Part shown: positions 1 to 48,644 of the stretch, piece by piece
How positions within the stretch are numbered: the stretch's first letter is position 1
How the letters are laid out: the number at the start of each line of letters is the position of its first letter
Assembly (NCBI GenBank): GCA_027075275.1
Contig: JALTBO010000130.1
Span: 1 to 48,644, forward strand
DNA length: 48,644 nucleotides
DNA from: Desulfurobacteriaceae bacterium
GTDB lineage: Bacteria > Aquificota > Aquificia > Desulfurobacteriales > Desulfurobacteriaceae
Reading direction: 5' to 3'
Position numbers and translations under genes: made by a program
Notes under the pieces: generated by a model
What the model was told of the DNA's origin: nothing
Database searches by the model: none
Seen by the model: only the letters and a program-made list of their open reading frames with translations

Positions 1-782
1 AAACCCATCTGTGGGACTACGAAAACGCCGTAAACGAGAATACAGCCCTCCTTATGAAGGTTCATACGAGCAACTACAGGGTTTTAGGCTTTACCGAGTC
101 TGTATCAACAAAAGAGCTTGTTGAAATCGGCCGTAAATATGGAATTCCCGTTTACGAAGACCTTGGGAGCGGTAGCTTTATAGACGTTACAAAACTCGGA
201 CTTTCTTACGAGCCCACAGTTCAGGACGTTTTAAAGAGTGGCGTTGACGTTGTCTCTTTCAGCGGTGATAAACTCCTCGGAGGGGCTCAGGCCGGAATAA
301 TTCTTGGAAAGAAAGAGCTCCTCCAGAAAATTAAGCGACATCCTCTCAACAGGGCCCTCCGTATAGACAAAATGACCCTTGCAGTTCTTGAAGCTACCCT
401 TATCTATTACTTGGATGAATCCCTTGCTCTCAAAGAAGTTCCTACCTGGAAACTACTGTCCCAAAAACCTGAACAGGTTGAGTTTAAGGCAAAAGAGCTG
501 GTCAGGATTCTTGAAAAGGAAGGTTTTAAAGGCAGTGTTAAAATAGTAAAAGAGAGGAGTGAGGTTGGAGGGGGAGCTCTCCCCCTCCAAACCCTGCCGA
601 CCTACTGCGTAAAGGTGGAGGTAGAAGGGCTATCGGCCTCTGAAATTGACAGGAAGATGAGAAGTTTCTACCCTCCGGTTGTTGGAAGAATAAAGGACAA
701 CAGCTACCTTCTTGACATGTTCACCGTTTTTGAAAGAGAGATACCAGAAGTTGCATCTCACATTCTAAGACTGGAGAGGTAA
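1..782 (+). CDS. selA: L-seryl-tRNA(Sec) selenium transferase, 3' part
   Basis: This is the C-terminal part of SelA, the PLP enzyme that converts seryl-tRNA(Sec) to selenocysteinyl-tRNA(Sec) with selenophosphate. The frame is open from base 3, so the gene enters the window from the left. Before the first Met at 54 it already reads NENTALL, and KVHTSNYR follows, the block typical of SelA. The PLP lysine lies in SGDKLLGG at about 264-284. Fold-type I aminotransferase-like sequence continues to a TAA at 780-782. The stop shares a base with the start of the TonB receptor. The organism is therefore expected to make selenoproteins; none was recognised in this window. Confidence 0.93.
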   Translation, partial: THLWDYENAVNENTALLMKVHTSNYRVLGFTESVSTKELVEIGRKYGIPVYEDLGSGSFIDVTKLGLSYEPTVQDVLKSGVDVVSFSGDKLLGGAQAGIILGKKELLQKIKRHPLNRALRIDKMTLAVLEATLIYYLDESLALKEVPTWKLLSQKPEQVEFKAKELVRILEKEGFKGSVKIVKERSEVGGGALPLQTLPTYCVKVEVEGLSASEIDRKMRSFYPPVVGRIKDNSYLLDMFTVFEREIPEVASHILRLER

Positions 783-2764
783 TGGTTCCAGTTATTTTCC
801 TTCTAATCGTTCTTCTAATTCCTGCAGTAGTATCGGCTCAGGAGCTTTACTCTTACTACCTTCTCAGCCGTGAGCTTCAGGTTCTCTCTGCAACAAAGGA
901 GAGCTTACCTCTTTCAGACGTCCCCCGCTATACGAGAGTAATAACCAGGGAACAGATAGACCGTTGGGGTGTTAAGAACCTCTTTGAGCTTCTTGATAGG
1001 CTTCCCGAGTTCTACTACTGGCGGAGTTACTTCGGTTTAAACGCTGTTGGAGCTTTGGGGCTGAGGCAGAGCTATTTCTCTGAGAAGATACAGGTTCTTA
1101 TAGACGGTATGCCCGTTTCTGACCCTTCCAACGGTTCTTCTTTCAGCGTTGATGACATCTTCTCTCTTTCAAACGTAAAGCAGGTGGAAATTGTTTACGG
1201 CCCTATGACTTCTCTTTACGGTTTCAACGCTTCTCTGGCCGTTATAAACCTTGTTACCTACTCTCCTGATGAGAGATCTCTGAATATTGACTCATCAATT
1301 AGCACGGGTCACGATTCTTACACCTCTTTTCTTAAGAGTTTTAAAAAGAACGGTTTTTCCGGTTTGATTTCACTGAACTACTCAGAGGAGAGGTCTCCTC
1401 ATCGGGGGTATACAGATATTTCGGGAGAATCTGCACCTTATTCCTCTTTTAAAAAGAGTACCGTTTACTACGTAAAACTCAGACACTCATCAGGTTTTTA
1501 CTTTAAGAGCTACGGAGTTGACAGAGACGACCACTTTCCCCTTACGCTTACCCATCTGATAACAGACGGAAATACGTATGCAGACAGAGAGGGCTTTGTA
1601 AACAGATTGGGCTTTGAAAGGCGTTCTGGTAACTTTCATTTTGACCTTTTTGCGAATTACAACTACTTCTACCTTGAAAGGGGATACAACCTCTGTCCCT
1701 TTAACCACAACTTCTGTAGAGATCTTACTTTTCTGAAAGGGGTTGAACCGAAAGCAGTTGAGAAACGTTACGTCAGGAACCCGGGGATCGGAATTTTAGT
1801 TTCAGGAAATTTCGGTTCTTACGGAGAGCTCCTCTTAGGTGCTGAATACGACGAGTCTGATCTCTATAGGACAGAACTCTACGCCGACTTTCTCCCTTCC
1901 TCTGTTGACCTGAAAGATCTCTCTAAAGTTGTTGTTTACAGGAAAGAGAGGAAATTACCTGAGAATGAAGGACTTATGACACCTCACTTAAGAACCACTT
2001 TCTCTCCCTACTTCCAGTATTTACTGAGAGCTGGTAACTATACCCTTCTTTTCAACGGTAGGTGGAACAGAACAAACGATGCAGGAGATTACCTGAGCTA
2101 TTCATTTTCCCTTTTGAGGAAAATAGGCAGGTGGAATCTGAAGCTTAACGCAGGTCGGGCTGTAAGAATTCCCTCTTTTGAGGAGATGTATATTAGAAAC
2201 AATCCCATACTGGAAGGAAATCCCAACTTGAAAGGGGAAAAAGCCGATTCTGTTATGCCCTCCTTTGAGTATAAGGGAGACAGATTCTCCATTTCAGGTA
2301 TGAGTTTTATTTACTGGTTTAAAGATTTCATCTATAAAGAACCGATTTCCCCTTTTTCCTACAGGTGGAGTAATGCAGATTCAACTGTAAAGGTAAGGGG
2401 TGCTGTTGTTTCATTAAAAGGCCGTATTTCTGATAACTACGAAGTAGAGATATCGGGAGAAAGAATTTTTGGTGTTCAAGGTCTTTCGGGGGAGTACTTC
2501 AATTTCCCACGGAAAAAATTGACGACCGGTCTCTCATACCTTAGAGATACCCTATCTGCAAATCTGTTTCTTGTTGCTTACTCAAGAGCGTCTTCAGATA
2601 TTCCGGGATACGGCAGGGTTGACTTTAACCTTTCCTGGAAGCTTTCAGAGAATCAGAACTTTCTCCTTTCTATTAATAACTTGTTCAACAGAAAGATTTA
2701 CTATGAAAGCCGAGTTCCAGGAGCAGAGAGAACCTTATGGTTAGAGTGGCGATACTCATACTGA
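782..2764 (+). CDS. TonB-dependent outer-membrane receptor
   Basis: A 660-aa outer-membrane gated channel that would import a ligand using TonB energy. Residues 1-19 form a signal peptide ending VVSA. A plug domain follows (about 40-160), with VLIDGMPV and VEIVYGP, the characteristic plug strands. The rest is a beta-barrel rich in alternating aromatics, ending WLEWRYSY with a terminal aromatic as in barrel proteins. A classic N-terminal TonB box is not obvious. The start codon overlaps the selA stop (TAATG). The 3' end overlaps the next gene by 28 nt, so the two are probably translationally coupled. The ligand cannot be named from sequence; the coupled periplasmic binding protein is the best clue. 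Confidence 0.88.
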   Translation: MVPVIFLLIVLLIPAVVSAQELYSYYLLSRELQVLSATKESLPLSDVPRYTRVITREQIDRWGVKNLFELLDRLPEFYYWRSYFGLNAVGALGLRQSYFSEKIQVLIDGMPVSDPSNGSSFSVDDIFSLSNVKQVEIVYGPMTSLYGFNASLAVINLVTYSPDERSLNIDSSISTGHDSYTSFLKSFKKNGFSGLISLNYSEERSPHRGYTDISGESAPYSSFKKSTVYYVKLRHSSGFYFKSYGVDRDDHFPLTLTHLITDGNTYADREGFVNRLGFERRSGNFHFDLFANYNYFYLERGYNLCPFNHNFCRDLTFLKGVEPKAVEKRYVRNPGIGILVSGNFGSYGELLLGAEYDESDLYRTELYADFLPSSVDLKDLSKVVVYRKERKLPENEGLMTPHLRTTFSPYFQYLLRAGNYTLLFNGRWNRTNDAGDYLSYSFSLLRKIGRWNLKLNAGRAVRIPSFEEMYIRNNPILEGNPNLKGEKADSVMPSFEYKGDRFSISGMSFIYWFKDFIYKEPISPFSYRWSNADSTVKVRGAVVSLKGRISDNYEVEISGERIFGVQGLSGEYFNFPRKKLTTGLSYLRDTLSANLFLVAYSRASSDIPGYGRVDFNLSWKLSENQNFLLSINNLFNRKIYYESRVPGAERTLWLEWRYSY

Positions 2765-3468
2765 TCCTTGTTTTTGATGTATCGGCCTGGGCTGCAGATG
2801 TGTGTATAGTTAACAGCTACCCGATACCACCTGCAAGAGAGGTGGAGTCAAGGGTGAGGGAGCTCCTTAAAGAGCACCACTACAACATTGTAAATTCAAA
2901 CTGTAACGTGAAAGTTTTGATAGGGACTCCTGCAGTTGTTAAAGAGCTTAACGGAAACGATAATTGTAAGCGGGTTTACACTTTCGTCCTCTTTCCGGAA
3001 AGGCTTGGCCTTCAAAACAGAGAAAACTTTTACGGTGTTAGAGTTTTCCCCTTACCTGAGAGAACTTACAGGAGATTTCTAAAAAGCCTCTGTCTGAAAA
3101 AGAAGAAAGTTGCTGTTCCCATCAGTTATGAAATGCTATCTATTGCCCGTATCTACCTGAAAAATCCCTACTTTGTTCCGATTCCTTTCAAGAACTCTCC
3201 TGTGGAAACGTTTAGGGAGCTCCTCAAATACAAATACGTTTATGTATTCCCTGATCCTAAACTTCTAAAGCTTGTTAACTTAGTAACTCTTGTTAACTTC
3301 TGCCACGATAACGGACTACTCGTATTTTCAGGGCTTACAGATCTTTCCAGGTTTAACCTTGACTACGTTGATAAACTTGATTTTGAAAAACTTGCAGAGG
3401 ATATCGTTTTTCTGGTGGAAAATAGCCCAAAAGAAAAGATACTGCCCTGTCCGTGTAGAGAGAGATGA
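2737..3468 (+). CDS. Periplasmic substrate-binding-like protein (ABC_sub_bind type)
   Basis: A 243-aa exported protein with a signal peptide (about 1-19, cleaved near SAWA). The mature part looks like a two-lobed alpha/beta periplasmic binding protein of the uncharacterised ABC substrate-binding family (PF04392/COG2984 style): short beta strands alternate with helices, and there is a conserved-looking VLIGTPAVVKEL segment. It is shorter than the usual 300 or so residues. It overlaps the receptor gene by 28 nt and the diguanylate cyclase by 4 nt (ATGA). No ABC permease or ATPase is nearby, so it may sense a ligand for the cyclase instead of feeding a transporter. Family assignment is moderate; the role is inference. 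Confidence 0.6.
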   Translation: MVRVAILILILVFDVSAWAADVCIVNSYPIPPAREVESRVRELLKEHHYNIVNSNCNVKVLIGTPAVVKELNGNDNCKRVYTFVLFPERLGLQNRENFYGVRVFPLPERTYRRFLKSLCLKKKKVAVPISYEMLSIARIYLKNPYFVPIPFKNSPVETFRELLKYKYVYVFPDPKLLKLVNLVTLVNFCHDNGLLVFSGLTDLSRFNLDYVDKLDFEKLAEDIVFLVENSPKEKILPCPCRER

Positions 3469-4679
3469 AAAGTTTTAGAAGAATACTTTTTCTGCAACAT
3501 GCTATATTGATATTAGGAATGTTTCTTTTTATAGTTCTTTCATCTATTTTTTCATCTAAACTATCACTTGAATATGAAAATAAATATGTAAAGCAGATCT
3601 CATCTATACTTGCTGAAAACTTGAAATTGATCACAGAAATCTACCCTAACAGATATCTGATTGAAGAAAGTATGAGAAGGGCTGTTAAGGATATTCCATC
3701 TCTAAACGGTATGTGTCTTTCTCTTGGATTAGAGAAATACTGCTATCCAGAAAAGTTAAACTTAAAGTATTCCTGTTCAGGTAATGAAATCTTACATAAT
3801 GAAAATGAAATTGTAGTTTGCTTTCCAGTTTATGAAGAGTATGCGTCACAATTCCTTGAAAAGAAGAAAGAGGGTTACTTTCTGGCTGTTTTTAACAGAA
3901 ATTACGTTGAACAGGTGAGGAACTACTGGTTCCTTGATTCTCTACTTATTTCTGTATTTTTCATTGCATTTGCGTCTCTTATTATTACCTCTATCTGGAT
4001 AGATATAAGCGTTGACTTTAATAAACTTAAAAAGTTCATTGATGATTTAAAAAAGCCTGATAGAGCTTTCATCCCTTTAGAGAAGCAGATAGAGAACTTT
4101 AAAATTGAAGAGTTCAAGAATGTAGCTCAACTTATAGTAAAACTGGCTAAGGAAGTCTCCCATCTTAACGAATATATAAAAGAACTTGCAATAACAGATC
4201 CTCTTACAGGACTTTACAACAGGAACTATCTCAATATTGTTCTTCAAAAGAATTTTATTCCCTTTTGGAAAAGAGAAAAATTTCCTTTGACTGTTGCTCT
4301 CTTAGATATTGATAACTTTAAATCACTAAACGATATTTACGGCCACCAGAAAGGTGATGAAGTTCTGAGAAAATTGGGTCAAATAATAAGAAATTCTATC
4401 AGAGAGAGCGATATACCAATAAGATTTGGCGGAGAAGAAATACTCATAATTTTTCCTTCTTCAAAGAAAGAAGAGGCTGTAAAAGCTGTGAAAAGGATAA
4501 GGGAAAATTTAGTTAAAGAGAACTTTGGAATAGGAAGACCTGTAACTTTCAGTTCAGGTCTGGCAGACTTTCCAGATGATATTACTGTTCCTGGAGAGCT
4601 GGAAAAACTGATAAAACTTGCTGATGAGAGACTTTACATAGCAAAGAACCGGGGAAAGAATAGAGATATTCTGGATTAA
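3465..4679 (+). CDS. Membrane-bound diguanylate cyclase with periplasmic sensor region
   Basis: A 404-aa enzyme that would make cyclic di-GMP from two GTP. A transmembrane helix at about 6-28 and another at about 157-180 bracket a periplasmic region of about 130 residues. A helical linker leads into a GGDEF domain (about 240-400) starting at the typical DPLTGLYNR. The active-site loop reads GGEEI (322-326), a catalytically acceptable variant. The inhibitory I-site RxxD is kept as RESD (313-316), exactly five residues upstream, so product feedback is expected. It is translationally coupled to the binding-protein gene, suggesting that periplasmic ligand occupancy sets the c-di-GMP level. The stretch is more AT-rich than its neighbours. 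Confidence 0.92.
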   Translation: MKSFRRILFLQHAILILGMFLFIVLSSIFSSKLSLEYENKYVKQISSILAENLKLITEIYPNRYLIEESMRRAVKDIPSLNGMCLSLGLEKYCYPEKLNLKYSCSGNEILHNENEIVVCFPVYEEYASQFLEKKKEGYFLAVFNRNYVEQVRNYWFLDSLLISVFFIAFASLIITSIWIDISVDFNKLKKFIDDLKKPDRAFIPLEKQIENFKIEEFKNVAQLIVKLAKEVSHLNEYIKELAITDPLTGLYNRNYLNIVLQKNFIPFWKREKFPLTVALLDIDNFKSLNDIYGHQKGDEVLRKLGQIIRNSIRESDIPIRFGGEEILIIFPSSKKEEAVKAVKRIRENLVKENFGIGRPVTFSSGLADFPDDITVPGELEKLIKLADERLYIAKNRGKNRDILD

Positions 4680-4697
4680 AGGGGCTCTAAGGCCCCT
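4680..4697. terminator. Bidirectional hairpin terminator between convergent genes
   Basis: A 6-bp stem (AGGGGC with GCCCCT) around a 6-nt loop sits directly after the diguanylate cyclase stop and before the stop of the convergent small gene. T-rich sequence follows on both strands: GTTCTTACTT on plus and TTTAATCC on minus. Confidence 0.65.
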
Positions 4698-4701
4698 GTT
4701 C

Positions 4702-5031
4702 TTACTTAATTATCTCGTCTTTAACATCTTCATACGTTTTGTACTCCTCATTTTGGAGTATTGAGTCTATAAATTTATCTATATCATCTCTATCAAGGAA
4801 AGTTCCAGTTAGGAGTCTGCCTGTATATTTGTCGTTTTTGATTTCCCAGAACATATAAAAATCTGGATATTTCTCTTTTATCTGTCGGTAAGCAACTCCG
4901 TACTTACTGGGTTTGTGTGGGTTCTGTTCAAGAAAGAAGTGGTTGGGAGCAACTACAATTCTCCAGAGCTCAACTCCCGTTTTTGTAACCACTTTTTGAA
5001 CTCTTAATTCGTGGCTCTCTTTTACTCTCAT
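4702..5031 (-). CDS. Conserved-looking hypothetical protein, 109 aa
   Basis: No family recognised. It is a small soluble alpha/beta protein with no signal peptide or membrane segment, charged and rich in Lys and Glu. The start is well supported: AGGAGGG lies a few bases before the ATG. The N-terminal half has alternating hydrophobic strand-like segments (LWRIVVAPNHFF), and the C-terminus is an acidic helix. It is convergent with the cyclase gene and has its own upstream gap of about 130 bp, so it is likely monocistronic. Function unknown. Confidence 0.7.
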   Translation of the reverse strand: MRVKESHELRVQKVVTKTGVELWRIVVAPNHFFLEQNPHKPSKYGVAYRQIKEKYPDFYMFWEIKNDKYTGRLLTGTFLDRDDIDKFIDSILQNEEYKTYEDVKDEIIK

Positions 5032-5131
5032 CTCTCCCTCCTTTTGTAAAGTTTAACACTATGGAAAAATTTAAACGGGATTTTTTAGTTTTCAAGGAAT
5101 TAAGGGAAGAGTTTAGAGTTCATAAGGAAAA

Positions 5132-5151
5132 GGGCTACCTGAAGGTAGCCC
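5132..5151 (-). terminator. Rho-independent terminator after the LysM gene
   Basis: A perfect 8-bp stem (GGGCTACC with GGTAGCCC) and a 4-nt loop. On the minus strand it is followed by TTTTCCTTAT. It lies 10 bp downstream of the LysM gene stop and ends the two-gene coiled-coil/LysM unit. Confidence 0.8.
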
Positions 5152-5160
5152 CGGAAAAGA

Positions 5161-5871
5161 CTATTTTGAACACTGTGTGCAGAGGAAGTAGTCTGTAGCT
5201 GTTTTTGGAATATCTTCAGCCTTAACAGGACCAACCTTTTTGGGCTTAACACCTGGAGGTGGCGGAGTTTTTAGAGCTTTCTTCCTTGCTTCTATTATGT
5301 CTTTACAGTTAATATCCCTTGGTATCTTGAGAACTTCTTTCGGATAAATAAGGTGGGGGTTCTTAATTTTGTCTCTGTTAGCCTTGTAGATGAGAGGCCA
5401 CTGCCATGGATCTCCGTAGATGTAATCCCTGGCAGAGATTCCCCAGAGAGTATCTCCCTTCTTCACTGTGTAGTTTTTGGGAAGGGATTCCCACCTTTTG
5501 AGCATCTCTTCGCACTTGGAAACTTTGCTTTCTGCCTGTGCTTTAAGTTCTTCAAGTTTTCTCTGGAGAGCTTCTATTTCCGCTATCTGTTCCCTTAACT
5601 TCTGAACTTCCTGAGAGAGCTCCCCGTAACGCTCTTTCAACTCGCTCTCTTTTGCCTTAAGAAGTGCAAGTTCCTTCTGGCACGCTTCAAGCTTGGCTTT
5701 CAGCTCTTCATTCTCCTTTTTGGCCTCTTTGTAGGCTTTTATAAGGGATTCCGGGTAGAAAGCGAAGTCAGGGGAGTAGAGAACGAACGTTTCTGTCGGG
5801 GAAGGACAGGCCTGTGCTATGCCTATTCCTCCGAAGAGAGCTATTGAAAAAGCTGCTATTAGTTTTCTCAT
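5161..5871 (-). CDS. Secreted coiled-coil LysM-domain protein
   Basis: A 236-aa periplasmic protein. The signal peptide runs to about residue 21 (AQA then C). A long coiled coil (about 45-130, starting KKENEELKAKL) leads into a LysM peptidoglycan-binding domain at about 133-184, recognisable from YTVKKGDTLWGIS and YPKEVLKIP. A proline-rich linker and a short tail with CTQC end the protein. No catalytic domain follows, so it is a wall-binding structural or scaffolding factor, not a hydrolase. It sits 3 bp after a smaller coiled-coil gene that shares the same KKENEELKAKL block, suggesting tandem duplication. Confidence 0.85.
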   Translation of the reverse strand: MRKLIAAFSIALFGGIGIAQACPSPTETFVLYSPDFAFYPESLIKAYKEAKKENEELKAKLEACQKELALLKAKESELKERYGELSQEVQKLREQIAEIEALQRKLEELKAQAESKVSKCEEMLKRWESLPKNYTVKKGDTLWGISARDYIYGDPWQWPLIYKANRDKIKNPHLIYPKEVLKIPRDINCKDIIEARKKALKTPPPPGVKPKKVGPVKAEDIPKTATDYFLCTQCSK

Positions 5872-5874
5872 TTC

Positions 5875-6216
5875 TTACCTCCCCACTCTATTTTCCAGCT
5901 CTTGTATTTGGGCTTCTAGACTCTCTTTGCTGGGTAAGAGGTTGAGTTTACTCTGAAGCTGAGCTTTTTCTGATTCAAGTTGAGATATCTGGGCATTAAG
6001 GTTTTCTATCTCTTTCTTAATCTGTGCTTTTGAAGAACAGCATTCCTGCAGTTTAGCTTTTAGTTCTTCATTTTCTTTCTTAAGGTTTTGATACTTAACC
6101 GGAAGCGGATTTTTTACAGATTCAGCTGCCGGTTTTACCTGACACACGTCAGCAGAGGCTAAACCACTGTAGGTTAACACCCCCACTGAGGTCAGCAGTA
6201 GCAGTTTATTTTTCAT
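5875..6216 (-). CDS. Small secreted coiled-coil protein
   Basis: A 113-aa exported protein with a signal peptide of about 22 residues (ending ASA), then one uninterrupted coiled coil from about 42 to the end. It has a Cys pair (ECC) at about 58-60. A strong GGGAGG ribosome site precedes the ATG, and the 71-bp gap upstream probably carries the promoter of this two-gene unit. The helix start matches the LysM neighbour almost residue for residue (KKENEELKAKL then Cys), so it looks like a paralogue without the LysM domain. The two may form a mixed coiled coil through these Cys residues; that is inference. Confidence 0.78.
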   Translation of the reverse strand: MKNKLLLLTSVGVLTYSGLASADVCQVKPAAESVKNPLPVKYQNLKKENEELKAKLQECCSSKAQIKKEIENLNAQISQLESEKAQLQSKLNLLPSKESLEAQIQELENRVGR

Positions 6217-6287
6217 CTTATACCTCCCTGTCTCTTTAGCCTGATTTTAAACTATTCTACTATTTTGTTGGTTAAACTTCTATTAAA

Positions 6288-9200
6288 CTACTCTTTTTCC
6301 CAGTTTCGTTTCTCCAGCATGTAATATAGTACCGGAATAACTCCGAGTGTTAACGTGGTTGATGCAAAAACGCCAAAAAGGATTGATATGGCTAAACCTT
6401 GGAATATGGGGTCTAACAGGATAACTGCAGAACCTACCATTGCAGCAGCAGCGGTTAGAACAATTGGCCTTAGTCTGACTGCTCCTGCCTCTATTATAGA
6501 GTCTTTGAGGGGAGCTCCTTCCCTCTTTCTCATCAGAATAAAGTCAACAAGAATGATAGAATTCCTTACTACTATACCCGCAAGGGCAATGAATCCAATC
6601 ATGGACGTTGCCGTAAAGTAGGCAGTCTTCCCAATAATTTTGCTCATTACCCAGTGACCGGGAATGATTCCTATCATTGTAAGTGGAATCGGTGCCATGA
6701 TTATCATTGGAATGACGAAAGATTGGAACTGACCGACAATCAGCAGGTAAATAAGGATAAGGGCAACTATAAAGGCGGCGCCCATATCCCTGAAGGTTTC
6801 ATACGTTATCTGCCACTCACCGTCCCACTTCATCACCGGTTTAAAGTCTGTTTGAGGAATGGAAGGTGGAATAAAGCTGTACTTGAGCTTGTATCCGTCT
6901 GGGAGCGGATGTTTCTTCAGGTAGTCGTTTATAGCAAGTATCGGGTATATAGGTGCCTCATACTTTCCAGCCACATTTCCTATTACGTAGGAAACAGGGT
7001 GGAGGTTCTTGTGGTAAATGGTTTTATCAGCAAGGGCTTTCTTTATCTTCACAAGTTCCCTCAGAGGGATTAGTTTTCCTTGGCTGTTCATTACAGTAAG
7101 GTCTAATATTTTGTTAATGTCATCCCTCTGGGTTCTTGGAAGCCTTACAAATATGGATACAGGGTCAGAGTCGTAGAGGGTATGGGCAACGGACACTGTT
7201 GCGCCGTGGAGAGCAATTCTTACAGTCTGGGCAATCTGAGCCTCTGTAACTCCAGATTCCCTTGCCTTTTTCCTGTTGACTACAACTTCATACTTGTAGT
7301 GGTCTGCGTCTACCAGCGTGTCTACGTCAACTACACCGGGAGTTTTTTTGAAGATCTCCTCAACCTCTTTGGCAATTCTCCGCCTTACTTTATCGTCCTT
7401 TCCGTATATCTCTGCAACTAAGGTTGCAAGAACAGGAGGGCCTGGTGGAACTTCAACTATTTTTACGTTTGCTTTAGGATTAACTGCCCTTGCTACTGCT
7501 TCTATTTTAGGCCTTTCCTCTTTTGCTATATCGTGGGACTGCCTTTTTCTCTTATGTTTGTCTATCAGGTTTATTCTTATGTCTGCTACGTTTCCGCCTT
7601 TTCTTAGATAGTAGTGTCTTACGAGGCCGTTGAAGTCAAACGGAGAGGCTGTTCCTATGTAAGCTTCGTAGTCTGTAACTTCCGGTATTGTCTGAATATA
7701 GTTGGTTATGGCCTTTACAACCCGGGCGGTTTCTTCTAAAGAAGTTCCCTCGGGCATGTCTACAACAACCTGAAACTCACTTTTGTTGTCAAATGGCAGG
7801 AGTTTTACAACTACTGTTTTTGTGAAGAAAAGGGCTACAGAACCGACCATTAGAAGGAGAATAGTTCCTAAAAATGCCCACCTTTTAAATGTGGAGTCAA
7901 GTAAGGGCCTGATAAGTTTGTTGTAGATCTTGTAAGTTCTGGTTTCCTCTAAAACAACTTTCTTTTCCTCTTTCTCAGCCTCTTTTCTAAGCAGGTAGTA
8001 TGCCGCCCATGGAGAGATGATAAAGGCCACTAACAGAGAGAAGAACATTGCAATTGATGAGTTAACAGGAATTGGACGCATATAGGGACCCATAAGGCCT
8101 CTAACGAAGGCCATGGGAAGGAGTGCGGCTATAACTGTAAAGGTTGCCAGAATTGTCGGGTTACCAACCTCTGCAACGGCGTAGATGGCTGCTTGAAGAG
8201 GAGGCATCTCTTTCAGTTTAAGGTGTCTGTGGATGTTCTCAACAACGACTATGGCGTCGTCAACTAAGAGACCTAAGGTGAAGATGAGGGCAAAGAGAGT
8301 AACCCTGTTGAGGGTGTAACCTGTAAGCAGGTCTACAAAGAGTGTTAGTGCAAGGGTTGTTGGAATGGCCAGTGAAACGACTAAAGCCTCTCTGACTCCA
8401 AGGGTTAAGCCGATGAATACAACAACGGCAAAGATAGCAACTCCAAGGTGGAACATAAGTTCGTCAAACTTGTCTTCTGCGGTTTTTCCGTAGTTTCTGG
8501 TTACGGTTACGTGGACGTCTTTTGGGAGCATGTGGGGTTCTATCTCTTTTAGCTTTTCAAGGATCTGGTGGGCTACCGTTACAGCGTTCGTTCCTTTTTT
8601 CTTTGCTATCGCTATTGTTACGGCAGGGAACTGGTTCCCGTGTTTTTCTATGAACTCTTTGCTTACTCCCTTTTCCTCTGAATGGGGGCCGAAACCTATG
8701 TAAACGTAGTGTTCAGGGTCTATTGGAGCGTCTGTAATTTCAGCTACGTTTTTCAGGTAGATGGGTTTTCCTCTGTAAACGCCTACAACTATGTTTTTGA
8801 GGTCGTCTATTGTTTTTATAAATTCTCCCGCTTCAACCGGGAACTCTGTGTTGTTCTCCGTTATCGTTCCTGCATTGATTTTTGCGTTGGCCGATTTTAT
8901 GGCCTGGGCTATCTGGAGTAGGGAAAGATGGTAGTTTTTCAGTTTGTCCCTGTCAACTATTACTTTAAACCGCCTTGTGTCTCCGCCTATTATCCAGGTT
9001 TTTGAGACGTTGTCTACCTGTTTAAGCTGGAGGCAGAGCTCCTTGGCTATTTTTCTCAGTTCGTAAGGGGTTTTGTCCTCGCTCCACACTGTAAGGGTGA
9101 CTATAGGAACGTCGTTTATGTCTTTAGGTTTGACTAACGGCTGGAGAGCTCCCGGCGGCAGTTTGTCCATGTTTGACATCAGTTTGTTGTAGAGCTTGAC

Positions 9201-9539
9201 CAGTGAGTCTTCCATGTCCTGGCCCACTTTGAAGCGGGCGATGATGAGGGACATTCCCGGCTTAGTGACGGAGTAGACGTAGTCTATTCCCTTTATCTCC
9301 CAGATGAGCTTTTCAAACCGGGTTGTTACCTTCCTCTCTACCTCTTTGGCGGGAGCTCCCGGGTAGGGAATAAATATGTCAACCATTGGAACAACAATCT
9401 GGGGATCTTCCTCTTTTGGGGTGAAAATGGCAGCCGCCACACCTATGAGTAGTGAGGCTATGAGGAGCAGTGGAGTTATTTTAGACGTTATGAATCTTTT
9501 GGCTATGTTTCCAGCTATTCCAAGGTTGATGTTCTTCAT
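6288..9539 (-). CDS. RND-family efflux transporter permease
   Basis: A 1083-aa inner-membrane proton-driven pump with the AcrB/CzcA fold. There is one N-terminal transmembrane helix (about 20-40), a large periplasmic porter domain, helices 2-6 (about 350-520), helix 7 near 555, a second periplasmic domain, and helices 8-12 at the C-terminus. The proton-relay pair is intact in helix 4 (Asp427-Asp428 in LLVDDAIVVVEN), the pattern of drug/solvent (HAE) pumps more than of metal pumps. The partner adaptor lies 2 bp upstream in the same operon. No TolC-like outer-membrane channel is present in the window, so one must come from elsewhere. Substrate unknown. Confidence 0.93.
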   Translation of the reverse strand: MKNINLGIAGNIAKRFITSKITPLLLIASLLIGVAAAIFTPKEEDPQIVVPMVDIFIPYPGAPAKEVERKVTTRFEKLIWEIKGIDYVYSVTKPGMSLIIARFKVGQDMEDSLVKLYNKLMSNMDKLPPGALQPLVKPKDINDVPIVTLTVWSEDKTPYELRKIAKELCLQLKQVDNVSKTWIIGGDTRRFKVIVDRDKLKNYHLSLLQIAQAIKSANAKINAGTITENNTEFPVEAGEFIKTIDDLKNIVVGVYRGKPIYLKNVAEITDAPIDPEHYVYIGFGPHSEEKGVSKEFIEKHGNQFPAVTIAIAKKKGTNAVTVAHQILEKLKEIEPHMLPKDVHVTVTRNYGKTAEDKFDELMFHLGVAIFAVVVFIGLTLGVREALVVSLAIPTTLALTLFVDLLTGYTLNRVTLFALIFTLGLLVDDAIVVVENIHRHLKLKEMPPLQAAIYAVAEVGNPTILATFTVIAALLPMAFVRGLMGPYMRPIPVNSSIAMFFSLLVAFIISPWAAYYLLRKEAEKEEKKVVLEETRTYKIYNKLIRPLLDSTFKRWAFLGTILLLMVGSVALFFTKTVVVKLLPFDNKSEFQVVVDMPEGTSLEETARVVKAITNYIQTIPEVTDYEAYIGTASPFDFNGLVRHYYLRKGGNVADIRINLIDKHKRKRQSHDIAKEERPKIEAVARAVNPKANVKIVEVPPGPPVLATLVAEIYGKDDKVRRRIAKEVEEIFKKTPGVVDVDTLVDADHYKYEVVVNRKKARESGVTEAQIAQTVRIALHGATVSVAHTLYDSDPVSIFVRLPRTQRDDINKILDLTVMNSQGKLIPLRELVKIKKALADKTIYHKNLHPVSYVIGNVAGKYEAPIYPILAINDYLKKHPLPDGYKLKYSFIPPSIPQTDFKPVMKWDGEWQITYETFRDMGAAFIVALILIYLLIVGQFQSFVIPMIIMAPIPLTMIGIIPGHWVMSKIIGKTAYFTATSMIGFIALAGIVVRNSIILVDFILMRKREGAPLKDSIIEAGAVRLRPIVLTAAAAMVGSAVILLDPIFQGLAISILFGVFASTTLTLGVIPVLYYMLEKRNWEKE

Positions 9540-9541
9540 CT

Positions 9542-10711
9542 TTACCCCTCTACTCTTGCTCCATCTACAAGCTCATCAACTTTTGTAACTGCAACTTTCT
9601 CTCCCGGATGGAGTCCGGAAAGGACTATAACCATGTTGCCCACCTCTTCCCCGGTCTTTACAATCCTCAGATGGGCAGTGCCGTCCTTAACAACGAAAAC
9701 GTACTCAACTGCTCCCACCCTGTAGATGGCAGATTTAGGAACTGCAACGGCTTCTGCCTTAAGTGACGGTATCTCAACAACTGCATAGGTTCCAGGAATT
9801 GCGTTCAGTCCTTTTACCAGAACCTTAATTCCGAACTTATGGGTTACAGGGTCGGAGCTCCTATCAACCTCAACAACTTCTCCTGTATACTCCTTTTCCT
9901 GAACTTTTACCTTTACTCTCGTTCCCACATTTATTTTTCCTGCATAGGCGTCATCAATGAATGCTCTTACCTTAAGAGGAAACGATCCTAACTTTAAAAT
10001 GGGAGTTTGTGGAGAAACTAAATTTCCCTTATCCACTAACTTTTGAAGGACAACTCCGTCTACAGGGGATTTAAGTTCTGTGTAGGAAAGGTAAGCTTCT
10101 GCCTTTTTGAGGGATGCCTCTACTTGCTGTTTCTTGGCCAGAAGGACTTTTTTCTTCTCTAAAATTTGGGCTTCTTTAGCTTTTACAGCCTCAAGACTGG
10201 CTTTTGCCCCTTTGTACTGGGCTTCAACTTCGTCAAACTTCTGCTTTGACACAGCATCGGCTTTAAGTAAATTTTTAAACCTTGTGTAGGTTTTCTCTGC
10301 AAGCTGGTAGTTAGCTTCTGCTGCCTGTTTCCTTGCTTCAACTTCCTGTAGAGCTTTATCAAGCTCTTTTAAAGCTGCTGTTATCTCTTTGAGTCCTGCT
10401 TTTGCTCTTTCAACGTCGGGTTTTATGTCTGAACTGTCAATTAAACCTAAAACTTCCCCTTTTCTAACCCTGTCTCCAGCGTCTACGTTGACCTTAATCA
10501 GGTACCCTACAACCTTAGGAGACAGGAAGATTTCTTTGTCGGGGATTACAGTTCCAGAGAACGTGTCGCTTCTGGTAAAAGAGATAACCTGGGCAGGTTC
10601 TACTTTAACACCTGTAACGCTTTTTACTTTTATAGGTTCAGCCTTCTCGGTAGTTCCGCAGGAAGCTGTGATAAGCATGAGCGTTAGAGCTAATGCAGCC
10701 CTTTTTACCAT
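9542..10711 (-). CDS. RND efflux periplasmic adaptor (membrane fusion) lipoprotein
   Basis: A 389-aa HlyD/AcrA-type adaptor that bridges the RND permease to an outer-membrane channel. The N-terminus is a lipoprotein signal with lipobox ITASC, so Cys18 should be acylated. The order is a first lipoyl half-motif (VDAGDRVRKGEVLGLID), a long alpha-hairpin (about 95-205), the second lipoyl half (SPVDGVVLQKLVDKGN), and a beta-barrel with a membrane-proximal domain. It is the first gene of the pump operon, with a recognisable promoter upstream. Confidence 0.92.
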   Translation of the reverse strand: MVKRAALALTLMLITASCGTTEKAEPIKVKSVTGVKVEPAQVISFTRSDTFSGTVIPDKEIFLSPKVVGYLIKVNVDAGDRVRKGEVLGLIDSSDIKPDVERAKAGLKEITAALKELDKALQEVEARKQAAEANYQLAEKTYTRFKNLLKADAVSKQKFDEVEAQYKGAKASLEAVKAKEAQILEKKKVLLAKKQQVEASLKKAEAYLSYTELKSPVDGVVLQKLVDKGNLVSPQTPILKLGSFPLKVRAFIDDAYAGKINVGTRVKVKVQEKEYTGEVVEVDRSSDPVTHKFGIKVLVKGLNAIPGTYAVVEIPSLKAEAVAVPKSAIYRVGAVEYVFVVKDGTAHLRIVKTGEEVGNMVIVLSGLHPGEKVAVTKVDELVDGARVEG

Positions 10712-10743
10712 AGTAAACCTCTCTTCAGAGTTTGACTTTCATT

Positions 10744-10771
10744 ATCTTATTAGAATTTAGTATGATGTCAA
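10744..10771 (-). promoter_or_regulatory. Sigma70-type promoter of the RND pump operon
   Basis: On the minus strand a perfect -35 TTGACA (10766-10771) is followed after 16 bp by TAAGAT (10744-10749). It lies about 35 bp before the adaptor start codon, in the 68-bp gap after the amidotransferase gene. Confidence 0.65.
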
Positions 10772-10779
10772 CCTGAATA

Positions 10780-11451
10780 TTATAGCTTCAGGAAGTACTC
10801 AACAAAGACATCACCGTATATTTTCAGCTTTTTCCAGTTTTCAGGCTTTGACCTTATCTCGTCGGGAGAGATGTTCTCTAAGGAGAGCTCCTCTCTGTAA
10901 GCGTCAATCCACTTCTCTATTCCTTCAGGGGTAACTTCCATGTGGAACTGAAGACCTACTGCCTGATTGCCCACTCTGAAGGCCTGATTTCTGTACATTG
11001 CAGATGAAGCCATCCTGACGGCGCCTTCGGGAAGCTCAAAGGTATCGCCGTGCCAGTGGAATACGTTTATTTCATCTCTGTAGAGTATTTCTAAGTGGTC
11101 CTGCGGGTATACAGGTTTCCACCCTATCTCTTTTCCCCACTCTCCTCTGTAAACTTTCCCTCCTAAGGCATCTGCTATAAGCTGAGCTCCCAGGCAAATA
11201 CCTAAAACCTTCTTTCCTTCAGAGAGGGCTTTTCTTATAAGTTCCTTTTCCTCTTTAAGGAAGGGGTACTTCTCCTCCTCATAAGCCCCCATAGGGCCAC
11301 CGAGGATAACCAGAATATCAAAACTTTCAGTTTCTGGAATCTCTCCCTCGTATGCTTTTAGCTCCTCTACCTCTATTCCTCTTCGTGTAAAGGCTTCTTT
11401 AAAGGTTCCAAGGTCTTCTATCTCTATGTTTTTGAGTGCTGTTAGTTTCAC
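10780..11451 (-). CDS. Class I glutamine amidotransferase-like protein (GMP synthase-like GATase domain)
   Basis: A 223-aa stand-alone class I amidotransferase. The triad is intact: Cys86 in the nucleophile elbow GICLGAQ, His170 and Glu172 in LQFHMEVTPE. The oxyanion region ILGGPMGAYEE fits the GuaA-like subgroup (COG0518). Such proteins release ammonia from glutamine or hydrolyse gamma-glutamyl compounds; the physiological substrate is not evident here. Its start overlaps the tldD stop by 4 nt, and it is the last gene of the long minus-strand run. No clear terminator follows. Confidence 0.85.
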   Translation of the reverse strand: MKLTALKNIEIEDLGTFKEAFTRRGIEVEELKAYEGEIPETESFDILVILGGPMGAYEEEKYPFLKEEKELIRKALSEGKKVLGICLGAQLIADALGGKVYRGEWGKEIGWKPVYPQDHLEILYRDEINVFHWHGDTFELPEGAVRMASSAMYRNQAFRVGNQAVGLQFHMEVTPEGIEKWIDAYREELSLENISPDEIRSKPENWKKLKIYGDVFVEYFLKL

Positions 11452-12836
11452 TTTGTTCCTCCCACAGTTATTCTGGGAATTCTTATGGTCGGCAGGCCGT
11501 CTGATACTGGAACACCCTGGCCGTCTTTTCCACAGGTTCCTATAGAAAAGCCTATGTCATTTCCAACAGCGTCTATCTCCTGTAGAACTTTTGGACCGTT
11601 CCCTATGAGTGAAACACCCCTTATGGGTTCTGTAACTTCTCCGTTTTCAATCAGGTAGCCTTCTGAAACCTCAAATATAAAATCTCCGTTTACAGTGTTT
11701 ACCTGACCTCCCCCCATCTTTACCACTAAGATTCCCTCTTTTGTGTCTGCAATTATCTCTTTGGGATCTGTTTCTCCGGGAGCTATGTAGGTATTTGTCA
11801 TTCTGGGAATGGGAACGTGTTTGTAGGACTGCCTCCTCCCGTTACCAGTTGGGAGTCCGTTACCGTTTTTCATCGCCTCGGTTAGGTCGTACATGTAGCT
11901 TTTCAGAATTCCTCTTTCTATAAGAACGTTTTTTCCTGTAGGGGTTCCTTCGTCGTCGTAACCGGAGCTCCCGTACATTCCCTTCATGTAGCCGTCGTCA
12001 ATAACCGTAATAAGTTCTGATGCAACTTTTTCTCCGATTTTTCCAGAGTAGACGGAGAGTCCCTGATTTGCAAGGTCTGCCTCAAGGCCGTGTCCGACAG
12101 CTTCATGAATCATGGTTCCGCCTGCTTCAGAGCTTATTACCACTGTGAACGTTCCTGCAGGCGCCGGTCTGGCCTTCAGCATCTTCAAGGCTCTTTCTGC
12201 TGCTTTAGAGGCTACATCCTCAGGGGATATTTTCTTAAAGAGTGAGTAGTCTCCTAAGTGGCCTATCGGCTCGTAACCGGTCTGGAGTTCTACTCCGTCT
12301 GAAGCTACAACAAGGGTGTAGAAAACTACTCTCGGCCTTAAGTCTTCAACGATTTTTCCGTCTGTATTGACAATACAGACCTCCTGTAGCTGGTCTCTTA
12401 AAACTACTGTTACCTGTTTTATTCTGTCTCCGTAGCTTCTTGCTTTATCGTTTGCCCTTTTGAGGAGCTCCACTTTCTCCTCAATAGAAACGCTCAAGTC
12501 GTACCCTTCCACTATGTTCTCGTAGCGGAGTTCCCTTTCTGTGAAATCTAAAGTAACCTCTCTTTCCAGTTCTGCGGCCGCCGAGAGTTTTTCAATTACC
12601 TCTCTGATAGAAGCTTCGGTAAGTCTGTTTGTGAACCCATAGAAGGTTTTGAAGTTTTTCACAAACCTGATGCCGACCCCTACTTCTATACCGCAGTTGA
12701 GGTTTTCTACTCTGTTGTCCTCACACTTTCCGCTGAAGGTGATGCGCCTTTCAAAGAAAAGGTCTCCGAAGTCCGCACCTCTCTTTTTCAGCTCCCTTGC
12801 TCCAAAAACTCCTAACTCTTTGAAGTCCTGAACCAT
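11448..12836 (-). CDS. tldD: Metalloprotease TldD
   Basis: A 462-aa subunit of the TldD/TldE zinc protease, which trims unfolded peptides and matures some modified peptides. The metal site is visible as HEAVGH (His244, Glu245, His249), an HExxxH motif. The family's C-terminal half follows, including GNGRRQSYKHVPIPRMTNT and the GGGQV segment. The non-metal partner TldE/PmbA is encoded 18 kb away at 30056-31384. It lies directly after nadE with no gap and overlaps the amidotransferase gene by 4 nt. Confidence 0.94.
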   Translation of the reverse strand: MVQDFKELGVFGARELKKRGADFGDLFFERRITFSGKCEDNRVENLNCGIEVGVGIRFVKNFKTFYGFTNRLTEASIREVIEKLSAAAELEREVTLDFTERELRYENIVEGYDLSVSIEEKVELLKRANDKARSYGDRIKQVTVVLRDQLQEVCIVNTDGKIVEDLRPRVVFYTLVVASDGVELQTGYEPIGHLGDYSLFKKISPEDVASKAAERALKMLKARPAPAGTFTVVISSEAGGTMIHEAVGHGLEADLANQGLSVYSGKIGEKVASELITVIDDGYMKGMYGSSGYDDEGTPTGKNVLIERGILKSYMYDLTEAMKNGNGLPTGNGRRQSYKHVPIPRMTNTYIAPGETDPKEIIADTKEGILVVKMGGGQVNTVNGDFIFEVSEGYLIENGEVTEPIRGVSLIGNGPKVLQEIDAVGNDIGFSIGTCGKDGQGVPVSDGLPTIRIPRITVGGTK

Positions 12837-13676
12837 CTACAGCCCCCAATCTCTCAGGTAGAGGAAATCTTTGTCAACTGTGCGCTGGGCAATTTTACAC
12901 ACAATCGGCATTTTTCTCTTATACTGGGAGTTCCTGACCAATTTTAGAACTCTGTCAACTGTCTTTTCATCAAATCCGGCCTTTATCAGATCTTCCCTTT
13001 TCAGCCTGAGGTCAACGTATCCTAAAAGTATCTGGTCAAGTGTCCTGTAGGAAAGGCCTATTTCCCCTTCGTCTGTCTGGCCTGGCCAGAGGTCGGCTGA
13101 AGGTTTTTTCTTTACTATCCTCTCGGGGACACCTACGAACTCGGCCATTTCCCATACCTGGGTTTTGTAGAGGTCGCCTATAGGGTTTATGTCGTGGGCG
13201 CTGTCTCCCCAGCGGGTTGAGTAGCCTATAAGGAGTTCACTCTTGTTGCTTGTTCCTATAACCAGAGCCTTCTTCCAGTGGGCGAAGTCGTAGAGGATGC
13301 TCATCCTTTCCCTTGCCATTTTGTTTCCCCGCCTTACGTTGTCGGCATCGGGGAACTGTTTGAAGTAAGCGTCTATCTGTGGAGTTATGTCTATTTCGTG
13401 GAACTCTATCTCCAGTTTTTGGGCCACCAGCCTTGCATCTTCAACGGAGCTCTTAGAGGAGGTTTTGTAGGGCATTGATAAACCTATAACGTTCTCTCTG
13501 CCAAGGGCTTTAACCGATAAAAAGGCTGTAAGGGCAGAGTCTACACCGCCGGAGATTCCGACGACAACTTTCTGAAAACCGGCTTTCTGAACCTCCTCCT
13601 TTATGAAGTAGGTCAGAACTTCCTCTATGAACTGTTTGTCTCTTATGTGGAGCTCCCTCTCAAGCCTACTCCTCAT
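12837..13676 (-). CDS. nadE: NAD synthetase, ATP-pyrophosphatase subunit
   Basis: A 279-aa enzyme that amidates nicotinic acid adenine dinucleotide to NAD, the last step of NAD synthesis. The PP-loop is SGGVDSA (about 43-49). Downstream blocks GTSNKSELLIGY, GDSAHDINPIGDLYKTQVW and PSADLWPGQTDEGE are typical of NadE. The chain has no glutaminase domain. The gene immediately upstream, separated through a 160-residue-scale nitrilase fold of its own, encodes a carbon-nitrogen hydrolase that could supply ammonia, so the usual single-chain glutamine-dependent enzyme seems split into two proteins here. Confidence 0.93.
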   Translation of the reverse strand: MRSRLERELHIRDKQFIEEVLTYFIKEEVQKAGFQKVVVGISGGVDSALTAFLSVKALGRENVIGLSMPYKTSSKSSVEDARLVAQKLEIEFHEIDITPQIDAYFKQFPDADNVRRGNKMARERMSILYDFAHWKKALVIGTSNKSELLIGYSTRWGDSAHDINPIGDLYKTQVWEMAEFVGVPERIVKKKPSADLWPGQTDEGEIGLSYRTLDQILLGYVDLRLKREDLIKAGFDEKTVDRVLKLVRNSQYKRKMPIVCKIAQRTVDKDFLYLRDWGL

Positions 13677-14505
13677 CTAAAGCTCTCCTGAGGTTTTTAA
13701 TAACCATTTCCGGCCTTTCGTCCCTTAGAAGTGGGAGATTTGCCCTTGCAGACCTTATAAGTTCCTCTTTTATCTCTGCTATCAAAAGTTCTTCCTCAAA
13801 GGGTGAGGCTTCAGCCACCAGTTCGCCGTAAGGGTTTGCAACGAAGGATTTTCCAGAGAAGACAAATCCGTCTTCACAGCCTACTCTGTTTGCGTATATG
13901 AAATAGCTTCCTGTCATCCTTGCGTAGAACTCTCCCATGTTCATCCAGACTTCCGCATTTCCAAACATACTCTTTTCCCTGTATCCCCTGCCGGGGCTTG
14001 AGGAGAGGGCAAACAGGTATTTCGCTCCCTGAATGAATGCGAGGTAAACCGTTGACATGTGCCACAGGTCTTCGCATATAAGGATGGAGCTCCTTCCCAG
14101 TGCTGAATCAAAAGCTTCTACTCTATTTCCGTGTCCGAAAAATCTTCCTTCGTCAAACATTCCGTATGTAGGGAGGTAGACCTTTCTGTGGACGTGTTTG
14201 ATCTTTCCGTTGCTGATGTAGAGGGCGCTGTTGTAGAAGATGTGTTCCGGGCTCTCCTCAACGAGGCCTACTATCAGGTCTATCTCTCTACTCATTTCAA
14301 GGAGGGGAGAGAGCTTCGGGCTGTTCAGCTGAACGGCCACTTCAAAGGTTATGTCCCATACGTTGTAGCCTGTAAGGTTCAGTTCTGGGAATACGCAGAC
14401 CTTTGCTCCCTTCTTTCTGGCCTCTTCAGAGAACTCTACAGTTTTCTGCAGGTTCTTCTCAAAATCTCCAAGTACCGATTTGAACTGAGCAACGGCTACT
14501 TTCAT
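13666..14505 (-). CDS. Carbon-nitrogen hydrolase, probable glutaminase partner of NadE
   Basis: A 279-aa nitrilase-superfamily amidase. The catalytic triad is Glu41 (FPELNLTGY), Lys108 (HRKVYLPTYGMFDEGRFF) and Cys144 (ILICEDLWH). The last two blocks match the glutaminase domain of glutamine-dependent NAD synthetases. I chose the ATG at 14505 over a GTG at 14514: it gives MKVAVAQ, the usual opening, and lies 2 bp after the preceding stop with AGGTGG upstream. The stop overlaps nadE by 11 nt, consistent with a two-subunit synthetase that channels ammonia. Another nitrilase substrate cannot be excluded. Confidence 0.85.
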   Translation of the reverse strand: MKVAVAQFKSVLGDFEKNLQKTVEFSEEARKKGAKVCVFPELNLTGYNVWDITFEVAVQLNSPKLSPLLEMSREIDLIVGLVEESPEHIFYNSALYISNGKIKHVHRKVYLPTYGMFDEGRFFGHGNRVEAFDSALGRSSILICEDLWHMSTVYLAFIQGAKYLFALSSSPGRGYREKSMFGNAEVWMNMGEFYARMTGSYFIYANRVGCEDGFVFSGKSFVANPYGELVAEASPFEEELLIAEIKEELIRSARANLPLLRDERPEMVIKNLRRALDEE

Positions 14506-14507
14506 TC

Positions 14508-15713
14508 CTACCACCTGAAGGTGAGTTTGAGGGAGCTCTGTGTGTCGGCTCCTTCTCCGATACCTCTAAAGAGTTTAAACCTTATGATACCATCAGCTAA
14601 TCGTGCCCAGAATGCCGTCAGTTCAACACCGGGGGCTACCAGCAGGTCGTCGGGCTTCCACCACCTGAAGGCATCTCCTACAATCACCATAGGTTTTATG
14701 TAGACAGATTTATCTACTACCGGTTCTCTAAAGCTGAAGCTTCCAAATATGTATCTTTTGCCCGTTATCCTTTCTGAACTGTAGCCGGGTATGGGGGCTG
14801 TTAGCTGGTAACCCCCTCCCGAGTAGCCAAGTTTTGTTCCAAAACCGGCAGCGTATATTCTGGTTCTCTGTTTTCCGAACTTTACAGAGTTTGTGTAACT
14901 GATAGAGAGGTTCCCGGTTGTCAGGTCTGAAACTTCTGGAATTGACTGTGAAACCGAGACTGTAAATCTGCTTCCTACCTGATAGTAGACCATATCTGTT
15001 GAAAAATCTCTTGTGTAGGAAAGTTCTCCATAGTATATCTGCTTGTCCTTCAGTAGTGATGAGTAATCTGTAAAAACAGGCCTTACTCCAAAGCTTACCT
15101 GGTTTATCTTCTTTCTGTCTAAGTAGAGGTGGGTTCCTAAAAGGAGCTCCCTCCTTTTAACCCTGTATTCTCCCTTCTTCCTGCCGTTTACTATGTAATC
15201 TTCCCTGTCTGACGAGTAGCTTGCTCCACCGTACAGGTTTATCCTGTTTTCTATTATGCGGTAGAGGTTAAAGTAGGTGTAGTAGCTGTAGCTCTCGTTT
15301 TCGGTTTTATACCACTTTACGTAGCCTACGTAGAGCCTGTGTCCCATTCCTAAAAGGTTGTAGTCTCTCACTTCTAATCCGGCGCGGTAACTGCCGTCGC
15401 TCTTAAGGCGAAACTTTGGAAGGGGAACGATTGGAAACTTCTCCTTTACCTTCAGAACAATGACGACGCCCTCTTTCTTCTTGATTACTTCAGGCTCTAT
15501 CCTGTAGAAAAGGTGGGTGTTCAGAAGGTTTCTTACAGACTCTTTCAGCTTTTCTTCTGAGAACTCATCTCCCGGTTTAAAAAGGAGCTCCCTCAGAACA
15601 AACTTCTCCTTCGTCCACTTTAGCCCTTCAACTTTTATCTCTTTTACGGGAGCTCCGAAGACAGTGCTTCCCGTAAACAGGAAGATTAGAAAAGCTTTAA
15701 GAAGCGTTCTCAT
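14508..15713 (-). CDS. Short Omp85-family outer-membrane protein with one POTRA domain
   Basis: A 401-aa exported protein. The signal peptide (about 1-20, ending VFGA) is followed by a single POTRA-like domain (about 22-95, VKEIKVEGLKWTKEKFVLRE and a VVIVLKVKEK strand). The rest is strand-rich with alternating aromatics and ends LTFRW, as expected of a beta-barrel with a terminal aromatic. It is about half the size of BamA, with one POTRA instead of five, so it resembles small Omp85 or surface-antigen-type proteins. Its job, perhaps outer-membrane insertion or lipid/protein export, is unassigned. It overlaps DUF2905 by 4 nt. Confidence 0.75.
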   Translation of the reverse strand: MRTLLKAFLIFLFTGSTVFGAPVKEIKVEGLKWTKEKFVLRELLFKPGDEFSEEKLKESVRNLLNTHLFYRIEPEVIKKKEGVVIVLKVKEKFPIVPLPKFRLKSDGSYRAGLEVRDYNLLGMGHRLYVGYVKWYKTENESYSYYTYFNLYRIIENRINLYGGASYSSDREDYIVNGRKKGEYRVKRRELLLGTHLYLDRKKINQVSFGVRPVFTDYSSLLKDKQIYYGELSYTRDFSTDMVYYQVGSRFTVSVSQSIPEVSDLTTGNLSISYTNSVKFGKQRTRIYAAGFGTKLGYSGGGYQLTAPIPGYSSERITGKRYIFGSFSFREPVVDKSVYIKPMVIVGDAFRWWKPDDLLVAPGVELTAFWARLADGIIRFKLFRGIGEGADTQSSLKLTFRW

Positions 15714-15949
15714 TGCTTTCTCACAAAGAGAAGTATTAGAAACGAAAGGCCTGTAAGTAGCAGACTTATCAGTATGCTGGTTCCTAAGGGGAAGTAGAAG
15801 ACGAAGTTGTCCCGTTTTACGTAGATGTCTCCCGGAAGCCTTCCTATGGGGAGGGAGCTCCCCGCCTTTGAGAGAAGTATTATAAGAAGGCCAAAAACTA
15901 TCAGAACTACTCCGAAATAGATAAGCATCTTACCTACTTCATCAAGCAT
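15710..15949 (-). CDS. DUF2905 family small membrane protein
   Basis: A 79-aa integral membrane protein with two helices (about 8-27 and 50-75) separated by the family's signature loop LPIGRLPGDIYVKRDNF. Function unknown in all members. I chose the ATG at 15949 because AGGAGG lies 5-6 bases upstream and the start shares one base with the dgkA stop (TGATG). A longer start at 15994 would add 15 residues inside dgkA without a ribosome site. Confidence 0.88.
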   Translation of the reverse strand: MLDEVGKMLIYFGVVLIVFGLLIILLSKAGSSLPIGRLPGDIYVKRDNFVFYFPLGTSILISLLLTGLSFLILLFVRKQ

Positions 15950-16314
15950 CACAACCTCCTGAAAATCTGAGGGAGGAGGAATAGAATATCGCACAGCAGG
16001 GCAAACACTCCAACTGTTAAAACTGCTGCCGATGATGAGTCCTTTGCAAGCTTTGCCGTTGGCTTAAACTCAGATGTTGCTGTATCTACGGCTCTTTCAA
16101 GTGCTGTGTTCATAAGTTCAAAGGCAAGAACAAGCCAGTTAACAAGGGCAACAACTACTTTTAAGCAGCCTTCAAGTAGAATCAGGGAGAGAAGCGTTCC
16201 AGTGAGGCTCAGAGTCAGGTTTATCCGGAAGTGAGTATCTTCCCTAAAGGCTCCTACATAGCCTTCAGCTGCGAACATCAACCCTTTCAGAATTCCCTTT
16301 ACTATCTTTATCAT
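15949..16314 (-). CDS. dgkA: Diacylglycerol / undecaprenol kinase DgkA
   Basis: A 121-aa three-helix inner-membrane lipid kinase that phosphorylates diacylglycerol or undecaprenol. The diagnostic active-site block is ELMNTALERAVD (Glu66, Asn69, Glu73, Asp77), and AKDSSSAAVL marks the third helix. The amphipathic N-terminus with FREDTHFRINL fits the family. The start lies 50 nt inside the upstream HD-protein gene, an unusually long overlap. In many bacteria ybeY sits between these two genes; it is not present here. Confidence 0.93.
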   Translation of the reverse strand: MIKIVKGILKGLMFAAEGYVGAFREDTHFRINLTLSLTGTLLSLILLEGCLKVVVALVNWLVLAFELMNTALERAVDTATSEFKPTAKLAKDSSSAAVLTVGVFALLCDILFLLPQIFRRL

Positions 16315-18325
16315 CAGGATACTCTATTCGGTTGTGGTAAATGCCCGATAGAACCTTTTTGAACACTTTCTCCACAGTCTCTATCTCTTTCAAAGATAGT
16401 CCGCTCTGGTTAAGCTGGCCTTCTTCAACCGTTTCCCAGATGAGTTTGTGTATAAAAGAATCAAGGTCAAACTGTTTGTCTTTCATAGACCTTGTTGCTG
16501 CCTCAACGGTGTCTGCAAGCATTACAAGGCCCGACTCCTTAAACTGGGGTTTGGGGCCGGGGTATCTGAAGATTTTCTCATCAACTTTATCCCCGTAAAG
16601 CTCTTTTGCTTTGTGGTAGAAGTACTTCATCAGTTTTGTTCCGTGGTGCTGTTTTATTATGTCTATAACTTTTTCGGGAAGTTTATACTTTCTTCCAAGT
16701 TCCTCTCCGTACTCAACGTGAGACCTGAGAATTGCAGCGCTCTTTTCCGGTGGGAGTTTATCGTGAATGTTTATTCCGTCTAACTGGTTCTCTATAAAGG
16801 CTTGAGGGTTTTTCAGCTTGCCTATATCGTGGAACAACCCTCCCGCTTTTGCAAGGAGGGCATTTGCCCCTATGGCTTCCGCTGCAGCTTCTGCCAGTGT
16901 GGCAACCATAACTGAGTGGCTGTAGGTTCCAGGAGCTTTCAGGACCAGCTTCCTTAAAAGGGGGTGGTTCAGGTTTATTAACTCCATATAGACAATGTCG
17001 GTTGTAAAGTTGAACAGGTTTGTCATTATCGGGCTCAAACCGTTTACGGCGATGGCTGTTATTACTCCTCCTGCAAGGGTGAGGACAGGTTCAACGTAGA
17101 AAATGGGAGCTGGTTTAAATCCGAAGTAGTAGATGAGTAGAACCACCTGAGAAAGCGCTGTTAGGAGAGCTCCCCTGAAGGCGCTTTTGTAAATTATCTC
17201 TCTGTTCTTCAGCCTTCTTGAGTCAAAGGCGGAAAAGATTGCTCCAACAGTTATAGGAATTATCAAGAACTCAGGCCTGGAGAGGATAAAACCGGAAAGG
17301 AGGGCTACGGGGAGTATGTGTATAACAGCAACTTTTTTATTTACGAACATAGAAGCGAAAACTACAGAGGTTGCAACCGGAACGTATATGAGGCTTTCGT
17401 TTATGGGCAGGTTGAGGGTTTCAACAGTTAGTTTCGCAAGGAATGTGGAGAATTTAATAAAGAATATGTCTAACGTTATTACTGTAAAGGAAAAGATAAG
17501 GTTTTTCAACTGGTACGCGGAAGGACTCAAGATCCTGTAGAGCCTGACGACCGAGAAGTAGAGGGCAGCAGACAGGAGAAAGAGCGAAAGGTATTTGTTC
17601 AGCGTTTTTCCTTTTGAGTAGTTTTCCCTTAAGGCTCTTAGTTTTTCAGCTTCTTCAGGGGTAACCCTCTCTCCCCTTTTAACTACCAGCTCTCCTTTTT
17701 TAAGGCTTATGTATACCGGTTTAACTTTTGACTCGGCCTGCTTCCAGAGCTCTTCCGTCTCCTTTTCCCTGAAGACGATGTTGGGTTCCAGTTTTAAGTT
17801 TTCATAAACCCTTTCTGCAGTTTCCCTATTCTTAAGCAGCTTTTGAAGGTCTGTTTTCAGTTCCTCTCTGACTCTTTCCTGCGTCAGGAAGGTGCTTGTA
17901 GGTACGGTTTTTTCTTTCCCCTCGGATATAAGCTTAATCTTTCTGTATCCCTCAGGAACTTGAGAGATAATTCCCCTGCTGTAGTAGGATCTGAGGAGCT
18001 CCTTTACAGTCTGTTTCTCTCTGCCTGTCAGGTAGTTGAGTCCTTCAACCTGTTTCAGCGTCTCCTCAACTGCTTTCGGGTTAGACTGGTAAACAGGGAG
18101 AATCTGTTCCCTCGCTTTCTCTTTTAGCTTTTCTGTTTTTTCCCTGTTAATTACCCTGATTGATACAGGAGACCTTACGTCTACCGGGCTGACCTCTCCA
18201 GGCTTTAGAAGTGGAATGTTTATCAGGTTCACCGGGAGTAAAAAGAGGGTTACAGCTATTCCCGACAGAACAATAAGAGAGTAGATGATTAGATTAGTTT
18301 TCCTTTGTTCTTTCATACTCCTCAT
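16265..18325 (-). CDS. 7TM-HD receptor phosphohydrolase (PgpH-like)
   Basis: A 686-aa membrane phosphodiesterase of the family that hydrolyses cyclic di-AMP. There is one N-terminal helix (about 13-32), an extracytoplasmic 7TMR-HDED domain (about 50-265), a block of about seven membrane helices (about 265-450) and a cytoplasmic HD domain (about 465-640). The metal motifs are clear: HSVMVATL supplies the first His, GGLFHDIGKLKNP the HD pair, and later QHHGT and LADTVEAATRS. It is coupled to phoH (32-nt overlap) and dgkA (50-nt overlap), the standard neighbourhood of this protein. Nucleotide specificity is inferred from family. Confidence 0.88.
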   Translation of the reverse strand: MRSMKEQRKTNLIIYSLIVLSGIAVTLFLLPVNLINIPLLKPGEVSPVDVRSPVSIRVINREKTEKLKEKAREQILPVYQSNPKAVEETLKQVEGLNYLTGREKQTVKELLRSYYSRGIISQVPEGYRKIKLISEGKEKTVPTSTFLTQERVREELKTDLQKLLKNRETAERVYENLKLEPNIVFREKETEELWKQAESKVKPVYISLKKGELVVKRGERVTPEEAEKLRALRENYSKGKTLNKYLSLFLLSAALYFSVVRLYRILSPSAYQLKNLIFSFTVITLDIFFIKFSTFLAKLTVETLNLPINESLIYVPVATSVVFASMFVNKKVAVIHILPVALLSGFILSRPEFLIIPITVGAIFSAFDSRRLKNREIIYKSAFRGALLTALSQVVLLIYYFGFKPAPIFYVEPVLTLAGGVITAIAVNGLSPIMTNLFNFTTDIVYMELINLNHPLLRKLVLKAPGTYSHSVMVATLAEAAAEAIGANALLAKAGGLFHDIGKLKNPQAFIENQLDGINIHDKLPPEKSAAILRSHVEYGEELGRKYKLPEKVIDIIKQHHGTKLMKYFYHKAKELYGDKVDEKIFRYPGPKPQFKESGLVMLADTVEAATRSMKDKQFDLDSFIHKLIWETVEEGQLNQSGLSLKEIETVEKVFKKVLSGIYHNRIEYPDDKDSKGNSERVDVRS

Positions 18326-19253
18326 AGGCCCTTATTATCTCCTGTACCAATCTGTGTCTTACAACGTCTTCCCTTGAGAACTCAACTATTTCAATTCCTT
18401 CAATGCCTTTAAGTATCTTTGTAGCCTCTACAAGCCCGGATACTTTGTTTGAGGGTAGGTCAATCTGTGTCACATCTCCTGTGATGACAACTTTTGACCC
18501 GAATCCCAGCCTTGTGAGGAACATTTTCATCTGCTCTCTCGTTGTGTTCTGGGCTTCGTCAAGGATTATGAATGCATCGTTAAGCGTTCTTCCCCTCATG
18601 TAGGCAAGGGGTGCTATCTCAAATATGTTCCTCTCTAAGTATGAATTAACCTTCTCAGGTTCAATCATCTCAAAGAGGGCATCGTAGAGGGGTTTAAGGT
18701 ATGGGTCTATCTTTTCCTGAAGGGTTCCGGGGAGGAATCCCAATTTCTCTCCGGCTTCAACGGCCGGTCGGGTAAGGATAAGTCTGTTTACAAGGCCTCT
18801 TTTGAAGTATGAAACGGCAGCAGCAACAGCCAGGTAGGTCTTTCCCGTTCCTGCAGGACCTACACCGAAAACGATGTCGTTCTTTTTTATCGCCTCGTAG
18901 TACTTCTTCTGCGTAGGGGTTTTGGCGATTATCTTTTTACCTCTGTAGGTTGTGACTATTACATCTCCAGTTGACTCTTTTACTTTTGACTCTTTCCTTG
19001 CAGAGAGCTGAGTGAGGTACATGTCAACGTCTGCTTTTGTGAGTTTGTGACCTGATTTTACGAGCTCTTCAAGGTCTTTAAGGAACTGTTTCGCCTTTTC
19101 CTCGCTCTCGGAGCTCCCGTTTATCATTATCTCATTTCCCCGGGAGCCCATTTTCACGTTCAGTATTTGAGCAAGTTTTCTCAGATTTTCTTCGTGGTGT
19201 CCTACAATTGTGTAGAAGTCTTCAGGTTCAAGCTCCAGAATTACCTTTATCAA
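18294..19253 (-). CDS. phoH: PhoH-family ATPase
   Basis: A PhoH-like NTPase of about 319 aa, linked in the literature to RNA metabolism and often encoded next to ybeY or pgpH. A KH-like N-terminal region precedes the P-loop domain with Walker A GPAGTGKT (about 132-139) and Walker B FIILDEAQ (about 228-235). ITGDVTQIDLP is a further family signature. I favour the TTG at 19253, which has GGAGG 5 bases upstream; an ATG at 19265 would add four residues but has no ribosome site. It overlaps both neighbours. Confidence 0.9.
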   Translation of the reverse strand: MIKVILELEPEDFYTIVGHHEENLRKLAQILNVKMGSRGNEIMINGSSESEEKAKQFLKDLEELVKSGHKLTKADVDMYLTQLSARKESKVKESTGDVIVTTYRGKKIIAKTPTQKKYYEAIKKNDIVFGVGPAGTGKTYLAVAAAVSYFKRGLVNRLILTRPAVEAGEKLGFLPGTLQEKIDPYLKPLYDALFEMIEPEKVNSYLERNIFEIAPLAYMRGRTLNDAFIILDEAQNTTREQMKMFLTRLGFGSKVVITGDVTQIDLPSNKVSGLVEATKILKGIEGIEIVEFSREDVVRHRLVQEIIRAYEEYERTKEN

Positions 19254-20928
19254 CCATACCTCCATTTTCCGGTTTTTCTATCTCAACCTTTAAACTGTTC
19301 CTGAACCATATATCGTTCTGCGGGAACGGAATCTCAATGCCGGCCTCTTTCAGTTTATACCAGGCCTTGTAGTAGAAATCGCTTACAATATTTCTCACCC
19401 AGATGTTTTTTCTGATGTCTATCCAGAATATAGCCCTGAATATTAAGGCACTGTCTCCAAGCTCCTCAAACCTTACAAGTCTTGGTAAGAACTTGGCAGT
19501 GTAGGGGAGCTCCTCAATTACCGACAGCAAAATCTCCTTCACTTTTAGCGGGTCTGAGGAGTAGGCAACACCTACCGGTATTTTCAACCTTACGTAGGGG
19601 TCTTTGTAGGAGAAGTTAACTATTGGAGAGCTGATAAATGAGGAGTTAGGAATTGATATCTCAACGCCGTCGTTTGTTCTGATTATTGTTGAAAGAATAC
19701 CTATATCCTCAACTTTTCCGAATACACTGGGAGAAGTTTCTCCCAGTGTTGTGGTTGTTATTGAGGGGAGCTCCAATATATCTCCAACTTTCAGTTTCTT
19801 ACTAAACAAAAGTATAAAACCGCTTACGTAGTTGTTCATTATTGTTTGAAGTCCAAAACCTATACCTACGCCTAATGTACCGGCTACCGGTAGTAAAACT
19901 TTCCAGGTAATTCCCAGGCTGGACAGGAGAACGATAAGGTTAAATAGTACACCTAAGTTGAATATAAGCGCCTCAGCCGAACCTCCTTCAACCTCTCTTC
20001 TCTCTTTTGGAAAGGAGAGTTTTACCAGTTTTTTACCTACGTTAAGGAGTGAAAAGAGGATTATTCCCCAGAAAACGGAGTTTATAAGGTTTCCCACCGA
20101 TATCTTTATCAGGTCTGTGTTGATTATGTAGAGTGAGTAGAGCTTATCTATGAGGATTTCGAAATTGGAAAAGCCTTTCAGAGTAGCTATTAGTGAGATG
20201 ATGTAAATTGTGGATATTAGAACTTTTAAGTTCTGTTCAAGAGAATCAAGGTCCTTTAGGGGAAGCTCATTTTGAAGTTTTTCCTTTAAGAAAGGAATGA
20301 GTTTTGAGTTTACGACCGTTAAAAGGGCGGTGAGGAAGACGATGATAGCTATTCCAAGAAGCGTTTTGAAATCAAAAGTTAAATAGTCAAGTTCCCACAG
20401 CAGAAAAAGGACGGTTAGCAGGATTGTTCCGGTTACTTTTACAGTTTTTGCAACTATCTCCCTGCTGACTGCCGAGCTGAGTTCCCATACTACAAGTAGA
20501 GAGCCTGAGAATATGAAGAACTTTTTCAGAACTATTAATGCTTTTAGCACTTTGGGGTTTTCAGAGGGAAGAAAGAGAAAAAGCACCGAAGTGATGAAAG
20601 CCAGGGTAAAGCAGATGTAGGGGATAAAACGGAGTTCCTTTCGGTTTGTTAGCAGGTGTGCAGCCCTTGTTATGTAAACGGCAGATATCAGAATTGAAAG
20701 GTTTCTGAGGAGCTCCCTGTAGTTCCAGTAAGGTAGTTGATCTGACAGAAACCAGCCGACTGCAAACAGGAGCATGGAGGATACTATGAGGAAAATAACG
20801 TCTGCGATAGTCTCTTCTACCTTCTTTCTTAGAGTTTTTCTAAGGAAAAACTCCGCTACGAGAGCAACTCCAACTGTAGAAGCAAAGATGATGTAAGGAA
20901 CGTAAATGTTAGGTTCCAACTTCAACAA
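19228..20928 (-). CDS. MscS-family mechanosensitive channel, large form
   Basis: A 566-aa inner-membrane protein. Roughly eight predicted hydrophobic segments in the first 330 residues precede the MscS core. The pore helix and beta domain are recognisable from GVGIGFGLQTIMNNYVSGF and KKLKVGDILEL, and the C-terminal vestibule ends at GIEIPFPQNDIWF. It would open under membrane tension to release solutes; the extra helices place it with the longer MscK/YbdG-like forms. The start is a TTG at 20928 with GGAGG upstream, lying 20 nt inside the Rad50-like gene. Confidence 0.88.
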   Translation of the reverse strand: MLKLEPNIYVPYIIFASTVGVALVAEFFLRKTLRKKVEETIADVIFLIVSSMLLFAVGWFLSDQLPYWNYRELLRNLSILISAVYITRAAHLLTNRKELRFIPYICFTLAFITSVLFLFLPSENPKVLKALIVLKKFFIFSGSLLVVWELSSAVSREIVAKTVKVTGTILLTVLFLLWELDYLTFDFKTLLGIAIIVFLTALLTVVNSKLIPFLKEKLQNELPLKDLDSLEQNLKVLISTIYIISLIATLKGFSNFEILIDKLYSLYIINTDLIKISVGNLINSVFWGIILFSLLNVGKKLVKLSFPKERREVEGGSAEALIFNLGVLFNLIVLLSSLGITWKVLLPVAGTLGVGIGFGLQTIMNNYVSGFILLFSKKLKVGDILELPSITTTTLGETSPSVFGKVEDIGILSTIIRTNDGVEISIPNSSFISSPIVNFSYKDPYVRLKIPVGVAYSSDPLKVKEILLSVIEELPYTAKFLPRLVRFEELGDSALIFRAIFWIDIRKNIWVRNIVSDFYYKAWYKLKEAGIEIPFPQNDIWFRNSLKVEIEKPENGGMVDKGNSGA

Positions 20929-23599
20929 CAGAGTAACCTCCGTGGTTTTGAACCCTTATTACCCTGTCTCCTGCCACTTCAAGCTCAGGGTCGTGGGTTA
21001 CTATGAGCATCTGGGGAATTCTTCCTTTGAGTTTTAAAAGGAGCTCCGTCAGCCCCATTCTCCTCTGGGCGTCTAAGTGGACCGTTGGTTCATCTAAAAT
21101 TAGAAGCTCCATAGCTTGGGAGAAGTTCCTTGCCATTGCGAACCTGAGAGCCAGAGCAAAGGCTACCTGCTGCCCTCCTGAGAGGTCTTCTAGGAGCATT
21201 GTTCCCTGACCGGGTATTCCAAACTCAATGGAGAGGTCTTCTGAGATAAACAGATCTCCGAACTCAAAGTCAAAGGCTGAGAAGAACTCCTTGCAGAAGT
21301 GGGCGATTCTCGGCAGAAGCATAGTTCTGACCTCTTTCAGGAAACCCCTCTCAGGGTGGACGCTTTCCTGAACCTTCTGGAGGATAATTAGGCTGTTCTT
21401 TACTCTCTGAATATTCTCCTTAACCTTCTGGAATTCTTCTCTCTTTTTTTCAAGCCTTTTCAGGTGCTCCTCTCTGCTCTTAAGCTCTCCCATTAGCCTG
21501 TTGAGTTTTTCTCTCTTTTCTTTAAGAGTATTTTCCGTTGACGCTACTGCCCTTTCTGACGCAAGGTATAGGCTCTCTTTAAAGTTCAGTTTTTCTATCT
21601 GTGAAATGAGCTCCTTCTCTTTTTCCTCTTTCTCTTTTAACTCCTCCTGAATCTGTTTGAGAAGTTCTTTGAATTGGTTTTCGCTCTTTAGTTCACCTTC
21701 AATCTGATTGAGGAGCTCCTGTTTCTCCTTTAGCCGTTCTATAAAGTCTTTCAGCTCTTTTACGGTTGAAACGTTAATGCCCGATTTCTCTTTAATCTCC
21801 GATGCCTTCGCTCTAAGGTTTGTTTCCTGTTCCTTAAGCCTTTCAAGTTCTTCTTCCAGTTCTGTTTTCTCCTTTTCTTCAGGTAGTCTTGAGAGCTGTT
21901 TCTTTATCTCCCCTACTTTTGCCTCTGTGAGGGCAATTTCCCTTTCAGCCGTAGAGATTTCCTCTTTTAACTTCTCAAGGAGTTCAGATTTCTCACGTAA
22001 CTCTTCCTCTTTAAACTCTACCGGTGGAATATTTTTCAGCTCCTCCTCTACCCTTGATATCTCTTTTTCTCTCCTCTCCTTTTCCTGAAGTTCTTCTTTG
22101 AGTTTTTCCCATCTCTTTCTTTCTTCCTGAAGCTCGTTTTCTACCTCTTTCAACCTTTTCTCAATCTCTTTGAGTTCTAACGTTCTCCTTTTCAGTTCTT
22201 CTTTAGATTCTGTTTTTAATCTTTCTCTCTTTTCCGGGGGGAGCTCCCCTCCACAGACCGGACACTCAGAGACTTCTCTCTGAAGGAGTTTCAGCTTTTC
22301 CTCAAGTTCAGATATTCTGGCAGAGTTTTTCTCTCTTTTAACCTTTAAATCCTCAAGTTCTTTTTCCAGTTTTTTAACTTTTTCTTCGACCTCTACTACT
22401 TCTTTCCTTTTTATCTCTGGAATACCCTTTTTTAACCTCTCTATCTGCTCTTTTAAAGAAGAAGCTTTCAGGTTTATTTCTCTGAATTCCTTCTCTTTCT
22501 CTCTTAGTTTTTTAACTTCTTCTTGAAGTTTCTCCTTTTTCTCCTTCAGTATCAGGAGTTTTTTCTTCTCCTCTCTCAACCAGCTCTCAAGATGAGGGAG
22601 CTCCTCCTTTAGCTTCTTCTTTAGCTGAAGCTCCTCTTTCAGCTTTTCCAGTTTTTCTTTTGTTCTTTTCTTTTCAGTTGTAATCAAAAGGAGCTCCTGG
22701 CCGATGCTGTTTAGTTCCTCGCAGAACTTTAACAGTTGAACTTCTGAGCGGAGCTGAGGAATCTCCTTCTTTTTCTCCTCAATCTCTTTAAGCTTTTCTG
22801 TAATCTCCTCTCCTCTCTTTTCTGCTCTTTCCTTCTCCCTTTTGAGCCTTTCAATCTCGTTTTTTAAATTCTCAAACTTCTCCTTTGCCTGGCGGAGCTC
22901 CTCAAAATCTCTCTTTTCCCGCTCAAAGCTTTCTGTAAGCTCTTTTACCTCCTCTTCAACGGAGAGGAGCTCCTTTTTTAAACTCCCAATTTTCTCTCTC
23001 TCCTCCTCTATCTCCCTTTCTGTTCCTTCAAGGACGAGAAACTGGTTCTCCAGCAGTTTTTCAACGTTCTTCAGCTTCCTTATCTCCTCTTTCAGTTCTT
23101 CGTGTTTTTTCCCGAACTCCTCAAGCCCCAGGAGCCTGTTTAGTATTCTCCGTCTCTCCTGAGGTCTCCCCTTTAGGAGTTCAACTATCTCTCCCTGCGG
23201 AACGAAAACAGTGTTTCTGAACATGTCCGGAGCAAGCCCTAATCCCTCAGATATGGCTCCTTTTACCTCCCTTATACCTCTTGCAACAAGTTTCCCTTCT
23301 TTCTCAAGGACGGCTGTGTTCCGTTTTCGGGAGAGCTCCCTTACAACCCTGTACTTCTTTCCCCTGTGTATGAACTCAAGTTCAACGGCTGAAGCGTTGG
23401 CCCTTCTATTTATCAGCTGGTCCCTGTTCGTTTTCTCCTTTAGGTCTTCTCCGAACAGTGCAAAAAATATCCCCCTCAGAATTGAAGTTTTCCCGGAGGC
23501 GTTGTCTCCTAAAATAACGTAAGTTTCATCTCCAAACTCTACCTCTGTGTTCCTGTGGGAAAGGAAGTTCTCAAGCTTAAGTCTTCTGAGCCTTATCAT
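20909..23599 (-). CDS. Rad50/SbcC-type DNA repair ATPase
   Basis: An 896-aa SMC-like ATPase for end processing of DNA, normally complexed with the Mre11/SbcD nuclease. Walker A is GDNASGKTSIL (about 32-42). A very long antiparallel coiled coil reaches a zinc hook CPVCGGEL (Cys446 and Cys449) at mid-chain, and the second half returns to the ABC signature LSGGQQVAFALALR and Walker B LLILDEPTVHLD. The size suits Rad50 of thermophiles. No sbcD/mre11 gene adjoins it, which is unusual. The ATG overlaps the stop of the 49-aa gene upstream (ATGA), with AGGAG before it. Confidence 0.92.
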   Translation of the reverse strand: MIRLRRLKLENFLSHRNTEVEFGDETYVILGDNASGKTSILRGIFFALFGEDLKEKTNRDQLINRRANASAVELEFIHRGKKYRVVRELSRKRNTAVLEKEGKLVARGIREVKGAISEGLGLAPDMFRNTVFVPQGEIVELLKGRPQERRRILNRLLGLEEFGKKHEELKEEIRKLKNVEKLLENQFLVLEGTEREIEEEREKIGSLKKELLSVEEEVKELTESFEREKRDFEELRQAKEKFENLKNEIERLKREKERAEKRGEEITEKLKEIEEKKKEIPQLRSEVQLLKFCEELNSIGQELLLITTEKKRTKEKLEKLKEELQLKKKLKEELPHLESWLREEKKKLLILKEKKEKLQEEVKKLREKEKEFREINLKASSLKEQIERLKKGIPEIKRKEVVEVEEKVKKLEKELEDLKVKREKNSARISELEEKLKLLQREVSECPVCGGELPPEKRERLKTESKEELKRRTLELKEIEKRLKEVENELQEERKRWEKLKEELQEKERREKEISRVEEELKNIPPVEFKEEELREKSELLEKLKEEISTAEREIALTEAKVGEIKKQLSRLPEEKEKTELEEELERLKEQETNLRAKASEIKEKSGINVSTVKELKDFIERLKEKQELLNQIEGELKSENQFKELLKQIQEELKEKEEKEKELISQIEKLNFKESLYLASERAVASTENTLKEKREKLNRLMGELKSREEHLKRLEKKREEFQKVKENIQRVKNSLIILQKVQESVHPERGFLKEVRTMLLPRIAHFCKEFFSAFDFEFGDLFISEDLSIEFGIPGQGTMLLEDLSGGQQVAFALALRFAMARNFSQAMELLILDEPTVHLDAQRRMGLTELLLKLKGRIPQMLIVTHDPELEVAGDRVIRVQNHGGYSVVEVGT

Positions 23600-23745
23600 G
23601 TAATCTCCTCTCTCTCCTCAAAGTCTTCCTCTCTCTCCGTCTTAACCTTTTCTCCCTCTCTCAATATAACCGTGAAGCAGAAAACAACAAAGCCGAATAT
23701 TGTCATCCAGGAAAAGACCATGAACAGTAAAGAGCTACCCTTCAT
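23596..23745 (-). CDS. 49-aa membrane protein, probable small subunit of the NSS transporter
   Basis: A short gene between the transporter and the Rad50-like gene. It encodes one transmembrane helix (about 6-30, with [13 protein letters not shown]) and a charged Glu/Arg tail. The ribosome site is excellent (AGGAGG, 8 bases before the ATG). It overlaps the transporter stop by 11 nt and the next start by 4 nt. Size, single helix and position match the small subunits (MetS type) that accompany some neurotransmitter:sodium symporters, where they are needed for transport. That assignment rests on position and layout, as the sequence is too short for certainty. Confidence 0.72.
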
Positions 23746-25246
23746 TACTTAACCTCCTCCTTCTATCTGCCAGGTAGACCATAAAGAGTTCAACTGCCAG
23801 TATGAGTATCATCACAAACCTTGCTATCCATACCTGAAGGTCTCCAGATGCGATTTTCTGTGGCAGCTGACTTACAGTCCAGGTAGCCAGGATGATAAAG
23901 AGCGCAATTGGAGTTACGTATTTGAGTATGTAGTAATAAACTTTTGGAACTTTAAAGAGAGCCCCCCTGTTTATCTCCTCCCAGGCCTTTGAACTTCCGA
24001 AAAGCCAGAAGAAGACAATAACCTCAAGAAGTGCAAACAGAACGACGAAGAATGTTCCAGCCCAGAAGTCCATTTCATCTAAAGCTTTCGGCATAAATAT
24101 GGGAATTTGAGCGACGAGGAACGTAAATATGACGGTTACCGTTACGGCCACCTTCCTTGAGAAGCCAAACTCGTCTTCTAAAAAGGCTATTACAGGCATG
24201 GCTATTGCAACAGATGAGGTTGCTCCTGCAAAGAAAAGAAGGAAGAACCAGATAAATCCTATAAAGTCGCCTCCTGTAAGGTGGGAAAAGAGAGCTGGAA
24301 GTGTAACAAAGGCAAGGTTAAATGCTCCGCTCTGCGCTACAGACTGGGCGTTCATAACGCCGAAGAAGGCAACGGCTGCTGGAATGGCTATAGAACCTCC
24401 AAGTATTACCTCTGCTACTTCGTTGAGAGAGGCGGCAGCAAGCCCTGAAGCTACTATGTCATCATCTCTCCTTATGTAAGAAGCGTAAGTGATTATTGCT
24501 CCAAACCCGAGGCTGAGAGTAAAGAAGACCTGCCCGGCTGCTGCAAGCCACACTTTTGGGTCTGCAAGCTGTGAAAAGTCTGGATGCCACAGGAAGTCAA
24601 GCCCCTGAACAGCAGTTCCGTACGGCGTTTCTATGAGAATAACTCTTATCATGAGTATCAGGGCCAGAAGGAAAAGTGTTGGCATTGCTATCTTTGCAAA
24701 TTTCTCTATACCACCCCTTATGCCTCTATAGAGTATGTAGGCGTTAAAGGCTACTGTGAGTAGGAAGAAAAGGTAGGCTGTAATAGAGGGTCTGGTGTAA
24801 TTTCTAAGGAATGCTTCAAATGGTTTTAAGTATTCACTCTGGGGCAGGTTGGGGTCTGGGTGAGGAAGGAGTCCGGCTATGGAGAAAAAGGAGTAGCCTA
24901 AAGTCCACGACTCAATGTAGATGTAGTAGCAGAGGACTACAAAAGGGACAAAGAGGCCCAGAGCTCCGATGTACTTTGATACCGGATTGTTCCAAAGGAG
25001 TTTAAAGATTGCAGGCGTTGTTCCGTGTCCTTTAGAACCTCCGTATCTACCTATTGCCCACTCTGTCCACATAAGGGGTATTGCTACTATCAGCATGGCT
25101 ATCATGTATGGGATCATAAATGCGCCGCCGCCGTTTTCAGCAGCCTGAGTGGGAAACCGGAGGAAGTTTCCAAGTCCTACTGCGTTTCCCGCCATTGCTA
25201 AAATGAGACCCAGTTTTGAGCCCCAGTGCTCTCTAATTTGACTCAT
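23735..25246 (-). CDS. Neurotransmitter:sodium symporter (NSS/SNF) family transporter
   Basis: A 503-aa sodium-coupled amino-acid-type transporter with the LeuT fold and about 12 membrane helices. The first helix carries [13 protein letters not shown], the unwound sodium/substrate site, followed by [11 protein letters not shown]. Helix 6 to 8 segments such as [17 protein letters not shown] support the family. The substrate is probably an amino acid but cannot be named. The downstream 49-aa gene is a likely accessory subunit. It is the first gene of the long minus-strand run; its promoter must lie in the 60-bp divergent gap. Confidence 0.93.
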
Positions 25247-25309
25247 TTTTTCCCCCGATTTTGTATAAATTGAGTGTTCGGTAATTTTAAAATACGGAGG
25301 TTGATGCAG

Positions 25310-26239
25310 ATGAAATATATTTTCGGTCCCGTCTTCTCCCGCAGGTTAGGTTTCTCTCTGGGTGTTGACCTCGTTCCCCATAAAGTTTGCAGTATGGACT
25401 GTCTCTACTGTGAAGTCGGACCGACTACAGAGAAAACTCTGGAGAGGGCAGAGTACGTTCCTCTTGATGGAGTTAAGAGGGAGCTCTCCTACTTTCTCTC
25501 CTCATCTCCGGAGATTGACTACATAACCTTTTCAGGCTACGGTGAGCCTACTTTGTTCTCAAGGCTGGGAGAGTTGGTTTCCTATCTGAAAAGCAACTAC
25601 CCCTCTTACAGGCTGGCACTCCTTACAAACTCATCTCTTCTTGAGAGAGATGATGTTTTAAACGATGTAAAAGATATTGACGTTGTTCTTCCTTCCCTTG
25701 ATGCTGCTTCTCAGGAGGTTTTTGAGAAGGTTAACAGACCCGTTAAAGGTCTTAAGGTGGAGAACATTGTAAGGGGAATAGAGAGATTGTTGAAGGAGAC
25801 CGGCTGTAAGGTTTGGGTTGAGACTCTTTTTGTTAAGGGGATAAACGATTCTCCCCGGGAAGTTGAAAGGATTGGTGAAATTATTCACGCTCTTTCACCA
25901 CATAAGTGGCAGCTTAATACAGTTGCAAGACCTCCTGCTTACGGTGTTGAGGGGTTGACTTTTGAAGAGCTCCATCAGATAGCTGAAAAGGTCGGTTATC
26001 CGGCCACTGAAATAGTGGCCCGTTCAAAGGCGAGAAGGAGGAAGTTTCCCTTTTCCCAGCTTAAAGAGGAAGTTTACGGAATAGTTGTAAGAAGACCGTG
26101 CCCCGTTGAGGAGATTGCAGATGCCCTTGGTGTCCTGACTGAAGAAGTTGAGAGGGCAGTTGAGGAACTGAAAAAGGAAGGAAGAGTTGAGGAGGTTATC
26201 TACGGAGGGGAGCCATACGTAAAAGGTATTTCTGCCTGA
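25310..26239 (+). CDS. Radical SAM protein, COG0731 family
   Basis: A 309-aa radical S-adenosylmethionine enzyme. The cluster motif is CSMDCLYC (CxxxCxxC), preceded by the family hallmark [27 protein letters not shown] is the SAM-binding GGE-like motif. A C-terminal winged-helix-like region (about 245-305) follows the barrel. The family is distantly related to the wybutosine enzyme TYW1, but its bacterial reaction is not established. I chose the ATG at 25310 because homologues open MKYIFGPV and GGAGG lies 9 bases upstream; upstream in-frame starts at 25304 and 25274 are possible. Confidence 0.87.
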
Positions 26240-28776
26240 CTCTTCTCTTTTTAATTCTCTCTTTTGGCCGTGCTTTTGGCCTTAACGTTAAAGTTGCTGA
26301 AGGAGTCTGTTTTGACAGATACCTCTTACAGCAGATAGAGAAAGAATCAGGTAGAGTGTGTTCTTTTTCTGACTGTACCTCTGTGGCGGCAGACCTTCTC
26401 AGAAACCTCGGTTACAGCGTGGAGAAAAGGGGGAACTTCCTCTACGTTAAAGACTATACTGTTGTTAAATCGGTAAAGTTTCAGGGGCTTTCTGACTTTA
26501 AAGACATTAAAAAGGTTGTTAAATTTCTGCTTCTGGGAAAGCCGTTTTCAAAATCCGGTATAGAGAGCGTTAAACAGCTAATACTTTTAAAACTGAAATC
26601 TCTGGGTTTTTCCCATTCCAGAGTCTCTATTTCACTGGAAAGAACAGGTTGCGGTTATGTTGCGGTTGTTTCTGTGGAGAGGGGAGCTCCCTTAGTCATC
26701 AACTCTCTCTCTGTAGAAGCCCCTCTGACCTTTAAAGAGTTGGCATTGAACGTATTTAAACCCCTGTTAGGGAAGCCTTTAAACTACCAGGAGCTATTTG
26801 ACCTGAAAGATAGACTTGAAGAGCTTCTGGTGAATAAGGGCTACTACAACTGTAACGTAACTCTTAAAGTTCTACCTTCTGAAGCCGGTGTTCGTTTGAA
26901 AGTAAAGGTTGATCCAGGTAAATTCTACAGGATTTCTTTTACCGGCAACCGCCACTTTTCCTCTGAAAAGTTGAAATCTCTGCTTACCTTTGCGTCTGCC
27001 CGTTCTGTTGATGAGTTTGAGATAGAGAACTCAAAGAAGCGGCTGGAGAGGTTCTACAGAAATCACGGTTTTCCCTTTGTTAAAGTCTCATCTTCTGTTA
27101 TTGATAAGGGAAGAGAGGTTGATATCAGGTTTAATGTTGATGAAGGACCGTACGTTGTCGTTAAAAAGATCAGAGTTAAAGGTTTTAAACTGAAAAAGGA
27201 GGATTACGCATCTCTCGTTGGAAGGCCTTTCTCTGAAGAATCGGTTAATTCCCTCCTTCAGCGTGTCGTTTCAGACTTGAAAGGAAAAGGTTTTAAGAGG
27301 GCAGTTGCCGATTACAGGGTGGAGCTCCCCGATACCCTTTTCCTGCAGGTCACCAGAGGACCTGTTTTTAAAGTTGTCTCTGTCAAAGTTCTGGGAGACG
27401 TAATGGGCTGTTTTAAGAGGGTGTCCCTTCCTTTTCCCTATACAGAATCTAACCTTGAAGACTTAACGGGAAAAATCTCGGACTGTTACGCTTCAAAAGG
27501 TTATCCGGATGTGAGGTTAGATGTAAAAGACCTCGTTCTTTCTGAAACTCCGTCGGAGGTGGATTTAGAGCTGAAAGTTAAGGTTAATACCGGTAAACAG
27601 TACCGTTTTGGCTACGTTATCTTAAAAGGGCTTAGAAGAACCAGACTTTCGGCTATAGAGAACTTGATCGTTATCCATCCGGGGGAGCTCTACTCCAGAA
27701 AGAAGGTTGTCAAACAGTACTCTCGGCTTTTAGACAGCAGGCTCTTTTCCTCGGTTAACATAGTTGAGGTTCGTTCCGATTCATCGGTCTCTGAAATTGT
27801 TGACCTTCAAGAAGGAAGTTTGCTGAGGGCTAAAGGTTTTTTAGGCTACGGAACAGACTACGGAGCTGTAACTAACGGTTTTCTATCAATGACCTCTCCC
27901 ATCGGTATGGGACTTAAGTTTTTCCTTTTTGGCCGTTACCGTCAGAAAGAGGGGTATGATGCAGTTTTCAAAGTTTTAAAACCTGCTTTTCCCTTTAAGA
28001 ACTGGAACACGGGTTACTCTATTGTAAAAAAAGAGCAGATATACGAAAGTTTTAAATCTAACAAAGTTCTATATAGCTTCTCTCTGGAGAGGAAAAAGAC
28101 AAAGGCTTTCTCTCAGGTCTTTAAGTTTGAGGTCTCAAGAGAAACTCTGAGGGATACGTCAATTTCTGCTAAACGGTTCAGCCTTGAAAGACGGTTAACG
28201 TACGTTCAGACTTACGACAGGAGAGACAGCATTTCAGATCCGAAGAACGGTTATCTCTCCTATACTAAACTCTCTTTTGCAGGTCTTCTACTTGGTGGAG
28301 ATGCCGATTATACCCTTTTTGAAGAGAAATTCCTCTACCTAAAGAGTTTTATCGGCTTTACTGCGGCTTTCAGGACAGGAGCCGGTTTTATCTCCTCTGT
28401 GAAAGGTTCTTCTGTTCCTATCCAGGATAGGTTCTTCTTGGGAGGTGCCGAGAGCGTAAGAGGGTACAAGTATGGAACCATTTCTCCCACAGATAACAAG
28501 GGAAACTACGTAGGAGGTAAAGCTTACGGCCTTTTAAGTTTAGAGCTCCGCCACAGAATCTACGGTCAGTTAGAGGGAGCTCTCTTTTACGACTCTGGAA
28601 AGGTTTTCAGAGAGCCTTCAGATTTTTCCCTCTCTGACTGGTACTCCTCTGTAGGAGTGGGTCTCAGGTACTTAACTCCTGTTGGTCCACTGAGAATTGA
28701 TTACGGCTATAAACTGAAACACGTTCCCGGTCAGGGAAGGGGAAGGTTCCACATCTCCTTTGGTTTTCCGTTCTAA
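26215..28776 (+). CDS. BamA/TamA-type Omp85 outer-membrane protein, apparent ATA start
   Basis: An Omp85 assembly factor of about 853 aa. Several POTRA-like repeats (VKSVKFQGL, YRISFTGNRHFSSEKL, VVKKIRVKGF, YRFGYVILKGL) precede a C-terminal barrel with GGAESVRGYKYG and the closing strands WYSSVGVGLRYLTPVGPLRI. The first canonical start is a GTG at 26356, but the frame stays open upstream to a stop at 26188 and encodes a full signal peptide ([19 protein letters not shown]). The only reasonable initiation point is an ATA at 26215, with GGAGGGG just before it, inside the radical SAM gene. The stop overlaps that of the convergent nrnA. Confidence 0.85.
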   Translation: MRKRYFCLTLLFLILSFGRAFGLNVKVAEGVCFDRYLLQQIEKESGRVCSFSDCTSVAADLLRNLGYSVEKRGNFLYVKDYTVVKSVKFQGLSDFKDIKKVVKFLLLGKPFSKSGIESVKQLILLKLKSLGFSHSRVSISLERTGCGYVAVVSVERGAPLVINSLSVEAPLTFKELALNVFKPLLGKPLNYQELFDLKDRLEELLVNKGYYNCNVTLKVLPSEAGVRLKVKVDPGKFYRISFTGNRHFSSEKLKSLLTFASARSVDEFEIENSKKRLERFYRNHGFPFVKVSSSVIDKGREVDIRFNVDEGPYVVVKKIRVKGFKLKKEDYASLVGRPFSEESVNSLLQRVVSDLKGKGFKRAVADYRVELPDTLFLQVTRGPVFKVVSVKVLGDVMGCFKRVSLPFPYTESNLEDLTGKISDCYASKGYPDVRLDVKDLVLSETPSEVDLELKVKVNTGKQYRFGYVILKGLRRTRLSAIENLIVIHPGELYSRKKVVKQYSRLLDSRLFSSVNIVEVRSDSSVSEIVDLQEGSLLRAKGFLGYGTDYGAVTNGFLSMTSPIGMGLKFFLFGRYRQKEGYDAVFKVLKPAFPFKNWNTGYSIVKKEQIYESFKSNKVLYSFSLERKKTKAFSQVFKFEVSRETLRDTSISAKRFSLERRLTYVQTYDRRDSISDPKNGYLSYTKLSFAGLLLGGDADYTLFEEKFLYLKSFIGFTAAFRTGAGFISSVKGSSVPIQDRFFLGGAESVRGYKYGTISPTDNKGNYVGGKAYGLLSLELRHRIYGQLEGALFYDSGKVFREPSDFSLSDWYSSVGVGLRYLTPVGPLRIDYGYKLKHVPGQGRGRFHISFGFPF

Positions 28777-29759
28777 CTGTAGTTCTCGTAGTGGGCTTTT
28801 TCCAGCGCTTCTTCAAGGGTTTTAAAGAGCTTTTTCTTTATCTCGTCAAGGTTTCCTTTAACTTCAAACCCTGCTGCCATTTTGTGTCCACCGCCTCCGA
28901 AAGCCTTTGCCACTTCTGCAACGTTTACTTTTCCCTTAGACCTCATTGAGATTTTCCAGTAATTCTCATCAATCTCTTTGAAGAATACTGCAACTTCAAC
29001 GCCCGCCAGGGATCTGGGGTAGTTTATGAAGCCTTCTGCTTCTTCCGGATAAGCTCCCGTTTCTTCTAAGAACTTTTTCAGCAGGGTTATATGGGCAACC
29101 TTCTGTTTAAGCTCAAAAGAGAGGGTTTTAAGAACCAGTTCAAGGAGTTTTAGCTTGTTTATTCTGTTTCTCTCAAAGATATTTGTGTAGACCTCGTAGG
29201 GGTTTACACCGAGTTTGAGGAGCTCCGCCGCTACTGTGTGTGTTTCCGGTGAGGTGTTTGAGTAGTTGAAGCCTCCGGTATCTGTCATTATTCCGGTGTA
29301 GATGGGAAGGGCTACAGAGAGGTCTATCAGGCTTTCATCTATAAGTTTCATTATGTGGTATGAGAGCTCACAGGTGCTTGAAATTTCAGGTTCAACTATT
29401 GCGTAATCTGTAAAAGGTTCTGCCGTTATGTGGTGGTCTATAACGATAGACTTTTCGGCAGGAATTTCGGAAAACCCTGTCCTTTCCGGGTCTGAAACGT
29501 CTGTGATTATTACCCAGTCAAACTTCTCCTTGATTTCGTCTGTAACTTCAACGTTTCCTATACCTGGTAAGAAGTCAAAGAAGAAGGGGACTCTATCTCT
29601 GTAGATTACTTTTACGTTTTTTCCCAGCTTCTTCAGGAAGTTGAACCATCCCAGGGAGCTTCCAATTGCATCCCCATCGGGGTTTTTGTGGGTCGTTATC
29701 ACTACTTTTCCCTGGATGTTTTTAAGGAGTTCAGCCATCTTTTTCCTGTCCAGTTTCAT
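28773..29759 (-). CDS. nrnA: DHH/DHHA1 phosphoesterase, NrnA-type nanoRNase / pAp phosphatase
   Basis: A 328-aa soluble enzyme that degrades 2-5 nt RNAs and dephosphorylates 3'-phosphoadenosine 5'-phosphate. The motifs are HKNPDGDAIGSSL (metal, DHH motif I), VIIDVSD-like VIITDVSD, the name-giving IDHHITAE, and the DHHA1 glycine-rich GGGGHKMAAGFEVKG at the C-terminus. Length is typical. The start overlaps the rbfA stop by 4 nt. Its own stop overlaps the stop of the convergent BamA-like gene, so no terminator separates them. Confidence 0.93.
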   Translation of the reverse strand: MKLDRKKMAELLKNIQGKVVITTHKNPDGDAIGSSLGWFNFLKKLGKNVKVIYRDRVPFFFDFLPGIGNVEVTDEIKEKFDWVIITDVSDPERTGFSEIPAEKSIVIDHHITAEPFTDYAIVEPEISSTCELSYHIMKLIDESLIDLSVALPIYTGIMTDTGGFNYSNTSPETHTVAAELLKLGVNPYEVYTNIFERNRINKLKLLELVLKTLSFELKQKVAHITLLKKFLEETGAYPEEAEGFINYPRSLAGVEVAVFFKEIDENYWKISMRSKGKVNVAEVAKAFGGGGHKMAAGFEVKGNLDEIKKKLFKTLEEALEKAHYENYS

Positions 29760-30055
29760 AGCTCAACCTCTGGGTCAATGAGAAATTGTGGTCTTGGAAC
29801 TGTTCTGATTTTCAGCCGCTTTCCCAGTAGATGTTGAATGTACCCGGCGGCTCTGTTAAGCCTTTCAACTGCTAGTAGAACGTCTTCTTTTTTCAGGCCG
29901 GATATAAAAACGTCGGCTCTTGAACCGTCTTTAGAGAGTTCTACTCGCTTAACGGTTATAAATATGGTTTCGGGTAGATCTATGTCCCGTCTAACTATGT
30001 CTGAAATTTCCCTTAAAAGCTGGGACTTTAACCTCTCTCTTCTGAACTTTGCCAT
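29756..30055 (-). CDS. rbfA: Ribosome-binding factor A
   Basis: A 99-aa KH-fold protein that binds the 30S subunit and helps mature the 5' end of 16S rRNA. The opening RRERLKSQLLREISDIV and the late block GYIQHLLGKRLKIRTVPRPQF are diagnostic. It lies directly after tldE with no gap and overlaps nrnA by 4 nt. The rbfA-nrnA pairing is widespread in bacteria. Confidence 0.93.
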   Translation of the reverse strand: MAKFRRERLKSQLLREISDIVRRDIDLPETIFITVKRVELSKDGSRADVFISGLKKEDVLLAVERLNRAAGYIQHLLGKRLKIRTVPRPQFLIDPEVEL

Positions 30056-31384
30056 TTATTCCCCGCTTACCGTGAGTTCTTTAATTAGAACAGAAGGGCT
30101 GCACACGTTTCCCAGCCATTTCTGGTCTGCTCCCACTTCTGTGATGTTCTTGAGAAGCTCCTTCATATTCCCCGCAACGGTCATTCCTGTAACGGGGGTT
30201 ACTTTCTTTCCGTCTACGTAGTAGATACCGCTTATGCCTATTGAAAACTCTCCTGATATAGGGTTGATAGTGTGAATTCCCATCGCGTCTGTTACAACTA
30301 TCACTTCTTCAGGGGTTTTTACCATCTCCTCCAGCCCCAGAGCTCCCCTTTCAACTATCAGGTTTGTAATTCCCGACGAGGGAAGAGATGATATTGAGGC
30401 CCTTATCCCATTTCCGGTAGGTTTAAGCCCTAACTTCTTAGCAGAGTACATGTCAACAAGGAAGTTTTTGAGAACACCCCTTTCAACAACAGCCTTTCTC
30501 CTCGTGACTACTCCCTCATCGTCGTAAGGACAGCTTCCGGTACCGTCTGGGTGGAGAGGGTCGTCGTATACTGTTAAGGTATGATTTGCTATTTCGTGGC
30601 TCAGCTTATCGGCAAAGAGAGATTTCCTCCTGAGAACGTTGTTCCCCAGGAAAGCGGCAGAGAGTGTTTCTATCAGTTCAGCAAAGACGCAGTTCTTGAA
30701 AATTACAGGAAGTCTTTTTGTCTTTATAGGTTTTGCTCCAAGGAGTTCTGTTGCATTTCCTGCTGCGTTAACCGCCACTATCTTCGGGTTAAGCTGATGG
30801 AAGAACCTTGTAGACTGGAAATCCCACCCTATTTGGGAATCTCCCGACTCTTCAGCTGCAAGTAGAATACTTAAGCTATAGTTTGTTGAAGTATAGCTGA
30901 AGTTGTGGTCGTTTGAGTTGTAGTAGTAAACGGTAGTTTTTCCGTCTCCGTAAGATGCTTTTCTTACTTTTTTTATCCTGCTGTCAAACTGTAGTGCCAG
31001 CGATTCCAGTTCTTTTGCCAGCTCTATTTTTCTCTCAACCGGTATTGAGTCGTAGTCGTCGTCGTTCAGTTTAAGATCAAGGTTTGGTTTTTCCGGCATG
31101 GAGAAGCTGTACTCATCTGGTTCTGAACACTTTGCATTCTCTCTGGCACACTCAATCGCAATTCTTATTCCGTCGTCTGAAACGTCGTTTGTATAGGCAA
31201 ACCCTAACTTTCCTTCAACAACTACTCTTATCGCTACTCCTTTTGTCTGAGAGGTTTTGATTCTGTCAACCTCTCCCCCTTTTACCTCTACTCCTGTTCC
31301 TTCTCCTTCAACGGCGTAGATGTCGTAGTTTTCAACGCCCAGTTTCCGCAGGTAGTTTGCCGTTCTCTCAACTATCTTAAACAT
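30056..31384 (-). CDS. tldE: TldE/PmbA, non-metal subunit of the TldD/E protease
   Basis: A 442-aa partner of TldD. It shares the overall fold and the C-terminal GNGIRASISSLPSSGITNL and GEFSIGISGIYYVDG blocks, but lacks the HExxxH zinc motif that TldD has, as expected for PmbA/TldE. In the active heterodimer it forms the closed peptide-binding cavity. It is encoded apart from tldD (11448-12836). The start overlaps the thyX stop by 8 nt. Confidence 0.92.
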   Translation of the reverse strand: MFKIVERTANYLRKLGVENYDIYAVEGEGTGVEVKGGEVDRIKTSQTKGVAIRVVVEGKLGFAYTNDVSDDGIRIAIECARENAKCSEPDEYSFSMPEKPNLDLKLNDDDYDSIPVERKIELAKELESLALQFDSRIKKVRKASYGDGKTTVYYYNSNDHNFSYTSTNYSLSILLAAEESGDSQIGWDFQSTRFFHQLNPKIVAVNAAGNATELLGAKPIKTKRLPVIFKNCVFAELIETLSAAFLGNNVLRRKSLFADKLSHEIANHTLTVYDDPLHPDGTGSCPYDDEGVVTRRKAVVERGVLKNFLVDMYSAKKLGLKPTGNGIRASISSLPSSGITNLIVERGALGLEEMVKTPEEVIVVTDAMGIHTINPISGEFSIGISGIYYVDGKKVTPVTGMTVAGNMKELLKNITEVGADQKWLGNVCSPSVLIKELTVSGE

Positions 31385-31982
31385 CTGTTACCTCCAGATT
31401 CCTGAAATAGTTCCTCACTTCTTCCGGTCTGCCACAGCTTTTCTTTCCCTCTGTGCAGTATCCCAGGTAGTAGCAGTTTGGTCCTACACCGTTAAAGAGT
31501 TCCGGAAAGTTTTTCCTGAGAATTTTCAGCATTTTAACTGCCATCTCTCTGATTTCCCACTGAGCTCTGGTGCACGTTCTTAACCTTAAGAAGTGAACCA
31601 TCTCCTCTCCGTTCATTGTGAAGACGATTCTGGTTGAGCAGGCGTTGGGAAGAACAAAACGGGCGTCTTCTTTGGGAGCTCCCCCTTCCACAAACCCTTC
31701 GTATGCCCTGCCTAAAAACGACATTATCTCTTTAAACGAGTAGCTTTTCCCCTCTATCTCAACTTCCAGTTCTTTCAGACTTTCCGGCTCAACGTAGGGG
31801 AAGTTCTTCATACTTACGTATCTCTGAGACTGCTGGCTATACGAAGCTGGCCTGTGTCTTACAAGCTGGTGGGAGCAAGCCCTTGATATTCCGTCAACTA
31901 AAAAGGTAAAAGTTGAGTGGCGAAGGAGTTCTTTAACGCCGGGGAGCTCCGGGTAGTTGTAAGATATGAGGAAAACCTTCAA
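31377..31982 (-). CDS. thyX: Flavin-dependent thymidylate synthase ThyX
   Basis: A 201-aa FAD enzyme that methylates dUMP to dTMP with methylenetetrahydrofolate and NAD(P)H. The ThyX signature is at residues 42-55 (RHRPASYSQQSQRY), preceded by SRACSHQLV. The length is slightly short for the family. Initiation is at a TTG (31982) with AGGAGG 7 bases upstream. The next gene upstream supplies dUMP through dCMP deamination, so the two form a dTMP supply pair. Confidence 0.95.
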   Translation of the reverse strand: MKVFLISYNYPELPGVKELLRHSTFTFLVDGISRACSHQLVRHRPASYSQQSQRYVSMKNFPYVEPESLKELEVEIEGKSYSFKEIMSFLGRAYEGFVEGGAPKEDARFVLPNACSTRIVFTMNGEEMVHFLRLRTCTRAQWEIREMAVKMLKILRKNFPELFNGVGPNCYYLGYCTEGKKSCGRPEEVRNYFRNLEVTDV

Positions 31983-32015
31983 GCAGAAACCTCCTGCGGA
32001 GTAGTGGAGGGATAA

Positions 32016-32477
32016 TTATAAATCTTTGTTGTTCTCACTGAACTGAATAAGCGGTAGGTTGGCCTCTTTTGCTATCTCCTTTGCCAGCCAGTCGGGATAC
32101 CCTTCCCTGTATATTACTTTTGTTATTCCTGCGTTTATCAGCATTTTCACGCATAGAGAACAGGGGCAGTGGGTACAGTAGAGAACGGCACCTTTGGTTG
32201 AAACACCGTGGAGTGCAGCTTGAATTATGGCGTTTTGCTCTGCATGAAGTCCCCTACAGAGCTCGTGCCTCTCACCGCTGGGAACTCCCAACTTTTCCCT
32301 TAAACACCCAACTTCTTCTGGGTGTTTAAGACCGCTGGGAGGTCCGTTATAACCTGTAGAGATAATTCTCTTATCCTTTACAAGAACGGCACCTACCTTC
32401 CTTCTCAAACAGGTAGAGCGGGTTGAGACCATCTGGGCAATAGACATAAAGTACTCATCCCACGAAGGCCTTGGCAA
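32016..32477 (-). CDS. dCMP deaminase
   Basis: A 153-aa zinc deaminase converting dCMP to dUMP, the substrate for ThyX. Zinc ligands and the catalytic Glu are visible: His78-Ala-Glu80 in LHAEQNAI, and Cys106 and Cys109 in CPCSLC. The opening RPSWDEYFM and [16 protein letters not shown] are typical of the ComEB/dCMP deaminase family. It begins at a TTG (32477) directly after the stop of a 43-aa gene (TAATTG), with GGAGG upstream. It may thus be co-transcribed with the cytochrome operon. Confidence 0.93.
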
Positions 32478-32609
32478 TTAGTGGCCTCCAAACAAGTGGT
32501 GATAAGCAGTCATAATCAAGGTGATAAACATAAAGATGTACAGGATTATCTCAACAGCGGCCATCCATTTTCTAAAGCCGAAAACTGTTCTTAAAGCTCT
32601 GCTGGCCAT
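32478..32609 (-). CDS. 43-aa single-helix membrane protein of the cytochrome operon
   Basis: A short gene after the 49-aa gene with a strong GGAGGAG ribosome site. It encodes a basic N-terminus, one transmembrane helix (about 17-38, with EIILYIFMFITLIM) and a His-rich C-terminal end (AYHHLFGGH). The His cluster near the membrane face could bind haem or quinone; that is speculation. Small membrane subunits of this size accompany several quinol-oxidising cytochrome complexes. No family recognised. Confidence 0.68.
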   Translation of the reverse strand: MASRALRTVFGFRKWMAAVEIILYIFMFITLIMTAYHHLFGGH

Positions 32610-32618
32610 TTCTCCTCC

Positions 32619-32768
32619 TTAGAGCCACATAAAGATGGACTGTGAGTACCAGTGTACAAACTTAACAAACCACACTCCAAGAATTGGAAGAAGAAGGACT
32701 GAGAGTGTGGCTATCAGAACTATCCATGCCTCTTTCTCTATATCCCTTGAGCTTACTTCTCTTGCCAT
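32619..32768 (-). CDS. 49-aa single-helix membrane protein of the cytochrome operon
   Basis: A short gene 16 bp after the 24-haem cytochrome. The ATG is preceded by AGGAGG. It encodes a charged cytoplasmic N-terminus (SSRDIEKEAW), one long transmembrane helix (about 14-38) and an aromatic tail (HWYSQSIFMWL). It is translated just before the 43-aa gene. Probable accessory membrane subunit of the electron-transfer complex; no family recognised. Confidence 0.7.
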   Translation of the reverse strand: MAREVSSRDIEKEAWIVLIATLSVLLLPILGVWFVKFVHWYSQSIFMWL

Positions 32769-32784
32769 TTCCTAACCTCCTATC

Positions 32785-35463
32785 TTATCTGTAGGAAGGG
32801 TTTTTCTGGTGAACTTTTTCTGTGTGGAACAGTTTGTACCTGTAAAGCGCATCAAGACCATGGCAGTCTACGCAGATGCTACCTTTAAGGTCTCTGTTTC
32901 TTAAGAAGCTGTTAAGAGCATTTCCTTCAACCGGCTTGCCTGGAGTATATTTTGTCCACTTGCTCCAAACGTGAGGATCGTGGCAGGTTTCACATGCAAT
33001 TTCACCGCCTACATGAACCTCTTTGCCGTCTTTTGTGAACAGAGGCCAGTCGCCTTCCCTTCCCGGCCTATCAAAGTTCCTTACAACAACGTCTTTGTGT
33101 GGGTGGTAGTAGTATTTAACAACCTTTTCACTTCCTACGCCACCCTTACTATGGCAAGTCAAACAGTAGTTTGACATTCTGTTGTCGGTTATCTTCTTCA
33201 CATCTGTAGCCCACAGGAGGCTGTCTTTTGCCCTGTGGGGAACGTGGCACGCAGAACATACTCCGTCTTTAAGGACTTCCTCTCCGAGAGCGTTCTTGAA
33301 GTTCTTCTTAACTACTCTCATGTCGTGATCTGTTCCTATAACTGCGGCTTCCTTAACGTGGCAGGCTGTACAGAGGGCACTGTCTCCTTCCACCGTGTAC
33401 CTTGTCAGTCTCTTCCTGTCGGCTCCGTTGTGTGGGTCGTGGCAGGTTGCACAGTCCATAATGCCAACTTCGCCTTTTTTAGCAGGGTGGCCTGTCATCT
33501 GGTTTATGAGAGGAAGCCTTGAGTTTTCTATCATTGATAGGTTCTTCTCTGTAACTTTACGTCCTATTGGATGGGTAAATTTACCTACTGTTTTATCTTC
33601 AGCCAGTTTACCTTTAGCGTGGCAGGAGAAGCAGAGTTTTTCTCCTATTGTTTCTCCTTTTCCAGGTTCTCTACTCCAGAGAACTTTAAACTTCGGATTG
33701 TGGGGAGTATGGCACGCAGAGCAGGTTCCGTTTTTGGTCAGGTTTTCTCTCTCTTTCTCTGTCAGTTTGACGTTGGGGTTGTTGAGCAGGTCGTGAGGTG
33801 TTCCTTTCAGGTTTTCATCTACGTGGCAGGTTAAACAGAGTTCTGAGTTGCCTCTTACAGGTATTCTGAGCAGAACCTCTTTATGGGTGTGGGGATCGTG
33901 GCAGGTTGCACAGGAGACCTTCTTGCCCGGAAGTTTGTCGGTAGGGTTGTCAACTCCAACAGGGTGTTCGTTGAATACGCTCTGTTTAACTTTATGTTTA
34001 GCCATTCCTTCAGGGTCGTGGCACGCCAGGCAGAACCCATCAACCGGCGGTTCCATAGGAGAAGTCTCTCCGTAGACAACCCTTGAGAGGTATCCACCTT
34101 TTGCTTTGTGAATGTTGTGGCAGGCGGCACAGTCTCCTTTCTTCCACTTTTTCTTATCAATTTCGGCGTGAGGTCCGTTCTTAACGTCTGCTTCTTCCCT
34201 ATGGCACGTATAACAGAGTTTTAGTCTTGGAGCTCTCAGGAATTTCCCTTTAGGGTTGTTATCAAAAGAGTGGTGTGGATCGTGGCATGTTGTACAGGCC
34301 AGTCTGTTTCCGGGAAGTGGAAGTTTAAGGTTTATCTTCTCTTTGAGTTTAACTCCAGTTGGGTGAGTAAGCGTTCCGACCGTTTCTACCTCTTTTCCGT
34401 CAATTACATGCTGCGGGTAGTGACAGGAGAGGCAGAGTATATCCGTTTTGCCCTTTGCATCAATCAGTGCTGCGTAGTCAAAAGCATCTTCAGGTATTGG
34501 TCTGCTCCAGAGATCCCTTCCTTTTGCCCTGTGGGCAACGTGGCACGTTTTACAGGAGTTCCCATCTACGTTGTGCTTGGTCTTTAAGACAGCCTTTTCC
34601 TGAATGTGGCACAGTATACAGATTCTCTTTTCATCGGCAACCAGGAGGTGTCTGTTTTCCTCTTTGTGAACTTTATGGCAGGTCATACACTCAACAGATG
34701 AAGTAACCGCTTTCTGCTCTTTGAAGAAACTTACGTCTGCTCCTTTCGGGAATTTTCTGTGGATTGGGTGGTTCCTGAAGTTGGGGTGTTCTTTTGAGTT
34801 GACGTTATCTATATGGCAGACTGCACAGAGCTGTGAGTTTTTCGCCGGCTCAATTAGTGCCTGGGGAGCTCTACCCCTGTGGGCGGAGTGGCAGGATTCG
34901 CACTGAACCTCTCCATTTCTGGTTACTTTTCCTCCCAGCTTTTCAACTTCCAGAGCGTACTCCAGTTTTAATTTGCCTTTCGTATCTCTTAAAATTGGGT
35001 GGTTCAAGCCGTGTTCTGCATTCTGTTTGTGACACTTTATACAGAGTGCAGAGTTAACGTTGGGCTCTCTCATAAATGTATAATCAAGTTTTTTCTCACT
35101 TCCCGATTTGGTATGGGGAGTATGACAGGTTCCACAGTATAGTTTCCCGTTCAGTAGAGGGAACCCTTTTGGGATTTTGAAGTTTTCGGGAACTTTCTTG
35201 TCTACGGGGTGGGAAAAGTGTTTGAATCCAATAAATGTTAACCTGTCGTCTGCCATTGAACCATCGTGGCAGGATAGACACATCAACCTGTTAGCTGCGG
35301 TAAAAGATTCTGTAGTTAAGAGGTCGGGAGATTTAATCTTTGCCTCAAGGAGCCAGTTTTCATGGCAAACCAGACACTCTTTTTTCATACTCTTTTTGAG
35401 CTTTGCTTCTGAAACCCCTGGAACCACTAAAACGGTTAGAAGGATAAGAAGCGATTTTCTCAT
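32785..35463 (-). CDS. 24-haem c-type cytochrome
   Basis: An 892-aa exported cytochrome with 24 CxxCH motifs, about one per 37 residues, each a covalent haem c site. The signal peptide is about 1-20 (GVSEA). Haem sites recur in pairs in the doubled-CxxCH style, often as CxxCHDPH or CxxCHxPH, and many isolated His residues could be distal ligands. Repeated blocks such as GNRLACTTCHDPHHSF and GNSELCLTCH suggest internal duplication. There is no lipobox or C-terminal anchor, so it is periplasmic or secreted. It probably forms a long haem wire. Coupled upstream to the NHL gene, with AAGGGG before the ATG. Confidence 0.93.
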   Translation of the reverse strand: MRKSLLILLTVLVVPGVSEAKLKKSMKKECLVCHENWLLEAKIKSPDLLTTESFTAANRLMCLSCHDGSMADDRLTFIGFKHFSHPVDKKVPENFKIPKGFPLLNGKLYCGTCHTPHTKSGSEKKLDYTFMREPNVNSALCIKCHKQNAEHGLNHPILRDTKGKLKLEYALEVEKLGGKVTRNGEVQCESCHSAHRGRAPQALIEPAKNSQLCAVCHIDNVNSKEHPNFRNHPIHRKFPKGADVSFFKEQKAVTSSVECMTCHKVHKEENRHLLVADEKRICILCHIQEKAVLKTKHNVDGNSCKTCHVAHRAKGRDLWSRPIPEDAFDYAALIDAKGKTDILCLSCHYPQHVIDGKEVETVGTLTHPTGVKLKEKINLKLPLPGNRLACTTCHDPHHSFDNNPKGKFLRAPRLKLCYTCHREEADVKNGPHAEIDKKKWKKGDCAACHNIHKAKGGYLSRVVYGETSPMEPPVDGFCLACHDPEGMAKHKVKQSVFNEHPVGVDNPTDKLPGKKVSCATCHDPHTHKEVLLRIPVRGNSELCLTCHVDENLKGTPHDLLNNPNVKLTEKERENLTKNGTCSACHTPHNPKFKVLWSREPGKGETIGEKLCFSCHAKGKLAEDKTVGKFTHPIGRKVTEKNLSMIENSRLPLINQMTGHPAKKGEVGIMDCATCHDPHNGADRKRLTRYTVEGDSALCTACHVKEAAVIGTDHDMRVVKKNFKNALGEEVLKDGVCSACHVPHRAKDSLLWATDVKKITDNRMSNYCLTCHSKGGVGSEKVVKYYYHPHKDVVVRNFDRPGREGDWPLFTKDGKEVHVGGEIACETCHDPHVWSKWTKYTPGKPVEGNALNSFLRNRDLKGSICVDCHGLDALYRYKLFHTEKVHQKNPSYR

Positions 35464-36269
35464 TACTTGACCCCTTGAATCTTAAATGTAAGGACTCTGT
35501 TTTTAAGAGGTTCTAAGACAAAGACCTCTCCTTTGTAGCACGCTACGGCTGTTGGATAGTAGAGTCCTTTTGCTACAACTTTTTCAAAGCCACCATAGAC
35601 GTCAAAGAGCTGAACGGCACCTGTAATAGCATCAGAGACGGCAACTGTTCCGTTGCCGCAGTACGCAACACTTTTGGGTCTGAAAAGGTCTCCTTTTTCT
35701 ATACCGAAAACACCAAAGCTGTTTACATAGTTTCCGTTTTTATCAAACTCCTGAATTCTGGCGTTGACAGAGTCAACCACGAAAAGGAGTTTTTTTGAGC
35801 TGTCTATCATGAATATTCCCACAAAACTACCAGGAGTAGTTCCTTTGCCTCCAAAGCTTTTGAGGAATTTCCCGTTCAGGTCGTAGATATCTACAGATTC
35901 TGTTTTCCCGTCTGTTATAAACAACTTATCCTTTAATTTTGCAACGTCTATCGGTCTTCCTTTCAGCTTGAAGGTTTCTTCCACATTTCCCGTTTCGTCC
36001 ATTACGTAAAGCTTTCCTTTCTGGCTTGTTACATAGAGGAGTCCATCTTTTGCCGTTATTCCGAAGGGTGAATCCACTTTTATGTCTGCAAGGTGACGTC
36101 CGTAGAGGTCGTACACTGCTATTCTGCTGTTGAGGCCGTCTACAACATAGAGTTTTCCGTTTGACACCGCTATGTCCGATGGAAACTTCCAGTCTCCTTT
36201 AATCTCTCCAGAGAGAGCTCCTGCTACTGCACTTAACACCAACATAAAAGCTAACAGAAAATTTCTCAT
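35463..36269 (-). CDS. Exported NHL-repeat beta-propeller protein
   Basis: A 268-aa periplasmic protein with a signal peptide (about 1-20, AGALSG) and about six NHL-type blades, seen in repeats like FPSDIAVSNGKLYVVDGLNSRIAVYD split by about 40 residues. Propellers of this kind mediate protein-protein contacts and are common in extracellular electron transfer loci. I chose the ATG at 36269, which has GGGG 8 bases upstream, over a GTG at 36278. The stop shares a base with the start of the 24-haem gene (TAATG). No catalytic residues recognised; a scaffold role is inference. Confidence 0.85.
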   Translation of the reverse strand: MRNFLLAFMLVLSAVAGALSGEIKGDWKFPSDIAVSNGKLYVVDGLNSRIAVYDLYGRHLADIKVDSPFGITAKDGLLYVTSQKGKLYVMDETGNVEETFKLKGRPIDVAKLKDKLFITDGKTESVDIYDLNGKFLKSFGGKGTTPGSFVGIFMIDSSKKLLFVVDSVNARIQEFDKNGNYVNSFGVFGIEKGDLFRPKSVAYCGNGTVAVSDAITGAVQLFDVYGGFEKVVAKGLYYPTAVACYKGEVFVLEPLKNRVLTFKIQGVK

Positions 36270-36281
36270 TACTTTCACCCC

Positions 36282-36995
36282 TTACCAGATAAATTTGGGG
36301 AAGTGAATGGTTTTGTACTCCTCAAGTCCTTTAACTATTTCGTTGTGTTCAAGGTCTTTTACCCTTTCTTCGCTGAAACCTAACGCTCTAAAGTCTAACT
36401 TTCCGTTTGCTTTGTGGCAGTCGTCGCACTTAAGTGGGTGGTCCGTTAGTGCATTATGCATTCTTGCAACAGCTGTAGCGTCCTTTATGAGATTTTCGTT
36501 TCCCTTCAGCGGGAGCTCTACCGGTTGACCGTTGTAGACGGGAACGATTTTTGCGGAGCTCTCCTCTCCAGAGAGCATAATCCTATCTCCAACCTTTATA
36601 TACTTAAGCCCGTAGAAGTCTCCCTTCTTAAGGAGGATAACTTTTCCGTCCTTTATTTCAGCCCAGCTGTAGGTTATTCCCGGCTTAACGAAGTGGCAAA
36701 CGTTGCAGCTCATAAAAGTTCCGTGAGCGTTGTAGAAGGGGGAGAACTTTCTATCTTTCTTATGAGCGGCAAACGTGTGGCAGGCACTACAGACATCGTT
36801 AAGGCTGTACTTGTAGTAGTTCGGTGAGTGGAAAGGCTTTGGGTATTCTTTGAGGTTGGGGAACTCCGGTTTTCTAAACTCTTTCAGTTTCTGTTTCCAC
36901 TCTGCTACGTTGTTTGCAGGAGCGGAGAGGAGCGGATTTTCAGCTGCCAGTGAAGTTATAGGTATTATTAGTGCTGCTATTAGCAACTTTCTCAT
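36282..36995 (-). CDS. Tri-haem periplasmic cytochrome c
   Basis: A 237-aa exported protein (signal peptide about 1-18, SLAA) with three CxxCH motifs: CSACH, CNVCH and CDDCH. The first two lie close together; the third is about 95 residues later, beyond a strand-rich insert without haem. It ends FPKFIW. It starts on the cytochrome b stop (TAATG), with GGAGGG upstream. The coupling suggests that it receives electrons from the membrane complex. No precise family assigned. Confidence 0.88.
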   Translation of the reverse strand: MRKLLIAALIIPITSLAAENPLLSAPANNVAEWKQKLKEFRKPEFPNLKEYPKPFHSPNYYKYSLNDVCSACHTFAAHKKDRKFSPFYNAHGTFMSCNVCHFVKPGITYSWAEIKDGKVILLKKGDFYGLKYIKVGDRIMLSGEESSAKIVPVYNGQPVELPLKGNENLIKDATAVARMHNALTDHPLKCDDCHKANGKLDFRALGFSEERVKDLEHNEIVKGLEEYKTIHFPKFIW

Positions 36996-37927
36996 TATTC
37001 GTTCCTCCCTTCAACTTCCTTCTCAAGAAGGTGGTGAGCATATTCGTGCATTTTCTCTATCATTTCTTCTTCAGGAAGCTTTTCCACTTCAAGGACAAAC
37101 TGGTACCTTTCTTTCAGGAAGGGATACTTCTCTAAGAGGTGAGGTTCGTTCTCTGCAACTGCTTTAATAATTCTCCTGTAACTTCTGGGTCTCTCCTCTA
37201 TCCATTCAACCTCAGAAGCTGTTCCTGTGAGCCATATCCAGTCCATCGGGAACTTGTTAGGACCGTAGTGAACCATGTACATGTGGGCAAGAGCTATCCA
37301 TCCTAATGCTAAAGTTGCCTCATCTGAGTGCATCAGGTATGCTATCTGTATGGTTTCAGGGGGTAAGTGGAGAAAGCCTGTGAAAACCTCCGGAAGCCAG
37401 AGTATCCATCCTGTAATACCGATTGCAACCATACCCCAGCCGACTGCCCAGAAGTCAAACTTATCAACCCAGATGTACTCATCCCAGTCTGGTGGGACTT
37501 TTCTGAATCCCAATAGGTACTTTATATAGTGAACAAAAGTTATGTCTGTTGGTCCTGGAACAATTTTGAAGTAACCAAAGAAGTCTTTTTTTGCGAGATC
37601 CCAGTTGAATATCAGGATAAGTAGACAGTAGAGAACGGTAAGCAGGAAGTCGGAAAACATTATAAATCCAGATACTCTATGGATAGTCATTTCTCCTGAG
37701 ATTCCACCTAATAGTTCAATTAAGGGCCTTGCCCAAGAAGTATCGTAAAACTTGAGGGGATATCCCGTAATTACCTGCCAGATAAATGTGGCAAACATTC
37801 CTACGTGGAGGAGTCTCTGGAAAAGAGTAAACTTCTGTATCATTATCTTCTCACCATCTACGATGAGAAGCTTATCCTGTTCAGGTCTTATCCTGAACTT
37901 TTTCTTGAGTGATTCCCAGAGTCCCAT
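36995..37927 (-). CDS. Di-haem cytochrome b membrane subunit
   Basis: A 310-aa inner-membrane protein of the cytochrome b561 / formate dehydrogenase gamma type. Four helices are evident (about 38-57, 86-108, 160-180, 203-222). Candidate b-haem ligands are His41 (RLLHVGMF), His83 (TIHRVSGF), His200 (LMHSDEATLALGW) and His215/220 (AHMYMVHY). It would take electrons from menaquinol and hand them to the c-type subunits. It is flanked on both sides by c-cytochrome genes with one-base stop/start overlaps (TAATG). No FdhA or NapA-type catalytic subunit is near. Confidence 0.87.
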   Translation of the reverse strand: MGLWESLKKKFRIRPEQDKLLIVDGEKIMIQKFTLFQRLLHVGMFATFIWQVITGYPLKFYDTSWARPLIELLGGISGEMTIHRVSGFIMFSDFLLTVLYCLLILIFNWDLAKKDFFGYFKIVPGPTDITFVHYIKYLLGFRKVPPDWDEYIWVDKFDFWAVGWGMVAIGITGWILWLPEVFTGFLHLPPETIQIAYLMHSDEATLALGWIALAHMYMVHYGPNKFPMDWIWLTGTASEVEWIEERPRSYRRIIKAVAENEPHLLEKYPFLKERYQFVLEVEKLPEEEMIEKMHEYAHHLLEKEVEGRNE

Positions 37928-39021
37928 TAGTGCTTCCTCCTCAGGTTTTTAAGAAGGTCAAGACCTACTATTACGACTGCAAATAGAAGTACGCTTGTTG
38001 TAAGCCAGAACATAAACTCTTCAACTATCTTAACTATCTTCTGCCCTAAAGAGTCTGGAATGGGATGCATGTGAACCCACTTTGTTGTGGCGAAGTTTTT
38101 CATATCGTACTTAGGAGCAAGTGGGTGGCACTCTGTTGAGCGGCCACAGGTAAGCTCTATGTTTTTAGGGTTGATAGAAGAACGGGGATCGTTTTTGTGG
38201 AAGATGTCGTGGAAATTACCATCTTTGTTTGTATGGCAGTCTAAACAGTCTGCTGCCCTTGTATCGTTCCTGTCTAAGTAGAGCATTTTGGCGTGCATTG
38301 TTACTTTGTAAGACTCAACTGCAGTTAAAACGTGTTCTCTTTCAAACTTGTTGTGTATTCCCTCAATATCAAGGGCTTTTTCCATTTTCTTTTCGTCTTC
38401 ATGACAGGAAGCGCAGAGCTCTACAATCTCCCATCCGTCACGTCTGGTCTTGATAAACTGGTGGGTAAACCCGTTTTTTATGATGGGAATGGGTTCTCTG
38501 CTTGCAACGTGGGAGAGCCTGTCTTTTACCCACTCTTTATTTTCGTGGCAGATTGAACACCTATCAAAGCTCATCTTCATTGATTCAAACTTCGTAACAT
38601 CAACAAGCAGGTCGTTTGTGTGGCAGTAAGTACAGTAGGGGTAGATGTCCGGGGCTTTCTCGTAGTTCTTCCCGTGGACGCTCTCTTTCCACGTTTCATA
38701 AACGTCCTTGTGGGAGAATGGTTTTTTCGTTGACGGATCAATAACGTGACACTGGGTTGCACAGTTAACTTTGCCGCTACCTGGCCTGTGTGGGTATTCC
38801 TCTATGTCTGTGTGGCATTCTGTACATCCCACGTTTCTGTGAACCGAGTGGGCAAAGAGGGCATCTGATATACTGCAGTCTTCCACTCTGTTCTCTTTAT
38901 TAACGATGGAAAGCCCTTTAAGCCTGTGGCAGACCAGGCACCCGTCGTCGGATGCTCCCATACCGAGGGCTGTTCCCGTAATGGCAATTGCCCCTGTTAG
39001 TCCTAATATGAAGGCTTTCAC
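37927..39021 (-). CDS. Membrane-anchored multihaem cytochrome c (6 CxxCH plus two unusual sites)
   Basis: A 364-aa exported cytochrome. The signal peptide (about 1-23) is followed by six CxxCH sites (CLVCH, CTECH, CTYCH, CSICH, CASCH, CLDCH), one CxxxCH (CATQCH) and one CxxxxxCH (CGRSTECHP). A C-terminal transmembrane helix (about 332-355) ending in KNLRRKH anchors it in the inner membrane. Next to the cytochrome b gene, it is the likely first periplasmic acceptor of a quinol-oxidising complex. The start is GTG (39021). Confidence 0.88.
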   Translation of the reverse strand: MKAFILGLTGAIAITGTALGMGASDDGCLVCHRLKGLSIVNKENRVEDCSISDALFAHSVHRNVGCTECHTDIEEYPHRPGSGKVNCATQCHVIDPSTKKPFSHKDVYETWKESVHGKNYEKAPDIYPYCTYCHTNDLLVDVTKFESMKMSFDRCSICHENKEWVKDRLSHVASREPIPIIKNGFTHQFIKTRRDGWEIVELCASCHEDEKKMEKALDIEGIHNKFEREHVLTAVESYKVTMHAKMLYLDRNDTRAADCLDCHTNKDGNFHDIFHKNDPRSSINPKNIELTCGRSTECHPLAPKYDMKNFATTKWVHMHPIPDSLGQKIVKIVEEFMFWLTTSVLLFAVVIVGLDLLKNLRRKH

Positions 39022-39031
39022 TCTCTACCCC

Positions 39032-39907
39032 CTACTTAAGCGAGTTGATGGAGTGGCAAACTCTACAAAGTTTGCCTTTTTTAAGGTCTTTACTCATAAG
39101 CTCTACACCTTTTGTATTGAGCTCAAACCTGTTGAGTTCAAGGTTCAGCTTCCTGAGTTTGTATTCAAGGTCGGCCTTTTCAATGTTAGCCCACTCTTTA
39201 TCTTCAGGTGGCGCCGGTATAGCTATCTGTGGGTGTGGGTTGTGGCAGGTTATACACTCAATATGGCCGTTAACCAGTATAACTTTCGGTTTTCTGCTTT
39301 TTAGAACTTTTTCATCAATTTTCGGCTTTAACTGTTTCATTGAGGTAATCTCTACAATTTCTGCTTTTCCTTTTACTAATTCTTTGACTTTTTCCGGTTT
39401 TGCAAAGAGGTGCTCGGGAGCTCCCACGTGCGGCGTTTCAGTATGGCAACCAACACAGGCCTTGTAGGCTTCAAGCTTTGCTCCAAAACCGTGGCAGTAG
39501 ATACACGCCTTTTTCTTCTCGTTCCAGGGTAATTTGGAAGCTATCGTTTTATGGGGGTTAAACTTTCTGTAGCACTCAGGGTTGTGGCACTGGAAACAGA
39601 AGTCGTACCTGTGTTTAATAGGCCTGTTTGTTCTCAGGAAATCCTTAGTTGAGTTTGTCATGTCGTGGCAGGTTGTACAGGTTAACTTTCCGTCCCAGGT
39701 TCTCGGGAAGTTAGCAGGAACTTTTATACACTTTGTATCCCTTATCTTTACGTCTACAGGGTGTAATACCGGGCAACCTTCTGTATGACACTTCAAACAG
39801 AACTTTGTGTCATACCCGGTATATCCTTTACCCCCACACTCTTTAGACAGAGCGTTCCCGCTGAAAACTATACCTACGATTGCCAGTCCTATCAGTCCCT
39901 TCCTCAT
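39032..39907 (-). CDS. Hepta-haem periplasmic cytochrome c
   Basis: A 291-aa exported cytochrome with seven CxxCH motifs (CLKCH, CTTCH, CFQCH, CIYCH, CVGCH, CITCH, CRVCH). I chose the ATG at 39907, which gives MRKGLIGLAIVGIVFSG, a proper signal peptide, and shares a base with the upstream stop (TGATG). A longer frame from 39961 would bury the signal. A haem-free helical segment rich in Lys and Glu (about 170-270) separates the fifth to seventh sites. Probably a periplasmic carrier between the inner-membrane complex and the porin module. Confidence 0.88.
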   Translation of the reverse strand: MRKGLIGLAIVGIVFSGNALSKECGGKGYTGYDTKFCLKCHTEGCPVLHPVDVKIRDTKCIKVPANFPRTWDGKLTCTTCHDMTNSTKDFLRTNRPIKHRYDFCFQCHNPECYRKFNPHKTIASKLPWNEKKKACIYCHGFGAKLEAYKACVGCHTETPHVGAPEHLFAKPEKVKELVKGKAEIVEITSMKQLKPKIDEKVLKSRKPKVILVNGHIECITCHNPHPQIAIPAPPEDKEWANIEKADLEYKLRKLNLELNRFELNTKGVELMSKDLKKGKLCRVCHSINSLK

Positions 39908-40509
39908 TTTGTCCAGTTCCCCTTTGTATGGCATTCCATACAGAAGCCAATTCTGTGACACCTGCTACACTTGCCAGGGTCGGCAGCTGCTTCTATGCTG
40001 TGGGTGTACTCGTAGTTCCTCGGGTGAACCCTATGCTGAATCGTGTCTCTCCTCTCATGGCACTCTATACAGAACCTCTGTCTGTGGCACTCAGAACACT
40101 TTTTAGGATTTGCCTGGTATGCAAACCTGTGGGTCTTCATCCAGTTGGCTGTTTTGTGGTCGGCCGGTTCAATCTCTTTCATGTTGAAGTGGCAGATGTA
40201 ACACTGGGTTGGAGCGTTTGGAGCAGGAGATTTACCCGGGTTGTTGTGGCAGTAGTGACACGTTACCTTAGAGGGCATGATTATCTTCTTGGAGCCGCTC
40301 TCAGCAGCCTCTATATCTGCCCACGACATTTTAACGTTCATCTTGTGGCAGGGTATACAGCCGTGCTTATCTATAAACTCTTTGTGTTCTCTGTGGTGGA
40401 ACTTTGCAGTTGCTCCAAGCTCTTCGCTGTAGTTAACCTTTCCGTTTCCGCAGGAGCTTACCGCAACAATTATCGTTAAAAGGGTAAGGAGTTTAAGTCC
40501 TTTCCTCAT
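39904..40509 (-). CDS. Hepta-haem cytochrome c lipoprotein
   Basis: A 201-aa lipoprotein cytochrome. The signal ends at lipobox AVSSC, so Cys20 should be acylated. There are seven CxxCH sites (CIPCH, CHYCH, CYICH, CSECH, CIECH, CSRCH, CMECH) in only about 150 residues, a dense packing. CSECHRQRFCIECH and CSRCHRIGFCMECH are a near duplicate pair. It overlaps the porin stop by 4 nt. A lipid-anchored cytochrome beside a beta-barrel is the layout of porin-cytochrome conduits; which membrane it sits in is not shown. Confidence 0.9.
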   Translation of the reverse strand: MRKGLKLLTLLTIIVAVSSCGNGKVNYSEELGATAKFHHREHKEFIDKHGCIPCHKMNVKMSWADIEAAESGSKKIIMPSKVTCHYCHNNPGKSPAPNAPTQCYICHFNMKEIEPADHKTANWMKTHRFAYQANPKKCSECHRQRFCIECHERRDTIQHRVHPRNYEYTHSIEAAADPGKCSRCHRIGFCMECHTKGNWTK

Positions 40510-41771
40510 TTCCTATCCTCGGCCTTTTTTTCTCCCGTTCCGCCCCAGAAAAGGAGGTTGTATCTGAAAATGAATCTGAGGTCGTGGTCAAAGTCTTCGT
40601 TGTTTCTGTAGTCAACTCCGAGCTCTAAGTTGGAGAAATCTGATGTCTGGTAGGTTCCCCTGAGGTAGTACGCCGTTGCCCACTGTCTTCCGTAGGTTAT
40701 CTTGTCATAACGGGCAATGTCTGCTGTTCCGTTAAGTGTTAGCTTTTCACAGATATATTTGGTGAATCCAAGTTCAACTCCCCTCATTATCCCAATCCAG
40801 CTGTTCTGGTAGAGGAGAGCTCCGTAAGCCCTTAAGCCGTTCTCAAACCAGGTATCCCTTACTGCACCAACCTTTGCGAGGTATCCGTTGTCCTTTCCGT
40901 TCCTCTGAACGTCTGTCAGTGTAACGTTTCCAAAGAGCTGCCAGTTCTTGGTTATATCGTAGTAGGCGCTCTGTGTGAAGCGGAGCTCCCTTCCGTTCGG
41001 TGAAAAGAGTGAAAATATCCTGTCTTCCCTTATGCCACCGTCGTAGGTGTAGGATGGGTCATAGTACTCAACTTCTGTGTTAAACCTGAGCCTATTTGTG
41101 GGAAAGTAGTTGAAACCAAAGCTTGCGTTGAGGAGCTCCCCGTGGGCAGCATCAACTTCCAAACGGCTGTACTGGGCAAGTTTTTCTGTTAAATACCTGT
41201 AGTTTCCGAAAACGAAAGAGCTTTTCTTAACTTTACCGTCGTCCCTTAAGTGTTCAAAACCAAAATAGTAGCCTTTGTAGTCAAATTTGAACCCGAAAAG
41301 GAGGTCGTCTCCAGAGTGGGTGTTGGGCTCAAAGAACCTGGGCTTTCCGAGGTAAACTGTGTATGTAAGACCGTTTTTAAGGCTTACATCTAACTTTACT
41401 GCATCGGCAACGTAGGTTTCAAAACCTTCTGAGATGAACTGCCTACCAACAGAGAGGCGGGAGCTCCTGTCTTTGTTCAGAGGGGTTTCAACGTAGAGCT
41501 GGTAGAGGTCTAAATTCCAGTCTGTTCCGTATCCTAAATCCTTCCAGAGCTTACCGTAGAAGTGGAGCTCTGAGTTTCCCTTCAGGTCCCGTATATCCAA
41601 CTTCAGGTAGTTATCAAAAGGGATGGAGTCTTCATCGTAGACGTCCTGTCTGAACTCTATCTGGGTTTTCAGCTCTCCCTCAAACCCGGGAACATTGACA
41701 GCTGCCAGAGACTGAGCGGTAAGAAGACCTATCCCCAGTCCCGCCGTTATTGCTAACCTCTCTATCCCCAC
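40506..41771 (-). CDS. Outer-membrane beta-barrel porin of the cytochrome operon
   Basis: A 421-aa exported protein, first gene of the electron-transfer operon. The signal peptide is about 1-23 (SLAA). The remainder is strand after strand of alternating hydrophobic and polar residues with many Tyr and Phe, about 16-20 strands, and ends in a strand LRFIFRYNLLFW shortly before a charged tail. No known substrate motif. By position it would be the sheath through which a haem protein contacts the outside, as in porin-cytochrome complexes. The start is GTG (41771) with GAGAGGG upstream. Confidence 0.82.
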   Translation of the reverse strand: MGIERLAITAGLGIGLLTAQSLAAVNVPGFEGELKTQIEFRQDVYDEDSIPFDNYLKLDIRDLKGNSELHFYGKLWKDLGYGTDWNLDLYQLYVETPLNKDRSSRLSVGRQFISEGFETYVADAVKLDVSLKNGLTYTVYLGKPRFFEPNTHSGDDLLFGFKFDYKGYYFGFEHLRDDGKVKKSSFVFGNYRYLTEKLAQYSRLEVDAAHGELLNASFGFNYFPTNRLRFNTEVEYYDPSYTYDGGIREDRIFSLFSPNGRELRFTQSAYYDITKNWQLFGNVTLTDVQRNGKDNGYLAKVGAVRDTWFENGLRAYGALLYQNSWIGIMRGVELGFTKYICEKLTLNGTADIARYDKITYGRQWATAYYLRGTYQTSDFSNLELGVDYRNNEDFDHDLRFIFRYNLLFWGGTGEKKAEDRK

Positions 41772-41804
41772 GTTTATCCCTCTCTGCTGGAGCTGTATTG
41801 CAGA

Positions 41805-41834
41805 ATATTACAAAACCCTTCAATTTCCTGTCAA
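41805..41834 (-). promoter_or_regulatory. Strong sigma70-type promoter of the cytochrome operon
   Basis: On the minus strand a perfect -35 TTGACA (41829-41834), an 18-bp spacer and TAATAT (41805-41810) stand 34 bp before the porin GTG. It lies in the 122-bp gap between moeA and the porin gene. The rest of that gap is AT-rich, with no further feature that I can support. Confidence 0.75.
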
Positions 41835-41893
41835 GCTTTATAAAACATTCGCAAATTTTTATCTTATTCCTTATCAAAACTACACTATCAATT

Positions 41894-43105
41894 TTACAAA
41901 AACTGGTTTAACAGAAGAACCTTTACTCTTTCTTTCACCTCAACAGGTCCTTTTCCTTCTGGAACAACGGCAAGACCGTCTGATTCTACAAAGCTCCTGA
42001 AAATAGAGGTTTGCTGACTTCCTCCGCTTCTTACCTTCAGACAGCCGTTTTCCTCCCTTACATTAACCCTTATAAAATCAACCCTGTGAGGTCTTGACTT
42101 TAACCTTTCTTCTGCAACTGCTTCAGTGTATCTGTTCTCATAATTTTCAATCCCGGCCATTTTTCTTACAGCTGGTATAAGGAACTCTAAAGCGTTAACT
42201 GCTGCCGCAGTTGGGTAGCCGGGAAGTCCAAAAAAGAGTTTGTTTTCTCGTTTTCCGAAGACCAACGGCCTTCCCGGCCTTATGTTCGTCTGCTTGAAAA
42301 AGATCTCCACTCCAGCCCTGTGGACAACCTCTTTTACGAAATCGTACTTGCCCTTTGAAACTCCACCGGTTGTTATCAGAATGTCAACGTAGTTCAGCCC
42401 ATCTTCAACTGCCCTGAGGAGAGCTTCAGGTTCATCTTCAGCCCTTCCAAGCCTTACCGCTTCACCTCCGGCCTTTTCTACAAGGCTTTTAAGCAGGTAG
42501 TAGTTTGAGTTGTAGGCATACCCTCTTTTAAAACTCTCCCAGGGTTCAAGAATCTCATTTCCCGTTGTTAGAATGCCAACTTTCGGTTTTCTGAAGACTT
42601 TAACGGCGTAAATGCCAACGTAGGCAAGGAGAGAAACTTTTAAGGAGCCAAGGATTTCTCCCTTTCCAATCAGAACCTCTCCCTTTCTTATCTCGCTCCC
42701 CTTGAAGTTTATAAGGGCTCCCGGCTCAACGGGAAAATCAACGATTACCCTGTTTCCTTCCACCTTTACATCTTCAACCCTTACGGCTGCGTCTGCTCCC
42801 TCAGGTATCTCTCCGCCGGTCATTACGAAAACAGCTTCTCCCTCTTTAACCTGTTTTCTCTCCGTGTCTCCGGCTGCTGTCTCTCCAACGATTTTCAGCT
42901 CTGCAGGGAGTTTTTTAAGGGAGGAGCTCCTGAATGCAAATCCGTCTATTGCCGATTTGTTTACGTCCGGAACGTCTATCGGCGAAACCACGTTTTCTGA
43001 CAGAACCCTCCCTTCGGCTTTTTCCAGAACTACCAGCTCAGTCTCTTTAACCGGTTCTGTGTTCTCTGAGATAATCCTCTTCGCCTCTTCCCACTTCACC
43101 TTCAT
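41894..43105 (-). CDS. moeA: Molybdopterin molybdotransferase MoeA
   Basis: A 403-aa enzyme that inserts molybdate into adenylyl-molybdopterin to finish the cofactor. Family blocks are present: DVNKSAIDGFAFR near the N-terminus, GAVFVMTGGEIPEGADAAVRVED-like VMTGGEIPEGADA, TTGGVSKGKYDFVKE in the MoCF domain, and GLPGYPTAA. I chose the ATG at 43105, giving MKVKWEEA with GGGAGA upstream and a TAATG overlap with the preceding gene, over a GTG at 43159. Last gene of the molybdenum operon. Confidence 0.93.
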   Translation of the reverse strand: MKVKWEEAKRIISENTEPVKETELVVLEKAEGRVLSENVVSPIDVPDVNKSAIDGFAFRSSSLKKLPAELKIVGETAAGDTERKQVKEGEAVFVMTGGEIPEGADAAVRVEDVKVEGNRVIVDFPVEPGALINFKGSEIRKGEVLIGKGEILGSLKVSLLAYVGIYAVKVFRKPKVGILTTGNEILEPWESFKRGYAYNSNYYLLKSLVEKAGGEAVRLGRAEDEPEALLRAVEDGLNYVDILITTGGVSKGKYDFVKEVVHRAGVEIFFKQTNIRPGRPLVFGKRENKLFFGLPGYPTAAAVNALEFLIPAVRKMAGIENYENRYTEAVAEERLKSRPHRVDFIRVNVREENGCLKVRSGGSQQTSIFRSFVESDGLAVVPEGKGPVEVKERVKVLLLNQFL

Positions 43106-44127
43106 TACGGTCTCCCGAACGGACAGATTGGGAATACGCAAACCGGACAGTTGTGGCACAGGCCTCCGTGGCCTTTCATCGCAACTTCCTCTTTCGTGAT
43201 AACGTCTCCCACTAAAAGCCTTGGAAGCCAGATGTCAAAGGAGGTTGCTTTGTAAAAGAGGGCTGCTGCCGGGACTGCAACAACGGGTTTTCCCTTAACC
43301 CATCCCATTGTAAGCATGTTTCCCGGCTGGATAGGGTTTCCTCTTATAAAGTTCTCGGCTCCGGCTTCTTTAATTGCTCTGTATGTGACGTCATCTGGGT
43401 CAACAGACGTTCCGCCAGTTAGAACCACTATGTCGTATTTGTCTGCAAACTCCTCTATCTTCTGCCTTATCCTCTCCTTATCGTCTGGCAGTATCACTTT
43501 TTCCTCAACGGAACACTTGAAGAATTCCAATTTCGGTTTTAACCTGTCGTAGAACTTATCCTTTATCCTTCCAGAGTAGACTTCGTTTCCGGTTATTATC
43601 ATTCCGGCCTTTTTCTCTGTAAACGGAATGACTTTCATTATTCCGTTTCCTGCTATCTTTACAGCCTCGTCAACCTCCCTCTTTGGAGCAACTAAGGAGA
43701 TAATCCTTACGGCTGCAACCTTTTCTCCCGGCTTTACGTACATGTTTGTGTGGATTGTTGGGCAGGAAGGCTCACCAACCATGTTGAACTGAAAAAGCTT
43801 CTCAACATCTACCTTAAACAGGCCGAAAACCTGTGAGTAGATGTTTATCTTTCCCTCCTTTGGTTCCTCGTCTCTGTAGAGGTTCTCTCCCATGAGGGCA
43901 TCTGCCAGCAGTTTTGCCGCGTCATCTTCGTGGATTTCGTCTTCTGAGAGTTCTAAAACGTAGATATACTCCTTTCCCAGTTTCTTGAGCTTCTCAACAT
44001 CTTCTGGCTTTATTACGTGTCCTTTTTTGAAGGCTCTTCCTTTAAATCCTCTTTCAGGGTCAACCTCTGTGATGTCGTGAACCAGAACCATTCCGACAGC
44101 GTCTTCAACCTTTACCTTTTTCTTCAT
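43105..44127 (-). CDS. MoeA-like molybdopterin-binding protein with Cys-rich tail
   Basis: A 340-aa protein of the molybdopterin-binding (MoCF) superfamily. The N-terminal part opens [16 protein letters not shown] like MoeA; the MoCF block [16 protein letters not shown] follows, then [12 protein letters not shown]. The C-terminus carries four cysteines in [15 protein letters not shown], a possible metal site. It is a paralogue encoded directly before moeA, and such pairs are known near molybdate transport genes. It could handle a distinct metal or cofactor-loading step, for example tungsten; that is inference. Confidence 0.85.
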
Positions 44128-45173
44128 TCTTCCTCCTCAACTATGCATATCTGTTCTGCGGAAAGGTGAAGGGTTGTTTTTTTTCCTTCTTCCAGTATGT
44201 AGTTTGGAGTAAGACTTAACGGAAGGTGGAGCTCCACCTCCTCTCCCTCCATTTCAACCTGAAGGAAGAGTAAATTTCCCATTTTCTCAACTCTCTTGAC
44301 CAGAACTTCAACTCTGCTGAACTCTGTTGCCGGGGAGAGGGCAGCTGACATGGGAAGTATGGAAACGGTTACTTCCTGACCGGCTTTCAGGGGAGTTCTC
44401 CTTTTAAGTTTCAGTCTCAACTTGCCTTTAACTTCAACTACTGTAAATTCTCTATCTGTTTTAACAACCTTCCCTTTCAGGAAGTTTTTGTGACCTAAGA
44501 GTTTTGCTATTTTAACCGTTTTAGGAGAGAAGAAGACCTCTTCCGGGTTTCCTTCCTGAACGTTTTTTCCATTCTCAAGTATTACCACCTTTTTTGCCAA
44601 TCTTAAAACCTCATCAAAGTCGTGGGTAACCAGGATAACTCTCTGGCTGAACCGCCGGGTTATTGTGAGGAGCTCCCTGTAAAGGTTCTCCTTTAAAGAC
44701 CGGTGGAGAGCGGAAAAAGGTTCATCCAATAGGAGTATCTCCGGTTTTCTCATGATAGCTCTTGCAAGGGCTACTCTCTGTTTCTGGCCTCCGGAGATCT
44801 GGGCGGGCAGTTTATTCAGGATGTCGCCGATTTCAAGGAGCTCTACCACTTCTTTGAACAGGTTTTTATCCTTTGAAGAGAAACAGATGTTCTCCTTTAC
44901 AGTCATGTGGGGAAAGAGAGCATAGTCCTGAAACAGGTATCCTACGTTCCTTTTCTGAGGGGGGACATTGATTTTCCCTTCTGAACTGAAAAGGATCCTG
45001 CCGTTTACCTCAATTTTCCCTCTTTCAGGCTTCTGCAGGCCGGCTATCATCTGGAGAGTTACAGTTTTTCCCGAGCCAGATGGAGCAAATAGGGCTGTTA
45101 TTTCTGCATCTGAGCAGAAAGAGACGCTGTAGTTAAAGTTTTTAAGCCTTTTTTCTGCCTGAAATCTTAACAT
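44124..45173 (-). CDS. modC: Molybdate ABC transporter ATPase
   Basis: A 349-aa ATPase that powers molybdate (or tungstate) import. Walker A is APSGSGKT (about 31-38), the signature is [14 protein letters not shown], Walker B LLLDEP, and the switch His is in VTHDFDE. A C-terminal regulatory TOBE-like region (about 235-345) is the Mo-binding type found in ModC. It overlaps modD by 7 nt and the next gene by 4 nt. A 16-bp perfect palindrome around GGAGCTCC lies in its 3' part (44224-44239). Confidence 0.9.
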
Positions 45174-46009
45174 GGGACAATTTCTACCTTTACATCAATT
45201 GGTTTACTGAAGTAAACTGAGGTAAGAACCAGAAAATCAGCACCGCTCTTTGCAAATTCTTCAACGTTCTCTTCTCTAATTCCTCCGGCTGCTGCTATTT
45301 TAACCTGAGGATTGTGGCTGTCTCTGAACCTGACAACCTCTTTTATCTCTTGAATAGAGAATTTATCCAGCTGAACGATGTCTGCTCCTTTAACTATGCA
45401 TTCAAGGGCTTCCTCTACCGTTTCTGCTTCAACTATTATCTTCTTCTCAGGAGCTTTTTTCTTGAGGAGGGGGAGCTCCTTTAAAACGTTTTTAAGCCCA
45501 CCCTTTAGAACGGCGTGGTTCCTGAAAATTAAAACAGTTTCAGAAAGGCCCAAACGGTGGGGGAGAGCTCCCCCGCACAGAATTCCTTTAATACAGATCT
45601 TCTTTGCTAATGGAAATGTTTTCCGTGTTGTAAATACCTCTATCTGAGGGTTAATGCTCTTTGCTTTTTCAATCAGCCTTCTGGTTCCCGTTGCGATTCC
45701 ACTGCAGTACTCAAGAAGGTTCTGGCATACCTTCCAGACTTTGTGAACGTTGTCTCCCCTTCCCTTTCCCGATATGATTACTTCTCCCTTTTCAACTGCG
45801 GTTCCTGACTCTACTACTTTTTCAACCTTAACGTTAAACTTCTCAAATATCCTTGCACACTCTTCCGTTCCGCAGACTACGGAGCTCTCTCTTACAGAGT
45901 AGATAATTTCAGCTTCAGTATTTTTCAGATTTAAAAGGTGAGAAGTTAAGTCAAAGTAGGGAACGTCTTCTTCTATAAGTCTTTCTATTTCAGCTTCCGT
46001 TAACCTCAT
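45167..46009 (-). CDS. modD: ModD, quinolinate phosphoribosyltransferase-like protein
   Basis: A 280-aa homologue of nicotinate-nucleotide pyrophosphorylase (NadC) of the ModD branch, found with molybdate transport genes. NadC-type blocks are present: [52 protein letters not shown] and [10 protein letters not shown]. The link to molybdenum use rests on gene context; its reaction is not established. It overlaps modB by 20 nt and modC by 7 nt. Confidence 0.9.
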
Positions 46010-46679
46010 TGTCCCTCCTTTCCGTTAGCTTGTTTACTGTGAAGATGATTATCAGTGAGATAACAGCGATAACAGCCGTCAATGTGTTTGCTCTTTCAAA
46101 GTTTCCGTCTGAAACGGCGCTGTATATCTCAATGGGTATGGTGTTTGTTTTGAAAGGAATGTTCCCTGCAAGCATGAGGGTTGCTCCGAATTCGCCGATA
46201 GCCCTCGCAAACGAGAGAACAGTTCCGGCTATTATTCCTCTCTTTGCAATGGGAAGGACAACTCTTAGGAAAGTTTCAACCTCTCCTTTCCCGAGGGTGT
46301 AGGCGGCGAAGATGAAGTTTCGGTTTACGGCTTCTATGGAGCTCCTTGCTGTTTTTACAAAGATCGGAAAGGCTGCAACAGACGAGGCAACAACGGCTCC
46401 ATACCAGGTAAAGATAATTCCCGTTTTGAAAAGCCTGTAAAGAACCTCTCCGATGGGGCCGTTTTTACCGAGGAGAAGAAGGAGAAGGTAACCTGTAACT
46501 GTTGGAGGGAAGACCAGAGGTAGTGTTATGAGTGTATCTATCAGGTTCTTTAAGGGAAGCTCTTTTGTTGCAAGCAAGTAAGATAACGGAAGCCCTATGA
46601 AGAAAACGGTAATCGTTGAAACTGTAGCAACTTTTAGCGAAAGCTCTATTGAAAAGAGCGCTTCACTGTCAAGAACCAT
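45990..46679 (-). CDS. modB: Molybdate ABC transporter permease
   Basis: A 229-aa inner-membrane permease with about five helices. The permease/ATPase coupling loop [20 protein letters not shown] and [20 protein letters not shown] are ModB hallmarks. I chose the ATG at 46679 ([17 protein letters not shown]), which overlaps the modA stop by 11 nt and has AAAGG upstream; a frame from 46745 would prepend 22 residues lying inside modA. Confidence 0.92.
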
Positions 46680-47403
46680 TTTCAACCTTTCTAAATCCAA
46701 ATTTGTTAAAGGTGGAGCTCCCTGTTTGTAACAGGGCTTTCTCAAATTCCCTGCACTCCTTTAAATTCCCTCCCTTCACACAGCCTACGTAAAACCTGAT
46801 AGGAGTGTGAAGCCTGTCCGGAAAGATTTTTATGAGTTTTACCCTGTCTCTGAACTTGAAGTAGTCGGAATAGTAAACAATTCCAAGATCAGCGTTTCCC
46901 GTCATAACCCATACTGTTATCTGTCTGACGGTTGGAGCGTAAATAAGTCTATCTTTAACCTTCTCGTAAATTCCTAAGTTTTTTAGTGTTTCAACTGCGT
47001 ACTTTCCTACAGGAGCAAGTCTATCTCCTACAGCTATTCTTTTTGCGTCTGTCACTCTTTTAGCTTTTCCATCTCTTGGAGCTATTAAAACTAAAGAAGT
47101 TTCTGCAAAGGGTTTAACAGTTTTCCCGTTGAGGGCTCCCTTCTTTACTCCGTAGTCAATCCAGAACTTTGAGGCGGAGATGTAAACGTCTGAGGGAGCT
47201 CCCGCTACTATCTGGTTAATAAGTTTCCCTGAAGATGAGAAATTAAAGATAACCTTTTCTCCCGTCTCTTTCTGGAATTCCTTTCCTACCGTTTTAACGA
47301 GCTCTTTCGTTCCCAATGCTGCGGAGATGAGGAACTCCTTTCCGTATGTGGCTGATGAGAATAGCAGGAGAGCGAGTATTGTAAAATAGAGTCTTAGAAC
47401 CAT
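46669..47403 (-). CDS. modA: Molybdate-binding periplasmic protein
   Basis: A 244-aa substrate-binding protein for molybdate or tungstate. The signal peptide is about 1-21 (ATYG). The opening [24 protein letters not shown] and [16 protein letters not shown] are ModA landmarks supplying oxyanion-binding Ser and backbone contacts. It is the first gene of the operon. Its ribosome site GGAGGTG (47408-47414) is complementary to a CACCTCC segment in the upstream hairpin, so translation may be riboswitch-controlled. Confidence 0.93.
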
Positions 47404-47407
47404 CTCT

Positions 47408-47464
47408 CACCTCCGGTAAAGAGAGGAGACCCCGATTTTCAGGGGAGGTGCTGTGGGGTCTCCT
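47408..47464 (-). promoter_or_regulatory. Hairpin with anti-Shine-Dalgarno loop before modA
   Basis: On the minus strand a perfect 10-bp stem joins 47455-47464 and 47424-47433 (AGGAGACCCC with GGGGTCTCCT). Its 21-nt loop holds CACCTCC at 47444-47450, perfectly complementary to the modA ribosome site GGAGGTG at 47408-47414. This could mask the ribosome site by a loop pseudoknot or by refolding, making it a plausible expression platform for the riboswitch. Confidence 0.6.
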
Positions 47465-47479
47465 GAGCCGTAAACTACA

Positions 47480-47513
47480 AAGGGGGTCAGCCCGAGCCTG
47501 GACTGACCCCCTT
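47480..47513 (-). terminator. Strong hairpin, possible riboswitch-controlled terminator
   Basis: An 11-bp perfect stem (AAGGGGGTCAG with CTGACCCCCTT) and a 12-nt loop lie between the aptamer and modA. On the minus strand TGTAGTTTA follows, so the U-tract is poor. It may be a weak terminator, a pause site or a spacer helix. Confidence 0.5.
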
Positions 47514-47520
47514 AGCATCT

Positions 47521-47619
47521 GGGTTCCTTTCCAAGCCCGGGAGGCCCAGCCGTTTCCAGCTGAACCCTGTCGGTCTGGCCCCATAGGCGTATGCCCTTAG
47601 GCGACCAGACTCGGAACCC
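47521..47619 (-). promoter_or_regulatory. Moco-type riboswitch aptamer
   Basis: A 99-nt structured leader upstream of modABDC-moeA. The closing helix pairs GGGTTCC (47613-47619) with GGAACCC (47521-47527). A second helix pairs GTCTGGTC with GGCCAGAC and holds CCTAAG (47596-47601) and TATGG (47581-47585), the two halves of the classic 11-nt GAAA-tetraloop receptor. A third helix (47547-47562, CAGCTG with CGGCTG) is capped by GAAA (47553-47556). The single-stranded GGCCTCCC also fits the Moco RNA motif as I recall it. Moco RNAs are known to sense molybdenum cofactor and to precede such genes. No covariance search was run. Confidence 0.78.
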
Positions 47620-47626
47620 GACTTCT

Positions 47627-47632
47627 ATTATA
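47627..47632 (-). promoter_or_regulatory. Extended -10 promoter of the molybdenum operon
   Basis: A perfect TATAAT preceded by TGG (TGn-TATAAT) lies 7 bases upstream of the riboswitch closing helix, so transcription would start almost exactly at the aptamer's 5' end. No good -35 is visible (GCAAAG-like), consistent with an extended -10 promoter. Confidence 0.72.
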
Positions 47633-47643
47633 CCAGATGAAAT

Positions 47644-47846
47644 CTAAAGCTTTGCCCTTTTAGAGAAGTTTAAAATTGTTAAACCCACAACTTCTCCTGT
47701 TTTAGTATCTACTTTTAGTATGGTTCCATTTCCTATATCAATACCTTCTGCAGGTTTGGGTTCACCAAACGATATGTAGAGAACGTCTGCTTCTTCGTCG
47801 TAGTGAATGTGAGATTCACTTTTTTGGGGAGTTTAAATCTTTTCAT
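47644..47846 (-). pseudogene. DUF2283 gene with a disrupted reading frame
   Basis: The minus-strand frame from about 47811 to the stop at 47644 encodes an unmistakable DUF2283 core: HYDEEADVLYISFGEP, then GIDIGNGTILKVDTKTGEV and GLTILNFSKRAKL. That frame has no ATG, GTG or TTG; it runs back to the stop of the O-methyltransferase gene. An ATG at 47846 opens MKRFKLPKK in a different frame and would join the core by a -1 shift at a run of six A (CCCAAAAAAG, about 47819-47828). One extra A would restore a 66-residue protein. It could be a decayed gene, a programmed or transcriptional slippage site, a non-canonical ATT start, or a homopolymer sequencing error. Confidence 0.75.
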
Positions 47847-48513
47847 AACTTAGTTCCTTTTGTTTCAAAAACAGCAGTCCGTCTCCAACGGGAATGAGGG
47901 TTGCCTCAAAGTTTGGGTAATTTTTGATGTCTTCTAAAAACCTCCTCAGCAGTTTGACTCCTCTTTCATACTTTTTGTCGTAATCTCTACCTGCTACGTA
48001 TCCTCTAAATAGAACGTTATCAAAAAGTGCAACTCCTCTTTCTTTAAGTAGAGGCTGAACTTTGTAGTTGAAAAACGGATATTCAGACTTAACAGAGTCA
48101 ACGAATATGAAGTCAAAGATTTCTTCTCTGGAAAGAAGCTCCCTTATATACTCCATCCCGTCTGATAGAACGGTTTTGATGGGAGCTCCCGCCCTCTCAA
48201 AAAACTCTTCTGCCTTTTTAAGCCTCTTCCTGTTTGAGTCAACTGTTGTTATTTCAGCTTCTCTATACCCATAGTAGATGTTCAGAGTGCTGTATCCTAC
48301 TCCTGTTCCTATTTCCAGCACTCTTTTGGGTTTCAGGATACTTACGATTAACCTCAGTAGGGCGGCTGATACTGGAAGAAGTATTGGAACCTTCTCCTTC
48401 TGCGAAAACTCCTCAATCTCCTTCAGTATTTTCTCTCTTTTGTTGTAGGTATTGCAGAAATCCTCAACTTCAGGTAGTAGAATTTCACTAAGGTTTTCCC
48501 ACCTTTTAAACAC
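47833..48513 (-). CDS. SAM-dependent O-methyltransferase
   Basis: A 226-aa class I methyltransferase of the catechol/caffeoyl-CoA O-methyltransferase group (PF01596-like). The SAM-binding motif I is VLEIGTGVGYSTL, motif II ITTVDSN, and DFIFVDSVKSEYPFF and LFDNVLFRGYVAG are the metal and substrate loops typical of the family. The substrate is unknown. It starts at GTG (48513) with GGAGG upstream, 21 bp from the divergent gene, and its end overlaps the disrupted DUF2283 gene. Confidence 0.9.
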   Translation of the reverse strand: MFKRWENLSEILLPEVEDFCNTYNKREKILKEIEEFSQKEKVPILLPVSAALLRLIVSILKPKRVLEIGTGVGYSTLNIYYGYREAEITTVDSNRKRLKKAEEFFERAGAPIKTVLSDGMEYIRELLSREEIFDFIFVDSVKSEYPFFNYKVQPLLKERGVALFDNVLFRGYVAGRDYDKKYERGVKLLRRFLEDIKNYPNFEATLIPVGDGLLFLKQKELSYEKI

Positions 48514-48518
48514 AAAAG

Positions 48519-48528
48519 CCTCCGGAGG
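48519..48528. promoter_or_regulatory. Palindrome carrying both ribosome sites of a divergent gene pair
   Basis: The 10-bp palindrome CCTCCGGAGG supplies GGAGG on the minus strand for the methyltransferase (GTG at 48513) and GGAGG on the plus strand for the NifX-like gene (TTG at 48535). With only 21 bp between the starts, the promoters of each gene must lie inside the other, so the transcripts should overlap. Confidence 0.65.
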
Positions 48529-48534
48529 TGGAAT

Positions 48535-48644
48535 TTGAAAACGGCAGTTCCAATACTTGAGGAAAAAGGCCTTGACTCTCCAATTTCAGAAACATTCCTC
48601 CTTGCTCCGTACTTTGTAATCCTAAACCAGAAAGGAGATGAATT
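48535..48644 (+). CDS. NifX/NifB-type dinitrogenase iron-molybdenum cofactor family protein, 5' part
   Basis: The first 36 codons run off the window end. TTG at 48535 has GGAGG 6 bases upstream. The protein opens KTAVPILEEKGLDSPISETF and continues LLAPYFVIL, the pattern of PF02579 (NifX/NafY/NifB C-terminal fold), which binds metal cofactors or clusters. Small stand-alone members occur widely outside nitrogen fixers, so nif function should not be assumed. The placement next to molybdenum genes may be meaningful or chance. Confidence 0.75.
   Translation, partial: MKTAVPILEEKGLDSPISETFLLAPYFVILNQKGDE

Follow-up and report, generated by a model that had tools for sequence, protein, structure and literature searches.

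GGAGCTCC, a HIP1-like palindrome iterated through genomes of Desulfurobacteriaceae

Introduction

The closest described counterparts of the palindrome reported here are HIP1 (GCGATCGC) and the alternate highly iterated palindromes (HIPs) of cyanobacteria (Robinson 1995; Elhai 2015, PMC4390886). Methyltransferases are a strong correlate of cyanobacterial HIPs, with exceptions, and methyltransferase-directed mismatch repair has been proposed for them (Elhai 2015, PMC4390886). HIP1 has nevertheless gone thirty years without an accepted explanation, and GGAGCTCC offers an independent, testable counterpart in another phylum.

Like the cyanobacterial HIPs, GGAGCTCC is a GC-rich 8-mer palindrome and the top octamer, occurring about once per kb in unrelated genes, with deviations at its first and last positions and patchy loss in relatives, one lineage having turned to avoiding the core. 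It differs in sequence and phylum (Aquificota), in the lack of an accompanying methyltransferase family among the five Pfam families searched, and in that its opportunities are >90% filled with use independent of neighbours; alternate HIPs are sporadic, whereas GGAGCTCC is common to several genera. HIP1 proper combines GCGATCGC with GATC and CGATCG methyltransferases and a cyanobacterial host, whereas here the sequence is GGAGCTCC and the host belongs to the Desulfurobacteriaceae, which are deep-sea-vent bacteria.

Three other kinds of site bear comparison. The core of GGAGCTCC is the SacI-type site GAGCTC, and one switched-off relative (G006) has a SacI-like nuclease (PF09566) adjoining a D12 methyltransferase. 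Restriction targets, however, are avoided (GAGCTC at 0.15 of expectation in G006), whereas the site accumulates in active genomes, in which no SacI-like nuclease was found. The uptake sequences of Neisseriaceae and Pasteurellaceae also occur about once per kb, genome-wide and within genes, but to our knowledge no DNA uptake sequence is a palindrome, and comEC does not separate genomes with GGAGCTCC from those without. Chi-type signals are likewise short, over-represented, octamer-scale signals and possible self-DNA marks, but Chi is directional, as a palindrome cannot be, and chi is not known to saturate the positions open to it.

The Aquificota case joins features that cyanobacteria lack together, namely on/off sister species that are close relatives, closed genomes from cultured species (putatively one for each state), an SMRT methylome, a phage bearing the signature in a switched-off host and near-complete synonymous filling, so that the origin of such a palindrome (methylation-directed repair vs. 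selection vs. biased conversion) becomes directly testable.

Results

The window, that is, the whole stretch of DNA analysed (48,644 nt), contains 42 exact copies of GGAGCTCC by exact-match count, spanning 2859 to 48189 (Table 1). This agrees with the initial annotation, which had placed the count far above the equal-base expectation (0.74); order-1, order-2 and order-3 Markov models give 1.0, 1.6 and 3.2, and the remaining 8-mer palindromes reach 7 copies at most. The annotation had also listed six extensions to GGGAGCTCCC; these six stand, but the list was incomplete, the total being 8 with those at 22239 and 26682. The reversed control CCTCGAGG has 2 copies in the window, a count biased low because TCGA itself is nearly absent from the source genome, and the Markov and codon nulls were therefore used as the basis.

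Table 1. Copies of GGAGCTCC in the window, all exact matches
Feature	Positions	Remark
GGAGCTCC	2859..2866	
GGAGCTCC	3216..3223	
GGAGCTCC	6511..6518	
GGGAGCTCCC	9351..9360	GGAGCTCC at 9352
GGAGCTCC	9854..9861	
GGAGCTCC	11964..11971	
GGAGCTCC	12464..12471	
GGAGCTCC	13649..13656	
GGAGCTCC	14086..14093	
GGAGCTCC	15143..15150	
GGAGCTCC	15584..15591	
GGAGCTCC	15649..15656	
GGGAGCTCCC	15853..15862	GGAGCTCC at 15854; sole window copy outside ORFs used
GGAGCTCC	17995..18002	
GGAGCTCC	19110..19117	
GGAGCTCC	19506..19513	
GGAGCTCC	19767..19774	
GGAGCTCC	20709..20716	
GGAGCTCC	21040..21047	
GGAGCTCC	21712..21719	
GGGAGCTCCC	22239..22248	GGAGCTCC at 22240; extension missed initially
GGAGCTCC	22597..22604	
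GGAGCTCC	22690..22697	
GGAGCTCC	22894..22901	
GGAGCTCC	22966..22973	
GGGAGCTCCC	26682..26691	GGAGCTCC at 26683; extension missed initially
GGAGCTCC	27321..27328	
GGAGCTCC	29219..29226	
GGGAGCTCCC	31674..31683	GGAGCTCC at 31675
GGAGCTCC	31943..31950	
GGGAGCTCCC	39416..39425	GGAGCTCC at 39417
GGAGCTCC	40982..40989	
GGAGCTCC	41132..41139	
GGAGCTCC	41460..41467	
GGAGCTCC	42923..42930	
GGAGCTCC	44228..44235	
GGAGCTCC	44669..44676	
GGAGCTCC	45472..45479	
GGAGCTCC	46338..46345	
GGAGCTCC	46714..46721	
GGGAGCTCCC	47194..47203	GGAGCTCC at 47195
GGGAGCTCCC	48181..48190	GGAGCTCC at 48182

All three codon phases are used, unequally (25/9/7), with 25 of the 41 coding copies in the phase reading x-GAG-CTC-C. 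Synonymous-codon shuffling of the window ORFs yielded 2.9 ± 1.7 copies (maximum 10 over 500 shuffles) vs. the 42 observed, in keeping with the earlier proposal that protein conservation is insufficient. The source genome, a Desulfurobacteriaceae MAG, has 1,290 copies in its 1.48 Mb. In 290 kb of it, 262 were observed vs. 13.4 expected (order 2), the runner-up palindromic octamer reaching 49, and the excess is therefore not confined to the window. Density is about 0.9 per kb (intergenic 0.88, coding 0.91), and in the active genomes strictly intergenic DNA holds 26 copies where about 1.8 are expected. By the measures used for HIPs (Elhai 2015), GGAGCTCC is the top palindrome of its length within the range of roughly 500–2500 per Mb, its excess goes beyond base, oligomer and codon composition (Markov orders 1–3, codon shuffle), and its single-base deviations concentrate at the first and last positions. 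The description "HIP1-like highly iterated palindrome" is thus apt as regards form, density, independence of codon phase and the clustering of deviations at the ends. Among the papers listed by a literature search for GGAGCTCC, only unrelated sequence strings matched.

Gly-Ala-Pro is encoded as GGA-GCT-CC, and hence via GGAGCTCC, in 38 of 40 tripeptides in the source genome, 18/19 elsewhere in genus g1, 36/43 in G020 and 26/33 in G008; the corresponding figures are 4/36 in T. ammonificans and 0/13 in G006, G009 and G016 pooled. The use of GAG-CTC for Glu-Leu varies with the flanking bases: 182/202 (90%) for G..C, 64/86 for G..T, 23/42 for A..C, 18/41 for A..T, and 14/144 (about 10%) where a purine follows (G..A or G..G). 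The full unit is a graded RGAGCTCY with GGAGCTCC as its optimum, so that the palindrome originally claimed stands, but not as a unit restricted to GGAGCTCC. The one-mismatch sites AGAGCTCC and GGAGCTCT are each enriched 5.3-fold, as had been claimed. Core variants of GGAGCTCC lie at 0.2–1.6-fold, near expectation except for GGAACTCC at 1.6-fold, the pattern expected under fixation bias. GAGCTC itself is 3.7-fold above expectation in the source genome and not avoided there, as a restriction-modification target would be by its host. Nearly every protein-permitted site is converted to GGAGCTCC, in genes, gaps and resident virus, and the motif skews codon usage, phylogenetic and binning signals in Desulfurobacteriaceae genomes.

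Site use is independent of distance to other sites: in three comparisons of sites <300 bp from another site with those >600 bp away, it was 80/98 v 92/106, 81/93 v 113/137 and 41/60 v 37/53. Spacing is Poisson (CV 1.00, variance/mean 1.00; 340 kb of G020 and 266 kb of G000), and the non-random placement along the replicon expected of organisation sites was not seen in these stretches. A chromosome-organisation signal, one of the roles first suggested, is unsupported in any form that needs regular placement, because spacing is Poisson and neighbours are without effect.

Sites are protected against synonymous change. Between G000 and G001, where all overlapping residues are conserved, 20 of 23 sites are intact vs. 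29% for other GC-rich 8-mers, and third-base retention at sites is 0.80 vs. 0.54 for the same codons elsewhere. Between genera, most site positions have turned over and the motif itself persists. Parsimony, which misreads repeated gains as losses, gave reduced losses (26 vs. 46.9 expected) and 1 polarised gain vs. 1.5 expected, a count too small to show raised gain. The initial annotation had proposed a genome-wide count, a codon null, related genomes and synonymous-position conservation as checks on its claim, and each was favourable, with copies found throughout the source genome, shuffles far under the observed count, the motif present across several genera and its sites protected.

The motif drive is on in genera g1, g3, g4 and g6 and off in g2, g5, g7, one g3 genome and T. 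ammonificans; losses in G006, G012 and G013 are nested within the active clade. One active genome, G002, is 99% complete and has 1,309 copies. GAGCTC avoidance is confined to genomes without the motif. Coupling to TCGA avoidance was rejected, since G009 avoids TCGA without having the motif and G005 and G004 keep the motif with TCGA at 0.35–0.40. One low stretch had suggested that G008 might be a regional mosaic, which was not borne out, the drive being on along its 982-kb contig. Each state has a cultured species with a closed genome, D. thermolithotrophum putatively on and T. ammonificans putatively off; an SMRT methylome exists for D. thermolithotrophum DSM 11699 (PMC8259958).

The suggestion that the palindrome is a methyltransferase target is unsupported in its simple form. 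Among PF00145, PF01555, PF02384, PF07669 and PF02086, no family was common to all motif-bearing genomes, and the methyltransferase able to modify the site that correlates with HIPs was not found in these five. PF00145 (m5C) is absent throughout g1, and G002 has, of the methyltransferases searched, only type I HsdM. Judging by sequence, PF07669 hits of about 250 aa look like a tRNA methyltransferase and D12 hits of 201–203 aa like RsmD. The PF01555 enzyme of the source genome was set aside as driver; it adjoins a putative DpnII-like nuclease and probably belongs to a GATC system. MutL occurs in every genome of the family and ComEC is equally present with and without the motif, and being universal, neither can discriminate on from off. 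The factor could be a methyltransferase outside the five searched families, or its gene could be missing from incomplete MAGs.

Discussion

The observed saturation, grading, site independence, synonymous protection, turnover with persistence, on/off distribution and prophage presence are best read as a bias in fixation that acts on each site separately and is set by a putative RGAGCTCY-reading factor. It would take the form of biased repair or conversion, or else of weak selection with additive effects. We give a probability of roughly one half to a lineage-specific factor of this kind, with alleles favoured independently and biased repair likelier than selection. A putative DNA-binding or DNA-processing factor would recognise RGAGCTCY, with GGAGCTCC as its optimum, and alleles creating or keeping a site would be favoured at fixation, each independently of the others. 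The most likely route would be biased mismatch or recombination repair (sequence-specific gene conversion), which would resolve a GGAGCTCC/GGAGTTCC or GGAGCTCC/GGAGCTCT mismatch toward GGAGCTCC; weak additive selection for occupancy would be a less likely route. Such a bias could fill nearly all synonymous opportunities in chromosome, intergenic DNA and resident phage. Sites would decay once the factor was lost, and would be purged where a GAGCTC restriction system was acquired. We infer that a single protein is responsible and that it acts by biased repair, not selection. The repair or mutation bias raised in the initial annotation thus fits best as a repair or fixation bias, short of proof. 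More tentatively, methylation-independent, sequence-specific repair or conversion may rewrite host and resident phage DNA with protein sequence as the only brake; if true, this would be a genomic drive of an undescribed kind and would explain HIP1 too.

Weak additive natural selection at each site, with benefits summing over functional binding sites (for a nucleoid protein, as a self-DNA mark or as a recombination or repair signal), would leave nearly the same pattern as biased repair. It is possible, though doubtful: the sites are conserved, the preference follows a gradient such as binding energy would give and phage is saturated too, as predicted for a self mark, but there is no diminishing return beside another site, spacing is Poisson, and the motif is dispensable, T. 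ammonificans, G006 and G012 having lost it with no evident substitute. We consider unlikely a methyltransferase-directed mismatch repair in which the core is marked and a GmeC-dependent ratchet builds GGAGCTCC to about one per kb. The GC in the core, the ends deviating most, the density of about 1 per kb, MutL in every family genome and the methyltransferases that accompany nearly all HIPs (Elhai, PMC4390886) fit it; the five families without a common member, G002 with only type I HsdM and g1 without PF00145 do not, nor does MutL split on from off, and the lower use near sites that saturation at one per kb predicts is unseen.

A DNA uptake signal, spread by transformation preferring motif-bearing DNA in a molecular drive like that of Neisseria and Haemophilus, is very improbable. 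Uptake sequences have similar density, ComEC is present and sites are autonomous and conserved, but ComEC is equally present in motif-free genomes, GGAGCTCC is a perfect palindrome and not the non-palindromic sequence expected, and even spacing is lacking. A by-product of codon or amino-acid preference, such as favoured GAG-CTC pairs, might be read into the 25 of 41 coding copies in x-GAG-CTC-C phase; it is refuted because GAG-CTC use depends on the flank, falling from 90% to about 10% on change of the next base alone, and codon shuffling leaves 3 copies vs. 42; the motif also turns up between genes and in each of the three phases. Most genomes are MAGs, and SacI linkers with the sequence GGAGCTCC are sold commercially, yet a library or assembly artefact is refuted by the replacement of synonymous codons without insertion, by orthologous sites common to independent assemblies and by closed genomes that also carry the motif.

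Prophage and viruses

The genome of T. ammonificans, in which the drive is off, contains a Mu-like prophage with 36 copies of GGAGCTCC in 34.5 kb, where 1.8 are expected, carrying the motif signature into a switched-off host; a search for viral relatives of this prophage found one close relative only. The octamer is usable as a host marker for phages of these bacteria. In a viral-collection scan for paired motifs at loci of at least 3 kb, the four densest hits were uninformative, being GC-rich (0.58–0.72) with many TCGA sites.

Copy number and recognized unit

Exact recounting recovered the 42 copies of GGAGCTCC reported in the initial annotation, all between positions 2859 and 48189 of the window. 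Under the two null models proposed there, an order-3 Markov model predicts 3.2 copies and synonymous-codon shuffling among the genes of the window yields 2.9 ± 1.7 (maximum 10 in 500 shuffles), so the 42 copies are not accounted for by composition. The genome of this Desulfurobacteriaceae host (phylum Aquificota) shares the excess as a whole, with 1,290 copies in 1.48 Mb (136 contigs, the window being one). The reversed-pattern control count is biased low in this genome, in part through the near absence of TCGA and CTAG (each 0.02 of expectation in 290 kb comprising the window and loci L161-L180, where CGCG and GATC are also strongly reduced).

Over the same 290 kb, GAGCTC is enriched 19.6-fold when flanked by G..C, 5.3-fold each with A..C and G..T (bearing out the earlier remark that one-mismatch sites are enriched), 1.5-fold with A..T, and about 1-fold with every other flank. 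This gradation defines the recognized unit as RGAGCTCY, with GGAGCTCC as its optimum. Core variants lie near expectation (0.2–1.6-fold), as a fixation bias toward the optimum would leave them, and do not form a mutational cloud.

Saturation, spacing, and turnover

Holding the protein sequence fixed takes amino-acid effects out of the comparison. Gly-Ala-Pro is written GGA-GCT-CC in 38 of 40 cases in the genome under study, 18/19 in congeners, and 36/43 in G020, a member of genus g4; the chromosome of T. ammonificans has 4/36, and the pooled genomes G006, G009, and G016 have 0/13. Glu-Leu is encoded as GAG-CTC in 182 of 202 contexts with G..C flanks vs. 14 of 144 with G..purine flanks, and in G006 in 2 of 330 contexts. 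GGAGCTCC is thus limited mainly by the places that protein sequence permits. Its density is the same in intergenic as in coding DNA, and strictly intergenic DNA of active genomes holds 26 copies vs. ~1.8 expected, ruling out a translational effect as the cause.

Copies are Poisson-spaced, with a CV of 1.00 for the genome under study and 0.95 for 340 kb of G020. Glu-Leu contexts lying less than 300 bp from another copy are converted as frequently as those more than 600 bp away (80/98 vs. 92/106; 81/93 vs. 113/137; 41/60 vs. 37/53), which argues against functions with diminishing returns, such as coverage for mismatch repair, uptake, or segregation. MutL is universal across the genomes, and ComEC is present in all near-complete ones.

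Within the genus (TldD identity 89–91%), 21 of 29 copies are conserved in G001 vs. 23% of matched 8-mers, and 12–14 of 24–33 in other congeners vs. 18–19%. The proposed conservation at synonymous positions was borne out: 20 of 23 copies are intact where all overlapping residues are conserved, and third bases are retained at 0.80 inside copies vs. 0.54 for the same codons elsewhere. Between genera (~65% DNA identity), retention drops near control levels but density is maintained, so positions turn over.

Distribution and a resident prophage

For the initially suggested comparison with relatives, copies were counted in 61 genomes belonging to the class, and codon-level tests were applied. The drive is on in all six genomes of genus g1 (that of the window), g4 (G008, G018, G020), g6 (G010, G015), and part of g3 (G007, G017), and off in g2 (G006), g5, g7, G012, and G013. 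We take G007 to be D. thermolithotrophum and G013 T. ammonificans (chromosomes of 1,541,968 and 1,682,965 bp). In the protein tree, G006, G012, and G013 fall inside the active clade and g5 and g7 outside, so one gain and three losses make the simplest history.

One segment of T. ammonificans carries 36 copies in 34.5 kb vs. 1.8 expected, is free of GATC and CTAG, and is nearly free of TCGA; the remaining chromosome has ~0.2 copies per kb and normal TCGA. Predicted genes for terminase, tape measure, DDE transposase, an AAA protein, GemA-like and CII-like proteins, and a LexA-type repressor mark it as a transposable, Mu-like prophage; no methyltransferase was recognized among the prophage proteins scanned. 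A related prophage from an isolate genome (L385, IMGVR_UViG_2890528774) provides a natural comparison: its terminase is 91% identical and its capsid likewise, yet it carries 4 copies over 19.2 kb, with 1 of 9 alignable sites common to both. Resident phage DNA thus acquires the signature, which tracks the host in which a phage has lived. We infer that the prophage arrived recently in T. ammonificans from an active host.

Mechanism and methyltransferases

The process needed works site by site at the DNA level on all cell DNA, recognizes a palindrome, and can disappear from a lineage. Its simplest fit, to which we give a probability of about 0.5, is sequence-specific biased repair or conversion that would act toward GGAGCTCC at each site separately. 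Among the explanations suggested initially, a repair bias is the best match. The main rival, weak additive selection on occupancy by a binding protein, predicts almost the same pattern and is a distinctly less probable alternative.

Methylation-directed repair is unlikely. Nearly all cyanobacterial HIPs have a matching methyltransferase, and GmeC-directed mismatch repair was proposed for them by Elhai (PMC4390886). The GGAGCTCC repeat resembles HIPs in form and behavior, as the initial annotation held, but it is not HIP1 and lacks the methyltransferase association; the literature searched contained no earlier report of it. The suggested methyltransferase target found no fit in five families: m5C enzymes (PF00145) are absent from every g1 genome, PF01555 enzymes vary among genomes and are absent from G002 (1,309 copies), and none of PF02384, PF07669, and PF02086 fills the gap of a common methyltransferase. 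For these five families the negative result is sound, but a rarer methyltransferase type, or genes missing from MAGs, may still be involved. SMRT analysis of D. thermolithotrophum described a type III CACC m4C system, DthLIII (PMC8259958), a name implying two further systems; PF00145 and PF01555 searches of G007 gave three candidate systems.

Restriction systems

Relatives purge other 4-mer palindromes (GATC 0.00–0.04, GGCC 0.02, GTAC 0.05 of expectation), which suggests very strong restriction pressure in Desulfurobacteriaceae. A methyltransferase and DpnII-like pair, also present in G001, G005, and G007, is the probable GATC restriction-modification system of the genome under study. G006 is the strongest avoider of GAGCTC among the genomes examined (0.15 of expectation) and alone among the 61 has a SacI-like nuclease, with a D12 methyltransferase directly beside it, a natural reason for the purge of GGAGCTCC. 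Genus g5 (G009, G014) also avoids GAGCTC (0.25 in G009) and has no recognizable SacI-like nuclease. In g5, locus L134 encodes a 363-aa protein that belongs to no known family and adjoins a D12 methyltransferase.

Coordinates of prophage and restriction features and of two window genes
Feature	Location	Remarks
Mu-like prophage	G013:C2 ~15700-50200 (L238-L240)	GGAGCTCC-saturated segment
D12-class DNA methyltransferase overlapping SacI-like (PF09566) nuclease	L136:1420-3448 (G006:C7)	PF09566 match 21.1 bits, cut-off 19.3
PF01555 methyltransferase, then 305-aa DpnII-like protein	L027:1417-3160 = G000:C98 ~11.9-13.7 kb	DpnII-like assignment read from sequence
Rad50-type SMC ATPase	window 20909-23599	Best model Sulfolobales Rad50; break-repair gene
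892-aa multihaem protein	window 32785-35463	CXXCH domains doubled; akin to decahaem cytochromes of the DmsE type

Follow-up and report, generated by a model that had tools for sequence, protein, structure and literature searches.

Relation to described porin–cytochrome systems

Shi et al. 2014 (PMC4245776) described porin–cytochrome (Pcc) clusters in Thermovibrio ammonificans and Desulfurobacterium thermolithotrophum, assigned them to Group III together with Denitrovibrio, and proposed that they serve in extracellular sulfur (S0) reduction. That survey gives the class a porin of 18–22 strands and an adjacent periplasmic c-type cytochrome of 5–14 haems, with an outer-membrane c-type cytochrome in most, but not all, clusters. 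It also reports an anchored subunit (Dester_0351/Theam_0871, 79% mutual identity) bearing six CX2CH and two atypical motifs, which was suggested to be a cytochrome b because it weakly resembles b subunits of formate dehydrogenase. The routes by which Desulfurobacteriaceae reduce sulfur and thiosulfate are described as unclear in published work; the comparisons made below draw on further reports (PMC5441870, PMC12724263, PMC3570795, PMC3368423, PMC12307469, PMC12016550, PMC12133095).

We analyzed a stretch of 48,644 nucleotides (the window; contig JALTBO010000130.1 of GCA_027075275.1) from the metagenome-assembled genome of a heat-loving vent bacterium of the Desulfurobacteriaceae (Aquificota). 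It carries ten adjoining genes, g1–g10, all on the minus strand and spanning 32478–41771. BLAST found all ten in T. ammonificans HB-1 (locus L040) and D. thermolithotrophum DSM 11699 (L035), whose g1 proteins are each 68% identical to that of the window. The anchored subunits (g4) of these two species have six CX2CH and two atypical motifs and are 79% identical to each other, in agreement with the publication; their histidine counts are 22 and 25 in our analysis, against 24 each as given by Shi et al. 2014. D. thermolithotrophum differs from the window in having a 28-haem g8 and another genomic neighborhood. The trans-envelope system is therefore not of a new kind: it is well supported and was reported for two cultured relatives in 2014. 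What is new here is the distribution of the porin, the two-module structure, and the retention of a core in four genomes with no molybdopterin oxidoreductase match and in D. thermolithotrophum, reported not to use nitrate.

Operon organization and haem content

The preliminary description had listed ten coupled genes, part by part, behind a single promoter, and all ten were found in place on the minus strand. Neighboring genes overlap by four bases (g1/g2 and g2/g3) or one base (g4/g5, g5/g6 and g7/g8), or are separated by gaps of 10 (g3–g4), 3 (g6–g7), 16 (g8–g9) and 9 bases (g9–g10), so that coupling with overlaps or gaps of at most 16 bases holds throughout. The next gene, encoding dCMP deaminase (32477), follows g10 with a gap of zero, and the transcript may thus extend beyond g10. 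One boundary required revision: the 7-haem gene g3 is present as described, but its start is most likely the ATG at 39907, overlapping the g2 stop, rather than the upstream GTG at 39961.

A candidate promoter, TTGACA-18-TAATAT (41805–41834, minus strand), was the top site of a scan and matches the consensus at 10 of 12 bases. The scan by itself proves nothing, because the region holds 14 such sites against 10.6 ± 3.1 expected by chance; the terminator count was likewise at chance level. Assignment of a single promoter rests instead on conservation in relatives: TTGACA and TTTTGTAA-AT, comprising the −35 and −10 bases, are invariant in seven of seven aligned upstream regions, while the remaining bases vary.

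Five proteins together contain 47 CXXCH motifs (g2, seven; g3, seven; g4, six; g6, three; g8, 24), confirming the total previously counted for this unit. Shuffled controls (2000 for each of the five proteins) gave a mean of 0.01–0.16 motifs and a maximum of two. The g4 protein of the window additionally carries CATQCH (CX3CH) and CGRSTECH (CX5CH), the Cys, Cys and His residues of which are unchanged in all 21 homologs; the operon may therefore bind up to 49 c-haems, with the b-haems of g5 being additional.

The porin module

Gene g1 (40506–41771, minus strand, as are all genes below) encodes a porin-like outer-membrane β-barrel of 421 residues that lacks haem motifs. The barrel, anticipated in the preliminary description, is borne out by an AlphaFold2 model with 22 strands and a mean pLDDT of 80.7. 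The protein has no match in Pfam or NCBIfam, and a search of PDB sequences with its profile, also without a match, was treated as uninformative. The structural matches listed by VIA-align are generic outer-membrane barrels, namely TonB receptors, the OprD family, ushers and AlgE; the best matches at low rmsd are plugged TonB-dependent receptors such as 5t3r_D (Z 18.9, rmsd 3.9, 358 residues aligned), which comprise 22 strands and a plug. No porin–cytochrome barrel appears among the 50 matches listed, which says nothing either way.

The adjoining gene g2 (39904–40509) encodes a 7-haem lipoprotein of 201 residues, a candidate barrel-inserted cytochrome. All seven CXXCH motifs are invariant in 16 of 16 homologs, as is Cys20, which lies behind a signal-like sequence; both features uphold the earlier assignment. 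Cytochrome c3/c7 families of Pfam match above cut-off. Two weak rows from a profile search of PDB sequences were treated as uninformative, and an AlphaFold2 model built from 16 sequences (pLDDT 46, pTM 0.36) was too poor for use. Gene g3 (39032–39907) encodes a secreted 7-haem cytochrome of 291 residues, in which six of the seven CXXCH motifs are invariant in 17 of 17 sequences and the first is present in 16 of 17. Like g8, it is an exported multihaem protein with no lipobox seen by eye. An unlinked homolog with 37% identity is encoded in a porin-less genome (L100:8237–9016).

With a 22-strand modeled barrel and an overlapping gene for a cytochrome with seven CXXCH motifs, the module agrees with the Pcc class in its porin and adjacent cytochrome. 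It resembles the Pcc (OmbB-OmaB-OmcB) and Ext systems of Geobacter sulfurreducens, as described, in placing a porin-like protein with a barrel in the 18–22 strand range beside a multihaem periplasmic cytochrome. Compared by description with the Geobacter Pcc system, g2 has seven haems rather than eight and the quinol module lies within the operon; no 12-haem OmcB-like surface cytochrome was identified. The trans-outer-membrane logic is also that of MtrCAB/MtoAB, but MtrB-type barrels are described with 28 predicted strands and MtrA with 10 haems, versus 22 and seven for g1 and g2.

The quinone-linked core

Gene g4 (37927–39021) encodes a cytochrome anchored by a C-terminal helix; its six CXXCH motifs plus one CX3CH and one CX5CH bear out the anchored subunit of six to eight haems proposed earlier. 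It has no NCBIfam match at E ≤ 0.1. Searches of PDB sequences gave four rows for the single sequence, two of them ribosomal and two NrfA (E 0.05–0.43), and one row for the profile (E 0.72), all treated as uninformative. The 2014 suggestion that this subunit is itself a cytochrome b was rejected: it lacks an NCBIfam match, while the adjoining g5 aligns with E. coli FdnI.

Gene g5 (36995–37927) encodes a quinone-linked dihaem cytochrome b of FdnI type (b561 class). It matches PF01292 (Ni_hydr_CYTB; E 1.1e-12, 48.5 bits against a cut-off of 30.1) and aligns by hhalign with FdnI over 193 columns (probability 91.7%, E 7.9e-07). Residues His41, His83, His200 and His215 align on FdnI His18, His57, His155 and His169, the b-haem ligands of that protein, and all four are conserved without exception in 20 of 20 homologs, substantiating the cytochrome b of the preliminary description. 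Against TIGR01583, the formate dehydrogenase gamma equivalog, g5 scores 29.4 bits, below the cut-off of 115.85; it is therefore of a homologous class and not a formate dehydrogenase subunit. Unlike FdnI, to which its overall similarity is low, g5 is accompanied by neither a formate dehydrogenase nor an iron–sulfur subunit, and its partner is an 8-haem c-type cytochrome. PDB sequences gave no match for the single sequence and none at E ≤ 1 for the profile, a result treated as uninformative. Geobacter CbcBA and CbcL are similar by description, being inner-membrane bc-type cytochromes that oxidize menaquinol at low potential; the b subunit here differs in aligning with FdnI.

The remaining core genes encode a 3-haem periplasmic cytochrome of 237 residues (g6, 36282–36995), with its three CXXCH motifs invariant in 20 of 20 homologs and weak NapC/NrfH/NrfB-type matches below the Pfam and NCBIfam cut-offs; an exported NHL-repeat β-propeller (g7, 35463–36278; PF01436, E 1.7e-10; PF17170, E 3.1e-11); and a 24-haem cytochrome of 892 residues with a signal peptide (g8, 32785–35463; PF09699, E 8.5e-61). 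All 24 CXXCH motifs of g8 are invariant in 18 of 18 homologs, and a 28-haem form occurs in two loci, that of D. thermolithotrophum included. The g8 protein partially matches 6r2q chain A, which we take to be Shewanella baltica MtrA, the structure listing carrying another label. Its score against TIGR03508 (MtrA/DmsE decahaem; 134.6 bits) is below the cut-off of 192.2 and spread over repeats; g2 has no match to this family. Two single-helix membrane proteins of 49 and 43 residues complete the operon (g9, 32619–32768; g10, 32478–32609), each with a hydrophobic segment at residues 16–34, and are present in 17 and 12 of 20 homologous loci, respectively. As claimed previously, no molybdopterin, nitrite or sulfite reductase domain is found above Pfam cut-off in the operon, and neither Pfam nor NCBIfam identifies a catalytic domain in any core protein.

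Distribution of the operon and the porin-less core

Of 136 Aquificota genomes, 16 carry the porin; every one of these belongs to the Desulfurobacteriaceae, and the porin-bearing operon has the same gene order in all 16. Genomic neighborhood differs in three loci with the porin-bearing operon (two of the three examined), which, together with the constant gene order, identifies the operon as a real unit. The preliminary description regarded both modules as fused; they do share one operon here, but the quinol/24-haem core is found in porin-less form as well, making the porin module separable. The operon thus consists of two modules, a porin module and a core that persists without it. All four genomes of one genus (labeled "genus g7"; three are 99% complete, and one locus runs off the end of its contig) keep the core but lack the porin, and none of them has a molybdopterin oxidoreductase match. 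A single genome of a sister family likewise has a porin-less core, in which g8 has 13 haems. We found no prior description of a porin-less core in the literature on multiheme proteins and extracellular electron transfer in Desulfurobacteriaceae or on Aquificota porin–cytochromes.

The operon is present in nearly the whole family, including cultured strains. The only near-complete family genome that lacks it, G012, has four molybdopterin oxidoreductase matches, one in a frame of 896 residues (NapA length). A profile search with g5 recovered 11 loci, all from Aquificota or Desulfurobacteriaceae; as it relied on two short motifs, distant relatives may occur in other phyla. A search of a plasmid collection gave no match.

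Two trees bear on the gain or loss of the porin. An RpoB-fragment tree (21 rows; G000, G014 and G015 omitted as having no full-length fragment) did not resolve the family, with 6 of 18 inner branches starred. A g4+g5+g6 tree (20 rows) grouped the porin-bearing loci in a clade that excludes the porin-less genus, but drew a program warning of long branches meeting. In the latter tree, G017 lies apart from D. thermolithotrophum, though both belong to one genus (labeled "genus g3"), a placement that hints at horizontal transfer.

Proposed electron flow and alternative functions

The operon probably encodes a menaquinone-linked conduit for electrons that spans the entire envelope, most likely directed outward to sulfur. 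Sequence gives the components with their haem motifs and b-haem ligands, the class of the barrel, and the operon with its conservation; from these the assembly and route below are inferred. Electron exchange with the quinone pool would fall to the cytochrome b of FdnI type (g5) together with the 8-haem g4 and 3-haem g6; the 24-haem g8, for which the NHL propeller g7 is perhaps a scaffold, would carry the electrons along a periplasmic path; and the barrel g1 with the lipoprotein g2 would pass them through the outer membrane, the secreted g3 being a putative partner on one face of g1/g2. Since FdnI has its quinone site at the cytoplasmic face, driving electrons outward would cost proton-motive force, which would fit an acceptor of low potential such as sulfur, with S0 or polysulfide the presumed usual acceptor. 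The candidate quinol-to-outer-membrane conduit of the preliminary description is supported by the barrel of the 18–22 class, the adjoining 7-haem lipoprotein, the FdnI-type subunit and the 2014 interpretation (PMC4245776).

The T. ammonificans and D. thermolithotrophum strains are reported to use S0, and we count in favor of the conduit the published account that D. thermolithotrophum HR11 lacks known sulfur reductases except cytoplasmic TrxR/Nsr, as well as the presence of the core in genomes with no molybdopterin oxidoreductase match and the reverse situation in G012. Three c-type cytochromes (GFV12_RS01165, RS01210 and RS02640) in the reported HR11 proteome change with H2. Against the conduit we count the proposal of Sqr or Nsr for sulfur in the T. 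ammonificans paper and the porin-less genus, which shows that the core can work without this outer-membrane step. The actual reductases could also be other multihaem proteins that occur in the family.

That genus, together with the sister-family genome, also bears on an unlikely alternative, in which g4–g8 form a respiratory complex that serves a soluble acceptor (such as polysulfide, thiosulfate or sulfite) in the periplasm, the porin module having an accessory part in letting it in or in helping electron exchange with the outside. The lack of a molybdopterin oxidoreductase match in the porin-less genus and the reported use of thiosulfate, sulfite and polysulfide by D. thermolithotrophum are consistent with such a complex. 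The core proteins, however, have no catalytic domain; T. ammonificans, which has the whole operon, is described as not using thiosulfate or sulfite; and all seven g2 haems are kept in porin-bearing genomes, where a mere pore would not need them.

Still less probable is an inward conduit, which would draw electrons at g1–g3 from a mineral, metal sulfide, cathode or partner cell and pass them on to menaquinone at g5, with conservation of energy. Physiologically, FdnI of E. coli takes up electrons on the periplasmic side and reduces quinone, and g5 aligns with it at all four haem ligands. The described relatives are autotrophs, which counts in favor of inward flow, but the two are characterized as growing with H2 as donor, and Shi et al. 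2014 (PMC4245776) knew of no pcc cluster in an Fe(II) oxidizer. A role in nitrate or nitrite respiration, suggested by NapA-length molybdopterin oxidoreductases in many family members and by the weak NapC/NrfH/NrfB-type matches of g6, is very improbable and is refuted by where the core occurs. D. thermolithotrophum, reported not to use nitrate, has it, as do four genomes with no molybdopterin oxidoreductase match, whereas G012, with matches of that family, lacks it; the Nap regions of T. ammonificans and G009 carry 4-haem cytochromes of their own.

Implications for sulfur respiration in the Desulfurobacteriaceae

Returning to the conduit, we tentatively consider, as a possibility short of an expectation, that the respiratory module g4–g9 can stand apart from the porin and perhaps predates it. 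Here an FdnI-type cytochrome b run backwards would spend proton-motive force to pass electrons from menaquinol to low-potential sulfur, and addition of g1–g3 in one clade would have made an extracellular wire. If true, this would supply the route of sulfur respiration that is missing for the Desulfurobacteriaceae, a question made testable by the presence of the operon in nearly the whole family, cultured strains included. The natural porin-less variants allow the quinol/24-haem core to be compared with and without an outer-membrane conduit. Should the FdnI-type subunit run outward, the operon would be a case of proton-motive force being spent to reach a low-potential solid acceptor.

Results

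The operon occupies the minus strand from 41771 down to 32478 in a metagenome-assembled genome of 1.48 Mb (136 contigs, 87% complete) from the family Desulfurobacteriaceae (phylum Aquificota), and its ten genes (g1–g10, in order of transcription) overlap or lie no more than 16 bases apart. They encode a beta-barrel (g1), a 7-haem lipoprotein (g2), a 7-haem secreted protein (g3), an anchored cytochrome (g4), a cytochrome b (g5), a 3-haem protein (g6), an NHL propeller (g7), a 24-haem protein (g8) and two small single-helix proteins (g9 and g10). CXXCH motifs total 47 across five of the products, and 2000 shuffled controls for each of the five never contained more than two; the ten coupled genes and 47 canonical haem motifs of the preliminary description are thus borne out. 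Additional CX3CH and CX5CH motifs in g4 are unchanged in all 21 homologues, one of which is only 52% identical.

The best promoter match in a scan is TTGACA-18-TAATAT (41834–41805; score 10/12). Such matches occur at chance level here (14 sites, 10.6 expected), so the assignment rests on conservation: all seven upstream regions, two of which diverge at many other bases, have TTGACA, the TTTTGTAA-AT element and the AGAGAGGG...GTGGGG start region unchanged. In Desulfurobacterium thermolithotrophum (locus L035) and genomes G009 and G014 the operon lies outside the molybdenum/dCMP-deaminase neighbourhood of the window (flanking genes inspected directly for L035 and L037); it therefore behaves as the single unit originally proposed, with the same boundaries. 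Read-through into the dCMP deaminase gene is likely in the window, since that gene follows directly with zero gap. Just upstream and in the same orientation lie molybdenum uptake and MoeA-like genes (41894–47403). Many relatives, but not all, have this neighbourhood, so the linkage is probably due to chance.

Among 22 family genomes, g5 is present in 21 (two partial, at contig ends) and was not found in G012 (98% complete), and g1 is present in 16. Profile searches of 136 genomes of the phylum detected g1 in 16, every one in Desulfurobacteriaceae, and gave 21 strong matches and one marginal match (E 3.6e-4) for g4. All ten genes occur in order in 13 of the 16 porin genomes, the window counted; L032 and L037 have nine genes, with g10 not detected, and at L041 the contig ends partway through g7. 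The six family genomes without the porin are G012, G015 (only 62% complete) and four of one genus (genus g7, here termed the porin-less genus).

In the latter (L039, L042, L045 and the contig-cut L048), a 2-haem lipoprotein occupies the g2 position and g3 lies outside the operon, with a 37%-identical homologue in one genome (L100:8237–9016). The order g4-g5-g6-g7-g8-g9 is kept, with 24 haems in g8; L048 holds only the start of this stretch. A sister-family locus (L047) has only g4-g5-g6-g7 and a 13-haem g8. Because g4–g8 persist without a porin in these lineages, the operon is a quinol/periplasmic core joined to an outer-membrane module (g1–g3), and in the porin-less genus the core evidently serves some purpose in the absence of g1. 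Trees do not decide between porin gain and loss, since branching was unresolved for RpoB fragments and the g4–g6 tree drew a long-branch warning. Within one genus, the operons of L043 (G017) and L035 branch apart and differ in g8 haems (24 versus 28) and neighbourhood, possibly through horizontal replacement. The porin-less genus also has a separate cluster (L092:9105–14867; partial in L093 and L094), in which proteins with 8, 5 and 6 haems are encoded together with a PPIC-type prolyl isomerase and no obvious barrel was found.

Turning to the outer-membrane end, structure prediction upheld g1 as a beta-barrel, with 22 strands (pLDDT 80.7). In second-look structural alignments, the low-rmsd matches among the best were TonB-dependent receptors (Z 15.8–18.9, rmsd 3.9–5.0 Å, 329–358 residues). 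These receptor barrels hold a globular plug in the lumen, making it plausible that the modelled g1 lumen has room for a small cytochrome, with g2 a candidate insert. Both g1 (22 strands) and g2 (7 haems) fall within the ranges that PMC4245776 gives for porin-cytochrome (Pcc) systems: 18–22 strands for porins and 5–14 haems for periplasmic cytochromes.

At the quinone end, g5 scores 48.5 bits against Pfam b561/Ni_hydr_CYTB (cut-off 30.1) and 29.4 bits against the formate dehydrogenase gamma equivalog, far under the latter's cut-off of 115.85. Profile comparison with E. coli FdnI gave a probability of 91.7% over 193 columns, aligning g5 His41, 83, 200 and 215, invariant in 20 of 20 homologues, with FdnI His18, 57, 155 and 169, the ligands of its two b-haems. 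The FdnI quinone site is on the cytoplasmic face; if g5 is alike, outward flow from menaquinol would therefore consume proton-motive force and inward flow would conserve it. The 2014 paper (PMC4245776) assigns the resemblance to formate dehydrogenase b subunits to the c-type protein; here no NCBIfam match was obtained for g4, and the resemblance lies in the separate gene g5.

Other multihaem proteins are encoded in the family. An HAO-class cytochrome with eight haems is encoded a few genes ahead of NapA (L109:5306–6685 in Thermovibrio ammonificans, G013:C2:381305–382684; L069:1312–2703). Matches to it, some distant or partial, occur in 21 of the 22 family genomes, and it may be responsible for the nitrite-to-ammonium step, described as unresolved in the T. 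ammonificans paper. A second octahaem protein of this class, of about 510 aa (L107:9139–10692 with L107:10711–11244, L104:7665–9191, L105:7800–9389, L108:8707–10236), is a candidate sulfite or thiosulfate reductase; it adjoins an NrfH-like 4-haem protein in a genome of the porin-less genus, and D. thermolithotrophum carries it in two copies that are almost identical. A very large ORF with seven CXXCH (1377 and 1191 aa) lies behind a short 1-haem exported ORF, at L098:4805–8938 and 8957–9421 (C112 of the window's own genome) and L035:15604–19179 and 19198–19596, in D. thermolithotrophum directly downstream from the operon but on the opposite strand. Possibly, it is a surface cytochrome, or a single gene split by a frameshift.

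Discussion

A conduit from quinol to the outer membrane, the candidate function first put forward, is the best available interpretation of the operon. As to the acceptor, T. ammonificans is described as using S0 and nitrate but neither thiosulfate nor sulfite, and D. thermolithotrophum as using S0, polysulfide, thiosulfate and sulfite but not nitrate. Both carry the operon, and the acceptor consistent with these two described hosts is S0/polysulfide, a correlation in a small genome sample. The study of D. thermolithotrophum HR11 reports no known sulfur reductase besides cytoplasmic TrxR and Nsr and suggests that cytochromes might hand electrons to polysulfide. Competing candidates for sulfur-compound reduction are the other multihaem proteins of these genomes, the HAO-class octahaem proteins included. 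A nitrate system is ruled out for the core by distribution, again a correlation in a small sample: no molybdopterin-oxidoreductase match was found in the four genomes of the porin-less genus (three 99% complete), D. thermolithotrophum, which does not use nitrate, has one with an in-frame TGA, and four occur in G012, which lacks the operon.

The pcc clusters of T. ammonificans HB-1 and D. thermolithotrophum DSM 11699 were listed by Shi, Fredrickson and Zachara (2014; PMC4245776), who put both in Group III alongside Denitrovibrio and propose extracellular S0 reduction for them. Their Theam_0871 and Dester_0351 are cytoplasmic-membrane cytochromes of 79% identity that contain six CX2CH motifs and two of the CX3-5CH type. 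The corresponding g4 copies (the latter at L035, the former at L040) share 79.4% identity and have six CXXCH apiece; we count 22 and 25 histidines where that paper gives 24. The system thus belongs to a published class, with orthologous clusters in cultured relatives already in print, and is not new in kind; its added interest lies in its modularity and its FdnI-type quinone subunit.
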